A stretch of 64,000 bases of DNA from the NCBI GenBank assembly GCA_026168455.1, contig CM047426.1, positions 76,039,986 through 76,103,985 on the forward strand, read 5' to 3'. The position numbers and the translations under genes are program-made. Every line of letters begins with the position of its first letter. Position 1 is the stretch's first letter. The notes under the pieces were generated by a model. It ran no database searches. It saw nothing but the letters and a program-made list of their open reading frames with translations, and was not told where the DNA came from. This DNA comes from Theocolax elegans. Lineage: Eukaryota > Arthropoda > Insecta > Hymenoptera > Cerocephalidae. Positions 1 to 64,000 of this stretch are shown one piece after another.

Positions 1-240
1 TCGTTTACCGTTATAATATATATATAACTTTAGTTTCCGGGCTAATTCCCGATACCTAATATAAGTTTTCATAAGGTACCTGTCGTCCCGGAAAATCTGT
101 ACGTGTAATTGTAGTTTCCTGGCAGACCGGAAGAATGTTAATATAATTTTTAGGTTGCCCGGAAACTTTCCTGGGTGACCGAAAAATTGTAATGTCGTAT
201 TCTTTAGTTTGCCCAGAATTTTTTACATTTCGTGTAACTG
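1..240. repeat. Cluster of CCGG-type short palindromic motifs, possible transposon end
   Basis: Several partly palindromic motifs of the form TTTCCGGG / CCCGGAAA recur about every 30-50 bp (near 30, 90, 115, 160 and 215). The layout resembles the TTTCTGGGAT / ATCCCAGAAA motifs at both ends of the satellite-bearing element at 39931-52075, so this may be the end of a related element that begins before the window. No inverted partner is visible here, so the assignment is weak. Confidence 0.3.
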
Positions 241-659
241 GCTACATGCATACTTACATATAGAAAATATGTGTACACCCTAAATCTATTTGTAATTCAA
301 TTATCTTATCATATGAAAATATAATTAGGTGCAATTATCTACCACCAGCAGGGATTAAGAATTTAGTTGACAGTGTTTTGACATTTTGCAGTGTTTTGCT
401 TTTAAAAGTTTTAAGTTAATCTTGCGCTACACATTAAAAATAACATCTTTGTCTTTTTTAATTTAGACAGCTTAGTTTTATCATCTATTACTATTAATTT
501 TCGTAAAGTAATATTGCACCAAAAAATCACATCAAGACAGAATACTTTTAGTACATTGTTAATTAGAGTTGATGCTATATAATTGATTTAGATTAAAAAT
601 CAAATAAATAAAAGAACAGAGAATTTTTGTATTTTTGTATTAATTTGTAATAATTCTTC
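241..659. other. AT-rich sequence, nothing recognised
   Basis: No long reading frame, RNA gene or repeat boundary was seen. It ends at the TTA target duplication of the next element. Confidence 0.5.
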
Positions 660-662
660 TTA

Positions 663-1339
663 CAAGGGAAGTACATGACCTCCGGGAAACGGATCTCATC
701 CTAACTTTCGTATGTCTTTTATAATATAAAAATATGAAGAAAGCCAAGTTATCTCTTGCCAATGGCCACTTTTACGAAAGTTATTCGACATTCAATAATA
801 ATAGCAGTAAAAATTACTTCCAATTTGGTCGCTTATAACTCGGAAACAAATAAAGATAAACAATCAAACCAAAAACCAGAAAAAAGTTGAGTTCATGTAG
901 ATATGGTTTGAAAAAAAAGAAGCTCAAATTGCTTAATTTGAAGCAAAGTTATGAAGAAAATAAGAAATTGAAGATTATTAGGCCAAAAGAAACAATAAAT
1001 TTTTCATATTAAATTTTGGTTAAAATTTCTTCAATTTTTTATTTTCTTCATAACTTTGCTTCAAATTAAGCAATTTGAGCTTCTTTTTTTTCAAACCATA
1101 TCTACTTGAACTCAACTTTCTTTTGGTTTTTGGTTCGATTGTTTATCTTTATTTGTTTCCGAGTTATAAGCGATCGAATTGAAAGTAATTTTTACTGCTA
1201 TTATTATTGGATGTCGAATAACGTCCGTAAAAGTGGCCATTGGCAAGAGATAACTTGGCTCTCTTCATAATTTTATATTATAAAAGACATACCAATGTTA
1301 GGATGAGATCCGTTTCCCGGAGGTCATGTACTTCCCTTG
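663..1339. mobile_element. PIF/Harbinger-like foldback MITE, copy 1 (677 bp)
   Basis: The element begins CAAGGGAAGTACATGACC and ends with the reverse complement, GGTCATGTACTTCCCTTG. Inverted arms run for most of its length, so the whole unit can fold back on itself. It is flanked by TTA at 660-662 and 1340-1342, the 3-bp TWA target duplication typical of PIF/Harbinger elements. A second copy of exactly the same length lies at 43878-44554, flanked by TAA. Short reading frames inside are by-products of the inverted arms; there is no transposase, so it is non-autonomous. Confidence 0.88.
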
Positions 1340-1342
1340 TTA

Positions 1343-1859
1343 GTTATTTTCTATCAATTCTTAAAATAAGTAAAAATATCATTCTGTAGAATACGTGCAA
1401 ACATTCAAATTTTATATAGGTAATATTCTACCTAACAGTCAGTGATAATCAGATGTAAATTATGAAAAATATATGATAAGATTAATTGTTCATCTTCATA
1501 ACAACTATTTTTAATGACAATTTTATCCAACTGACAGACCGATACATTAAATTTTATTTTAACTGCTTTAGCACATGAAAACCTATAAACCAACTACTAC
1601 AATGTTCTATGGAAATGTTTTCGAGAAAGAAAATAAAGTTATTTTTGGGAACGAGTCCTGATATTCATTATAAAATTTATAAAAATGACAAAAACATATC
1701 AAAAAAACCCTTAACCATGTTAAGTTCAACAATTTATAGCTTTGCAATGTAAAATACGAAAATTATTTGCCAAAACTGAATTTTGATTTTACAACATTGC
1801 ATACAATGAACATCAGGATAGGAACAGCCTGCAATGTGGCAAATATGCCGCTGATATTT
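1343..1859. other. AT-rich sequence, nothing recognised
   Basis: No supported gene or repeat boundary; it leads into the tandem array. Confidence 0.5.
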
Positions 1860-3540
1860 TAAAAGACTATCTGCTAAACAATAATTTTGACGCACTTTTT
1901 CATATTTTTCTGTCTTTATTTTTATTTAGAAATAATGCTGAAGTTTGCTGGACCCTAAATCTATGGCTAAACACGAGACTGCAGTAAAAAACCATACGCA
2001 TCAATTTAGTTTACTGATTAAGCCATCGATAAAGCATATAAAAAAATTAATGAACTAGCTCCACCGACTGTTAAAAGTCTACAACGTAGCATACATGCCG
2101 CTGCCATTCTCTACACAATTCTTTATATTTCACTATCGCTATTTTCATCTAGTTATCTTGCTGCAGTTTGCTGGATGCTAAATCTATGATTAATCACGAG
2201 ATTGCAGTAAAAATCCCAGCCATAGATTTAGTTTACTGATTATCCCGAAGGTAAAGCTTATCAACAAATTCAGTGAATGACCTCTACCGACTAGCAACAG
2301 CCTGCGACGTAACATACATGTTGCTGTCATTCTCGAAGAGAATGTAAGAAACGATAAATTTTGACGCTCTTCTTCATATTTCACTATCAAGTATTATCTA
2401 GCTAAGATGCTGAAGTATGTTGGACCATAAGTCAATGGTTAGTTACGAGATTGTAGTAAAGAACCACATCCATATATTTAGATTATTGATCAACCAATAG
2501 GTAAAGCTTATCAACATAGTTAACTGAATGACGTCGACAGACAATTAAAAGCCTGCGATATAGCATACTTGTTGTTGCCATTATCGAAGAGAAGTTGCTA
2601 AACGATAGATTTAGATGCAAAACTGGTAACAGCCTCAGACGCAGCATACATGCCGCTTCCATTCGCCAAGAGAATGTGCTAAACGATAGATTGAGACACA
2701 TTTCTTCATATTTCACTATCGTTATTTTTATTTAGCTATTATGCTGAAGAATGCTTGACCCTAAATCTATGGTTAATCACTAGAATGCAGTAAAGAACTA
2801 CACCCATAGATTTAGTTTATTAATCAACCAATAGGTTAAGCTTATCATCATAGTTAACTGAATGACTTCTAAAGACTATTAACAGCCTGCGATGTTGCAT
2901 ACATGTCGTTGTCATTCTCGAAGAGAAGCTGCTAAACGATAGATATTGACGCATTTCTTCATAATTCACTATCGCTATTTTTATTTAGCTATCATGCTAA
3001 AGATAGTAAGACCCTAAATCTATGGTTAATCACGATATTGCAGAAAAAACCATACCCATAGATTTAGTTTACTGTTTAAGCCGTAGTTAAAACTTAACAA
3101 AATTAATGAATGAATGAACCTCAACCGACTGGTAACAGCCTCTGCCGCAGAATACATGCCTCTACCATCCGCGAAAAGAATGTGCAAAACGATAGATTGC
3201 GACGCACTTCTTCATATTTCTATATCGCTATTTTTATTTAGCTATCATCATGCGATTTGCTGGATGCTAAATCTATGGATATACACGAGTTTGCAGTAAA
3301 AAACCATACCCATAGATTTAGTTTACTGATTAAGCCGTAGTTAAAACTTAACAAAAAAATAATGAATGACCCTTACCGTCTGGTAACAGCCTTTAGCAGA
3401 GAACGTGCTAAACGGTAGGTTTTGACGCATTACTTCATATTTCACTATCGCTATTATTATTTAGCTATCATGCTGAAGAATACTGGACCCTAAATCTATG
3501 GTAAATCACGAGATTGCAGTAAAAACATATTGCCAAAGTA
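1860..3540. repeat. Tandem array of about 220-255-bp units, roughly seven copies
   Basis: The marker phrase CCTAAATCTATGG (with variants) recurs near 1950, 2178, 2420, 2758, 3010, 3265 and 3487. Each unit also holds the inverted partner CCATAGATTTAG about 40-50 bp later, a run like TTCATATTTCACTATCGCTA, and a diverged ACTGGTAACAGCCT segment. Units differ by many substitutions and indels, so the array is old. Reading frames of 60-77 codons here follow the repeat and are not treated as genes. Confidence 0.75.
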
Positions 3541-3617
3541 TTATCAATATATCGCCAATATATTTCCAATGTATTGGCGATATACTGCCATTATATGATA
3601 AACTTATTGATCAAAGA

Positions 3618-3890
3618 AGGAAAGAGAAAAAATTCACAAAAATTAACATGGTAATTCCCATTTAAATTTTTTAAAAAATTTCGTGTTTCTTTAAATTATC
3701 ATAACTTTTTATACAATTGAAGTCCATAAAAATGCTACAAATCATTTGAAAGGTATTGCTCCAAGCTTTCTTTCAGACTTTTGGATAAAAAAATCAATTG
3801 TGGCGCACTTACACTATTTTTAAGTTGAATATTGACATGTAGTTTATGTAACATTAACCTTGAGATTAGAAATTCTGACGGCAATAAATT
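3618..3890. mobile_element. Fragment of foldback family F1
   Basis: This matches the centre and one arm of the complete F1 foldback at 13554-14549, including AATTAACATGGTAATTCCC and GGTATTGCTCCAAGC. Both ends are missing, so it is a relic. Other F1 fragments lie at 58612-58980, 60914-61400 and 62815-63000. Confidence 0.75.
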
Positions 3891-4249
3891 AACAATTAAG
3901 GAATGGAAATGAATCAATGAAAGTGAAATATAATATAATATAATATAAATGATTTAGAAGCAAATTTATTTTTATAAGATTACAAAATTGATGTAAATAA
4001 CAGTGCGGGTATTTTTTCGACAATTACTACTGAAGAATCTTATAATTTAACAAGTTTGATTTTTACAATAAAAATCAGAAATATTTGGGTTTTACCTGCA
4101 CGCCTCTAATTTGTAACTATTAAAAATATCTCAAATTGATAATAATATCATAATTGTAAAATTTTAGAATTTGTTTCCCTATGAATAACAATCTGTAGAA
4201 ATACTCGTTACTAAAGTTTAGATTAAATAAAAGTGATTAAAAGAATGAG

Positions 4250-4287
<38 letters not shown>

Positions 4288-6757
4288 CTGTCAACCAATG
4301 TTTCACAATCTAAGACGTGTACTTTTTTCAAAATTACCTTGTCAACATAAAAAAAAATTATTGAATGCTTGTCTTAGAATACTTTAGTAAAACGTACTTC
4401 CAATTTATAGTCAAATTTAAAATATTAAGCATATGCTAATTATCTTTAAAACTTCACTCCTTTACAAACGTTGTTAAAAATTATTGTTGGATCTTTCATT
4501 ATAGCTTAATTTTATTACGGATGAGGAATCTATCTTACCAAATTTCCATTTTATAATTTAAAATTGACTAAAGAGCAGTATATAGCAATCGAAATTAATA
4601 GTTTGTTTTTCTGTAAGAAACGATAAGCTTATTTACTTGTACTAAAACGCGTACTAATGAAGCGTCATATGGCGGAAAGCACCTTAATTGTCTACTTGTA
4701 TTCTTAATTGTTATTTGTAAAGAATACTTAAATTGATTAAACTGAATTTCTTTCTTACATTAATTCATAAATATTCAGCAACAGTTTTAAAAAATTGTTC
4801 ATTACGTAACAAGTGCGCAAAGCAAGTGAATCACGCACAAGTCGGGGTTGTTACCTGAGCGTAGCGAGATTGATATTTCAATCAATTTAGTTACTCAAGG
4901 TACAGTTAGATATTCAAAAAATAATTTTAAACAGAGGCTTGATAGATTTTTCTAGAGAAAGTCTATAAAAACTCGTCAAATATCCATTTTTCTGTATTAA
5001 GGAATCTTTTTAACACCAAAACATCTAAGTATTAGATAATTAAATAATATGTCAATTTGCAAAGTCATTATACAAAAGACACCTTCAAAAATATTTGCAC
5101 GGAAAAGTTTTTTTTTGTATATTTTCGGTAGAAATACTTTTAAAGGTGTACTATAAGTTTGTTTCAAATTTTGTATGATAGTATATTTTTCTGTTATCAA
5201 GTACTTCTGCATTTGTATGCACGTATCGTATATACAAAATTTTAAATAAATAATTTAGAATAATGTTATAAAAAAAGGTTGATTAATTTTAAATTTTTCT
5301 TTCAATAATTCGAAAAATATTCACTGACAGTTTCTAATAAAAAATACTAATGATTTTTCAATCAACTTTCTTACTTGGCGGTTCAATTTCATATTCAAAA
5401 AGTAATGTATTTCATAAGAAATCGCTTTTGGGTTAATAAATTAATTTAGGTGGATTTTGGCTTCAAATAAAAAAATATAAAATAAATATTACCATAAAGT
5501 CACTAAGAATGAAGCTTTTTTCCTCATATTTAAGTAATATTTTTATATTTATTAATATACGACACACTACCAAAAAACATACACCATAAACAACTTATAT
5601 TAAACATTGCTTAAACTCATTGATTTTATATTAATAATAGGTAGTATAATATATTCCACCTCTTCTTATTGTTTTTTATATTATTAATTAAAGATTATTC
5701 TAATACTTTTTTATTCATTACAAACTATTCAACGAATTGTTTATGAACTCTTCTAAGCGGACGTAGGTCGATCTTTTTAAAATTTCTTTTCCCTATACTC
5801 TAACATACAAATCACAACTTCCTTTCTTGTTTTTGGTACCTTATTGTGTAAAATGCAGTTTGTAACTAGTATACGGATAGAAATATATTATAAAAATTAT
5901 CATTAAATTCATGGTAATTGTGGGACGACCTGCTTTCATTCAAATTTTTAGTAAGAAGACTCATAAATTGTACCATGAACATTTTGCAATTTTTTCCCTA
6001 ATATGTTAGTATAAGCGAAAATATCGGTTGGTCGGTAAAAAAATATTCGTTAATACCGACTCTCCTATATATTCATTATAAATTTCTTTAATTTAAATTG
6101 ACTTTTTTTATTGATTTAAAGTATTTGATTCATATATACTTTTTCTATGAATTATGAATAGTTATGAATTCGCTTTGAATTTTTCGGATAAGTAATTTTT
6201 ACCAAGAACTTTACGGTAAAATTTACTATAACGTCACGGGGTCCCACGATTACTAAGACTTCATGGTAAATTTTCTCCTGAATTTATCTCCAATTTTTAT
6301 AATATATTTCTCTCCGTGTACGTAAAGGCTTTTTTATGGCAAAACTCTCGTAAATAATACCTTTTCGTACTATAGTACTTTCTGAATAAATCTGAGTTGC
6401 TTTATGAATTCTTTTAGAATTCTTATAGAATTGAATCTAATGCAACAAATTGAAAGAAAATTAAAGAAATTTATTTAAAGAAGGTTGTAAGGTGTTCGTT
6501 ATTTCCACAACCTGAATTACCCTTAAACAGTAGTTGTCGATATAAGAGTGAGATTTTCGAACGAGAGTCAATTTATCGCCCGAGCGAAGCGAGGGTGATA
6601 CTCACAAGAGTCGAAAATCTTCTTTCACGCTTGTGTCGAACAATATTTTTTGATACTGTGGACGTAAATGGCTTTTTAAACATTTTTATAATGTGTAAAG
6701 CGCCACTTTAGGCACACTATATTAAAAAATTTATTTTTGTAAATATAAACTACAAAC
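3891..6757. other. AT-rich, gene-free stretch with a TA microsatellite
   Basis: A perfect (TA)n run occupies about 4251-4286. The rest has no reading frame with convincing protein character. It holds a structured GC-richer patch at 6535-6665 (listed separately) and ends at the CTACAAAC target duplication of the hAT-type MITE. Confidence 0.5.
6535..6665. repeat. Imperfect inverted repeat with GAGCGAAGCGAG core
   Basis: GAGATTTTCGAACGAGAGTC is followed, inverted and imperfect, by ACAAGAGTCGAAAATCTTC. Between them lies CCCGAGCGAAGCGAGGG, itself a short hairpin. A similar GAAAATCATCTTTCACG segment occurs near 32485, and a GAGCGTAGCGAG core occurs near 4858. The nature is unknown; it may be a decayed MITE. 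Confidence 0.45.
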
Positions 6758-7454
6758 CAGGGATGCAAAAATTGTAATTACGAGAAAATTTCGAAATTAC
6801 TTTTGTACTGAGTAATTAAACTTTATTTTAATTATTAATTACTTTTGTACTGAGTAATTAAATTTAGTTTAATTCTTAATTACTTATGTACTGAGTAATT
6901 AAACTTTATTTTAATTATTAATTACTTTTGTACTTAGTAATTTTACTTTTTTTTAATTAATAATTACTTTGTGACTGAGTAATTAAACTTTTTTTTAATT
7001 AATAATTACTTTTCGACTGAGTAATTAAACTTTTTTTTAATTAATAATTACTTTTTGACTGAGTAATTAAACTTTCTTTTGATTAATAAATACTTTAGGA
7101 CTGGGTAATTAAACCTTCTTTAAATTAATAATTACATTTGAAATGAACTGTCCAGAAGCGTGGCAATCGGAAAAAGCCTCTCAACTGGAGCGGATGATGG
7201 TAAAGTAGTATTAAATTTTAAGAATAACTCTAAAACTGATGGGTAATCCTTAAGAATTATTAATTCTTCTTTCTCTTAATAAAAGTATCTCATAAGTTCA
7301 TAGTACTCAGGGTAATTAATAATAAAAATAACGTTTAATTACTCAGTAAAAAAGTAATTAAGAAATTTAATAAAATTTAATTACTCAGTACAAAAGTAAT
7401 TACTAATTAATGTAGGTATTGAATTAGAAAAGTAATTAAATATTTGCAACCCTG
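6758..7454. mobile_element. hAT-type MITE with internal 57-60-bp tandem repeats
   Basis: The ends are CAGGGATGCAAAAATTG and, inverted, CAGGGTTGCAAATATT. An exact 8-bp duplication, CTACAAAC, flanks it at 6750-6757 and 7455-7462. Both the CAGGG tips and the 8-bp TSD are typical of hAT elements. The inside is mostly six or seven repeats of a unit containing TACTTTTGTACTGAGTAATT, with the inverse near 7335-7425. There is no transposase, so it depends on another element. Confidence 0.85.
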
Positions 7455-7462
7455 CTACAAAC

Positions 7463-8660
7463 ATGGAGGGTGTACAATACACAGAATTAGAAAAAAAATA
7501 AAGTTAAGTAAAATTTTAAATATTTTACAATTTGACAGTAACTCATGAGGTTTAATTTTATTAAATATTTGAACAATAAAAACAATACAATATAACAATA
7601 ACAACAATTATTTTTAATATAAATAAGAATATAAATTAAATTTTTTCTTCATATTCGAAGTTCTGGTACAGTTTTGCAGTCCCGGTCTCCGAAAGACAGT
7701 GATAAGTTTATTGTCTGTAAAATAAACAAGCATTGTTAAATATTCAAACTGAATAAATAATACAAATAAACTTACAAAGCCTGTTTTATATTTGTAATTA
7801 TTCAGAAACGTAGAAATCGGTTGATGAAGGGAAAAGTTAATCGAAATCATGTTTTTCGGTTCGGAAAAAAATTTCATACAAAATATAGGATATGATTCTT
7901 TAATAAAAAAAAATAAATCAGACTAATTTCCAAGGACAATTGGATACATAGAAAATATACAAATTAATTTTTTTTCATCAAACAGGTATACCTGGACCGT
8001 GGCTATCTTTTTCATCTCATTTTTTTAAAATGTTTTCAATTAATTTGTAATTTATTTTAAAACTGAATTGAAGCACCTCTGCTTATATAAAGTGCTGGAT
8101 TTTAGCATTCAATCACGGAAAATCGTGCACTAGATGTATCGACTAAATATTTGATTTATTCTAGATTTTTAATGAAATACGTTTCCAGAATCAAATGCAT
8201 GCCTCTTGTTAGTAGCTAATAGGTTGATAATGTTAAGTATAATAAAAATTTATAAATGAAAATAAATGGTGAAAATAATTACAATTTATATGTGTTCGTT
8301 TACGAGAGGAAAAAATAAGGACGAAAGAAATTATTGAATTTGAATTAAATGTGGCAACTGTTGGCAAAAGCTATAGGATGCTATTCATGACCGGAATAAG
8401 TTCAGCGGCATGATCGGTGTTAATTATCTGATTTATTGAATTAGGGGGATAAGTCCCCTTAAGCGGATATATCGCTCTTTGAGAAATGTGTGTACAAAAA
8501 AGTTAACATGCTGATTTGCTACTATGATACGCTACCATGATAATAGATTACTTACGGATTCAAGTGTCGGTGTTGTGCCACCATCGTGCAACTGTCAAGA
8601 GTACGCTTGCATGTGCGTGGAGTGTAGCAATGGAACACTCTGTGCAACAGTCAATAGAAC
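7463..8660. other. AT-rich sequence, nothing recognised
   Basis: No supported gene or repeat boundary. Reading frames that begin here owe their length to the GA-rich run that follows. Confidence 0.5.
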
Positions 8661-8894
8661 GAGAGAGAGAGGGGGGGGAGAGAGAGGGAGAGAGGGGGGG
8701 AGGGAGAGAGACAGAGAGAGGGAGAGGGAGAGTAAGGGAGGGATAGAGGGAGGGAGAGAAGGAGAGAAGAAGAGGGAGGGTGAAAGGAAGGGAGAGAGGG
8801 AGACAGAGGGGAGAGAGGGAGGGAGGGAGAGAGGGAGAGAGGGAGAGGGAGAGTGGGAGGGAGGGAAGGAGAGAGAGAGAGAGAGAGAGAGAGA
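8661..8894. repeat. GA-rich microsatellite (GAGAG/GGGAG)n
   Basis: About 230 bp of almost pure purine (GA)n and (GGGA)n. Long overlapping frames in every phase, Arg/Glu/Gly-rich on + and Ser/Leu/Pro-rich on -, are products of the missing stop codons and are not genes. Confidence 0.95.
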
Positions 8895-9115
8895 ATACGA
8901 TTAACATAAGGATGGAATCTACCTTCTTCAAAACCCAAAAATGTTGTTTAAAATCGTCGGTTTTTGATCAATTAAAATACTTTACATTAAAAAAAAAACA
9001 AAAAAAATTATTATTTTGGGGTACGACTCTCTTTCATTCCTAATTTCTCAAAATCAAGTTATCTAATAAATAGCTTGGTTCGGGAATACTTTTGAATAGC
9101 GCACTACACCTTTGC

Positions 9116-9270
9116 TTAAACATAATCTTGAAATTTCAGGGGTATCTTCCTTATTCTACTGCATGTCCGTTGTTGAGTCAATACATCTGCAGATTGATTA
9201 ACTTCGTCAATTTTCCATAATTTGCACGTAGGAAGTCTTTGTCTGATATTATTATGAAGATCATTATTAT
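9116..9270 (-). CDS. MULE remnant terminal exon with stop
   Basis: The exon follows the acceptor ATCCCATAG and starts DNNDLHNNIRQ. It ends RIRKIPLKFQDYV and then TAA at 9118-9116. The + terminal exon at 53831-53958 starts DNG and ends RITKVPARFKDYV-stop, which identifies both as the carboxy terminus of the same protein. Confidence 0.8.
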
Positions 9271-10562
9271 CTATGGGATAAATAAGAATATTTTCAAATT
9301 ACCGATTCATTAATTAATATTATATTTCGATTTGTAAATAAGATAAACATTTCTTTAAATGCTACTATCTCAAATAATGAATTTTGTGTCTATCCAACTT
9401 TTATTTGATAAGTTGCATAATCAGTGGCTTAATTAAGGATGATTTCATTATAAGGTAAAAGTATCTATTGTGGAAGGTTTTAAAACCGAATTTCATTACA
9501 CATTATTAATTATATTATTATTAAAAATATATTTAACCACGTATGTCTTCAAATTCCTACAAAAATGTACTTATAAATGTTAATGATATTACAAGGACTG
9601 TGTTAGTTCAAATTGTAGGTTTTGGTTCATAGATTTAGATTGTTGCTTAACATAATTATATTAATGCAATATTTATTAAATAGTTAGCTGTTTCACAATA
9701 GAAACAATAAATTTGTTTTAATCAGTATTTGTGGAATACCTTTACAAGAACCTTTTTATAATAATTTGAATTTACAAGTGTTATATTTCCGAGTTACTGT
9801 AATTGATGTAATATCTTAATGATGTAACATACATGCGGAAATTTTGCTGTAGTAGCAGTCATCGAGTTAAGAATCTGAACCTATGAAAATAAATCGATTT
9901 GTGTCTGCAAACGAACCACCTGACCCTAACATGACCATTTCTGATTGTTAAATATTTTTTTAAAATTGCCCTAAATTAGTAATAATTTTTGTCTTTGCAA
10001 AGCTTACTTGTATTCTATACAATTTCTATAAAAAATAATGCACTAAAAGTAACAAATGAATTCATAATACCTGTAGAATGTCTTTTCCTGAATAATAGGG
10101 ACATAAATTATGAAACACAGGGACAACTTGTAAAATTAATGTTTCATAATTTGTACATGATACTGCTTTAGTATTTTATTTATAACAATTAAAAATTATA
10201 ATTATTTTTAATTGTCTTTGTAGCAAATGAATTTTGAAATGGCAGTTCTTCTAAGTGCACCAAATACTTTTTAAAATTCATAGATTAAATAATCAAAATT
10301 ACACGTTAAATCGTGCACCTCCCTAAAATTGTTCCATAAATGGTACTTTTACCTTACTATTGTGTAAAAATCATGAAATCTATAATCCAAATTAAAATTT
10401 TATTATTTTCATGTATTTTCTATATTCTAAAAATAATCAAATGTAAGATAAAAGATTAATGACTGAACCGAATACAAGCTGGGGAAAAGCAAAAATTATG
10501 AAAGATTCTTGAAAAAAAATTATACTCTACACAGTTTTTTTACCAAATTTTTATTTTCTTAC

Positions 10563-10652
10563 CACCAATTTCCGAGCTTTCGCAGTCGACTGAACTTTGC
10601 ATTTCTACATGTCCGCTGTTTATATCAGGATAAACGTCTTTTACGGTATCAT
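10563..10652 (-). CDS. MULE remnant small acidic exon without a clear + partner
   Basis: This 90-nt exon is bounded by acceptor TTACAATAG and donor GTAAGA, again in phase 1. It reads DDTVKDVYPDINSGHVEMQ and then SSVDCESSEIG. No equivalent was found between 39861 and 53830 in the + copy, where either it was lost or the large insertion has hidden it. Confidence 0.6.
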
Positions 10653-11051
10653 CTATTGTAATTTTAAAGAAAATTCAGAACAGTTAATGATAATGGAATG
10701 CATAATAGAATCACAAACAAATAAAAGGTTTCGCATAAGTTTATTTTTGTAAAATACAAAAACTAGTAAGCTTTGTATCTCACTTGATTTGATATTTACA
10801 TAATGACCAAAAAATTTATCTAACTTAAGTACAATTACAGTAATTTCAGCAAGCTTCAATTTATTTTTAAAAGAGGTTTCGAGTTAATATCTGATGAGAA
10901 TATCTTGTATTTTAGAGACTGAGTTTGGAGAACAAAGAAGGATATGCTCTGCATAGAAGTGCAAGATTTTGTGTGAGGAAATATTATTCATTACTGTTTT
11001 TTAAGATTCTTTCTAACGTATAATTTTATTAGGTTTATTCATTTTCCTTAC

Positions 11052-11195
11052 CATAGATTTTCCTTTTTTTGCACTCAATTGCAGGTTTTACGTGATGGAC
11101 CGATACATCTTTGTCTTCTATTTCAAAACCCGTACTCTTAACAGTCTTATCAGTAACACGTACCATATCATCGTCAGTATCACCATCGAAATCTA
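11052..11195 (-). CDS. MULE remnant exon, acidic, counterpart of exon 8
   Basis: The exon follows the acceptor GTTGCAG and ends before the donor GTAAGG. It reads VDFDGDTDDDMVRVTDK and ends IECKKRKIYG. The + copy at 39729-39860 reads DFDDDTEEDMAHDTDK and ends IECKRSKVSG. The shared acidic start, phase 1 boundaries and basic end support orthologous exons. Confidence 0.75.
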
Positions 11196-11796
11196 CTGCA
11201 ACTACATCGAAAATAGCGTTTATCTTAATAGAATAGACAACATGGCATGCAAACTAGTGAAAGATTGCGTGCAAATTCCTCTTTTGACAAACTGCTTAAA
11301 TAGACAATTTTTTAAACCAATATATTAATAACTTGATATCTCATTTGTTGCTTTAGAATTGCCAAAAAATTAAGAAGATTGGTGCAACTGATGTATATAT
11401 AATTTAAAGGAGGATGCCCACGGATTAGTATCATTTAAAGAAACGATAGAGAACCTGTAAAACTAATGCTATGTCTTAGAAATAATAAAAATATGAATTT
11501 TAAATTGGAAATTAATATGCGGAACTGAAGGAAAAATTTATAAAATCAAATGTCAAGATTTCATCCTCCATTCAGTAGTAAAAATTGAATTAAATTAAAT
11601 TATAACCGTTTTTCTCTTTATATAAAAGTAAATTTTGGTTTAAACGTTTATATTTTATGTCTTCTTCATATTCGAATTGGTTTTATAGTTGCTATATTAA
11701 TATTTTGTATGTGCTTGCAGGGGCGTTCATGGGCATCCTCCTTTTTATTGAGGGAAATATTCTGTTGAATTGAAAAGTAATACTCATATTTCTTAC

Positions 11797-11919
11797 CACG
11801 AATCCTCCGTCTTTTACTTTTAACGGAAGTAATGGTGGGATCTTCCTCGTGCTGAATGAGTTCATTCTCACTTTGCAAATTATCGTCAAGAACATCTGTA
11901 CCTTCATCATCATCAAGAT
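11797..11919 (-). CDS. MULE remnant exon, acidic then basic, counterpart of exon 7
   Basis: After the acceptor TTGCACAG the exon reads D-LDDDEGTDVLDDNLQ, continues with SENELIQHEEDPT, and ends in SKRRRIR before the donor GTAAGA. The + copy at 38213-38344 has DLDDDLDEG, VENEIIQNEQD and KRKRRRIR. The KRRRIR run could act as a nuclear-localisation or DNA-contact patch; that is inference from its basic character. Confidence 0.8.
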
Positions 11920-12768
11920 CTGTGCAATTGTGCGATTAAATAACAAATTTTATTTAAAATATTAATCTTAACTAGGTAATATATTCATCATTATGAAATT
12001 CACGATTTGAAATGTTAAAATTGTTTCAATTTAATAATTTATAATTTAACACTCTATCGAAAAAAATAAATGAAAAAAACTGAGAAAATCTGAAAATAAC
12101 TGAATTAATCTAAAATTTAAAGAAAAATTATGTTTATTATTATTGTCTCAATTTCAACTTTTTTTCTACTTACTTTCAGTTAGTTTCATTTCTTTATTAT
12201 TTTTTTCATTTTATTTCAGATTCTTTCATTTATTTTTTCTGTTAGGGCACATTCTTACATTCAAGAAACGAATCTTGTTATACCTTAGGAAAACAATTAT
12301 TGTATAAAAGTGTATATATGGAAATTGTATATATGGAAAGCTACAATATTAGGACTCAAGGTTTTTTTTACCCGCCAATGAAGAAACATTTCGAAGTAAA
12401 TCACTTAAATTGTTTATAGTGCACAAACAGTTAAAGATAGATGTTTTAATCAAAGTCAACAACGATAATCCAGAGTAGGTAAATGTAATTAGGTAAAAAG
12501 TTAATCTAAAATTCGTTAATTTGAACCAATGTTATTAATCCTCTTGTTTTGGACTTATAATTGAATTTCTGTCACCAATTGTTTAAGAATCATAACTAAA
12601 GTGACACTTTTTCGAAACTTTTCTTCATTGTTGAAGAATTTTAAAGAAAAGAAGCGTTCAACTGTAAAATTACACCTTTCCACAATTTTTATCTAAGAAT
12701 TTATTTCCCCAAAGTGAACACGTAAAATATGGTAATATACGAACTCACAAAAGAACATCAGACTCTTT

Positions 12769-12840
12769 GAAAAATAGATTTATCTTAGTCTACACGGAAA
12801 ATTTTTTGTAGTTCCTGTAACTATACAATGTCGCAACTAT
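12769..12840. mobile_element. Fragment of palindromic family F3
   Basis: Text such as GATTTATCTTAGTCTACACG and CTATACAATGTCGCAACTAT matches the inner arms of F3 near 14868-14935 and 16630-16700. The fragment is cut off abruptly at 12841, where repeat C begins, so C appears to have inserted into it or replaced its continuation. Confidence 0.7.
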
Positions 12841-13553
12841 ATTTTAGTATTATTGAGGAATAATAGTGCCTTATTGTTTGAATGCAAGTATACGGTTACT
12901 CTGTTTTTTTCATATCATGCATTCGCTCTCTCTTTTTTTAAGAAATTTGCCTAAAAACACCATAACTTTGTCTGAAATGCTCTGCCGCACTCAAACTTTG
13001 CATCATTTTAAAGGTAAGTAATCATCGATGAATTTGATTTTTGGATGGATTAAATATTTTTGATCGTACAACCATTTTTTTACTATAAAGGCTTTTAATT
13101 TATTATAATTATATTAATTATAAATATATTAAGTGATTTAAACTAATATAAATTAAATATTTCAACAGATTATGTCAATATTAATTATAAATATATTAAG
13201 TGATTTAAACTAATATAAATTAAATATTTCAACAGATTATGCTTGAAATTTATAAACTTTTTCAAATTTAATCTATATAAGAAAAAATTGTTAGAATTTG
13301 AGTTATTAAATGATAAAAATGGCCAAAAAGTCATTTTTTTCATAAAAATTCAATTTTTTGATCACTACAACTCTGATACTAATTGAAACTCAATTCTAAA
13401 AATTTAACTACACTCTATTCAAGTATTTTTTTTCCTGATTCCATACATTAAAACAAAATTCTATTTTTATTTGAATCACTATATATATATGTGTGTGTGT
13501 ATCTGCGTGAGACTTTGTGTGTGTGTGCGGCGGAATATTTATTTAATATATAT
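12841..13553 (+). repeat. Repeat C, copy 1 (with internal duplication)
   Basis: The copy begins TTTTAGTATTATTGAGGAAT and ends in GTGCGGCGGAATATTT plus (AT)n. It matches 22021-22655 in the same orientation almost base for base. Copy 1 carries an extra direct repeat: the stretch from ATTAATTATAAATATATTAA to TTTCAACAGATTATG occurs twice (about 13118-13240) but once in copy 2. It has a microsatellite-like end with GCGGCGG. No coding frame was found; the class is unknown. Confidence 0.75.
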
Positions 13554-14549
13554 GGGGTATTCCACGTGAAGTGGTCCGATCAAAATTTTGAACTGCACCA
13601 AATTTTGGGTACACTTTGCAAATGTTTTTCAGAATACAGAAAAAAACTATTAGGTACTGGAATCTATTTGCTCAAAAGTTATTCTAACCTCAAAAAGTGA
13701 ATTTTTCCATATTTTTTTCAACACCAGCTGGGTTTACCGCTATATAACTCAAAATCTATCAACTTTTACTATAGAACATTATATGTAACATTCGTTGCTA
13801 ATTATATCTAGAATTTATTCTTCTGGGTTAGAATTTCTAATCTCAAGGTCAATGTTACATAAACTACATGTCAATATTCAACTTGAAAAAAGTGCAAGTG
13901 CGCCACCTTTGATTTTTTCATCCAAAAGTCTTAAAGAAAGCTTGGAGCAATACCTTTCAAATGGTCTGTAGCATTTTTATGGCCTCCAATTCTGTAAAAA
14001 GTTATGACAGTTTAAAGAAAGACAAAAAATTCACAAAAATTAACATGGTAATTCCCATTTAAATTTTTTAAAAAATTTCGTGTTTCTTTAAATTGTCATA
14101 ACTTTTTACAGAATTGGAGGCCATAAAAATGCTACAGACCATTTGAAAGGTATTGCTCCAAGCTTTCTTTTAGACTTTTGGATGAAAAAATCAAAGGTGG
14201 CGCACTTGCACTTTTTTCAAGTTGAATATTGACATGTAGTTTATGTAACATTGACCTTGAGATTAGAAATTCTAACCCAGAAGAATAAATTCTAGATATA
14301 ATTAGCAACGAATGTTACATATAATGTTCTATAGTAAAAGTTGATAGATTTTGAGTTATATAGCGGTAAACCCAGCTGGTGTTGAAAAAAATATGGAAAA
14401 ATTCACTATTTGAGGTTAGAATAACTTTTGAGTAAATAGATTCCAGTACCTAAAAATTTTTTTCTGTATTCTGAAAAACATTTGCAAAGTGTACCCAAAA
14501 TTTGGTGCATTTTAAAATTTTGATCGGACCACTTCACGTGGAATACCCC
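13554..14549. mobile_element. Foldback element F1, complete (996 bp)
   Basis: The ends are GGGGTATTCCACGTGAAGTG and its reverse complement, and nearly the whole 996 bp is one palindrome with its centre near 14052. It sits in an AT repeat, so the target duplication cannot be told from flanking TATA. Both arms hold the same short frame, in opposite directions; these are shadows of the inverted repeat. No transposase is encoded. F1 also occurs as fragments elsewhere in the window. Confidence 0.85.
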
Positions 14550-14565
14550 ATATATATATATATAT

Positions 14566-14600
14566 GGGTGGTTCTCTGTGACATCGAAGATGAAAAAAAT
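14566..14600 (+). mobile_element. Tip fragment of foldback family F2
   Basis: GGGTGGTTCTCTGTGACATC plus the next 15 bp equal the F2 tip at 14956, apart from a base or two, and then the sequence changes to the arm of F3. It is a 35-bp relic of a second F2 copy, directly beside the outer edge of F3. Confidence 0.65.
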
Positions 14601-16975
14601 ATAATATCTAGATATCATCTAAGTACAATATTATTTAGATAAATTTTTCTAAATAATTTGCAAATCGATGTTTTATAATTATTTAGAGTTAATATTTCCG
14701 AGGTTCTTGTTACATGTTCAATTGAATATGTTTAGTATAACTATAATTATTATTTACAGCAACTATTTTCATTAATTGTTGTAATCAAATAAAAAATGGT
14801 TACGATAACCATAAAAATTAAAGTTAAGATAACTAAATCCATGTAATTCGAATTACGAAGTGATAGTTGCGACATTGTATAGTTACAGGAACTACAAAAA
14901 ATTTTCCGTGTAGACTAAGATAAATCTATTTTTCAATTTTAAAATATATATATATGGGTGGTTCTCAGTGACATCGAAGATGAAAAAAATAAATATTGCT
15001 ATAACTGTGGGAATATGTTTTAGAGGTATCCAGTAGTTCTCCTGAATTTTTTCAGATTTTTTCTGGGCCATTATTTTAAGTTACAGAGAGTCAAAGTTGA
15101 CATTTTAGCACTTTTTTGCATTATATGCCCATTTTCATGAATTTTTAGCTCCCAGGGAATGCATTTTTCACTAAAAACATAAGTATGACTTTTTTTGTAA
15201 AATTTTCCGAACTTTTCATTAAAAATACTTTTAAAGACATAAATGTATGCTGTCACACTCTTGTAAGCCATTTACACCTTAAATAGTGAAAATCAGCAAT
15301 TCTGCTCCGGACTCTGGTAACCTAATACTGTCTAAAATATGTCTTTTTATAGTCAGAAACTGCCTAAAAATTTCCAGAGTGGGTCTAAATCATTAAGATC
15401 ACTTATGGTCAAAATATCCGGGAAAAGTGCCCGAAATATTAATAGAAATGTATATTTGTTGCCTTATAACAATGAATCTAGTAGCATGATCATTGCAAAA
15501 AAATTTATGCACTTACCTTGGAATGGTAGAAAAGTATCTCCACTTGTTTCAGTATCCATCTAATCCCCTGTAAGCTGCTAAAATTACAAATATTATTATA
15601 AAATTATAAAAAATTATTTTTTAAACATTTATAATGCTGGATTTTTAGTTTTACATCCCTTACAAGAATTATAATACTAATCTGAAGGATTTCTATAAAA
15701 GTATCAACATTATTATTATTATTATTCAGCAATACATTGTTTAGATTTCACAAACTTGTCACTGTCACGTTATCATATTATTCATTATAATTATATATCC
15801 GATTTATTTATATATCTTTTGTATTAAATACGTATATTCAGTTATTGTAATAATGATGTTTATATATTTATAGTAATCCTTTAGATTAGTATTATAATTC
15901 TTGTAAGGGATGTAAAACTAAAAATTCAGCATTATAAATGTTTAAAAATTAATTTTTTATAATTTTATAATAATATTTGTATTTTTAGCAGCTTACAGGG
16001 GATTAAATGGATACTGAAACAAGTGGAGATACTTTTCTACCATTCCAAGGTAAGTGCATAAATTTTTTTGCAATGATCATGCTACTAGATTCATCGTTAT
16101 AAGGCAACAAATATACATTTCTATTAATATTTCGGGCACTTTTCCCGGATATTTTGACCATAAGTGATCTTAATGATTTAGACCCACTCTGGAAATTTTT
16201 AGGCAGTTTCTGACTATAAAAAGACATCTTTTAGACATTATTAGGTTACCAGAGTCCGGAGCAGAATTGCTGATTTTCACTATTTAAGGTTTACATGGCT
16301 TACAAGAGTGTGACAGCATACATTTATGTCTTTAAAAGTATTTTTAATGAAAAGTTCGGAAAATTTTACAAAAAAAGTCATACTTATGTTTTTAGTGAAA
16401 AATGCATCCCCTGGGAGCTAAAAATTCATGAAAATGGGCATATAATGCAAAAAAGTGCTAAAATGTCAAATTTGACTCTCTGTAACTTAAAATAATGGCC
16501 CAGAAAAAATCTGAAAAAATTCAGGAGAACTACTGGATACCTCTAAAACATATTCCCACAGTTATAGCAATATTTATTTTTTTCATCTTCGATGTCACTG
16601 GGAACCACCCATATATATATATTTTAAAATTGAAAAATAGATTTATCTTAGTCTACAAGGAAAATTTTTTGTAGTTCCTGTAACTATACAATGTCGCAAC
16701 TATCACTTCGTAATTCGAATTACATGGATTTAGTTATCTTAACTTTAATTTTTATGGTTATCGTAACCATTTTTTATTTGATTACAACAATTAATGAAAA
16801 TAGTTGCTGTAAATAATAATTATAGTTATACACTAAACATATTCAATTGAACATGTAACAAGAACCTCGGAAATATTAACTCTAAATAATTATAAAACAT
16901 CGATTTGCAAATTATTTAGAAAAATTTATCTAAATAATATTGTACTTAGATGATATCTAGATATTATATAGATAT
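14601..16975. mobile_element. Palindromic element F3, outer arms around F2
   Basis: Arms at about 14601-14950 and 16616-16975 are inverted copies. The outer ends read ATAATATCTAGATATCATCT and its complement, and both arms hold TTCGAATTACGAAGTGATAG. The loop of F3 was the insertion site of F2, giving one continuous palindrome of about 2.37 kb centred near 15785. A single arm fragment is at 12769-12840. There is no coding capacity. Confidence 0.8.
14956..16610. mobile_element. Foldback element F2 (1655 bp), nested in F3
   Basis: The tips are GGGTGGTTCTCAGTGACATC and, inverted, GGGTGGTTCCCAGTGACATC. The arms are each about 780 bp and nearly identical: matching 66- and 74-codon frames occur once in each arm in opposite orientation. 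The loop near 15720-15800 is AT-rich. The high arm identity, with only a few differences, suggests recent formation or gene conversion between arms. Confidence 0.85.
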
Positions 16976-18065
16976 TTCGACATACACTACTGTTTACATC
17001 ATATACACATTGAGTTCTAGTTAAAAAATAGATTTATTAAAAGTGGGTGATTTATTAATTTAATTAGGGCTTTGAAAGCTATATTCAAAAATTTATCGGT
17101 AAGTAAACCCCATTGATTAAAATAAATATGCCTTTATTTTTAGGATTTTCTGAAAATACTTTAAATATTTTTGCGAGTACCAAATGTATATTTTTAATAG
17201 GAAAAGATATTTATTTTGGCTTAGATTTGTTTCACACAGAATTTGCTAAAGAAAAATTGTGTGACTGAAAGTAAAAATATTAAAGATTTATAATTCCCTT
17301 TTCGAGCTTTAATTCATCGCCTGCCGAAAACAAAACTGTATATAATGTTATAACACCGTAATTAAATCGCAGTTTACGCATTCTGCGATTTTTTAAAACG
17401 ACGATTTTACGCACACTGTATCAAAAAAATATATTGTTCACAAAACGTGCCTTAAAATCTTCTAACCTTGTAGGATCGAAAAACTAACTTTTTACGCCCT
17501 TGTTACGAAATGTACTTTTAGACTTACATTACTATAAATTAATAGTAACACTAACTTTTTTTATAATTCTTGAAACTATGCTTTTTATAGTATCAATAAC
17601 TAAGTTTTTTGTAGTAGCGATTACTATAAATTTTAGTTGTGTATATCCAACTACTTCAAATAGTTATGGTACCTATTGCAAATAGTTGCATCATTTTTAA
17701 CTATCAACCTTTGGTTGGAATAACTACATTTCTAGTTAGTATAATTACAAAAAATTTTCTACGTAATGGGCACAATTCTTTGACTAACGAGAAGAAATTT
17801 TTTCTGAAAAATCCGTGGAAGTAAATGCTAATTAAAAGCCAAAATTTGGATTCTCCTATGACTTAAATTATCAAATATAAGAACCAAACTAAGATTAAAA
17901 GCTTTAATTTTAACCTTAATTGGTAAAATATATTGAATAGTTTAAAAGTTACGCTGGACTTGTAATTTAATTATTTATTAATTGAAAAATTTATGACATG
18001 TATTGTAATCAATGTATAAGTATTACATGGAAATGAATGTTATTAACGCATTATAGTTGAAATAC
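16976..18065. other. AT-rich intronic sequence of the - strand MULE remnant
   Basis: No further exon was recognised. Around 17500-17770 there are repeated AACTAT/ATAGTT phrases and CAAAAAATTTTCTACG that faintly resemble the F3 arm, perhaps a very old relative. Confidence 0.4.
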
Positions 18066-18302
18066 CTGAATCGTAGTTTTCGTAATTAAATGCCAAGTTG
18101 TTAACGAAATCGCCGACATAATTACGCAGAATTGACAGAATCTCAGAAGCATTTAATCTTTCTGCCACGTAATCAGCCCATACTTGTAAGAATTTGTCAT
18201 TTCTGAGACTCGTATGAATTTTCGGCGTCCTACATGTGATTCCGTTTTGTTTTATAGTCATAATGCCTACCCTGTAGCATGCCAGTAGTTCTTTAATCAT
18301 AT
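18066..18302 (-). CDS. MULE remnant exon, counterpart of exon 6 at 36353-36589
   Basis: This 237-nt exon is bounded by TTTTAG before it and GTATTT after it. It begins in phase 1 (AT completing a codon) and encodes residues such as MIKELLACYRVGIM and SILRNYVGDFVNNLAFNYE. The + copy at 36353-36589 is also 237 nt and reads MIKQLLACYRVDIM and SILRNYVGDFVKNLQFNYE. Preserved frame between diverged copies points to past selection. The segment lies after the catalytic core in the family; its function is unknown. Confidence 0.85.
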
Positions 18303-19380
18303 CTAAAATATATTTAAATAAAAAATTATAGTAAAGTCACAGTACCCATTGGTGATATACATAATACCAACAACTTAGGCCAAACGTGAAGAAATAAAAA
18401 ATTGTTATTACAAATTGGAGCATTTTTGGCTAATATCAGTGCTAAAAACATTAAAATAAATATAATTATAGGTTTAATTACTGACAATGGAATATATTAT
18501 GTGGAAAAAAATTAATTTTTATTTTTTACAACGTAATAATGATAACGTGATATTTTTAACTTTAAAATAAACGAAAAATTAGACAAATCTTTAAACTTTC
18601 TACCGGGCTATATTTGCGTCTTTTAGAATTTGGTGATTGTACTATAATTCAGACTACAGCTATTCTGTCATCATTCTAATATTAATTTCATTAAATTGAA
18701 AAACAGACATTACTTATTTCCAATATTAACAATAGATTCAGCACTTTTGTTGGTATTATTAAACTTGAAAAATACTAAATAAGATACTATTTACCTTAAA
18801 GTTTTAAAATTAAAAAAAATTTTAATAAGATTAATATATAAAGCTTTAAATTGATATCGTTCTCAAAAATAAAAAAAATCATTTTTTCAAAACATTGTAA
18901 TTAATACGAATTTAAAGCTTAAAGTTTTTCATTGATATAGAATTACTTTCGAAAAAAGCATTATAAAAAATTAAGGGAATTAATTCTAAGTTATGAGGTT
19001 ATAATAGGACAAATATAGATACAAAATGGATTGTAGTATGTTTGTACACTAAAGAAAAAAAATATAAAAAAAAATAAAAGCATTTATCTATAATGCTTTA
19101 TTATTTGTAATATTAAATAATACTACTATACTAAACATAAAATCTAAATCGGTATTAACAACTTGAATTAATTTTTTTAAGCTTAACAAATTACTTTTAT
19201 GTAACAGGTATAAAGCAATGTATTTAATTCTAGACAAATAATTTAATAACAAAGTAACAGTCAGTTTATAACAATCTTTTTATCAACTCAAACATCACAG
19301 TAATTTAAAATTTGTGTCTTCTAAAATAAATGCGATGCTTTTCAAGAAGTTTAAATTAATCAAACTTGTTATTTTTTATT

Positions 19381-19450
19381 AACGTCTCTCGTGGTGCTAA
19401 TCAAAGACAGAGGCTTGCGATATCTTTGTTAAGAAAGCACTTGTTGAAAA
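19381..19450 (-). repeat. Possible SINE body relic
   Basis: On the - strand, AAGTGCTTTCTTAACAAAGA is followed by a GCCTCTGTC segment. It resembles the sequence just 3' of the tRNA-like head at 54234-54306 (AAGTGCTTTCTCAACAAAGA, then GTCTCTGTC). The similarity covers about 50 bp only. Confidence 0.4.
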
Positions 19451-20357
19451 TAAAAAATTAAGTTCTTAGCGTACCAATAATACAAGTCTTTATTAAATCC
19501 AATAAAATACAAAAAAACTGGACATTTTAATGCACAACTTTAAAGTAAATCAAATTACAAACAATTTTTTATTTCAGATACGTACCTATAAACGAAGAAC
19601 CCGCGTAAAAAAATGTACCTTCATATGAACTTTATATAAAGTTATGTTTGTATAAAGTTTATACGAGGTTTTCCAACGAGACATTCCCGAACTTGATTAG
19701 ACATTTATATAAAGTTTATCTAAATTAAAATAACTATTTTTTATCAGTTTAAAATACTTTATATAAACCTACAAAATTTTTAAACTATTAAAAACAATTA
19801 AATTAATCCGGGAGCGCCCGGAGAGGGGAAGCATATTGGTTGATTCATTTGTTATTCAACACGTTAATATGCGACAAAATTAAGAGAATCGGGAGATTAA
19901 AAAATGGCCGATAAGGAAATGTCAAGCCTTATTATTTCATTATTTAATTATTTAATTGCTTTACGCATTTTAAATAATTTATTATTTAATAAATTAATAC
20001 CAAGGATATCTTAGAAACCACTTCATCGAATAAACTGACATTTTAACAATAATGATTTTAATCAAATTAAATGAAACAGAATTTTGTAATTAAATTCGAA
20101 ATGTTAATGTTAATTATTATATTAAAAAACTAATTATTTAGCTGTTTATTAAACAATTTTTTAATTTTTCTGAATAATTTGACAAGTATAATTTTTTTTA
20201 CTATATTATAACACAGTCTATTTTATTTAAGTGGATTAAAAATGTTGAAAAGTTACTGTTAAAATATTAGTCTATCCGATGAAATTGTTCCTGGGATATC
20301 CTATCTATTATGGAAAAAACTCAGGGTATAGAGTCTCTTATAATTAATTAAAATAGT

Positions 20358-20495
20358 ACCCTAGTAGAAATCTGACAATAAATGTAACAATTTTAAGTCA
20401 TAAAATGGCCAATTATCATAAAATACCCAATAAATGCCCAATTAATGGCAACATTAGAGTTTTTTTAACCTTAAATGTTACATTTTTACTAGGGT
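20358..20495. mobile_element. Small inverted-repeat MITE, about 138 bp
   Basis: ACCCTAGTAGAAAT at the left and ATTTTTACTAGGGT at the right form terminal inverted repeats. ATGTAACA / TGTTACAT continues the pairing inside. TA lies at both edges, but the duplication is ambiguous. Confidence 0.55.
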
Positions 20496-21750
20496 TATGC
20501 TACATATAAATTGGCTAAAAAATTAAATTATAAGTTAATAATAAGTAAATTGGTTTAAAAAATTAAGAACTGCTTTCACTTGTTATGAAAACAATTATTA
20601 GTTAGTAATATTGAATTACTTTTCCAGTTTTAACCCAGGCTTATCCCCTTAATCAAATACATATTGGTGATTTCACGACGAGTGTACATAAATTTTAAAA
20701 TGGCTCATGTTTTTAGATACTAAAAATATAATCCATAATCTGCAAGAAATTTTATTTCAAAATATTAATTTGTATCAGAGTTATGCAAATTGTAACAACA
20801 GTTTTTTCCTTTTTTCCAATTTTCACCATATTGGAAGTATACCATAAAATGCCTCAAAATAGGTCAACTTTTTGTATTACATAAGGTAAAAGTACCAGTG
20901 CCGGAACGGTTTTTTACTAGGTATGTAAATTTTAATTATTTTTAAGCAAAATATAAAGAGCTACACCATTACTGTTTGTTAGTTTATGATAAAATATTAG
21001 CGTTCAATTCATATTTTTTCGAAGTTAATAATTAATATTTTTTCATATTAATTCTATTTTTTTATGCTTATGTTGACTCTAATTATTAAATATGAGATAA
21101 AAAAACTGTCAATATGAATTTGTACATAAGTTGGAACATTCAAAATAATTTTGTTGATTAGAATTGTGTTTTTTAAATAATTTATTTACTACACATAGTT
21201 GACTTATCGAAGATGATGTAATATATTAAAATAGTTATTAGTTAACGATTGCTAACAATTAGACATTTCAAAAATGTAAATAAATATTAAATATCTTAAT
21301 GTTAAAAGTGTTCCACGAAACGGACGAAATATAGAATTATGTACCAATTATGAAACATTTTTTCTTGCTGTTCCAATACTTATGGACATGAGAGAATGAT
21401 GTACATATTTTGGAACAGTATAATTTATGAAGCAATTAGATATAAATTTGAATTTTAGTATACATCATATGAAAGTATAGCTTCTATACATAATATTATG
21501 TTTGTAAAGCATAATGAATTATGTTTAAATAGCTTTAAACAAGGCATCGGAAATCAGCACTATTTGTCATCATAACCTTCCAAATTATTTGACTTTTGAA
21601 CCTTTTATATTTTTTTCTTGATTACATATATTCTATGTTCTTATATTTATAACTCTACATTTCTTAACTTATTTGAAATATAATTTATTTTTTCCATTTA
21701 TAAAAGACTTTATTTATGATAGAGAGGTATCTCTATAATATATAAATATT

Positions 21751-21769
21751 TCGCCGCCGCCGCCGCCGT
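21751..21769. repeat. (GCC)n microsatellite with conserved flank
   Basis: (GCC)n is flanked by TATAATATATAAATATTTC. The inverse arrangement, GGC repeat followed by GAAATATTTATATATTATAG, occurs at about 63510-63545 and 63650-63700, so the microsatellite travels with flanking DNA. Confidence 0.7.
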
Positions 21770-21800
21770 GTTAATTTAATATAGTTATAATTAATAAAAC

Positions 21801-22020
21801 AATATACTATTTATTGTTAGTCACTGATACTTTTCAATCTCTAAGCTGCTTAAAACACAAAACAGTAGGTATAAGTAATTATACCTGTTATATAATTGGA
21901 TAAATACCTGAAACATTTATAATTCCAATAAATCCATATAACTGTTTATACCTACTGATTTGTGTTTCTAAGCAGCTTAGACATTGAAAAGTATCAGTGA
22001 CTAACAATAAATAGTATATT
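21801..22020. mobile_element. Palindromic MITE, about 220 bp
   Basis: AATATACTATTTATTGTTAG and its complement bound the element. The arms, about 75 bp each, include GTCACTGATACTTTTCAAT and CTAAGCTGCTTA. The target duplication could not be separated from flanking AT. It ends where repeat C copy 2 begins. Confidence 0.7.
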
Positions 22021-22655
22021 TTAGTATTATTGAGGAATAATAGTGCCTTATTGTTTGAATGCAAGTATACGGTTACTCTGTTTTTTTCATATCATGCATT
22101 CGCTCTCTCTTTTTTTAAGAAATTTGCCTAAAAACACCATAACTTTGTCTGAAATGCTCTGCCGCACTCAAACTTTGCATCATTTTAAAGGTAAGTAATC
22201 ATCGATGAATTTGATTTTTGGATGGATTAAATATTTTTGATCGTACAACCATTTTTTTACTATAAAGGCTTTTATTAATTATAAATATATTAAGTGATTT
22301 AAACTAATATAAATTAAATATTTCAACAGATTATGCTTGAAATTTATAAACTTTTTCAAATTTAATCTATATAAGAAAAAATTGTTAGAATTTGAGTTAT
22401 TAAATGATAAAAATGGCCAAAAAGTCATTTTTTTCATAAAAATTCAATTTTTTGATCGGCTACAACTCTGCTACTAATTGAAACACAAATCTAAAAATTT
22501 AACTACACTCTATTCAAGTATTTTTTTTCCTGATTCCATACATTAAAACAAAATTCTATTTTTATTTGAATCACTATATATATATGTGTGATTGTATCTG
22601 CGTGAGACTTTGTGTGTGTGTGCGGCGGAATATTTATTTAATATATATATATATA
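22021..22655 (+). repeat. Repeat C, copy 2
   Basis: Same orientation as 12841-13553 and almost identical, without the internal duplication of copy 1. It ends GCGGCGGAATATTT plus (AT)n, and the R element starts immediately after the AT run. Confidence 0.75.
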
Positions 22656-22809
22656 TATTTTAAAATTGTTTTTTCAAGAATAGATAATATATGTGTTTTT
22701 TCCGTGCGCAAAAAAAAGTTGTGAATATAACTTGAAAGAATGTGTATTAGTTTACTCATTCGTGATAAAACTCATAATAGTACAATACGATACGCGTGAC
22801 GTAAGTCTG

Positions 22810-22860
22810 CGATTATTGCACGATGTGAAGTTAGCGTGTATTCACATCGTGCAATAATCG
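22810..22860. repeat. Perfect 20-bp hairpin near the left end of the recombinase element
   Basis: CGATTATTGCACGATGTGAA at 22810-22829 pairs perfectly with 22841-22860 around an 11-base loop. Outside it, pairing continues imperfectly through GTGACGTAAG / CTAAGTCAC. It lies upstream of the recombinase gene and could be a recombinase binding or resolution site; that role is inference. Confidence 0.85.
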
Positions 22861-23049
22861 TCCACTAAGTCACAAGTATCGTATACTATTTTATAGCACA
22901 TGTGACATAAATCCGCCACGTATTTTGAATTAAAATTATGTAACACGTTGACCGATATTGACCGTCATTAATCGTCAAAGCGTGTTAATGTTTAATTGCA
23001 TCGATTGTTTTTATGGCGTCCAGATCCTTTTAAAATTGTATTAACCAAA

Positions 23050-24486
23050 ATGATTAACGAAGATAGTGATTCATCTGAAACGGAAGAAATCGTTTTAGAG
23101 AAGCTGCGAAGAGTGTGAGTTTAAATTTGTTACCACACAAATCAAAACTTTTATATACAGCAACTTATGATACATTTAAAAAGTGGCGGAAAGAAAAAGG
23201 ATCCAATTCATTTTGCGAGGACGTGTTTTTCGCTTATATTGCGGAATTGTCGGAAAAATATAGTCCGTCAAGTATGTGGACAACGTATTCAATGCTCAAA
23301 AGTGCGATTAATACTTTCGATCAGCTAATTATAAGAAATTGATTTCTTTTTTAAAGAGAAAAAGTACAGGTTATAAACCAAAAAGATCAAAAGTTTTTTC
23401 AAAAGACGATATTACAAAATTTCTCAATGAACGCCAGATGATACTTATCTATGCGAAAAGGTAAATAAAATGTTTAGAGATTTTAATTTATTAATTTATT
23501 TTAATTAGTTATTTCTGGTTTTTTTACAGGCTGTACTTATTATTGGCATTGCTGGAGCATTAAGAAGAAGAGAATTTGCAAAATTAAAAGTTACCGATGT
23601 GAAAAAGGTTGAAGATAACGTACTTTTATTTCAAATATCGAATACGAAAAACTGTGTGCCTCGGTCTTTTACAGTTACAAATGCATTAGTTAAGTTTTAT
23701 CTAAAATACATGGAGGCCAGCCCACGAGGCTGTTCAAACGACAGATGTTTTTTAAGATATTCAAAAGGAAAATGCATAGCACAGCCTATTGGCATCAATA
23801 AATTTGCTATATTGCCAAGAGATATAGCTTCCTTTTTAAATTTGCCGGATGCAAATGAATTTACTGGACGCAGTTTCCGCAGAACTTCTGCTACTCTTTT
23901 AGTGGATGCTGGCGCAGATTTGATAACACTTCAGCGACATGGAGGATGGAAGTCAGCGTCAGTTGCCTCCGGCTACATAGCTGATTCTTTAAATAATAAA
24001 AAAAAATATGCGAACAGATTTCTACTGCTATCGAGTTAAAAAAACAGTTGGTTTCAATAAACCTTCAACAAGTAATGAGAGTGTGTATCCATCCACATCA
24101 AAGGGAATTCAAGGAGCTAATCTTTTTCGAATATCAGAACATCAAATCGCAAAAATCTTAATTCTGCAGATTCGAATTTTGCAACATCTAGATTACATAA
24201 AAGAACCAAGTTTGAAGATAATTTTTGCGGTTCGAAAACTAAAATTTCAAGTTCATCAAGTAGTGAGGAATCTACAGCAGATTTTGTTGAAAATTCATTT
24301 GAACCTACTCAAAAGCTATCAGTTTTTTATCATCCAAATGTCGGTTTATATCGACAACCTTCAGCAGATGCAAAGGTGAATACTTTTGTTTTTAAAAACT
24401 GCAATGTAACAATTAATAGCTCTGCTGGTTCTTTTACATTTCATACTTCTAATACTGTAGATAAGGACATGCAGACAGAAGATTGA
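23050..24486 (+). pseudogene. Tyrosine recombinase (phage-integrase fold), Crypton-like, frameshifted
   Basis: The best start is ATG at 23050 (MINEDSDSSETEE). Homologous reading moves to another frame near 23110 (SLNLLPHKSKLLY, TFKKWR: the core-binding domain), shifts again near 23335 (KKLISFLKRKSTGYKPKR), and again just before an intron at 23461-23529 (GTAAAT...TTACAG). Exon 2 opens AVLIIGIAGALRRREFAKL, which holds catalytic box I arginine. The second box is TGRSFRRTSATLL, with R where many recombinases have H. Next is LQRHGGWKSASVASGYI, with the box II histidine and the nucleophile tyrosine. The recombinase domain ends near 24039. A Ser-rich tail and VFKNCNVTI follow, with compensating shifts near 24040-24130, and TGA ends the gene at 24484-24486. 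At least four frameshifts make the present copy inactive unless some are sequencing errors. The insert organisation and fold agree with insect Cryptons. Confidence 0.85.
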
Positions 24487-24896
24487 GATTAACGTTTTAT
24501 TATTTTTATTGTTAAGAAAAAAAATCTTCATCATATTGTAATTATAGTTTAAAATAATGTTTTTTGGTAAAAATGTTGATAAAATAAATAATGTTGAACA
24601 CCTTATTATTTAATTGTAATATTTTATTATCAAATAAATAATATTATGTTTTTTATAATTTATTTATGAAAAAAATTATTTTATTTTTCAATCAAATATT
24701 TACAAATATATACAGGATGACTTATCTGAATTTAAGTAAAACAAACTTTTACTATTAATTATACTTAAAAATCAATATTTTATTATTAATATTTTAAAGT
24801 TAGAGTAACAAAAATTCATTTGTTTACAGTGTAATAATGAACTATTTAAGTCACAGATAAGCGTGACTTAAGTGCGGATTTAGGTCACACAGTGCT

Positions 24897-25268
24897 ATAA
24901 AATTTTTAAAATACACAAAAATAAAAGCGGACCTAAAATTTAATGTAATGCTTTAAATGCAGATGTACAATTTTTCGAAGATAAAATAAATATTAATCAA
25001 GTATAACTTACACTTTTCGAAATATCCATATGTGATATATACAATAGGTTAAAAATTAAATACATTAATTATTGCATTTTTAAGATAATTCTATTATAAA
25101 CAGTAATGGCAAAAGAAAATTCAAATTTTAACTGTTGCAATATAAAATACGAATTACATTTGAAGAGTTTTTCAAAAATTATTAATTTAGGAGCATTTAA
25201 TTTAAATATTTTTTAAATTAAAATTTCAAAATTGTATGTGTATATAAAACAATATTTTAAATAAACAA
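24897..25268 (+). mobile_element. Middle segment of repeat R
   Basis: Reverse-complement match to 59780-60170 and 62270-62640, for example CTTTAAATGCAGATG and AATTCAAATTTTAAC. It ends with ATTTTAAATAAACAA (25254-25268), the left half of the target duplication of the Penelope-like element. Confidence 0.8.
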
Positions 25269-25269
25269 A

Positions 25270-25800
25270 TCTAGAATTTTAAAAATTAATAGTGACAACA
25301 CCAAAAAATTGACAGTTTATAAAAAACCTCTTTTGACGTTATCTTTTCCTTTTTTTCATAATTTTATTAATAAATGTACATCAATGTTAAGAAAATATAA
25401 CATCAGAATAATTGCCACGGTTAAAAGAAGTTTAAGCTCTATTATAAAATTAGGGAAGAATAAAACTGATAAATTTGACAATAATAATGTAGTATACAAA
25501 TTCTCTTGCAATTATTGTTCAGCAGTCTATATTGGAGAAACAAAAAGAAATCTGAGTGTTCGTATCAAGGAACATAAAAGTAATCGAAATAGTGAATCTG
25601 TTGTTACAGCGCATTGTAATCAATTTAACCATAACTTTGACTGGAATAATGTTGTAATCCTTGACAAAGAACTGAATTACAAAAAACGTCTAATTTCTGA
25701 AATGCTATACATTAATAATCATGAGGATGTAGCGATTAATCGAAAAGAAGACGTTGAATTTTTGAACCGTATATATAACAAAATTCTAAGTAAATTTTAA
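25270..25800 (+). CDS. GIY-YIG endonuclease domain of a Penelope-like element (partial)
   Basis: An open frame enters from the truncated 5' edge and ends TAA at 25798-25800, about 176 codons. After a linker (KKLTVYKKPLL, MLRKYNIRII) comes the domain NNVVYKFSCNYCSAVYIGET, then RNLSVRIKEHK, then AHCNQFNHNFDWNNVVIL and RLISEMLYI. The VVY...YIG pair, the paired cysteines in the insert (CNYC), the R..EHK helix and the H-H motif are the Penelope-type GIY-YIG signature. Such a nuclease nicks target DNA to prime reverse transcription. No in-frame stop is present, but without the reverse transcriptase it cannot act alone. No initiator is expected, because the frame is broken at its start. Confidence 0.88.
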   Translation, partial: SRILKINSDNTKKLTVYKKPLLTLSFPFFHNFINKCTSMLRKYNIRIIATVKRSLSSIIKLGKNKTDKFDNNNVVYKFSCNYCSAVYIGETKRNLSVRIKEHKSNRNSESVVTAHCNQFNHNFDWNNVVILDKELNYKKRLISEMLYINNHEDVAINRKEDVEFLNRIYNKILSKF

Positions 25801-25993
25801 CATTTGAGACTTGATACACATGCTATATATAGACTTTTGTTTACCTCTAGACTGTCAGTTTGACGTTTGAAATTGTCATGCCGTAAACACATTGATTGTA
25901 TATATTTATGTAAGTGGTAAAGTTTGAATTTGTGATTCTGTTAACTGTTTGTTAACGAAAGGTTTTTTTTTTAAATAAACAGTGCCGGGACGA

Positions 25994-26260
25994 TGTCATT
26001 TCGCCTAATTGTCATTTCGCCTAATTGAATTTTTAGGCGATGTGACAATGTCATTTCGCCTAAATGAAAAATTTCCTTTTAGGCGTTTTGTCAGCGTCAT
26101 TTCGCCTAATTATATTTTTAGGCGATGTGACAATGTCATTTCGCCTAAAATGAAAACTTTTCAAAATTTCTTTTTAAGCATTTTAACAATGTCATTTCGC
26201 CTAATTAAAAAAATGAGATAAAAGTTTTAGGCGATGTGATAATGTCATTTCGCTTAAATT
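25994..26260 (+). promoter_or_regulatory. Subterminal array of seven GTCATTTCGCCTAA motifs, left end
   Basis: Seven direct copies of GTCATTTCGCYTAA start near 25994, 26008, 26048, 26096, 26135, 26190 and 26243. Four or more inverse partners (TTTAGGCGATGTGACAAT and variants) sit between them. The dense, regularly spaced, two-orientation array at the very tip is what a transposase binding region would look like; binding is inference. Confidence 0.7.
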
Positions 26261-26442
26261 TTCAAGAGATTTAGTAGTAGTCACTTAAGTGTTTTGATGG
26301 TGTAGTTACACCTAAATAAAAAGTCAATACAAATAAATCCTTATACATAGAAGGGTATATACATTAAACAAATTTAACAACATCTCTCAACAAATGAATA
26401 ACCCGTCAGAAAAGTAACTAAGTATATTTTTCGCATTTGTGT

Positions 26443-26512
26443 GTCGGCTCGGTCGGTATAGATCGGTCGGCTCATAGCCCGGAGACCCCGGATTCGCGTC
26501 CAGTCTCTGACG
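26443..26512 (+). repeat. tRNA-like (SINE-head-like) segment in left TIR
   Basis: GTCGGCTCGGTCGGTATAG matches a tRNA D-arm with box A. GGCTCATAGCCCGGAGA resembles an anticodon arm with CAT, and GGATTCGCGTCC resembles box B and the T-loop. Stem pairing is imperfect, so this is a tRNA-derived repeat, not a functional tRNA gene. It occurs in both TIR arms. Confidence 0.6.
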
Positions 26513-27666
26513 ATTGACAAAATTGATTAAATATTAATTAACAATCTTTTAGCGAGCGGAGCGATGCATGTGCTTCTTCATATATGCACACACATACATA
26601 TATGAGCAATTCCGAAAAAAATCAGCCTTTTCAAGCGTTCAAAAAGTTTGGGAAAAAAAGTCTCGGGCACTAAAACATCTTCCGGACCCGAATTTTCTTG
26701 TTATGTATAACATATCCTTATATAAAAATGTGATGGCCGGATGTTGTGAAGCCAAGTGAAACAACTATGTGATTGCTTTTCGTTTTGCGCATACGTCTAA
26801 AATATTGTAGGTTGATTTGACATCGCGGGGAAAGCGTTAATTTTCTTAACTAAATCAGAGTATAATAAATAATGAGTAAAAATATTATTAAAATTTGTCA
26901 TTCTAGGTAAATAAGAGAGCGTATATCGTTAAAAAAAAGCAAGAGCGCGCGGAGCGCCCATGGCTAATTCAAGTAGAAGAAAAATCCGTATACGTATACT
27001 AACCGTAAGTCCATGCAAACTTTTTTTAGAGCTTTTACATTGTTATAGCAAATTTTGTAAAAAAATGACTTCCACTTTAATCGTTTATAACTCGGAAACA
27101 AATAGAGATAGACACTCAAATTAAAAACCATAAGAAAGCTGAGATTTGAAAAAAATTTTAGCGAGTGTGTATCTTTATTTGTGAATTATAAGCAATCAAA
27201 GTAGAAATATTTTTTTAATTGCTTGGTAACGTGATCGTAACCAAGTAAAAATCTATAAATTTTATATAGATTTTATATTTATTTCATTGGAATCCTTTAT
27301 CAGAAACAAATAAAAAATATAGTTTGAAACTTGCCATCCATGACAATAGGGAATAAATCATAGACACCGATAACAAAAATTATCTTTTATATTCTTATAA
27401 AACTAAATTGATCGATTGATCGATTGAAGGATCGGGTTATATAAATTATAAGATGAATGTCCCTTGAATGGTGTCTATTCCTTCTGATTGGAAGAAAGCC
27501 TTAATTGTGTGTTCCTGAGTAAGTACTCTTTGTTCTGGACGGTTATAGATGTATGTCTGTCCAGTATCGTGGCTCTACGAGTTCTGATTTGGATTCGGCG
27601 GATCGGCGGCTGCTCCAGCAGTGTCCCGCTCGTAGTGGGAGGCTCCTGGAGTCAGCATTTCCTTAC

Positions 27667-27828
27667 CACGCGGTTCGCGGGGTTTTCCCGTTAAAGTTAC
27701 TGGGGTTGCGATTTTCTCCCAGTAACGAGTATTGATGGTGTATAAATTCGGCCGCGTTCGAATCGCGTTCCGCGAAGGCTGCGCGATCAGCGTGAGTATT
27801 CCTGATTCGGCAGTATTCGTACGACGAA
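27667..27828 (-). pseudogene. Left-arm counterpart of the GC-rich TIR frame, 5'-deleted
   Basis: Inverted copy of the 3' part of 54347-54561 with the GTAAGG donor intact (CCTTAC at 27661-27666). The start codon region is replaced by AT-rich sequence after GTCGTACGAATAC. Confidence 0.45.
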
Positions 27829-27875
27829 CTTTTACTTTTACATGTTACTGCCGATCGAAGTATGGCGCAATATAC

Positions 27876-28769
27876 CTAGATTCACGTCGGTCTTGAATCG
27901 TACGTAACAGATTATACAATTTTTTATCGGATTTTATGAGGTCTTTGCAAGAGGGATAAGTAATATGTTGTGTCCAGTATGTAAAAATCTTTGCATATCT
28001 TGCATGACTTCTAATAGCTTAAAGAAAATGCCGCACTATCGATATTACAGTTTTTTGTTTCATTCAATGAATAAGTAAAAATTTCAAATTGGGCCAAAAT
28101 ACTAACAATAATGATTTTTTAATAATAATTGAATTATTTTCGTCCACGCAGTTGATTCGTGCTAATAATTTTGTAATATGTAAGTAAATTAGACAAATTG
28201 CAGTTAATAAAAAATTGGACTGTACAAAACGTAAAATCGATAATTTCGTCCCAGTAGAAATTGAAACCATTTTTAATCTATAAACTAGCCAGTTTTAAAA
28301 AATCGCTAGAAAAAAAGGGTAATTCGCAAACTATAAAATGTATATATTTTCAACTCCAAAAGTGGTTATTCCAACATGCTCTATTTTTTACAATTTTGTT
28401 CTAAATTTTGATATTAATATTTATTATGTTTGAACAAATTTAGATTTGCTGAGATATATATGTATATAAATATAAATAACATTCTACGAATAGATACTTA
28501 TTTTTTGACGTTATATTTTTTTTTGTATTTATATAAGAATAGAATTCTATTATATTCTATTATTCCACGTAAAATTATTATTTGTAAACTATTATATTTT
28601 ATGTTTTAATATAAAAAAGTACGGTGTGATAGAATCAAGAATTACTTTTGATGCTGTGTTAAAACAAAAAACAATCATATATTATGTAATCACGAATATA
28701 ACCAATTTCATTCCTATCATAAATGTTTTTGCGAAACGATTATATAATTGTGCTAGACAAGATCGAAAC
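27876..28769. other. Upstream region of the transposase gene
   Basis: AT-rich sequence between the left TIR and the first exon. The promoter must lie here or in the TIR, but no single TATA or initiator can be chosen from many AT runs. Confidence 0.4.
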
Positions 28770-28996
28770 ATGGTTAAAAAACGTATAAAAGAAATTTGTT
28801 CAACGAATGTAAAAAACAATGAGATAAAGAAAAGAAAAAATGAAGACGAAGGAAATGAATCAAAAAATCTAAGATTAAAATTGAAAAATTTCGTGATTCA
28901 TAAAAAAAAGGTTAAGAAATGCAGTAATCCAACGATCCGAGGTCACCATCATAATGGTTATTTTTATAAAGTTCGAAACACAGTAGGAGCCACGAC
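28770..28996 (+). CDS. Transposase exon 1: basic leader and first half of FLYWCH finger
   Basis: ATG at 28770 gives MVKKRIKEIC and a Lys-rich leader, which could hold a nuclear-localisation signal. GHHHNGYFYKVRNTVGATT then begins the finger. The donor is GAC|GTAAGA. The open frame extends upstream to 28626, but without an ATG, so 28770 is preferred. Confidence 0.75.
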
Positions 28997-31900
28997 GTAA
29001 GAAATAATGTTAAAATATTGTATAAATATAGAGATAAAATAAAATATTTAAGCATTTTAAAACAACTAAAAATTCTTCATTATTTAACTTTGGACAATGT
29101 ATTTATACAGCTACTTAGTGTGCAAGCTTGTCGATTCCGCTGATCAAAAATGTTCTGGAACATGTACGTTACAAAAAGGACAATACAGAGAAGGAAAAAT
29201 AGCTCATAATCATCCTCGATCCAAGAAATTAAACAAGGTTCGAAAATTTAAAAGAAAGCTTTACAAAGCGGTGACTTCATCTGGAACGATAGAACTGAGC
29301 AGCGCCTACAACAGTTTAAAGCAAAAGTAAATTATTTAACAATATAACAATCATTTTTTTTATGCATCCTATTTACTTGTGAGCGTACATTGTTAAACTT
29401 TCAATTTATTTTGTTATATTAATAAGACAATTAATTATTACAACAAATATTAAAGACAACGATAGAAAATTACATGACTAATACTCTAAACTATGTATTT
29501 TTTTAATTATCATTAATCAATAATTACATTAAACTTAAATGTAACTTGAAATAGATTATGTAAAAGAAATTTTCTTTCTGATGATTTTGTACGACTATTA
29601 AGTAGTCATGTATTTTGTCTAAATGGAAATTTTTGTCCTTAATATGAAAATGATTTATCGCGACTTAAGGTAGTGGACACTTGCACATTTTTTTTTGCTA
29701 TTTTCGGGAATTTTTTTTATTGAAAAATATGTAAAATATCGATTTTTCGAATTCAAGTTACCAAACTACTGCCTTAATTAAATCACAGGAATTTAGTAGT
29801 TATTAATTTTGATTATTATTGCATTATTTTGATTATCAATTTACAATTAATGTTGCTGTGTGTAAAATTAACTGTAACTTCCACATTCTATTGATTGGAA
29901 GTTATGAAGCTGATACTTGATATTAAAAACTCTCCAAAGCTTTAATAAATACTATTATGTTATATAGATATCCAAAAGCTGCTAAATTGTTACCGTTCAG
30001 TAGTATCGAAAGGTCGCTATACAGATGGCGTGAAAAAGCATTAAACAAAATATTGTTTGGCAAAGTAACATCAATTGAGGATATGATTGCTTTACTCAAT
30101 AAAAAAACAAATCAAAAAGCTTTGCAGTATGTAGTTGGGAAAAAAATCTATCATATGGAATTTGATGTGATACATGCCGGTATTAATAAGCATATAGTGT
30201 TTTTTGATTCAACGCTTATCAAATCTCTGGAAGATGCAACTGAATGGAACGTGGATGCCACATACAAGGCTACTCCAATGCTGAAAGAAAAAATGCAACT
30301 TTTGACTGTAATGGCAGTCTATTTCGGAAAAGTAATGTTCTTTCAAATAAGAAATTTGTGTGTACTATATTACACTAAACGCAAAAAAGTTAGCAAAGAA
30401 GTGTGTTTTAAAAATGATGCCTAATTACTGTACTATTTTTTATCACAACCAGGTTGTTAATTATCCCGAAAAAGTAGCGATCAATAATTTTGATGCCGTA
30501 GGCGTAACTGTATATAATTTAAAAAATTATAAAAGCGAATTTCTGATAAATAATATTACGAAAGACTATAAAAAAAATCAAAATATTATAATTAAATATT
30601 AAATTAATTTTTTACGTTTTTAAAAATAGTAGGGGAGGACGGGGCTAAGTTGAACGTTTTTTTTTGTGAATTTTTTTCTCAGCGAAATTGAAATATTTTT
30701 ACACTCTGTATGGATAGAAAACAAGTTTAACATCTTAACTATATGCCTGATTTTTTCCAAGTGTAAAAATTCAGAAATAAAAAATTTACACTGGAGGTGA
30801 AAAAAAATCGTTTTGTTCAACTTAGCCCCGAGGCTGGGGCTAATTTGAACGTTTCTTGGGGCTAAGTTAGTCTATCTTTTAACATGGGATTTTTAACTTA
30901 AAAAATATTTTAATTAAATTAGCAATTTTACATAAATTAAAGTGTTTTAACTAATTTGACGTTTATTATCGTAACAACTACAGCCTGTAAAAATATTTAC
31001 TTTATAAAATAAAATCAATTACTTTAGTTTATTATGTTATACTTTTATAAAACGTAAGCCCAAAATGAAAAACTTGTTTTCTGCAGAACTTACGTTAACG
31101 CAGATAGATCTTCCCTGCTTACATATTATAGAATTTCTTGCAGATTTCTTACGTTTTTAAATATATACTAATCTATTAATGTTTATTTTAATGCAAAGTC
31201 ATATTTTATCTAACATCTGTCAAATCGTACTGCGTTAACGAACTTGCCGTACACAGGAAAGTATCGAAAAATAATGTAGTCTTAAACAAGTGTTTGTCGA
31301 TACCAATGAAAACGAATATTGGTAATGAAATCCGGTATTTATAAAGTACTAGACGACTGTATGCTACTTCTGTTGTTTAATTTTGTTGAAATCTAACCTA
31401 AAATTGACTTAAATTAATGTATTTCCACTAGTTCAACTTAGCCCCATGGTTTTGTTCAACTTAGCCCCAAATGCTTCAAATGACTTTAAATGCACATAAC
31501 TCTAGTAATAATTGACTGTCAGAGACCAGTTGCACGTCAAAATGTTCGTCGAAACAAATAGAATTCAACTATTTACCGCCGCGTATCGCAATATTTTTGT
31601 TTCGCGCAGAAACTGTATTTCTGCACGGTTAAAAAGATCCCGATTTAAAGCGCAAAAACACTTTTTTGGTACTAACTTTTCGGATGCTTTAAAATTTCCA
31701 AATCTACCTCGGGACAAAAATTTGTTGATTAAATATTAAGTTTTTTCCCCAGGCACAATTTAAAAAAATGCATCAAGGATAAAGTTATTCCATACGTTCA
31801 AGTTAGCCCCGTCCTCCCCTATACGCAAAGATATTGACACGCTCGTCTTGTAAATCATTCTCGCTGCAATCGGTTAATAGGCCCGACTCGCGCGTGAATT

Positions 31901-34900
31901 ACCTGCTTTATGCACTTAGTGATGTCAAATGTACTAAAATTTATTGCAGGCTGTTCCATTTGCGTGGGTGTTAATGACAAGGCGAAGAACTTGCGACTAT
32001 AGCAGAATTTTTCAGTTCTTTAAAAAGAAATGGGTTATACTAAAACCTGACATTGTCATATGCGACTTCGAAAAAGCGCTACACAAGTCACTGATGAAGG
32101 TTTTCTGCACTAACGTTAAAGGCTGTTATTTCCACTACGCGCAAGTATGTTATTAAATGATATAAAAAACTTAACACTCCGTGCGCGAAATCGTGTTTCG
32201 CGCACGCTTATTCGAAAACCGGTGACCTTTCTGCTATGTGCTGAATTGTACTATTTTCAGTAGCTGCACAAGTATGAAATAGTACATTACGGTACAAGTG
32301 TGCGAAACAGATGTAAGTCACGTACGAAACGTGGGTGGAAAATAAGACTCATGTGTAGGTCATTTGTTCCGTGCATTTGAATCGTAATATACTATTACAT
32401 TAGTTGCGATGTTTAGCACTATAAAATCATTAATAAGTTTTACTATTTGAGCAGAACGACGTTAATAACTTACACGAGTTGAAAATCATCTTTCACGTGT
32501 GTATCGGATGCTATTTTACTAGAAAACGGAGCCAAATTTTAATATTCTGCAATTATTTAGCATTATACTATTATTGATTTTCTTCAAATCGTAATTTATA
32601 AAGTAGTTAAATTAATTTTGTGTTAATTTTAATTAATAATATTTAAAATTAATGAAAAAGATATCCACATCGTAATTCAAAGTTATAAGCTAAATAATTG
32701 GCAACGTAAATAATGTTTGCAGCACAGTCACTCAAAAAAATAGTGTTTAATAAGAAGTTTTTATTGAGCAAAAACACTTTCTCTATCCTCAGGGGAATAT
32801 TTACACATTTTAGAAATTGAACCCATCTTTATGTATAAAGTAGCCATTGAAAAAATGGGCCAAAAATATCTACTTGCAAGCTATAAAGGAGCTATTTTTA
32901 CCCCTAACACATTAAAAATATTCAGATTTATACTAAGAAGTACTACGCTAACCCATTAATGCCTAAGATGACCAAAACTCTAACCTAAAAGTCACAACTT
33001 CGTTAATTCTTCGGTACCTCGTACTGTAATATACAGTCCTTAAGGGGAAGCCGTAGTCCTATGCTTTATACGTATATACCGACATTATCGATTTTTCGTT
33101 TTATGCAGTCAATTTATGTTTAATCGTAATTGTACGAACGTACCTATATTCTATGAAATCTATAGATTGTTGGTATGTTGGCCGAATTTGAAAATTTTAC
33201 GTATTCATTGAATAAAACGAAAAATCGTAACGTCGGTACTACGACTTCCCCTTAACTAGTACGTAATCTTTCTTACGAAAAAATGATAATTTTATAGGAT
33301 AATTAATTATTTATTCATGAAAATTAATTGTATATGGGTAAGCAATGATCATAGAAAGTGATTAAATTGGCAATTCAATATGGCGGCTATATGCATATGC
33401 TATTGCTTTTTTTGTTTTATTTTATTTTTTTCTTATTTTCTGTGACATTTTTTGAAACACGGCTCACAGGAATACTTCGTGAATCGATAGAGGTAGACAT
33501 AGCCATCTACCGTTTATTTCCAATTTTCAATTATGCAAAATAAATAATCCAATGAAGAATTTTCAATAGTTTTCGAATCTGGAATAAAAAATTTTTTTGC
33601 TGTCCACGAAAATATGGTCTCAATGCCCCAGATAAAACATCAGGCTTAAATTTTGGGACCATTACCAAGAAGAACTCAATTAATAAAACAATTTTTTTGT
33701 ATCACATGCACGAAAATCGCGTTTTTGCGCCCTAAAAATAGGGTCTAAAGTAGTCCTTTTTCGTCCGGCGGGCAAAAATATTTTCTATAAAAAACTACAA
33801 ATTCATATAAGAAATAACAAAAGTATAAATCATACCATGGGATGAAAAAGGACTCTATAAAAAAACGCCCGCTACCGCCCGCTACTCATAAAAAAAACGC
33901 AAATTAATCAAATTAACACTTAGATTAGCATTTGGGATCAAAATTATATATGACGTTTTCATCAAAAGTTGTATAGCGTGCAAGTAAACGCAAAATTTTA
34001 GTAATCTGGAGCATTAATGGACTAAGATTAGTTCATTTTAACTTGATTTTACTGATGTCAAAAGTGCATATAATTGAATTTTGCGAAGTATTGTCAAATA
34101 CGAATTTTATACAACTTCTTGTCAATTTTAGTTACATTGGCTTTGAATTAATTGTAATCGATAAGTGTTCATTAAGACATTTATTTATTCAATGTTAATT
34201 TATTTACTATTTATTACCAATTACATTTCTTATTATTATTATAGGCGTTATACCGCCAAGCTGTCAGAAAAGGATTTGCTGTAAAAAAAAAAAATTCGGA
34301 AAAAAATACAAAAGCCGACAAATTTTTAAAAACATTTATAGCTTTGGCTCTGCTGCCAAGTGAACGGATAGAATTGGAATTCTTAAAACTAAAAAAAAAA
34401 GTTGAGAAGGTATTTGCTGGCAAATACGATAGTTTCTTGAAGTATTATCAAAAGACGTGGATAGATGGGTACGGTCCAGCAGCATTTAGTGTTTTTAAAC
34501 AGAATAACAGGACTAATAATAATATTGAGGCATACCACAAACGACTTAATAGCAGAATTAAGTCTAAACTAACTGCTTCTTCGTTTATAGGTATGTTACT
34601 CAAACAAAAAATTGTTTTTTCACTCCAATTATCCAAAAATTCCACTTTATTGACCTCAGCGGAGGGACAAAAGTTACTTTTGCTCTCCGCAGTCACTTTT
34701 TACTTTCCGAACTCACTTTTTACTCTCGCACTCCTTTTTTTACTCTCCGCATTAACTTATTTTAAAAAACACACTTTTTATCACAATAATTAATTATTTG
34801 ATAATACAATATACCATAAATAACATGGCTCATTCCATTCATATTTGAACAGGCTATCACTTTATGAATTTTATTTTCGAACAAAAACTATTAAAATATC

Positions 34901-37900
34901 TTCTATTTCGTATTTACTGAAAGTATGAACGGGGATTTTGGTTAAAAAATTTTTTTCATGAAACTACAACTGTCTGAATATTAGACCTAAAAGCGAACAT
35001 GACGAAATTTGAAATCAACCTTCATTTTTAAATCGCTGTATCTTTGGTTGTATTCAACTTTTTGAGGCAAATATTGTTTTTTAAATGTAGGTAATTTGAT
35101 GTACTTTTTGACCAATTTGGTTATTTTATGATCAAAATGAATTCCGCAATAATAAACGTTCAAAACCAAAAATTAACGATTTTTTTCAAATTCGAATATC
35201 CCAAAAAATACATTTTATTTCTTTTTGAAATTTTACTATGTTATTATGCTTCAAAAAAGCTATCGTTTTAGGTAGATGAGAAATATGCTTTTTTTGTTAT
35301 AGTATTTTAATTGCATTTTTTGAGATATTCGCATATAAAAAAAACCGATATTTTTTGGTTCTTTACGTTTATCATTGCGTGATTCATTTTTATCATAAGT
35401 CTAACAGAATGTTCAAAAAGTATATAAAATTATCTACATTATAAAAAAAATTGCCTCAAAAAGTTGAATACAACCAAAGTTACATCGATTTGAAAAAAAA
35501 CTTCAATAATAGATCAAAAATCGATCAAAGATCTATAACAAAAAAAGCATATTCTCACCTATCTAAAAAGTTAGCTTTTTTCACGTATCACATACTAAAA
35601 TTTTAAAGTCATATAAAATGTATATTTTGAGATATTCGGAATTAAAAAAAATTATCAATTTTTTCTTTTTGACATTTATCATTGCTGGATAATTGTAATA
35701 AAAAATATAACCAAATAATCAAAAGGTGAAAACAACCAAAGATTCAGCAATGTAATGAAGGTTGATTTCAAATTTCGTAACCTTCGCTTTTAGGTCTAAT
35801 ATTCAGACAGCTATAGCTTCGTGAAAAAATTTTTTAAAGCGAAATCTTCGTGCTTAGCTTTAAATACGAAATAGAAGACATTTTCATAGTTTTTAAACGA
35901 AAATAAAATTCAAAAAGTGACAGCCTGTTCGAATATGAATGGAATCAGCCACATAAATAATGTGCTAATTATAAATACAAAAATAAATGAATAATTTCTT
36001 GTTTTTATTGTTGTTGTCGAATAAAGTGGCCTTTTTCAGGTAATTTTGGTGAAAATTTTTATATGCACTTCGGGAGGTAAGACGGTTATTCCCTTGGATT
36101 AATTACTAGTAAAACCTTGCTAAAGCTCAGTCAGTAACTTTCATCCCTAGAATAGACGCCTACTTTACTCCCTTTGTGCATAAATAACTATGAATGTGAT
36201 TTACATTTAACTTGTATATTAAAATCTTAAATTGTTTTCTTTTTTATTACCACAAAGATTTATATGGGTATGATAAAATCTAAGTTTTTTTACTTTAAGC
36301 AAGTTCTTTCTTTACGAAAAGATTACTAAAACATCTAAAAACTTTATTTTAGATATGATTAAACAACTACTGGCTTGCTACAGGGTTGACATTATGACCA
36401 TTAAGGAAAATGGGCTTACCAGTCGGACGCCGAAAATTCGTACTACTCTCAGAAACGACAAAATTTTAAATGTGTGGGCGGATTACGAAGCAGAAAAATT
36501 AAGGGCTTCGGAGATTTTATCTATTCTCCGTAATTATGTCGGCGATTTCGTAAAAAATTTACAATTTAATTACGAAGAGTATGATTCAGGTATTTCAAGT
36601 ATACTCTATTAACAACATTTATAGAATTCTTTAATACTAATTACAATCCTTTTCATAAAGTTTGCAATTAATAAATAACACAATTATAAGTTATAATTTT
36701 TTCAAATTACATTTAAAATGTTTCTAATTTCAACCTATCAAACTAACTAGGAGACTGTCTCACCTTCGGGTCACGGATCTTAACCAAACTTTAGGACTTA
36801 AAAGCGTTAAAAGTGTACGTAATTTTTGAAAAAAATTTGCTTTAATTACCCGTAATTATGATAAATTTGAGCGTTGGAGTCTAAAAATCTGTATTTTTTC
36901 ATATTATTGTATTACAAAACATATCCTAAAGTTTAGTTAAGATCCGTGATCTGAAGGTGAGACACTCACTTACTTTCCTAGTAAGATAACTTATGAACTA
37001 CTCGAAATACTTTAATCAATCAAGGCTGAAATTAAATACTCAAATTAGGTATATGGGAAGTCTTAGAATGACCGCCGTGTCTTATAATTCAATGATAATT
37101 GAAGACATAAAATGTTCTAAACTTTTAATTTGCATTCGCACCTTCCTTTATTTATTATTCTCAAACAATTCTTTCAGCGTGCGAATCACTATATTTTCGG
37201 ATTTCATTGTGACGTTGGGTATATACCCTGTCACATATATTCACATTTAAAAAAACCTTTAACCTTCCATACATATTTTTAAATAAAAGTTATATCTCAA
37301 AGATACAGCAAGATCTATTTCCCGATTCTACATACGCGCGTTATTATAAATTATTGAATTGTAACAATTTAGGTGATTAAAATTTTGAATTGATAAACAT
37401 AAATATATTATGAAACTGGAGATCCCGGTTCAAGCACGGACCGAGGCTTTTTTTTCATTGAAATTTCGAAAGTCTTTTTTAAGATTTTTTTCGTTATTTG
37501 TTGAACGTATTAGAATGTTTCGCGAAACGGGATGTCGAATTGTCTTGTATTTGAAAGAAATATATTAAAACACCTTCAATGAAGGTGTCAATATTCGCAA
37601 GTATGGTTTCCAATCGCACTTTCAAAAAAGTTATCTGAGAAAAAAAATCTGTAATTCTTATTTCCATCTTGTTACTTATTTTTATTTTAATTAGACATTT
37701 TATATAATTTTGCTTAAACTCCATAAAGAGTTTCTGCAATAGAAAGTACTGAAATCAAAGGGGCATAATCGACAAGTATTTTGTACCATACCATAAATTT
37801 GTTGTTAATTAAACATTTATATATTTCACTTATTTCTGCAAAACTATTGAAACAGAAATTTCTCTCTTTTTTTATTCTCTTTAAATAAAATATTAGTATT

Positions 37901-38450
37901 TTGTATATCTTACTTATTATTTATGCGTGAATGAATTCGTACAAAACTTGTTGTACAGTAAAGATTGGTAATTAAGAACGTAATGCGTGGCCAATAGCAC
38001 AAGTACATAATGTAATAATGCAGCGGTTAGAAAAGTAAAAATCTGAGGGGATAGTTAACGGTATATAATGGCTCTTGCGCCTATACTTGCGTCAGGCTCT
38101 GTCGAGCCTTTTGATAGCTATTTAAATTTGCTATTTTACATAAGAGGGTATTTGTTATCGAATCAAATTATTAATAAAAAATTATTGTCACAATTTTCTT
38201 GGAATTACGTAGACCTTGATGATGATCTCGACGAAGGTGCAGTAGATATTCTGGACGATAATTTGCAAGTTGAAAATGAAATCATTCAGAATGAGCAAGA
38301 TCTCACTGCGACTACCGTTAAACGTAAAAGACGGAGGATTCGTGGTAAGATACTAGAGAATTCTTTTACAATTCTAAAAACCTTGTTCTAAAAAAAATTC
38401 TGAAAAATTAAAAATTTCAATTGAAATACAGTAAATTCATGGTAATACAG

Positions 38451-38490
<40 letters not shown>

Positions 38491-39893
38491 TTGTTTTTGT
38501 GAACGTGTTGAAATTTTGGTTAGAAAAATTGACAAAATAAAAGCATCAGAGCCCTTGGTTCAGCGAAGGTCCCAAAATTAGCGTCCATACTCACTTACGT
38601 AAGGTGTATTTTTGAGTTTTCATAGGATTGGACTCAACTTTTGAAAAAAAAACTCATTTAAATTATTTATCAGGAACTAATTGGAAGAGAACCTTAAAAA
38701 CATAAATTTAATGTTATTGAACAAAGAAAAATTTAATTTTTATACAATTTTCGCTTCCTTGTAAATGAGTTCTAAATTTATTTTATCGATGTTTTGACAC
38801 TTGATGAGTCAAAATATGGAATTTCAAAAAAATATCTGTTTGAACGTCGGTGTGTGTTCATGTGAAATCAAATATCTTTTCCATGCAGTGGAAGTAAATT
38901 GCTACTTTGTTCCCCGTTTTTGAGAAGCAAAATAGGATTTGCTAAACAAATTTTAGAAGCTTTTATTATTTTTGTTCACTTACTTTATAGCAATTATTTT
39001 GAAGAAGTTTTTCTAAATATTTCAGCCCAATCCCATGATAAGTCATAAATAAACCTTGACGTATGTAATTTAAGTACAAACACTGATTTTGGGTACTTTG
39101 CTGAATCAAAGATTCTGATAGTTTTATGAGGTCAAATTTTGCTAACCAAAATTTCAAAATGTTCAAAAAAACAATAATTTTGGTCTACAATTAATTAAAC
39201 TTGTAATTGAAATTTTTTATTTTAAGACCCGAATTATTTGAATCATTTGATATTGACATTTTTGACCGCTGGATAAAAAAAATATCTACGAAACTAAAAC
39301 AAATAGCTGTATTTATAATAGTAATAGTGTTATTTCACTGTCAAAAGAAAATATTTTGAGTAACAAAGAAAAGATTCACAATTAAAAATCGAAGTTTCAT
39401 TTTTAATATTGAAGATATATCCATATATAAACAAATTTTGTATGTATATATGAAAAATATATGGAAATCTATCAACGGATGTCTCCAGGCTGTTGCGAAA
39501 TCCAATTTCATGCAATTGGTATACTTTCGTAAACTTAAAAACATTTAGATGGACTTTGATTAAATTTTACTATTTTCATTGGGATAATATTTGTTTAAAA
39601 AGTTACCAGCTTCAGCTAAACTGTCCGTCAAAAGATGTCAAACTTACACGTAACCTTTCACTGTGTATGAATGCAATATTAAATCTACTGTACTAAAATA
39701 TCGAATACTTTCATTGAAATCTAAGCAGATTTTGATGACGATACTGAAGAAGACATGGCGCACGACACGGATAAGAATACGTGTTTGGAACTTGAGTACA
39801 ATGAAGTTGCAATTCACCACACAAACATTGAAATCGAATGCAAAAGAAGCAAAGTCTCTGGTAAGAATACTACATTACGATGCAAGCTAGTCA

Positions 39894-39928
<35 letters not shown>

Positions 39929-42900
39929 ATCTAACACATATTTCTGGGATCCACAGTTTCTAGGATCCTATGCAAATTTTGGGATCCACGATATGATTTT
40001 CTAGGATTTGAAAATAATTTTCTGGGATACCAGAAACATTTTTCTGGGATACCGGGAACATTTTTCTGGGATATGGGAAAAATTTTTCTGGGATTCAGAA
40101 GCACTTACCAGACTATTTAATGGCTTCTGGGATCCTTACAGCGGATTTGCTACAGAGACATAAAATATAATTTTATCAGCACAAGAAATCTTTAAAATAG
40201 CAATTAGCATTATATTGTATTATGACAGTAAATTAAACAGAAAATTATTAATAAATAACGTTCTCCCGAGTTAAATCAATATATTTTCAAATACTGACAT
40301 TTTGTATTGATAAATCATAATAAAATTATTTTATTTCTCTCCTATAGATTGTACTACGAATTTGAATATCATACTTTAAACTTCGATAATCGGGAACAAA
40401 GAGTGTCAACACACTTTCAGTTTGACAAAGCCGGTAATTCAGTAAGGCCTTTTAAAAAAGTGCTATCACGTTTCTGGACAAAATCAGAGCTATTTCGGGC
40501 AAAATATTTTCACGGAAATTTTTTATTGTTTTAATAATTTTATCACTTCCTAAAATTCTCTAAATCTTAAAAATATAAGAATACAATTTTTCAACAGTAA
40601 GATCAAAAATAATTAAATAAATGGAGTTTTTCAATAAAGTTTTCGTCCCGTCGACCTAGCACTTTTTTCAATGGTCGCCCGAGATAACAAACTAAGCAGT
40701 TACCTGGATTAGCTTTTGTAGCGTCCGAAGAAAATTATATTATTAATTTTCTACGCAATAGTAAATAAAATTATATTATTAATTTTCTACGCTATAGTAA
40801 ATAAAATTATATTATTAATTTTCTACGCAATAGGAAATAAAATTATATTATTAATTTCCTGCCCAATAGAAAAGATCCTCTAGGTGTATGATTATTCCTA
40901 CCAAGTAAGCAATAAGTAAATATCATACATGCAGCTACTAAATTGTATTGTTATAAGTACGTCTAGGTGTATCATAAATTCTACGCCGTAGGCAATAAGT
41001 AAATATCTTACATGCAGCAATTAAATTGCGAAAAGATGGAAACATTCAGATCTACGCTTGTAATTTTCCATCGCTTAACAATATCAGTATGACGTTGTGA
41101 CCGAGATGTACATGCATCAAAGCTGACTACTGATGTAGCAAGGGTATTGATGCTGTACGATGAGATGCTGGCAACAGTAAGAAAATATGGTTAAAAGATG
41201 AACTAGGTGTATGATAATTTCTACCCAGTAGCCAGTAAGTAAATCTCATACACATAGCAATTTAATTACGAAACGACGGACACATTCAGATCTACCCTCG
41301 TAATTTCTCCTCGCTTATCTGTATTGTTATACATTCATCTACGTGTACGATAAAATCTACCCAGTAGACAGTAAGTAAATATCATACATGTAGCAGCTAA
41401 ATTGAGAAAAGATGGAAATATTCAGATACATTCTGTAATTTTTTCTTCGCCCCTTTACACAATATCACTATAAATAACGTTTTGACCGAGATGTACATGC
41501 ATCAAAGCTGACTACTGATTAGCAATATTGATAATGTAAGTAAGCGACTAGTAAGAATATGGTAAAAGTGGATATATAATTTTACCCAGTAGCCAAAGTA
41601 ACATCTTTACGATTTCAGCAATTTAAGTATATGATAAACTCTACCCAGTAGCAATACATAAATATCATACATGTAGCAGCTAAATTGCGAAAAGATGGAA
41701 ATATTCAGATACATTCTTGTCATTTTTCTTCGCTTAACAATATCACTATGACATTGCGACGAGATGTACATGCATCAAAGCTGACTACTGATGTAGCAAG
41801 GGTATTGATAATGTAGTTACGGAGCTGGCACTAGTAAGAAAATATGGTTAAAAGATGGACTAGGTGTATGATATTTCTACCCAGTAGCCCATAAGTAAAT
41901 CTTATACATACAGCAATATAATTGCGAAAGGATGGACACATTCAGATCTACCCTCCTAATTTATCCTCGCTTAACTGTATTATTATATGTTCATCTAGGT
42001 CTATGATAAACTCTACCCAGTAGGCAGTAAGTAAATCTTATACATACAGCAATTTAATTGCAAAAGTATGCACAGATTCAGTTACATCCTGTTAAATTAT
42101 CCTCGCTTAATTGTATTGTTATATGTTCGTCTAAGTATATGATAAACTCTACCCAGTAGGCAATACATAAATATCATACATGTAGCAGCTAAATTGCGAA
42201 AAGATGGAAATATTCAGATACATTCTTGTCATTTTTCTTCGCTTAACAATATCACTATGACATTGCGACCGAGATGTACATGCATCAAAGCTGACTACTG
42301 ATGTAGCAAGGGTATTGATAATGTAAGTTACGGAGCTGGCACTAGTAAGAAAATATGGTTAAAAGATGGACTAGGTGTATGATAATTTCTACCCAGTAGC
42401 CCATAAGTAAATCTCATACATACAGCAATATAATTGCGAAAGGATGGACACATTCAGATCTACCCACCTAATTTATCCTCGCTTAACTGTATTGTTATTT
42501 GTTCATATAGGTCTATGTTAAACTCTACCCAGTAGGCAGTAAGCAAATATCATACATATAGCAGCCAAATTGCGAAAAGATGGAAATATTCAGATCTTCT
42601 CTTGTAATTTTTCTTCGCATAACAATATCACTATGACTTTTTGACCAAGGTGTACATGCATCAAAGCTGACTACTGATGTAGCATGGGTATTGATAATGT
42701 AAGATGCGGAGCTGGCACCAGTAACAAAGTATGGTTAAAAGGTGGACTACGTGTACGATAATTTCTACCGAATAGGCACTAAGTAAATCTCATACCTACA
42801 GCAATTTAATTGCGAATGGATGCACAGATTCAGATCAACTCTCGTAATTTATCCACGCTTAACTGTATTGTTATATGTTGGTCTAGGTGTATGATAAACT

Positions 42901-45900
42901 CTACACAGTAAGCAGTGAGTAAATATCATACATGTAGCAGTTAAAATGCGAAAAGATGGAAATATTCAGATCTACTCTTGTAATTTTTCTTCACTTAATA
43001 ATATCACTATGATGTAACCTAGATGTACATGCGTCAAAGCTGACATCTGATGTAGCAAGGGTATTGATACTGTAAGATGAGGTGCTGGCACCGGTAAAAA
43101 TGTATGGTGTAAAGTTGGACTAGGTGTACGATAATTTCTACGCAGTAAGCAGTAAGTAAATCTCATACATCCAGCAATTTAATTGCGAAAGGATGCACAG
43201 ATTCAGATCCACACACGTAATTTATCCTCGCTTAACTGTATTGTTATATGTTCGTCTAGGTGTACGATAAACTCTACCCAGTAGGCAGTAAGCAAATATC
43301 ATACATGTAGCAGTTAAATTGCGAAAAGATGGAAATATTCAGATCTACTATTGTAATTTTTCTGCGCTTAACAATATCACTATGACGTTGTAACCTAGAT
43401 GTACATGCATCAAAGCTGACTACTGATGTAGCAATGGTATTGATACTGTAAGGTTAAAAATTAGACTACGTGTATGATAATTTCTACCCAGTAGCCAGTA
43501 AGTAAATCTCATACATACAGCAGTATAATTGCGAAAGGATGAACACATTCAGATTTACCCTCGTAATTTATCCTCGCTTAACTGTATTGTTATATGTTCA
43601 TCTAGGTTTATGATAAACTCTACAAAGTAGACAGTAAGCAAATATCATACATATAGCAGCCAAATTGCGAAAAGTTGGAAATATTCAGATCTACTCTTGT
43701 ATTTTTCCATCGCTTAACAATATCACTATGACTTTTGGCCCAAGATGTACAGGCATCAAAGCTGATTACTGATGTAGTATGGGTATTGATAATGTAAGAT
43801 GCGGAGCTGGCACCAGTAACAAAGTATGGTTAAAAGGTGGACTACGTGTACGATAATTTCTACCGAGTAGGCACTAACAAGGGAAGTACATGACCTCCGG
43901 GAAACGGATCTCATCCTAACTTTGGTATGTCTTTTATAATATAAAAATATGAAGAAAGCCAAGTTATCTCTTGCCAATGGCCACTTTTACGGAAGTTATT
44001 CGACATCCAATAATAATAGCAGTAAAAATTACTTCCAATTCGGTCGCTTATAACTCGAAAACAAATAAAGATAAACAATCGAATCAAAAACCAGAAGAAA
44101 GTTGAGTTCAAGTAGATATGGTTTGAAAAAAAAGAAGCTCAAATTGCTTAATTTAATGCAAAGTTATGAAGAAAATAAGAAATTGAAGATTATTAGGCCA
44201 AAAGAAACAATAAATTTTTCATATTAAATTTTGGCCTAATAATTTTCAATTTCTTATTTTCTTCATAACTTTGCTTCAAATTAAGCAATTTGAGCTTCTT
44301 TTTTTTCAAACCATATCTACTTGAACTCAACTTTCTTCTGGTTTTTGGTTCGATTGTTTATCTTTATTTGTTTTCGAGTTATAAGCGACCGAATTGGAAG
44401 TAATTTTTACTGCTATTATTATTGGATGTCGAATAACTTCCGTAAAAGTGGCCATTGGCAAGAGATAACTTGGCTTTCTTCATATTTTTATATTATAAAA
44501 GACATACCAAAGTTAGGATGAGATCCGTTTCCCGGAGGTCATGTACTTCCCTTGTAAGTAAATCTCATACCTACAGCAATTTAATTGCGAAAGGATGGAC
44601 ACATTCAGATCTACCCTCGTAATTTATCCTCGCTTAACTATATTGTTATATATTCATCTAGGTGTATGATAAACTCTACCCAGTAAACAGTAAGTAAATA
44701 TCATACATGTAGCAGCTAAATTGCGAAAATATGGAAATATTCAGATCTACTCTTGTATTTTTCCATCGCTTAACAATATCACTATGACTTTTTGACCAAG
44801 GTGTACATGCATCAAAGCTGACTACTGATGTAGTATGGGTATTGATAATGTAAGATGCGGAGCTGGCACCAGTAACAAAGTATGGTTAAAAGGTGGACTA
44901 CGTGTACGATAATTTCTACCGAGTAAGCACTAAGTAAATCTCATACCTACAGCAATTTAATTGCGAATGGATGCACAGATTCAGATCAACTCTCGTAATT
45001 TATCCTCGCTTAATTGTATTGTTATCTGTTCGTCGAAGTGTATGATGAACTCTACCCAGTAGGCAGTAAGGAAATATCATACATATAGCAGCCAAATAGC
45101 GAAAAGATGGAAATATTCAGATCTACTCGTGTAATTNNNNNNNNNNNNNNNNNNNNNNNNNNNNNNNNNNNNNNNNNNNNNNNNNNNNNNNNNNNNNNNN
45201 NNNNNNNNNNNNNNNNNNNNNNNNNNNNNNNNNNNNACGCTTAAAAAGTATTCGTAAAGTATTAATTTCAAATTGTTTTCATATAAGTTCCTAATTCATA
45301 ATGAACGGAAAACTAATTTATATAGAATTAATTATCGTTTTTTAAATTGGATTAAAAATTAAAGAGTTCATATATGCTCAAAAAGTGTTCATAAAGTATA
45401 CATAATGAATGAAATTAATTACTCCAATCTCCAAGAATCAATGATATTCACATACAATCTGTAAAATAAAAGTTTTTATTGTTTATTTACTAAATATCTA
45501 CTAATTATTTCAAAATTTAAATAACAAGTTTTTTTGTAAATAGTTTAAAATCAATCTAATCAACTCTCTGGAAAAATCTAACCTACACTTTTACTTTACA
45601 TATGTAAATTAATAAAAAACTCTCACAAGTAAAAAATAAATAAAATATATAAAACATGTATACCTACGTTTGTCTTCGTGCGATTAATATTAATTTTTAT
45701 TATAATAAATATCAGGATTAAATGAATTAAAAAAATTTGTTAACACCGTGTGCTTGCAAAATTGCGCCATCGAAGATAACGTTTGTTACACTTGATACAC
45801 ATTATTAACACGTATATGTGACAATAATATGACGTGTAGGAAATATCATACATATAGCAGCCAAATTGCGAAAGGATGGAAATATTCAGATTTACTCTTG

Positions 45901-48900
45901 TAATTTTTCTTAGCTATACAATATCACAATAACGTTATTACCGAGATGTACATGCATCAAAGCCGACTACTGTTGTAGCAAGGGTATTGATAATGTAAGT
46001 TGCGGAGATGGCACCAGTAAGAAAATATGGTTAAAAGATGGACTAGGTGTATGATAATTTCTACCCAGTAGCCAGTAAGTATATCTCATACATACAGCAG
46101 TATAATTGCGAAAGGTTGGACACATTCAGATCTACTCTCGTAATTTATCCTCGCTTATCTGTATTGTTATATGTTCGTCTAGGTGTATGATAATCTCTAC
46201 CCAGTAGACAGTAAGGAAATATTATACATATAGCAGCCAAATTGCGAAAGGATGGAAATATTCAGATTTACTCTTGTAATTTTTTCTTAGCTACACAATA
46301 TCACAATAACGTTATTACCGAGATGTACATGCATCAAAGCTGACTACTGTTGTAGCAAGGGTATTGATAATGTAAGTTGCGGAGATGGCACCAGTAAGAA
46401 AATATGGTTAAAAGATGGACTAGGTGTATGATAATTTCTACCCAGTAGCCAGTAAGTAAATCTCATACATACAGCAATTTAGTAGCGAAACGATGGACAC
46501 ATACAGACTTACTCTAATATCTTGTATTGGCTTAACTGTAATGTCATAAGTTCATCTAGGTGTATGATAAACTCTTCGCAGTAGACAGTAAGTAAATATC
46601 ATACATGTAGCAGCTAAATTGCGAAAAGATGGAAATATTAAGATCTACTCTTGTAATTTTTCTTAGCTACACAATATCACTATAACGTTTTGACCGAGAT
46701 GTACATGCATCAAAGCTGACTACTGATGTAGCAAGGGTATTGATACTGTAAGATACGAAGCTGGCACCAGTAAGAAAGTATGGTTAAAAATTAGAGTACG
46801 TGTATGATAATTTCTACCGAGTATGCACTAAGTGAATCTCATAAATACAGCAATTTAATTGCGAAAGGATGCACAGATTCAAATCCAAACTCGTAATTTA
46901 TCCTCGCTTATCTGTATTGTTATATGTTCGTCGAGGTGTATGATAAACTCTACCCAGTAGGCAGTAAGGAAATATCATATATATAGCAGCCAAATTGCGA
47001 AAAGATGGAAATATTCAGATACATTCTTGTAATTTTTCTTCGCTTAACAATATCACTATAACATTGCGACCGAGATGTACATGCATCTAAGCTGACTACT
47101 GATGTAGCAATGGTATTGATAATGTAAGATGCGGAGCTGGCACCAGTAAGAAAATATTGTTAAAAGGTGGACTAGGTGTATGATAATTTTTACCGAGTAG
47201 GTACGAAGTAAATCTCATACCTGCAGCAATATAATTGCGAAAGGATGCACAGATTCAGATCCACACAGGTAATTTATCCTCGCTTAACTGGATTGTTATA
47301 TGTTCGTCTAGGTGTATGATAATCTCTACCCAGTAGGCAGTAAGGAAATATCATACATATAGCAGCTAAATTGCGAAAGGATGGAAATATTCAGATTTAC
47401 TCTTGTAATTTTTCTTAGCTATACAATATCACAATAACGTTATTACCGAGATGTACATGCATCAAAGCTGACTACTGTTGTAGCACGGGTATTGATAATG
47501 TAAGTTGCGGAGATGGCACCAGTAAGAAAATATGGTTAAAAGATGGACTAGGTGTATGATAATTTCTACCCAGTAGCCAGTAAGTAAATCTCATACATAC
47601 AGCAATTTAATAGCGAAGCGATGGACACATTCAGACTTACTCTAATATCTTATATTGGCTTAACTGTAATGTCATAAGTTCATCTAGGTGTATGATAAAC
47701 TCTACGCAGTAGACAGTAAGTAAATATCATACATGTAGCAGCTAAATTGCGAAAAGATGGAAATATTCAGACCTACTCTTGTAATTTTTCTTAGCTACAC
47801 AATATCACTATAGCGTTTTGACCGAGATGTACATGCATCAAAGCTGACTGCTGATGTAGCAAGGGTATTGATACTGTAAGATACGGAGCTGGCACCAGTA
47901 AGAAAGTATGGTTAAAAATTAGAGTACGTGTATGATAATTTCTACCGAGTATGCACTAAGTAAATCTCATAAATACAGCAATTTAATTGCGAAAGGATGC
48001 ACAGATTCAAATCCAAACTCGTAATTTACCCTCGCTTATCTGTACTGGTATATGTTCGTCTAAGTGTATGATAAACTCTACCCAACAGGCAGTAAGTAAA
48101 TATCATACATGTAGCAGCTAAATTGAGAAAAGGTGGAAATATTCAGATGTACTCTTGTAATTTTCCTTCACTTAACAATATCACTTTAACATTGCGACCG
48201 AGATGTACATGCATCAAAGCTGACTACTGATGTAGCAATGGTATTGATAATGTAAGTTGCGGAGCTGGCACCAGTAAGAAAATATGGTTAAAAGATGGAC
48301 TAGGTGTATGATAATTTCTACCCAGTAGCCAGTAAGTAAATCTCATACATACAGCAATTTAATAGCGAAGCGATGGACACATTCAGACTTACTCTAATAT
48401 CTTATATTGGCTTAACTGTAATGTCATAAGTTCATCTAGGTGTATGATAAACTCTACGCAGTAGACAGTAAGTAAATATCATACATGTAGCAGCTAAATT
48501 GCGAAAAGATGGAAATATTCAGACCTACTCTTGTAATTTTTCTTAGCTACACAATATCACTATAGCGTTTTGACCGAGATGTACATGCATCAAAGCTGAC
48601 TGCTGATGTAGCAAGGGTATGATACTGTAAGATACGGAGCTGGCACCAGTAAGAAAGTATGGTTAAAATTAGAGTACGTGTATGATAATTTCTACGAGTA
48701 TGCACTAAGTAAATCTCATAAATACAGCAATTTAATTGCGAAAGGATGCACAGATTCAAATCCAAACTCGTAATTTACCCTCGCTTATCTGTACTGGTAT
48801 ATGTTCGTCTAAGTGTATGATAAACTCTACCCAACAGGCAGTAAGTAAATATCATACATGTAGCAGCTAAATTGAGAAAAGGTGGAAATATTCAGATGTA

Positions 48901-51900
48901 CTCTTGTAATTTTCCTTCACTTAACAATATCACTTTAACATTGCGACCGAGATGTACATGCATCAAAGCTGACTACTGATGTAGCAATGGTATTGATAAT
49001 GTAAGATGCGGAGCTGGCACCAGTAAGAAAATATTGTTAAAAGGTGGACTAGGTGTATGATAATTTTTACCGAGTAGGTACGAAGTAAATCTCATACATG
49101 CAGCAATATAATTGCGAAAGGATGCACAGATTCAGATCCACACACGTAATTTATCCTCGCTTAACTGCATTGTTATATGTTCGTCTAGGTGTATGATAAT
49201 CTCTACCCAGTAGGCAGTAAGGAAATATCATACATATAGCAGCCAAATTGCGAAAGGATGGAAATATTCAGATTTACTCTTGTAATTTTTCTTAGCTATA
49301 CAATATCACAATAACGTTATTACCGAGATGTACATGCATCAAAGCTGACTACTGATGTAGCAAGGGTATTGATACTGTAAGATACGAAGCTGGCACCAGT
49401 AAGAAAGTATGGTTAAAAATTAGAGTACGTGTATGATAATTTCTACCGAGTATGCACTAAGTGAATCTCATAAATACAGCAATTTAATTGCGAAAGGATG
49501 CACAGATTCAAATCCAAACTCGTAATTTATCCTCGCTTATCTGTATTGTTATATGTTCGTCTAAGTGTATGATAAACTCTACCCAACAGGCAGTAAGTAA
49601 ATATCATACATGTAGCAGCTAAATTTCGAACAGGTGGAAATATTCAGATGTACTCTTGTAATTTTCCTTCACTTAACATTATCAATATGACGTTGTAAAT
49701 GAGATGTACATGAATCAAAGCTGACTTCTCATGTAGCAAGGGTATTGATACTGTAACATACGGAAGCTGGCACCAGTAAGAAAGTATGGTTAAAATTAGA
49801 GTACGTGTATGATAATTTCTACCGAGTATGCACTAAGTGAATCTCATAAATACAGCAATTTAATTGCGAAAGGATGCACAGATTCAAATCCAAACTCGTA
49901 ATTTATCCTCGCTTATCTGTATTGTTATATGTTCGTCTAAGTGTATTATAAACTCTACCCAACAGGCAGTAAGTAAATATCATACATGTAGCAGCTAAAT
50001 TTCGAAAGGTGGAAATATTCAGATGTACTCTTGTAATTTTCCTTCACTTAACATTATCAATATGACGTTGTAAATGCGATGTACATGAATCAAAGCTGAC
50101 TACTGCATGTAGCAAGGGTATTGATAATGTAACGATGACGGAGATGGCTACCAGTAAGAAAAGTATGGTTAATAAGGTTAGAGTACGTGTATGATAATTT
50201 CTACCGAGTATGCACTAAGTAATCTCATAAATACAGCAATTTAATTGCGAAAGGATGCACAGATTCAAATCCAAACTCGTAATTTATCCTCGCTTAACTG
50301 TATTGTTATATGTTCGTCTAAGTGTATTATAAACTCTACCCAGTAGGCAGTAAATAAATATCATACATGTAGCAGCTAAATTGCGAAAGGATGGAAATAT
50401 TCAGATGTACTCTTGTAATTTTCCTTCACTTAACATTATCAATATGACGTTGTAAACGAGATGTACATGAATCAAAGCTGACTACTGATGTAGCAATGGT
50501 ATTGATAATGTAAGATGCGGAGCTGGCACCAGTAAGAAAATATTGTTAAAAGGTGGACTAGGTGTATGATAATTTCTACCGAGTATGCACTAAGTAAATC
50601 TCATAAATACAGCAATTTAATTGCGAAAGGATGCACAGATTCAAATCCAAACTCGTAATTTATCCTCGCTTAACTGTATTGTTATATGTTCGTCTAAGTG
50701 TATTATAAACTCTACCCAGTAGGCAGTAAATAAACATCATACATGTAGCAGCTAAATTGAGAAAAGATGGAAATATTCAGATACATTCTTGTAATTTTTC
50801 TTCGCTTAACAATATCACTATAACATTGCGACCGAGATGAACATGCATCAAAGCTGACTACTGATGTAGCAATGGTATTGATAATGTAAGATGCGGAGCT
50901 GGCACCAGTAAGAAAATATTGTTAAAAGGTGGACTAGGTGTATGATAATTTTTACCGAGTAGGTACGAAGTAAATCTCATACATGCAGCAATATAATTGC
51001 GAAAGGATGCACAGATTCAGATCCACACACGTAATTTATCCTCGCTTAACTGCATTGTTATATGTTCGTCTAGGTGTATGATAATCTCTACCCAGTAGAC
51101 AGTAAGGAAATATCATACATATAGCAGCCAAATTGCGAAAGGATGGAAATATTCAGATTTACTCTTGTAATTTTTCTTAGCTACACAATATCACAATAAC
51201 GTTATTACCGAGATGTACATGCATCAAAGCTGACTACTGTTGTAGCAAGGGTATTGATAATGTAAGTTGCGGAGATGGCACCAGTAAGAAAATATGGTTA
51301 AAAGATGGACTAGGTGTATGATAATTTCTACCCAGCAGCCAGTAAGTAAATCTCATACATACAGCAATATAATTGCGAAAGGTTAGACACATTCAGATCT
51401 ACTCTCGTAATTTATCCTCGCTTATCTGTATTGTTATATGTTTTTTTAAGATAAAACCGCGATCAAATTTAAATTCACGCTTTGAAATTGGGCCGTAAAC
51501 AAAAAATTTTTTTTTATATTGCGATCGTCTAATAACTTGTATATAAAAGTTGAATTTAAATAGTTAACAGTAATAGTAATACTTTAAATTCAACCGAGGG
51601 AGCGTGAGCATCGGGGACAAAAATGACTAGTTTTCATTATTTGCTAATAAATATTTTCAGTAAGTCTCGGATAATTGTAATTTTAACTTTATTGTCTAAA
51701 ACAAAACAGAATTTATAGAAAAATAAAATCATCCTTATTAAATTCCAGAATTATCAAGTTATTTTTCTGGTATCCCAGAAACTTATTAAAATGCTTTACC
51801 CGTATCCCAGAAACTTTTTAAAATAATTTACTGGTATCCCAGAAACCTATTAAATGACGTTACTGGTATCCCAGAAACTGACATTTTCTTTTTCTGGGAG

Positions 51901-53958
51901 ATCCCTGAATTTGGAAAGTTTACTTCTAGTATCCCAGAAAAGTCTTTAACCTTTTCTTGGACGTCCCAGAAACCAGTGTTAGACCTATTAGTTTTCTGGG
52001 ATGTCCCGGAAACTGCAAAAAATCCGAGATGCTGTAGATCCGCATTCAGAATCGTCCCAGAAACATGTGTTAGATGTATATATATATATATATATATGTA
52101 TTGTAGATATATATTGAATACTATTTTTTAACATCCGTATGCGAAACGCCATTTAGCGCACGCTTAATCAAAAACTGCAATTATTTATACTGCAATAAAT
52201 ATTACAAATTTGGTATAAATTTTGTATACTACCTGTAGGGGAGGGTGGAGAAACTAAAAATTGTTTGTATTTCCTTTTTTTCCTATAAAGAACAATAATA
52301 TTTTACACTTGCAATTGTGAAAATATCAAATAACTTAAAGTAACTCGTAAATTTATTTACTCACAATATTTATCTATGAAACGTTTTATTTTACGCTTTA
52401 AAAAAAGAGATTTTATACAAAATTGCTCCGCAATTCTGGGATAATTTTAAACATACCATAGGGTAATTTATTTGTATACATTTGCGACTTACTTATTTTT
52501 TCAACATAAACACCAAAATCTTAAAACCTAACTGTCAGAACATCACGAATATACTTTCTATGAACTCGTCTTTTTAGTCTCAAACTTATCGATATTTTGT
52601 GCAAGTTGAATTCACGAGGGGTAAATTTGAACATGTACTTAATTCGGTGCAAAAACAAAATAACAAATTATTTACATTTTCATGTTGAACAACATTATTG
52701 TAATGGTTAAACATTTTTAATTGTGTTCATTTTATTAGTTTGATTTTATCTCTTGGTGGTTTTCCAATGTAGATTTGTAGAATTTTATTGATCTTCGCAA
52801 TTCGAATTATTAAAAAGGATAAAAAGAAAAAACGTAACACATTACATTTTTTCATTTCGTAACGTTTCGGTGGTCACTCCCACCCTCTTCAGACTAAAAA
52901 TTTAATTACAATAATGTTAATACATCTCGGATAATAATGAAAAAAATTTAATACAACAAAAATAAATTGAAAATCATACCTTCTATTATCAATATCGCAA
53001 TCAGTATACAATATAAATTCGTCGAAAGCTGAGTTAAGTTTTCGTTTCTTTTTCCTCATTATAAATTGTGAATTTTAAGTTATATATTACAAACAAAATA
53101 ACACATTACAAATGCAAAATGTTAACATGTTTAGCAGCCTTTTATGTATTCATAATAAATTAATGACTATAGTTAAAAAGGTTTTTTTAATAGGGGAAAA
53201 ATTTTTATAGACGCACCTCGGCCGGTCATGAAGGTTAAGCAGCGCCGAGCGCGGTAACTAGTTGAATGGGTGACCGTTTTTCGGACATAGCTTAAATAAT
53301 CGATTAGGTGTTTTTTCATATTCTACAACATGAACGGGAGGTGTGACATTCGGTTTCGATGTTAAGGCCTACGCAATGTGACCTTGTCATCTAAACAGAA
53401 TGTTTCAATACACCATCCTTCTCGGAGGAGGTTTTCCTAATTGGCATTTATCTCACGGGGTTTGGCCATAGGTTTTCCCTCTCTCCACCGGCAGAACCCC
53501 CGGCGAATGCGAGAAACTGGGGTAAAGGGGACTAAAATTGGAAAAGGAATAAAGGTGTAGGAGATACGTAAAAACCTGTAAAACGGTGTACGTGGAAACT
53601 ACCAAAATTTAATTTATTACTAGCTAGTTAACATTTCAAAGTTTTCCATTACGACATGCTACAATCAACAAGTAGTGAGTAAAAAGCAGAAAATTTTTAA
53701 TGCGTAGTACGCAGCAGTAAATTAATATTTTTTTTAAATCTAATTACTGCCAAAATAAATTAATTATAGTTTTAACGTGTGTGAGTTTCAAATAGGCAGA
53801 AACTTAATCGCAATTTTTTTCATTTCATAGATAATGGTATTCTTCAGGCCGATGTCCCAAAAATTAGAGTTCGGGATTCACAACTCGACATAACGAGCCA
53901 ACGTCGAACACGTGGCAGAATAACGAAGGTACCAGCGAGATTTAAAGATTATGTTTAA
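28770..53958 (+). CDS. FLYWCH zinc-finger MULE transposase, at least nine exons
   Basis: Exons are 28770-28996, 29111-29326, about 29940-30331, 31950-32144, 34245-34590, 36353-36589, 38213-38344, 39729-39860 and 53831-53958, roughly 660 codons. The order is basic leader, FLYWCH-type zinc finger (DNA binding), MULE catalytic core, a conserved helical segment, and acidic exons ending KVPARFKDYV. Catalytic acidic residues are D in VDATYKA (30254), D in ICDFEKAL (32064) and E in NNNIEAYHKRLN (34527); GCYFHYAQ after the second D is the MULE signature. All checked junctions keep frame, except the start of exon 3, which I could not settle. It would cut and rejoin the element ends. The last intron is about 14 kb because of the satellite-bearing insertion, so correct splicing is doubtful. 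Confidence 0.85.
29111..29326 (+). CDS. Transposase exon 2: second half of FLYWCH zinc finger
   Basis: After TTATACAG the frame continues TYLVCKLVDSADQKCSGTC and then REGKIAHNHP. Metal ligands are the C of VCK, the C of KCSG, and the two H of HNH. Splicing exon 1 to exon 2 places GATT directly before YLVC, as in known FLYWCH domains. The donor is CAAAA|GTAAAT. Confidence 0.85.
29327..29939. other. Transposase intron 2
   Basis: AT-rich; no nested element recognised. Confidence 0.45.
29940..30331 (+). CDS. Transposase exon 3: first catalytic aspartate
   Basis: The open frame is clear from LYRYPKAAKLLPFSSIERSL through EWNVDATYKATPMLKEKMQ to LLTVMAVYFGK, with donor AAA|GTAATG. D in VDATY is the first MULE acidic residue. 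The 5' boundary is uncertain: no acceptor before 29957 gives the right phase with exon 2. Confidence 0.8.
30632..31819. mobile_element. TA-flanked element with GTTCAACTTAGCCCC motifs, in intron 3
   Basis: The ends are GGGGAGGACGGGGCTAAG and, inverted, GGGGAGGACGGGGCTAAC; TA flanks both sides (30630-30631, 31820-31821). Extra copies of the tip motif lie inside: TTCAACTTAGCCCC near 30817, GGGGCTAATTTGAACG near 30835, GGGGCTAAGTTAG near 30858, and two copies near 31433 and 31453. It is 1188 bp and has no transposase. The TA duplication fits mariner-type or related elements, but the class is not certain. A diverged relative may start at 52241. Confidence 0.75.
31950..32144 (+). CDS. Transposase exon 4: second catalytic aspartate
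   Basis: 65 codons in phase 0 after TTATTGCAG: AVPFAWVLMTRRR, then ILKPDIVICDFEKALHK, then FCTNVKGCYFHYAQ, with donor CAA|GTATGT. D of CDFEKA and the CYFHYAQ motif are diagnostic of MULE transposases. Confidence 0.9.
32145..34244. other. Transposase intron 4 with hairpin and nested MITE
   Basis: A 10-bp perfect hairpin, GTGCGCGAAA...TTTCGCGCAC, lies at 32181-32205. A similar but weaker one (TGCGAAACGCC...GCGCACGC) is at 52139-52164. GAAAATCATCTTTCACG near 32485 recalls 6630. A piggyBac-type MITE is listed separately; 33540-34200 shows nothing else. Confidence 0.5.
33044..33251. mobile_element. TTAA-flanked (piggyBac-type) MITE, 208 bp
   Basis: GGGGAAGCCGTAGTCC and, inverted, GGGGAAGTCGTAGTACC form the ends, with ATCGATTTTTCGTTTTAT continuing the pairing. 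TTAA lies exactly at both edges (33040-33043, 33252-33255), the duplication typical of piggyBac. Confidence 0.8.
34245..34590 (+). CDS. Transposase exon 5: catalytic glutamate region
   Basis: After TTATTATAG: ALYRQAVRKGFAV, a Lys-rich stretch over a 12-A run, TFIALALLPSERIE, YYQKTWIDGYGPAAFSVF, and RTNNNIEAYHKRLNSRIK. E of NIEAYH is the third catalytic residue. The donor is ATAG|GTATGT, leaving phase 1. Confidence 0.9.
34824..35952. mobile_element. Foldback element with 8-bp TSD in intron 5 (1129 bp)
   Basis: ATAAATAA flanks it at 34816-34823 and 35953-35960. The ends contain TGGCTCATTCCATTCATATT and, inverted, TGGCTGATTCCATTCATATT. Arms are palindromic over about 350 bp, including CTTCTATTTCGTATTTA. 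A second, inner palindrome is built on GCCTCAAAAAGTTGAATACA. The 8-bp duplication suggests a hAT-type non-autonomous element; no gene is inside. Confidence 0.8.
36353..36589 (+). CDS. Transposase exon 6
   Basis: 237 nt after TATTTTAG: DMIKQLLACYRVDIM, TPKIRTTLRNDKILNVWADY, and SILRNYVGDFVKNLQFNYEE. The donor is TCAG|GTATTT. Same length and boundaries as the - strand exon at 18066-18302. Confidence 0.88.
36751..36966. mobile_element. Inverted-repeat MITE in intron 6, about 216 bp
   Basis: GAGACTGTCTCACCTTCGGG, continuing TCACGGATCTTAACCAAAC, pairs with GTTTAGTTAAGATCCGTGAT and GGTGAGACACTC at the other end. The middle is AT-rich. The target duplication is not clear. Confidence 0.7.
36967..38212. 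other. Remainder of transposase intron 6
   Basis: Nothing further recognised. GATCCCGGTTCAAGCACGG near 37421 recalls a tRNA T-arm but lacks the rest of a tRNA. Confidence 0.4.
38213..38344 (+). CDS. Transposase exon 7: acidic stretch and basic patch
   Basis: 132 nt after ATTACGTAG: DLDDDLDEGAVDILDDNLQ, ENEIIQNEQD, TTVKRKRRRIRG. The donor is CGTG|GTAAGA. Confidence 0.8.
38345..39728. other. Transposase intron 7 with TA microsatellite
   Basis: (TA)n at 38455-38486; otherwise AT-rich sequence without a recognised element. Confidence 0.5.
39729..39860 (+). CDS. Transposase exon 8: acidic
   Basis: 132 nt after CTAAGCAG: DFDDDTEEDMAHDTDKN, TCLELEYNEVAIHH, IECKRSKVSG. The donor is CTG|GTAAGA. The satellite-bearing element starts 70 bp downstream, in the intron. 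Confidence 0.78.
39931..40136 (+). promoter_or_regulatory. Subterminal TTTCTGGGAT motif cluster, left
   Basis: Copies of TTTCTGGGAT or TTTCTAGGAT start near 39942, 39959, 39999, 40019, 40039, 40063, 40087 and 40125; some continue to the palindrome TTTCTGGGATACCAGAAA. Likely recognition sites for the element's unknown transposase (inference). Confidence 0.6.
40137..40730. other. Non-repetitive left part of the satellite-bearing element
   Basis: A 75-codon frame at 40307-40534 has no recognisable character, and an apparent acceptor at 40347 is judged coincidental. Nothing else seen. Confidence 0.4.
40731..40866. repeat. Short tandem repeat of about 38 bp, four copies
   Basis: The unit contains TTCTACGCAATAGTAAATAA followed by AATTATATTATTAATT. 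TCTACGCAATAG resembles TCTACCCAGTAG of the main satellite, so this may be the degenerate border of the array. Confidence 0.8.
43878..44554. mobile_element. PIF/Harbinger-like foldback MITE, copy 2, inside the satellite
   Basis: Same ends and same 677-bp length as 663-1339. TAA flanks it at 43875-43877 and 44555-44557. Deleting the element and one TAA restores the satellite phrase GCACTAAGTAAATCTC, which proves insertion into the finished array. Confidence 0.93.
45137..45236. other. Assembly gap of 100 N
   Basis: Exactly 100 N inside the satellite, the usual placeholder for a gap of unknown size. The true array length is therefore unknown. Confidence 0.99.
45237..45837. other. Foreign AT-rich segment between gap and resumed satellite
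   Basis: It has no similarity to the satellite and no recognised repeat or gene. The array resumes at 45838 in mid-unit (AAATATCATACATATAGCAG). It could be another insertion whose left edge is in the gap, or an assembly join artefact. Confidence 0.6.
47571..49070. repeat. Higher-order repeat: two near-identical 752-bp blocks
   Basis: Blocks starting at 47571 and 48323 (two 376-bp units each) match almost perfectly, including rare variants such as AATAGCGAAGCGATGGAC. The second differs mainly by lone missing bases (GGGTATGATAC for GGGTATTGATAC, CTACGAG for CTACCGAG), as seen with recent amplification plus long-read consensus errors. Confidence 0.75.
51438..51759. other. Non-satellite right part of the satellite-bearing element
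   Basis: AT-rich, nothing recognised, between array end and subterminal motif cluster. Confidence 0.45.
51760..52075 (-). promoter_or_regulatory. Subterminal ATCCCAGAAA motif cluster, right
   Basis: Mostly inverse copies, near 51763, 51802, 51834, 51865, 51930, 51965 and 52053, with some direct copies (TTTCTGGGAGATCCC near 51890, TTTCTGGGATGTCCC near 51994). Confidence 0.6.
52076..53213. other. Continuation of transposase intron 8
   Basis: TAGGGGAGGGTGGAG near 52239 and GAGGGGTAAATTTGAACATG near 52617 suggest a diverged relative of the element at 30632-31819. No equivalent of the small exon at 10563-10652 was found. Confidence 0.4.
53219..53600 (+). mobile_element. 5S rRNA-derived SINE-like element
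   Basis: GGTTAAGCAGCGCCGAGCGC, GGTAACTAGTTGAATGGG and TGACCG closely follow the second half of a 5S rRNA gene, which includes the internal box A and box C of the RNA polymerase III promoter. The first half of 5S is absent or unrecognisable. A GC-richer tail of about 300 bp (for example CCACCGGCAGAACCCCCGG) follows, unlike its surroundings. This fits a 5S-headed SINE, though its 3' end and target duplication were not resolved. Confidence 0.6.
53831..53958 (+). CDS. Transposase terminal exon
   Basis: After CATTTCATAG the frame reads DNGILQADVPKIRVRDSQ, DITSQRRTRG, RITKVPARFKDYV, then TAA at 53956-53958. The - strand remnant has the matching exon at 9270-9116. It lies past the satellite-bearing insertion, 356 bp before the right TIR. 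Confidence 0.82.
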
Positions 53959-54233
53959 GCAAAAGAGAATATTTGAATTGTGAAAGGAGGTATACCTCAA
54001 TTATACCTGCTATGTTTATCATTTTGTATGTGCTGTAAATATATGCTTTGTTGAAATATGCTTCGTAAACATTACTTTTTTTCAAATATATACCTAAAAT
54101 ATCTCGCACAAACTGTGAAAAATTTCGTTTTACATTTCTAACGGGTACCAATATGCGACAGAGACGTGTGCAATGTCTTTGTTGAGAAAGCACTTTTGGA
54201 AAAATACATTTCCCCAGTGGTACTCGTGTCAAT
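53959..54233. other. Downstream of transposase, before right TIR
   Basis: Holds the presumed polyadenylation region (AT-rich) and, near 54130-54225 on the - strand, the possible SINE body beside the tRNA-like head. Confidence 0.4.
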
Positions 54234-54306
54234 CGTCAGAGGCTGGACGCGAATCCGGGATCTCCGGGCTATGAGCCGAACGCTCTATACCGACCGAGCC
54301 GACACA
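54234..54306 (-). repeat. Better-preserved tRNA-like segment beside the right TIR
   Basis: On the - strand it reads GTCGGCTCGGTCGGTATAG, then AGCGTTCGGCTCATAGCC, then GGATTCGCGTCCAGCCTC. The D-stem GCTC/GAGC pairs fully here, unlike in the TIR copies, so this copy is closer to the parent tRNA-derived sequence. What follows (near 54130-54225) resembles 19381-19450 and may be the SINE body. Confidence 0.6.
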
Positions 54307-54346
54307 CGCCACACGTATATTACGCCATACTTCGATCGGCAGTAAC

Positions 54347-54561
54347 ATGATCCGCGAACCCGAAAAAAATCGTTCAGCGTCGGATTCCCATCCGGCTCAA
54401 TCGTCGTACGAATACCGCCGAATCAGGAATACTCACGCTGATCGCGCAGCCTTCGCGGAACGCGATTCGAAAGCGGCCGAATTTATACACCATCAATACT
54501 CGTTGCTGGGCGAAAATCGCAACCCCAGTAACTTTAACGGGAAAACCCCGCGAACCGCGTG
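54347..54561 (+). CDS. GC-rich open frame with splice donor in right TIR, unknown
   Basis: ATG at 54347 opens MIREPEKNRSASDSHPAQ, then YEYRRIRNTHADRAAFAERD and SLLGENRNPSNFNGKTPR. An excellent 5' splice signal, GTG|GTAAGG, follows at 54562. GC content is far above the surroundings. The left arm holds the same frame inverted (27828-27667): about 54 codons remain open, two with replacement changes (R to C, K to N) and two synonymous, and its 5' part is deleted. It points outward, toward the transposon tip. I do not recognise the protein. It could be a captured host first exon or a chance frame in GC-rich DNA. Confidence 0.4.
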
Positions 54562-55749
54562 GTAAGGAAATGCTGACTCCAGGAGCCTCCCACTACGAGC
54601 GGAACACTGCTGGAGCAGCCGCCGATCCGCCGAATCCAAATCAGATCTCGTAGAGCCACGATACTGGACAGACATACATCTATAACCGTCCAGAACAAAG
54701 AGTACTTACTCAGGAACACACAATTAAGGCTTTCTTCCAATCAGAAGGAATAGACACCATTCAAGGGACATTCATCTTATAATTTATATAACCCGATCCT
54801 TCAATCGATCAATCAATCTCGAGTTACGTACGCAACAAATCTATCTGTGACGATTTAGTTTTATAAGAATATAAAAGATAATTTTTGTTATCGGTGTCTA
54901 TGATTTATTCCCTATTGTCATGGATGGCAAGTTTCAAACTATATTTTTTATTTGTTTCTGATAAAGGATTCCAATGAAATAAATATAAAATCTATATAAA
55001 ATTTATAGATTTTTACTTGGTTACGATCACGTTACCAAGCAATTAAAAAAATATTTCTACTTTGATTGCTTATAATTCACAAATAAAGATACACACTCGC
55101 TAAAAATTTTTTCAAATCTCAGCTTTCTTATGGTTTTTAATTTGAGTGTCTATCTCTATTTGTTTCCGAGTTATAAACGATTAAAGTGGAAGTCATTTTT
55201 TTACAAAATTTGCTATAACAATGTAAAAGCTCTAAAAAAAGTTTGCATGGACTTACGGTTAGTATACATATACGGATTTTTCTTCTACTTGAATTAACCA
55301 TGGGCGCTCCGCGCGCTCTTGCTTTTTTTTAACGATATCCGCTCTCTTATTTACTTAGAATGACAAATTTTAATAATATTTTTACTCATTATTTATTATA
55401 CTCTGATTTAGTTAAGAAAATTAACGCTTTCCCCGCGATGTCAAATCAACCTACAATATTTTAGACGCATGCGCAAAACGAAAAGCAATCACATAGCCGT
55501 TTCACTTGGCTTCACAACATCCGGCCATCACATTTTTATATAAGGATATGTTATACATAACAAGAAAAATCGGGTCCGGAAGATGTTTTAGTGCCCGAGA
55601 CTTTTTTTTCCCAAACTTTTTGAACGCTTGAAAAGGCTGATTTTTTTCGGAATTGCTCATATATGTATGTGTGTGCATATATGAAGAAGCACATGCATCG
55701 CTCCGCTCGCTAAAAGATTGTTAATTAATATTTAATCAATTTTGTCAAT

Positions 55750-55822
55750 CGTCAGAGACTGGACGCGAATCCGGGGTCTCCGGGCTATGAGCCGACCGAT
55801 CTATACCGACCGAGCCGACACA
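55750..55822 (-). repeat. tRNA-like segment in right TIR
   Basis: Inverted counterpart of 26443-26512 with the same base changes in the D-arm (GATCGGTCGG), as expected for TIR copies. Confidence 0.6.
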
Positions 55823-56008
55823 CAAATGCGAAAAATATACTTAGTTACTTTTCTGACGGGTTATTAATTTGTTGAGAGATGTTCTTAAATTTGTTTAATG
55901 TATATACCCTTCTATGTATAAGGATTTATTTGTATTGACTTTTTATTTAGGTGTAACTACACCATCAAAACACTTAAGTGACTACTACTAAATCTCTTGA
56001 AAATTTAA

Positions 56009-56268
56009 GCGAAATGACATTATCACATCGCCTAAAACTTTTATCTCATTTTTTAAATTAGGCGAAATGACATTGTTAAAACGCTTAAAAAGAAATTTTG
56101 AAAAGTTTTCATTTTAGGCGAAATGACATTGTCACATCGCCTAAAAATATAATTAGGCGAAATGACGCTGACAAAACGCCTAAAAGGAAATTTTTCATTT
56201 AGGCGAAATGACATTGTCACATCGCCTAAAAATTCAATTAGGCGAAATGACAATTAGGCGAAATGACA
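56009..56268 (-). promoter_or_regulatory. Subterminal array of seven GTCATTTCGCCTAA motifs, right end
   Basis: Mirror image of the left array, with the same number and spacing of motifs, ending seven bases from the transposon tip. Confidence 0.7.
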
Positions 56269-56282
56269 TCGTCCCACAGTGC

Positions 56283-56318
56283 CTGATGAGGTCGACGTAT
56301 CTTTGTCGACGAAACGTC
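56283..56318 (+). ncRNA. Hammerhead-ribozyme-like core in Penelope-like 3' region
   Basis: CTGATGAG is followed by GTCGAC, an eight-base loop and GTCGAC (a perfect 6-bp stem II), and then GAAAC. These are the conserved hammerhead core strands; Penelope-like elements are known to carry hammerheads. A GTC lies directly after GAAAC. Stem I/III partners are not obvious, and the upstream strand was separated by the giant transposon, which inserted immediately 5' of the core. Confidence 0.55.
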
Positions 56319-56418
56319 GCAATTTCTATATTGAAATTTGTGTTTTTTTGGTTTCTTTAACATCCAACCAACCCGCCCTCATTCAGTTCAAGAAAGAATT
56401 TAAATTTTAAATAAACAA

Positions 56419-57252
56419 GTATGTATTTATTAGAAATAAAAGGTTATTTAAGGAATGAATTTGTTTATAATAATCAAAATAAATATACGGACTTTGTAAG
56501 TATAGGGAAAAATTAATTCGAAATAATTACGAATCAAAACGCAAATTTTAAAAGAGGGTGCAAATGACGAATTACGGAAGAAATGAATGATACAGGTTTT
56601 TATTTATATGCCGCTAAATGTTATAAATAGTTCTTTAAAATTAATACAAACATTCATTTATTTAAAAAGAAAGTTTGATTACTCTGAAAGTACAAAATAT
56701 TAGTGACATAGAACTTTTGGCAATGATCTTTCGTCATTGAATAAATTAATTTTAGGAGGTGAAGTTCTATTTAGATCCGTTTAAAATAATCCAAAATTTT
56801 AATAAGCAGCTACTAAGTACTACAATTTAGTAAGTATATGCACTTTACTATTTTTGGTAAGTTAATTTTTCATTAACATTTATAATTATTAAAATATGAA
56901 TTTAGGCTTTATAAGAATTCATATAGTTTAAAATTTACAGTTAACATTTAATATGTCTCTATTATTTTTATTATTTTTATTCTGATTTCATTACACTAAA
57001 GTTTGGTAAAAACTTTTATTTATAAATTATAATCGTATTTAAAAAAAAAATATAAAATTATAAAACCCAATGCACTATAACAGTACCTCCAAGGTGTTGT
57101 GTGAATCTGTTTAATTTCTAAGGTGTCCATGGTAGTGAAAAAATAATATAATTTAAAAGATTATTTGAAATAAATTAATTACGAAAAACCTTTTTCAAAA
57201 TTAAAAATAGGGGGTTGGCGCGCGAAGCGCGCAGGGGGGCGAAACCCCCTAG
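56419..57252 (+). mobile_element. 3' segment of repeat R with hairpins and CTAG end
   Basis: Matches 58992-59770 inverted (for example GTATGTATTTATTAGAAATA, AGGTGTCCATGGTAGTG). It ends with stem GCGCGC at 57218-57232, stem GGGGG/CCCCC at 57235-57249, and CTAG at 57249-57252 next to TATAT. Confidence 0.8.
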
Positions 57253-58611
57253 TATATATGTTTATATATATTGTAACGGGCACAACTTTTAATAAAAATT
57301 CAAACAATTAAATATAATAATTAGTTTTAAATAACAGCCGTCGATAACGTATTAATAAGCATCGATCGATACACGATTATCTAATATATCGTAATCTCAA
57401 ATGGTAAATAGATATATATGTATATAAGTCAAATGTATGTTCACGCGAATGAACCATTTAAGTATAATCTGACGTCATACTTTGTTTTGATAAATTTAAT
57501 TATGTAATCATAGTTTATATTCAATACTGAAGTAAATTTTATAATAGGATATATTAACAATACAAATTTAAATTGTTAATAAAAATAGGATATCATAATA
57601 TTATAGAATCTCGTTATAATTAAAATTTAAAGTAATTGTAGAACCTTAAGATAATGAAAAAACAAATTCAAATAAGACATTTTTAAAAAGAATGCACACG
57701 ATGCAAAAATGCATATCAATGTAGACTATATAAATTGTACGAATTATAAAAATTCAAACAATTAAATATAATAATTAGTTTTAAATAACAGCCGTCGATA
57801 ACGTATTAATAAGCATCGATCGATACACGATTATCTAATATATCGTAATCTCAAATGGTAAATAGATATATATGTATATAAGTCAAATGTATGTTCACGC
57901 GAATGAACCATTTAAGTATAATCGACGTCATACTTTGTTTTGATAAATTTAATTATGTAATCATAGTTTATATTCAATACTGAAGTAAATTTTATAAGAA
58001 TAGAAAATTAGGATAATTAATAACGCTTCAAATGATATGCAACAACCAACAAGTTTAATTATTTATTTATGTTTATTAAACATTTCAAATTTAAATAATG
58101 TATAAAAAAGTAAGTGCATTATAAAAATCTAGAAAAACCAAAGTTTCTGATAGATTTATCATTATTGTAAATTTTAAAGCTGAAATATTATTTAAAAAGT
58201 TAATAACATTAATGTTATTAACAATACAAATTTAAATTGTTAATAAAAATAGGATATCATAATATTATAGAATCTCGTTATAATTAAAATTTAAAGTAAT
58301 TGTAGAACCTTAAGATAATGAAAAAACAAATTCAAATAAGACATTTTTAAAAAGAATGCACACGATGCAAAAATGCATATCAATGTAGACTATATAAATT
58401 GTACGAATTATAAATATTTAAAAAATAGGATAAGTGAATAAAAATATTTGTGATTTAAAAATTAATTTCAATTGCGAAGAAATAACATAGTTCTTAGGTA
58501 ATAAGCAAAACTGTTAAACGATCAAGAAGCGACTTTAGTATATAAAGGGAGCGAATCTCGATTCGAGGATTATTATTAAACTACAAGCCATTGTAGCATG
58601 TACGATTCGAT
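57253..58611 (+). repeat. Interleaved duplication A-B-A'-X-B'
   Basis: A (57294-57545) recurs at 57747-57998 (marker GCCGTCGATAACGTATTAAT). B (57552-57749) recurs at 58217-58413 (marker GGATATCATAATATTATAG). X (58000-58213) occurs once. A TATATAAAGG near 58542 could be a promoter, and TGTAACGGGCAC at 57274 recalls the start of a retroviral-type long terminal repeat, but no matching end was found. Confidence 0.7.
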
Positions 58612-58980
58612 AAAAAAATCAATTGTGGCAAAGTTAGAATTTTTTCAAGTTGAATATTGACATGTAGTTTATCTAACATTAACCTTGAGATTGGAAATTC
58701 TAACCCAGAAGGATAAATTCTAGACATAATTAGCAACGAATGTTATATATAATGTTTTATAGTAAAAGTGATAGATTTTGAGTTAAATAGCGGTAAACCC
58801 AGCTGGTGTTGAAAAAAACTAGAAAAAATTCACTTTTTGAGGTTAGAATAACTTTTGAGCAAATAGATTACAGTACCTAAAAATTTTTTTCTGTATTCTG
58901 AAAGACATTTGCAATGTGTACCCAAAATTTGATGCATTTTAAAATTTTGATCGGAGCACTTCACATGGAATATCGCATAT
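58612..58980 (-). mobile_element. Half of foldback F1
   Basis: Corresponds to the right arm of F1, ending in GATCGGAGCACTTCACATGG (diverged tip) before an AT run. The inner half is missing. Confidence 0.75.
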
Positions 58981-58991
58981 ATATATATATA

Positions 58992-60300
58992 CTAGGGGGG
59001 CTTCGCCCCCCTGCGCGCTTCGCGCGCCAACCCCCTATTTTTAATTTCGAAAAAGGTTTTTCGTAATTAATTTATTTAAAATAATGTTTTAAATTGTATT
59101 TTTTTTTCACTACCATGGACACCTTAAAAATTAAACAGATTCACACAACACCTTGGAGGTATTGCTATAGTTATTATAATTTATAAATAAATGTTTACTA
59201 AAATTTAGTGTAATGAAATCAGAATAAAAATAATAAAAAAAAATAAAGACATATTAAATGTTAACTGTAAATTTTAAACTATATGAATTCTTATAAAGCT
59301 TAAATTTATATTTTAATAATTATAAATGTTAATGAAAAATTAACTTACCAAAAATAGTAAAGTACATATACTTTCTAAATTGTAGTATTTTAGTTAAAAA
59401 CTTATTAAAATTTTGGATTATTTTAAACCGTTATAAATAGAAATTCACCTTCTAAAATTAATTTATTTAATGACGAACGATCATCGCCAAAAGTTCTATG
59501 TCATTAATATTTTGTACTTTAATAGTAATAAAACTTTCTTCTTAATTAAATTAATTTTTGTATTAATTTTAAAGAATTATTTATAAAATTTTAGCGCTAT
59601 ATAAATAATAACCTGTTTCTTCCATTTCTCCCGTGATTCGTAATTTGCACTCTCTTTCAAAATTTGCGTTTTAATCCATAATTATATCCAATTTATTTTT
59701 ACTATGCAGAGCCCAAATATTTATTTTGATTATTATAAACAAATTCATTTCTTAAATATCCTTCTATTTCTAATAAATACATACTTGTTTATTTAAAATA
59801 TTGTGTTATATAAATATAAATTATCTACACACTTATATATCCATACAATTTTGAAATATTAATTTAAAAAATGTTTAAATTAAATGCTTCTAAATTAATA
59901 GTTTTTGAAAATCTATTCAAATGTAATTCGTATTTTATATTGCCACTGTTAAAATTTGAATTTTCTTTTGCCTATACTGTTTATAATAGAATTATCTTAA
60001 AAATGCAATAATTAATATATTTAATTTTTAACCCATTGTATATATCATATGGATATTTGGAAAAGTGTATGTTATACTTGATTAATATTTATTTAATCTT
60101 CAAACAATTTTGCATCTGTATTTAAAGCATTACATTGCATTTTAGATCCGTTATTATTATTGGGTATACGTTTAAAAATTTTATGAGTTTTATCAAGAAT
60201 GAGTAGACAAATACACATTCTTTCAAGTTATGTTCACAACTTTTTTTTGCGCACGGAAAAAATTCGTATATTATGTATTCTTGAAAAAACAATTTTAAAA
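58992..60300 (-). mobile_element. Repeat R, uninterrupted copy
   Basis: On the - strand from 60300 to 58992, ending in the double hairpin and CTAG. It lacks both the recombinase element (ACTCATAAAATTTTTAAAC is continuous) and the Penelope-like element (ATTTTAAATAAACAAGTATG is continuous). It is about 1.3 kb, flanked by AT repeats. Confidence 0.85.
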
Positions 60301-60373
60301 TATATATATATATATTATATAAATATTACGCCGCACGCACACACACCCACATACATACATATATATATATACA
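60301..60373. repeat. TA and CA/CATA microsatellite
   Basis: (TA)n, CGCACGCACACAC and (CATA)n between R and the next foldback element. Confidence 0.85.
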
Positions 60374-61818
60374 TATATGTGGTCTATTTCACGTCAAGTG
60401 GTACGATGAAAATTTTAAATCACTCCAAAATTTGAGAACAGGCTGGAAACATCTTCCAGAACATACAAAAAAAATTTAAGTGTTAAAAATAATTTGCTTA
60501 AGAGTTATTTGACCATGAAAAGTGGAAATTTTTCAATTTATTAGAAAAATTTCTATTTTTAAAGCCATTTATCTCAAAATCTGTTGATTTTTTTGAAAAA
60601 ACATTACAAACAACTTTTGTTTAAATTAATTTTTAGAACTTATCTACCATGGTTACATTTCTTAATTTTAAAATCTCGAAGAGATAGAACGCCCGGAAAT
60701 ATTGAATTTCAAAAAAAGGCGATCACGCCACAATCGAGTTTGATCTAACACCGCTCAAAAGATCACATTTTTCGCTAGCTTTCGAATGGCTTGGGTTAGC
60801 TTATTGGCCAAGACCGCTGTTGTAAGTTATGCCTCATAAACCTCATAAAATCACTAATTTTCACGTATTTTAGGACATAACTTACACCAAAGGTGTAATA
60901 TATATATAATATATATATGGGGTATTCCACGTGAAGTGGTCCGATCAAAATTTTAAAATGCACCAAATTTTGAGTACACTTTGCCAATTTTTTTGCAGAT
61001 TACAGAAAAAAATTTTTAGTTACTGGAATTTATTAGCTCAAAAGTTATTATAACCTCAAAAAGTGAACTTTATCCAGTTTTTTTCAACACCAGCTGGGTT
61101 TATCGCTATTTAACTCAAAATCTATCAAATTTTACTATACAAACATTCGTTGCTAATTATGTGTAGAATTTATCCTTCTGGGTTAGAATTTCTAATCTTA
61201 AGGTCAATGTTACATAAACTACATGTCAATATTCAACTTAAAAAGTGTAAGTTCGCCGCAATTGATTTTTTTATCCAAAAGTCTAAAAGAAAGCTTGGAG
61301 CAATACCTTTCAAATAGTCTGTAGCTTTTTGTGGCCTTCAATTCTGTAAAAAGTTATGATAATTTAAAGAAAGACAAAAAATTTACAAAAATTAACATGG
61401 TATTTGGTGTTTGTGTGTTCAAAAAATGTGATCTTTTGAGCGGTGTTAGATCAAAATCGATTGTGGCGTGGTCGCCTTTTTTTGATATTCAATATTTCCG
61501 GGCGTTCTACCTCTTCGAGATTTTAAAATCAGGAATTGTAACCCAAGTAGATAAGTTCTAAAGATTATTTTGAACAAAAGTTGTTTATAATGTATTTTTT
61601 AAAAAATCAATAGATTTTGAGATAAATAGCTTTGAAAATAATAATTTCTCCAAAAAATTGAAAAATTTCCATTTTTCATGGTGGAATAACTCTTAGGCAA
61701 ATTATTTTTAACACCTCAAATTTTTTTTCTATCTTCTGGAAGATATTTCCAGTCTGTTCACAAAATTTGGAGTGATTTCAAATTTTCATCGTACCACTGA
61801 TGTGAAATAGCCCATATA
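60374..61818. mobile_element. Foldback element F4 with F1 half nested in its loop
   Basis: The ends are ATGTGGTCTATTTCACGTCA and, inverted, a match at ATGTGAAATAGCCCATATAT. Arms pair over about 480 bp, including AAAGATCACATTTTT and GGCGATCACGCCACAATCGA. F4 tips resemble diverged F1 tips (TATTYCACGT...AGTGGT.CGAT), so the two may be sister families. Confidence 0.7.
60914..61400 (+). mobile_element. Left half of foldback F1 inside F4
   Basis: Starts ATATGGGGTATTCCACGTGA and follows the left arm of 13554-14549 up to AAAATTAACATGG, where F4 sequence resumes. Confidence 0.7.
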
Positions 61819-61823
61819 TATGG

Positions 61824-62757
61824 TAATGAACAATTAACTTACCAAAAATAGTAAAGTGCATATACTTAATTGTAGTATTTAGTAAAAACCTATTAAAATT
61901 TTAGATTATTTGAAACAAATTTAATAGAACTTTACCTCCTAAAATTAATTTATTTAAGTCATCGCCAAGAGTTCTACATGTCATTAATATTTTGTACTTT
62001 AAGAGTAATAAAACTTTCTTCTTAATTAAATTAATTTTTGTATTAGCTTTAAAGAATTATTTATAACATTTTAGCGGTATATAAATAAAAACCTGTTTCT
62101 ATCATTTCTCCCGTAATTCGTAATTTTTCACCCTCTTTCAAAATTTGCGTTTTAATCCATAATTATATCCAATTTATTTTTCCCTTTAGTTACAGAGCCC
62201 ATAAATTTATTTTAATTATTATAAACAAAGGCATTCCTTAAATAACCTTTTGTTTCTAATAAATACATACTTGTTTATATAAAATATTATTTTATATAAA
62301 TATACGTAATCTACTTACTTATATATCCATACAATTTTTAAATTTTGATTTGAATAATATTTAAATTAAATACTACTAAAATAATAATTTTCGAAAAATT
62401 TTTGAAATGTAATTCGTATTTTCTATTGCCTCTGTTAAAATTTGAATTTTCTTTTGCCATTACTGTTTATAATAGAATTATCTTAAAAATGCAATAATTA
62501 ATGTATTAATTTTTAATTTATTGTATATTTCACATATAGCTATTTGAAAAAGTGTATGTTATACTTGATTAATATTTATTTTATCTTCGTAAAATTGTGC
62601 ATATTTTTAAAAACATTACATTAAATTTTAGGTCCGTTTTTATTTTATGAGTTTTATCAGGAATAAGTAAACTAATACACATTCTTTCAAGTTATATTCA
62701 CAACTTTTTTTTGCGCACGGAAAAAATACATATATTATCTATTCTTGAAAAAACAAA
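61824..62757 (-). mobile_element. Repeat R, third copy, 3'-truncated
   Basis: Matches 59331-60300 but lacks the hairpin/CTAG end. It also lacks the recombinase and Penelope-like insertions, and has a 15-20-bp deletion near the recombinase insertion point. Confidence 0.8.
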
Positions 62758-62759
62758 TA

Positions 62760-62811
62760 ACACGTACACACACATACGCACACACATACGCACACACATA
62801 CACACACACAC
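62760..62811. repeat. (CACATACG)n / CA microsatellite
   Basis: About 50 bp of CACACATACG repeats between R copy 3 and an F1 fragment. Confidence 0.9.
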
Positions 62812-62814
62812 ACT

Positions 62815-63000
62815 TCTGGGTTAGAATTTCTAATTTCAATGTAAATGTTATATATAAAATACATGCCAATATTCAACTTAAAAAAAGTGTAAATGCGCTA
62901 CGATTGATTTTTTATCCAAAAGTTTGAAAGAAAGCTTGGAGCAATACCTTTCAAATAGTCTGTAGCATTTTTATGGCCTTCAGTTCTGTAAAAAGTTATG
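62815..63000 (+). mobile_element. Fragment of foldback F1
   Basis: Covers the inner left arm (GGGTTAGAATTTCTAAT, AGCTTGGAGCAATACCTTTC, TCTGTAAAAAGTTATG). It joins directly to a fragment of R at 63001. Confidence 0.7.
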
Positions 63001-63083
63001 AATTATCTTAAAAATGCAATAATTAAAGTATTTAATTTTTAACCCACTCTATATATCACATATGGATATTTGGAAAAGTGTAT
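63001..63083 (-). mobile_element. Fragment of repeat R
   Basis: AATTATCTTAAAAATGCAAT and ATGGATATTTGGAAAAGTG match 59990-60070; cut at 63083 by the hAT-type MITE duplication. Confidence 0.75.
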
Positions 63084-63091
63084 GTTCACAC

Positions 63092-63194
63092 CAGGGTTGC
63101 CAGATGGCGATTTTTTCTCTTCGTTGCTCTTGCATAATAAACATCAAAATACGTTAGAGAGAAGATGAAAGAAAATCGCCAACTGGTCACGCTG
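63092..63194. mobile_element. hAT-type MITE, 103 bp
   Basis: CAGGGTTGCCAGATGGCGAT at the left pairs with ATCGCCAACTGGTCACGCTG at the right. GTTCACAC flanks it exactly at 63084-63091 and 63195-63202, an 8-bp duplication typical of hAT. Confidence 0.85.
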
Positions 63195-63646
63195 GTTCAC
63201 ACACACACACTCACACACACACTCACGCACGCACACGCGCACGCACACGCACACGCACGCACACACACAAACACACACACACACACACACATACACACAC
63301 ACACATATATATATGACATATATATAACATATATATGACATATATATATATATAACATATATATGACATATATATATATATAACATATATATGACATATA
63401 TATATAACATATATATGACATATATATATAACATATATATAACATATATATATAACATATATATATATAAAACATATATATATATGTTGAATTCTGAATT
63501 CTTAGACACGGCGGCGGCGGCGGTGAAATATTTATATATTATAGAGAGATATATAACATATAAATATGACACATATATATATAACATATATATGACATAT
63601 ATATATATAAAACATATATATATATGGTGAATTCTGAATTCTTAGA

Positions 63647-63677
<31 letters not shown>

Positions 63678-63720
63678 AAATATTTATATATTATAGAGAT
63701 ATATATATATATATATATCA
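63195..63720. repeat. Compound CA / TA / GGC microsatellite with duplicated block
   Basis: (CA)n with GCAC variants (63195-63303), then (ATATGACATAT)n. TGAATTCTGAATTCTTAGAC followed by (GGC)n and GAAATATTTATATATTATAG occurs twice, about 63485 and 63630. Long Tyr/Ile frames on both strands are artefacts of the repeat. Confidence 0.92.
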
Positions 63721-64000
63721 ATAAACAATTTTTAATGTTAATCGAAAGAATATATTGAATGTTAATCTAAAAAACATATTCATATATAGTTATGTATGAA
63801 TAAATTGTAATAAATAGAATTATACATATACTGCTTACAGAAATTATGTAATTAAAATAATGGTGCCCGTGCCCGGAACACAGGTTATCTCAGCTTCCGA
63901 GTCCTGCCACCGTACGGAAATTAACACGAAATGCTGACGCTGCAGTATCGTACATATCGTTGCCAATATCGCGCCACTTTACAGTGTTGTTTTTGTTTGA
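63721..64000. other. Window end, GC-richer from 63860, nothing identified
   Basis: GTGCCCGTGCCCGGAACACAG and CGCTGCAGTATCGTACATAT are richer in GC than the rest, which could mark the edge of a gene or another element outside the window. No frame or motif supports a call. Confidence 0.35.

Follow-up and report, generated by a model that had tools for sequence, protein, structure and literature searches.

The window, a stretch of 64,000 nucleotides from the Theocolax elegans genome, contains a genuine Mutator-type mobile element between positions 25987 and 56275 (Table 1). Two long inverted arms enclose a spliced transposase gene, repeats in its introns and a satellite-bearing insert. The ends of this copy lie 30.3 kb apart, which is an assembly length because of a gap of 100 N, and the usual form of the family measures ~18.1 kb.

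Table 1. Coordinates of the element, its gene and repeats, and its target in the window
Feature	Position	Strand	Remark
~15-bp duplication of Penelope-like element, first copy	25254-25268
Penelope-like target, left part	25269..25986	+	GIY-YIG ORF 25261-25800
Left target-site duplication ACAGTGCC	25979..25986	.
5' TIR	25987..27875	+	matched strongly up to 27827, more weakly up to ~27875
Left subterminal array, 10 half-sites TGTCATTTCGCCTAA (<=3 mismatches)	25994..26257	+	both orientations, some imperfect palindromes
Exon 1	28770..28996	+	N-terminus, first half of FLYWCH-like finger
Exon 2	29111..29326	+	remainder of FLYWCH-like finger, C...C...HNH
Exon 3	29968..30331	+	first putative catalytic Asp, NVDATYK, by-eye reading
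MITE-like inverted-repeat insertion, intron 3	30629..31822	.	within stretch collinear with C4b
Exon 4	31950..32144	+	second putative catalytic Asp, ICDFEKAL, by-eye reading
MITE-like inverted repeat, TTAA ends, intron 4	33040..33253	.	within stretch collinear with C4b
Exon 5	34245..34590	+	putative catalytic Glu, NNIEAYH, by-eye reading
Imperfect foldback repeat, intron 5	34815..35962	.	present in other five full copies
Exon 6	36353..36589	+	spliced gene model
Exon 7	38096..38391	+	3' limit uncertain: internal GTAAGA donor, length differs among copies
12.1-kb private insert	39925..52070	.	in (TA)n tract, inverted ends, downstream of last identified exon
~376-bp satellite array	about 40938-51450		inside 12.1-kb insert
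Assembly gap, 100 N	45137..45236	.	inside satellite array
3' TIR	54315..56275	-	strong match 54401-56275
Right mirror array, 10 half-sites TGTCATTTCGCCTAA	56005..56268	-
Right target-site duplication ACAGTGCC	56276..56283	.
Penelope-like target, right part	56276..56403	+	same element as left part
~15-bp duplication of Penelope-like element, second copy	56404-56418

The arms matched with 97.07% identity over 1,875 aligned positions (25987-27827 against 56275-54401). Weaker similarity continued inward to ~27875/54318, and the limits of the 1.9-kb terminal inverted repeats (TIRs) given by the first-pass annotation are therefore correct. The element tips are GGGACGATGTC on the left and GACATCGTCCC on the right. 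At the junctions ACAGTGCC directly precedes GGGACGATGTC and directly follows GACATCGTCCC, so that the 8-bp target-site duplication (TSD) claimed in the same annotation is exact. With up to 3 mismatches allowed, the half-site TGTCATTTCGCCTAA matched 22 times in the window compared with 2.26 matches expected by shuffling, and 20 of the 22 were located in two outer stretches of ~280 bp. The two arrays are putative transposase-binding sites. Subterminal repeats, which most Aedes Muta families with long TIRs also have, are present within the TIRs; they are not obligatory for every Phantom-group member.

The genome comparison was performed on the window's own assembly (658 Mb). At least five further full-length copies were found, designated C2b, C4a, C4b, C3a and C7. 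The six copies span 18,108-30,289 bp, have the same tips and are located at six different targets with exact TSDs of 8, 8, 9, 9, 8 and 8 bp, all within the 8-11 bp typical of MULEs. The refutation test proposed earlier, a lack of any further copy sharing the tips and showing 8-bp duplications, did not refute the element: all five others carry exact duplications of 8 or 9 bp. When left and right flanks of the six copies were paired across copies (30 pairings), the longest exact match was 2 bp, and 9,594 shifted placements yielded four exact 8-mers; the duplications thus exceed what chance would give. Ten half-sites per end were counted in the window copy, C4a, C4b and C3a and nine in C7. In C2b the two ends carried 33 and 10, indicating that the copy number of the array varies.

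A query with the inner arm yielded six full-length matches; the opposite arms gave six more that were shorter, one of them broken into two pieces, and C1094 contributed a single fragment of 167 bp (40 of 135 candidates scored). Exact tips occur 29 times in the genome, only 12 of them in the six full copies; the others are partial, diverged or unpaired. No matching duplication was found for the diverged tip pairs at C2:28.29-28.33, C3:23.37-23.42 and C2:27.87-27.94 Mb, and no partners were found for eight single exact-tip ends that were read (L040-L047). Tip pairs with GGGACAATGTC were rejected as extra copies because inverted symmetry ran 100 bp past the tip in six of seven pairs, the exception being a 177-bp pair on C1056. 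A pair at C4:46.1 Mb was rejected for the same reason, and in two pairs fetched further out the symmetry reached 1.55 kb beyond the tip. In a related lineage (C2:28287847-28333904), the tips are separated by 46 kb and enclose a diverged version of the transposase gene; a second, near-identical partial copy has its right end at the exact same tip in different surroundings.

The transposase gene was modeled with seven GT-AG exons in matching phases and a 626-aa frame without internal stop, consistent with the spliced transposase predicted by the first-pass annotation. That annotation had described a FLYWCH plus MULE gene. The MULE domain (Pfam PF10551) was recovered on the spliced model with an E value of 1e-10 and a score of 42.3 bits (cut-off 27.6), whereas FLYWCH scored 15.1 bits, below its cut-off of 23.6 (profile positions 13-62 of 62); the C..C..HNH ligand pattern of a FLYWCH-like finger is visible by eye. 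Together with the 8-9-bp TSDs and the TIRs with common tips in the window copy and the other copies, the MULE domain bears out the Mutator-like identity. No protein homologue was found among 7,997 scored candidates from a collection of 5.8 billion proteins, a scan of IMG/VR with six peptide patterns found no relative, and a tRNA scan and an Rfam scan at gathering threshold gave no result.

Transposase exons were found in all six full copies. According to the exon model, the window copy and C4a encode an identical protein in an uninterrupted frame, C3a, C2b and C7 have disrupted frames, and the last exon of C4b differs in length, with no in-frame stop there. Therefore, not every copy is autonomous. 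An alternative is a cross-mobilized, non-autonomous unit in which another transposase moves the arms and the internal gene is a passenger, in line with the broken frames in three of the six copies and with the other, diverged MULE genes present in the genome. However, an identical uninterrupted protein in two copies and the joint occurrence of gene and ends in all six make this explanation rather improbable.

The first-pass annotation attributed the large size mainly to later insertions in the introns. Instead, the shared form is ~18.1 kb and the window copy reached its length through one private insert of 12.1 kb, which none of the other five full copies has; the view that the satellite array is intrinsic to the element was accordingly rejected. 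Along its entire 18.2 kb, C4b is collinear with the window copy except for indels <100 bp and the insert itself, with 99.2% and 98.7% identity on either side of it. The MITE-like intron repeats predate the recent spread because they lie in sequence common to other copies. A short Mutator of 3-4 kb, whose apparent size stems from repeats gained inside each copy after insertion, would account for these intron repeats and for the private inserts (12.1 kb in the window copy, 1.4 kb in C3a, ~0.6 kb replaced by 4.8 kb in C7). However, private changes aside, the ~18.1-kb content including the intron repeats is collinear across the copies, with 97.7-99.6% identity within blocks, and every copy is flanked by a duplication of its own. 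This content therefore travelled as a unit, and the short-element reading, very unlikely in general, is already contradicted for the recent spread.

In the 17,107 columns common to the six copies, the window copy shows 3 differences from C2b, 17 from C4a, 57 from C4b and 77 from C3a. Pairwise comparison with C2b gave four substitutions, two of them at the tip where the expanded array of C2b misaligns. Several differences between these two copies are 1-bp length changes, perhaps errors of the assembly. Only 2-3 substitutions in 17-18 kb separate the window copy from one located at a distance of 0.56 Mb, and the whole unit thus moved recently.

The target is presumably a Penelope-like element, to judge from its GIY-YIG domain; no reverse transcriptase was seen in it. 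This older insertion is flanked by a separate ~15-bp duplication, and a paralogous empty site lies near window position 59799. Using the joined flanks as query, 42 of the 44 matches listed spanned the junction with up to 97% identity (40 of 155 candidates scored), and all four loci that were read had an uninterrupted target with a single ACAGTGCC and joined flanks. These empty target sites, together with the exact TSDs of the other copies, uphold the proposal of a single transposition unit. Multiplication by segmental or assembly duplication, as might be suggested by the almost identical C2b on the same chromosome and by an inverted partial copy with mirrored flank on C3, is the least probable reading and is contradicted for the six full copies by flanks that differ at the tips, different 8-9-bp duplications in all six and empty sites for the window copy, while for the C3 partial copy it may hold. 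At the insertion point, a hammerhead motif pattern was found once against 0.02 expected. The fold of the joined flanks did not clearly surpass that of shuffled sequences (z of -1.63, 15 of 200 shuffles as good), and an Rfam search of four empty sites at E up to 1 gave nothing at this position, so that the hammerhead is regarded as a motif.

The two arms of the window copy differ at 19 of 1,560 positions, compared with 1 of 1,559 between its same-side arm and that of C2b. Because arms within a copy differ more than same-side arms of the closest copies, the difference was inherited, and dating by arm divergence was therefore rejected. Arm mosaicism was seen in one copy. Host-gene capture in the GC-rich inner arm found no support; the stretch between query positions 164 and 368 is similar to dispersed repeats (68-87%).

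With a probability of about 94%, we regard the element as a Mutator-like DNA transposon, probably of the Phantom group and putatively autonomous, with a native mobile unit of ~18.1 kb and inverted arms of 1.9 kb. It probably works like a Mutator/Phantom element. The spliced FLYWCH-MULE transposase would bind the half-sites clustered in the outermost ~280 bp of both arms, and its DDE site would cut at the GGGACG tips, as expected from the family. The whole unit would insert by an 8-9-bp staggered cut, repair of which would generate the observed duplications. The empty sites show that the target was an older, 5'-truncated Penelope-like element. According to the presence/absence pattern, the window copy later gained the 12.1-kb insert with its satellite array inside a (TA)n tract. 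The arms may swap patches by conversion.

In Aedes aegypti, Muta1 (3,198 bp, 145-bp TIRs) and Muta5 (3,496 bp, 151-bp TIRs, three exons) belong to the Phantom group according to Dupeyron et al. 2019; FLYWCH plus MULE domain occur in 13 of 14 Aedes families and subterminal tandem repeats inside the TIRs in 10 of 12 long-TIR families, and the Muta transposases have 416-554 aa (PMC5225508, PMC6446971). The present element resembles Aedes Muta in its MULE domain, putative FLYWCH finger (here below cut-off), 8-9-bp duplications and subterminal repeats in the TIRs, and Muta5 in having introns. It differs in its ~18.1 kb, 1.9-kb TIRs, at least seven exons in the model and 626 aa. For Phantom group 20, Table 1 of PMC6446971 gives TIRs of 18-613 bp, duplications of 8-10 bp where stated and FLYWCH in some members; the duplication size is similar, whereas the 1.9-kb TIRs exceed the tabulated range. 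The "mini-satellite after the transposase ORF" of aphid Phantom (PMC6446971) has no counterpart here, since the satellite sits in an insert that the other five copies lack. Drosophila FB4, for which a MULE is considered more likely by its authors, has TIRs of ~700 bp and 9-10-bp duplications (PMC8277862). It is similar in its long TIRs and comparable duplications, but it carries a captured host gene and its TIRs are less than half as long. The Mutator/Foldback element Tm1 of root-knot nematodes encodes a Phantom-like FLYWCH-MULE transposase of 496 aa, makes 9-bp duplications and gave TIR-primer amplicons mainly of about 0.9 and 2.3 kb (PMC3169594). Its composite, internally repetitive TIRs of variable length recall the varying array number in C2b, although Tm1 is far smaller.

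In passages of a review on giant transposons, no Pack-MULE above 7 kb is cited and transposition becomes less efficient once the cargo exceeds 6 kb, although 100-200 kb were mobilized with artificial constructs of Sleeping Beauty, piggyBac and P; the enlarged DNA elements cited are red-algal CACTA elements of 16-20 kb with 4-5 ORFs (PMC6431247). The present unit is likewise far above the usual few kb and, unlike the CACTA elements, has one identified gene with long introns. Compared with the few-kb insect Mutator elements in the papers considered, the recently moved unit is much larger and its TIRs are unusually long.

The long arms are not homogenized within a copy and retain inherited arm-specific differences and putative conversion patches, which bears on the variable length of Mutator TIRs, a question raised as open by Dupeyron et al. 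(PMC6446971). Six similar copies, empty targets and ordered nested insertions allow arms, binding arrays and gene to be tested together, and provide a natural test of the maximum size of a cut-and-paste DNA transposon. It is conceivable, if somewhat doubtful, that the genome harbors a giant Mutator lineage that routinely mobilizes at least 18 kb and includes the relatives with tips 46 kb apart. In that case, the lineage would stably maintain its very long introns and arms, and a practical size limit near 6-7 kb would not apply to its transposases.

The two arms of the Mutator-like element (window 25987-27827 and 54401-56275) are inverted relative to each other and share 97.07% identity over 1,875 aligned positions, with weaker similarity reaching approximately 27875 and 54318. 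The element terminates in GGGACGATGTC and GACATCGTCCC, and ACAGTGCC lies directly outside both tips. The coordinates proposed for the element in the first-pass annotation are confirmed. That annotation had also suggested a search for further copies with the same tips and duplications. An end query against the window's own assembly (658 Mb) gave matching ends elsewhere (best 40 of 83 candidates), and five further intervals with exact inverted tips were found among the matches listed (C4a, C4b, C3a, C2b, and C7, labeled by contig). Their duplications are TAAAAATC, GGTTAACCC, CACCAGATG, TCCAGGAT, and TAATTAAC, and the target-site duplications are exact in all six full copies. For cross-copy flank pairings (n = 30), applied as control, the longest match was 2 bp; of 9,594 shifted placements, 4 gave exact 8-mers.

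Coordinates of the full-length copies and of the transposase exons (exon positions refer to the window)
Feature	Position	Length	Remark
Window copy	25987-56275	30,289 bp	
C4a	C4:28321885-28339992	18,108 bp	exact inverted tips
C4b	C4:80399092-80417305	18,214 bp	exact inverted tips
C3a	C3:8144933-8164492	19,560 bp	exact inverted tips
C2b	C2:75486824-75506392	19,569 bp	exact inverted tips
C7	C7:36371789-36393235	21,447 bp	exact inverted tips
Exon 1	28770-28996		AG/GT borders, phase fit
Exon 2	29111-29326		AG/GT borders, phase fit
Exon 3	29968-30331		AG/GT borders, phase fit
Exon 4	31950-32144		AG/GT borders, phase fit
Exon 5	34245-34590		AG/GT borders, phase fit
Exon 6	36353-36589		AG/GT borders, phase fit
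Exon 7	38096-38391		AG/GT borders, phase fit

The assembly contains 29 exact occurrences of the tip pattern and 25 more with a single mismatch, compared with 0 for the reversed control. The six full copies account for 12 of the 29 exact tips; a further 16 are ends that are diverged, occur singly, or fall outside those examined. The exact tip at C3:8134505 was left out of the copy count as a partial inverted copy with a flank mirroring C3a; it lies 10.4 kb from the full copy at C3:8144933 and may represent either an inverted duplication or an assembly artefact. Matches to an inner-arm query were as expected for six two-armed elements and, beyond these, included one 167-bp fragment on contig C1094 (best 40 of 135 candidates).

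Between its two tips, C4b can be aligned with the window copy throughout, except for indels <100 bp and window 39925-52070 (12.1 kb). This insert has inverted ends and sits in a (TA)n tract, which is all that the other copies contain at this site. Both an array of ~376-bp satellite units and, within this array, a 100-N assembly gap (45137-45236) lie inside it; the array is central, and the motif TTTCTGGGAT is repeated near the ends of the insert. A Mutator family targeting TA microsatellites is known in Medicago (excerpt of PMC4486113). A near-perfect palindrome of ~690 bp is present twice, at window 43873-44559 inside the satellite array and at 659-1344. Other copies have private changes of their own: C3a carries a 1.4-kb insert, the end array of C2b is expanded, and C7 has 4.8 kb in place of ~0.6 kb as well as a shortened 3' part.

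Counted over 17,107 columns shared by all six copies, differences from the window copy number 3 for C2b, 17 for C4a, 57 for C4b, and 77 for C3a; the 409 for C7 are inflated by misaligned private sequence. Aligned blocks of C7 and C4b exhibit 98.7-99.6% identity. Pairwise, the window copy and C2b, whose end is ~0.56 Mb away, show four substitutions plus short length differences. Because the two substitutions at the tip stem from misalignment of the C2b array, the real number is 2-3.

The half-site TGTCATTTCGCCTAA, a short subterminal motif repeated in the outer part of both arms, has 22 matches in the window (2.26 expected by chance), 20 of them within the two element ends. Each end holds 10 half-sites in the window copy, C4a, C4b, and C3a and 9 in C7; C2b has 33 at one side and 10 at the other. 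Past the arrays, the 5' and 3' arms of the window copy differ at 19 of 1,560 positions, whereas the same-side arms of the window copy and C2b, the closest copies, differ at 1 of 1,559. C4b has a mosaic 3' arm that includes 5'-type differences, and the arms of this copy differ at only 5 of 1,560 positions. Because of this excess of within-copy difference and the C4b mosaic, we read the arms as probably old and mutually different, occasionally swapping patches by conversion. A segment of ~81 bp that appears tRNA-like by eye is present in both arms (window 26439-26519 and 55743-55823) and just inside the right arm (54227-54307); ARAGORN found no tRNA in it.

The seven-exon model of the window copy encodes 626 amino acids without an internal stop. 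In the joined protein a MULE domain was detected by Pfam (1e-10, 42.3 bits versus a cut-off of 27.6), together with a weak FLYWCH match (15.1 bits versus 23.6); five single ORFs of the element submitted to Pfam gave none above cut-offs. The putative catalytic residues lie in NVDATYK, ICDFEKAL, and NNIEAYH. Because a GTAAGA donor lies inside exon 7 and the length of this exon differs among copies, the 3' limit of the gene model is provisional. The predicted protein is uninterrupted and identical in the window copy and C4a. When the exon model is applied to the remaining copies, C3a, C2b, and C7 have broken frames, and the last exon of C4b is longer, without an in-frame stop. A remnant of a diverged transposase relative is located on the minus strand in two pieces 6 kb apart (window 11756-11935 and 18064-18309), with 79% amino acid identity to exon 6 and 60% to exon 7.

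The element interrupts a target element composed of a left flank (25269-25986) and a right flank (56276-56403). From its GIY-YIG domain (23.3 bits versus a cut-off of 22.6), we take the target to be Penelope-like; no reverse transcriptase was seen in it. Together with the pairing of FLYWCH and MULE, this element points to a probable animal host. A ~15-bp duplication belonging to the target, ATTTTAAATAAACAA, brackets the full 30 kb, and an empty paralogue of the target is present within the window. With the joined flanks as query, 42 of the 44 matches listed cross the junction at ≤97% identity (best 40 of 155 candidates), and in 4 of 4 empty loci read the flanks are joined with a single ACAGTGCC. 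Hence the Penelope-like insertion came first, followed by the Mutator element and then the satellite-bearing insert. A hammerhead-like CTGATGA...CGAAAC motif of the target (window 56283-56315) adjoins the Mutator insertion point; it is unconfirmed as a ribozyme, and Rfam gave no entry at the motif in the four empty sites. A type III hammerhead match below the gathering score lies away from the motif (L058, 2634-2704).

At C2:28287847-28333904, tips 46 kb apart, the left with one mismatch, enclose diverged transposase exons. A second related copy (C2:51066036-51101180) has its right tip at C2:51101180; its left end was not found within the 3 kb examined, and exons 1 and 2 were unmatched (best 70 of 473 candidates). 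The right ends of the two copies share 98.8% identity as far as the tip, beyond which the sequences differ, and a 10-kb inner sample shows 99.7% identity. These copies may point to a larger related Mutator lineage; because the flanks of the 46-kb copy are without a matching duplication, it is treated as a lead only.

Several other sequences were noted. A long-TIR family (C3:66961512-66968071, C4:77580478-77587875, C6:56935556-56945432, C7:4794380-4799509, C946, and C1082) contains Mutator-tip-like sequence internal to the TIR, which runs outward 1.55 kb to approximately CAGTAGTATGTGGGCC in two pairs followed; 2 of 5 members compared among the matches listed (L034 and L035) are full-length palindromes. 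Two further long near-perfect palindromes occupy window 13546-14557 (1.0 kb) and 14599-16969 (2.4 kb). A tyrosine-recombinase ORF at window 23509-24039 (Pfam Phage_integrase, 9.8e-10) likely derives from another mobile element.

Among the literature compared, in excerpt, the closest described counterparts are the Aedes Muta elements, with 8-9-bp duplications and subterminal repeats: Muta1 (3,198 bp, 145-bp TIRs) and Muta5 (3,496 bp, 151-bp TIRs, three exons) (PMC5225508). Dupeyron et al. assigned Muta to Phantom, a group for which they list TIR lengths of 18-613 bp and 8-10-bp duplications (PMC6446971). In a survey of 100 animal genomes MULEs were rare (median 0), and Drosophila FB4, with TIRs of ~700 bp, was taken as a likely MULE (PMC8277862). 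The excerpted giant-transposon review cites no Pack-MULE >7 kb and an efficiency that falls once cargo exceeds 6 kb, but it also mentions artificial constructs of 100-200 kb (PMC6431247). No animal MULE of comparable size was found among the titles and abstract starts listed for open-licence papers. The first-pass annotation had explained the unusual size mainly by later insertions in the introns. This explanation fails, as the ~18.1 kb outside the 12.1-kb insert, with the MITE-like or foldback repeats that introns 3-5 contain, is common to the copies. Since this length is shared, the large size is a property of the family.
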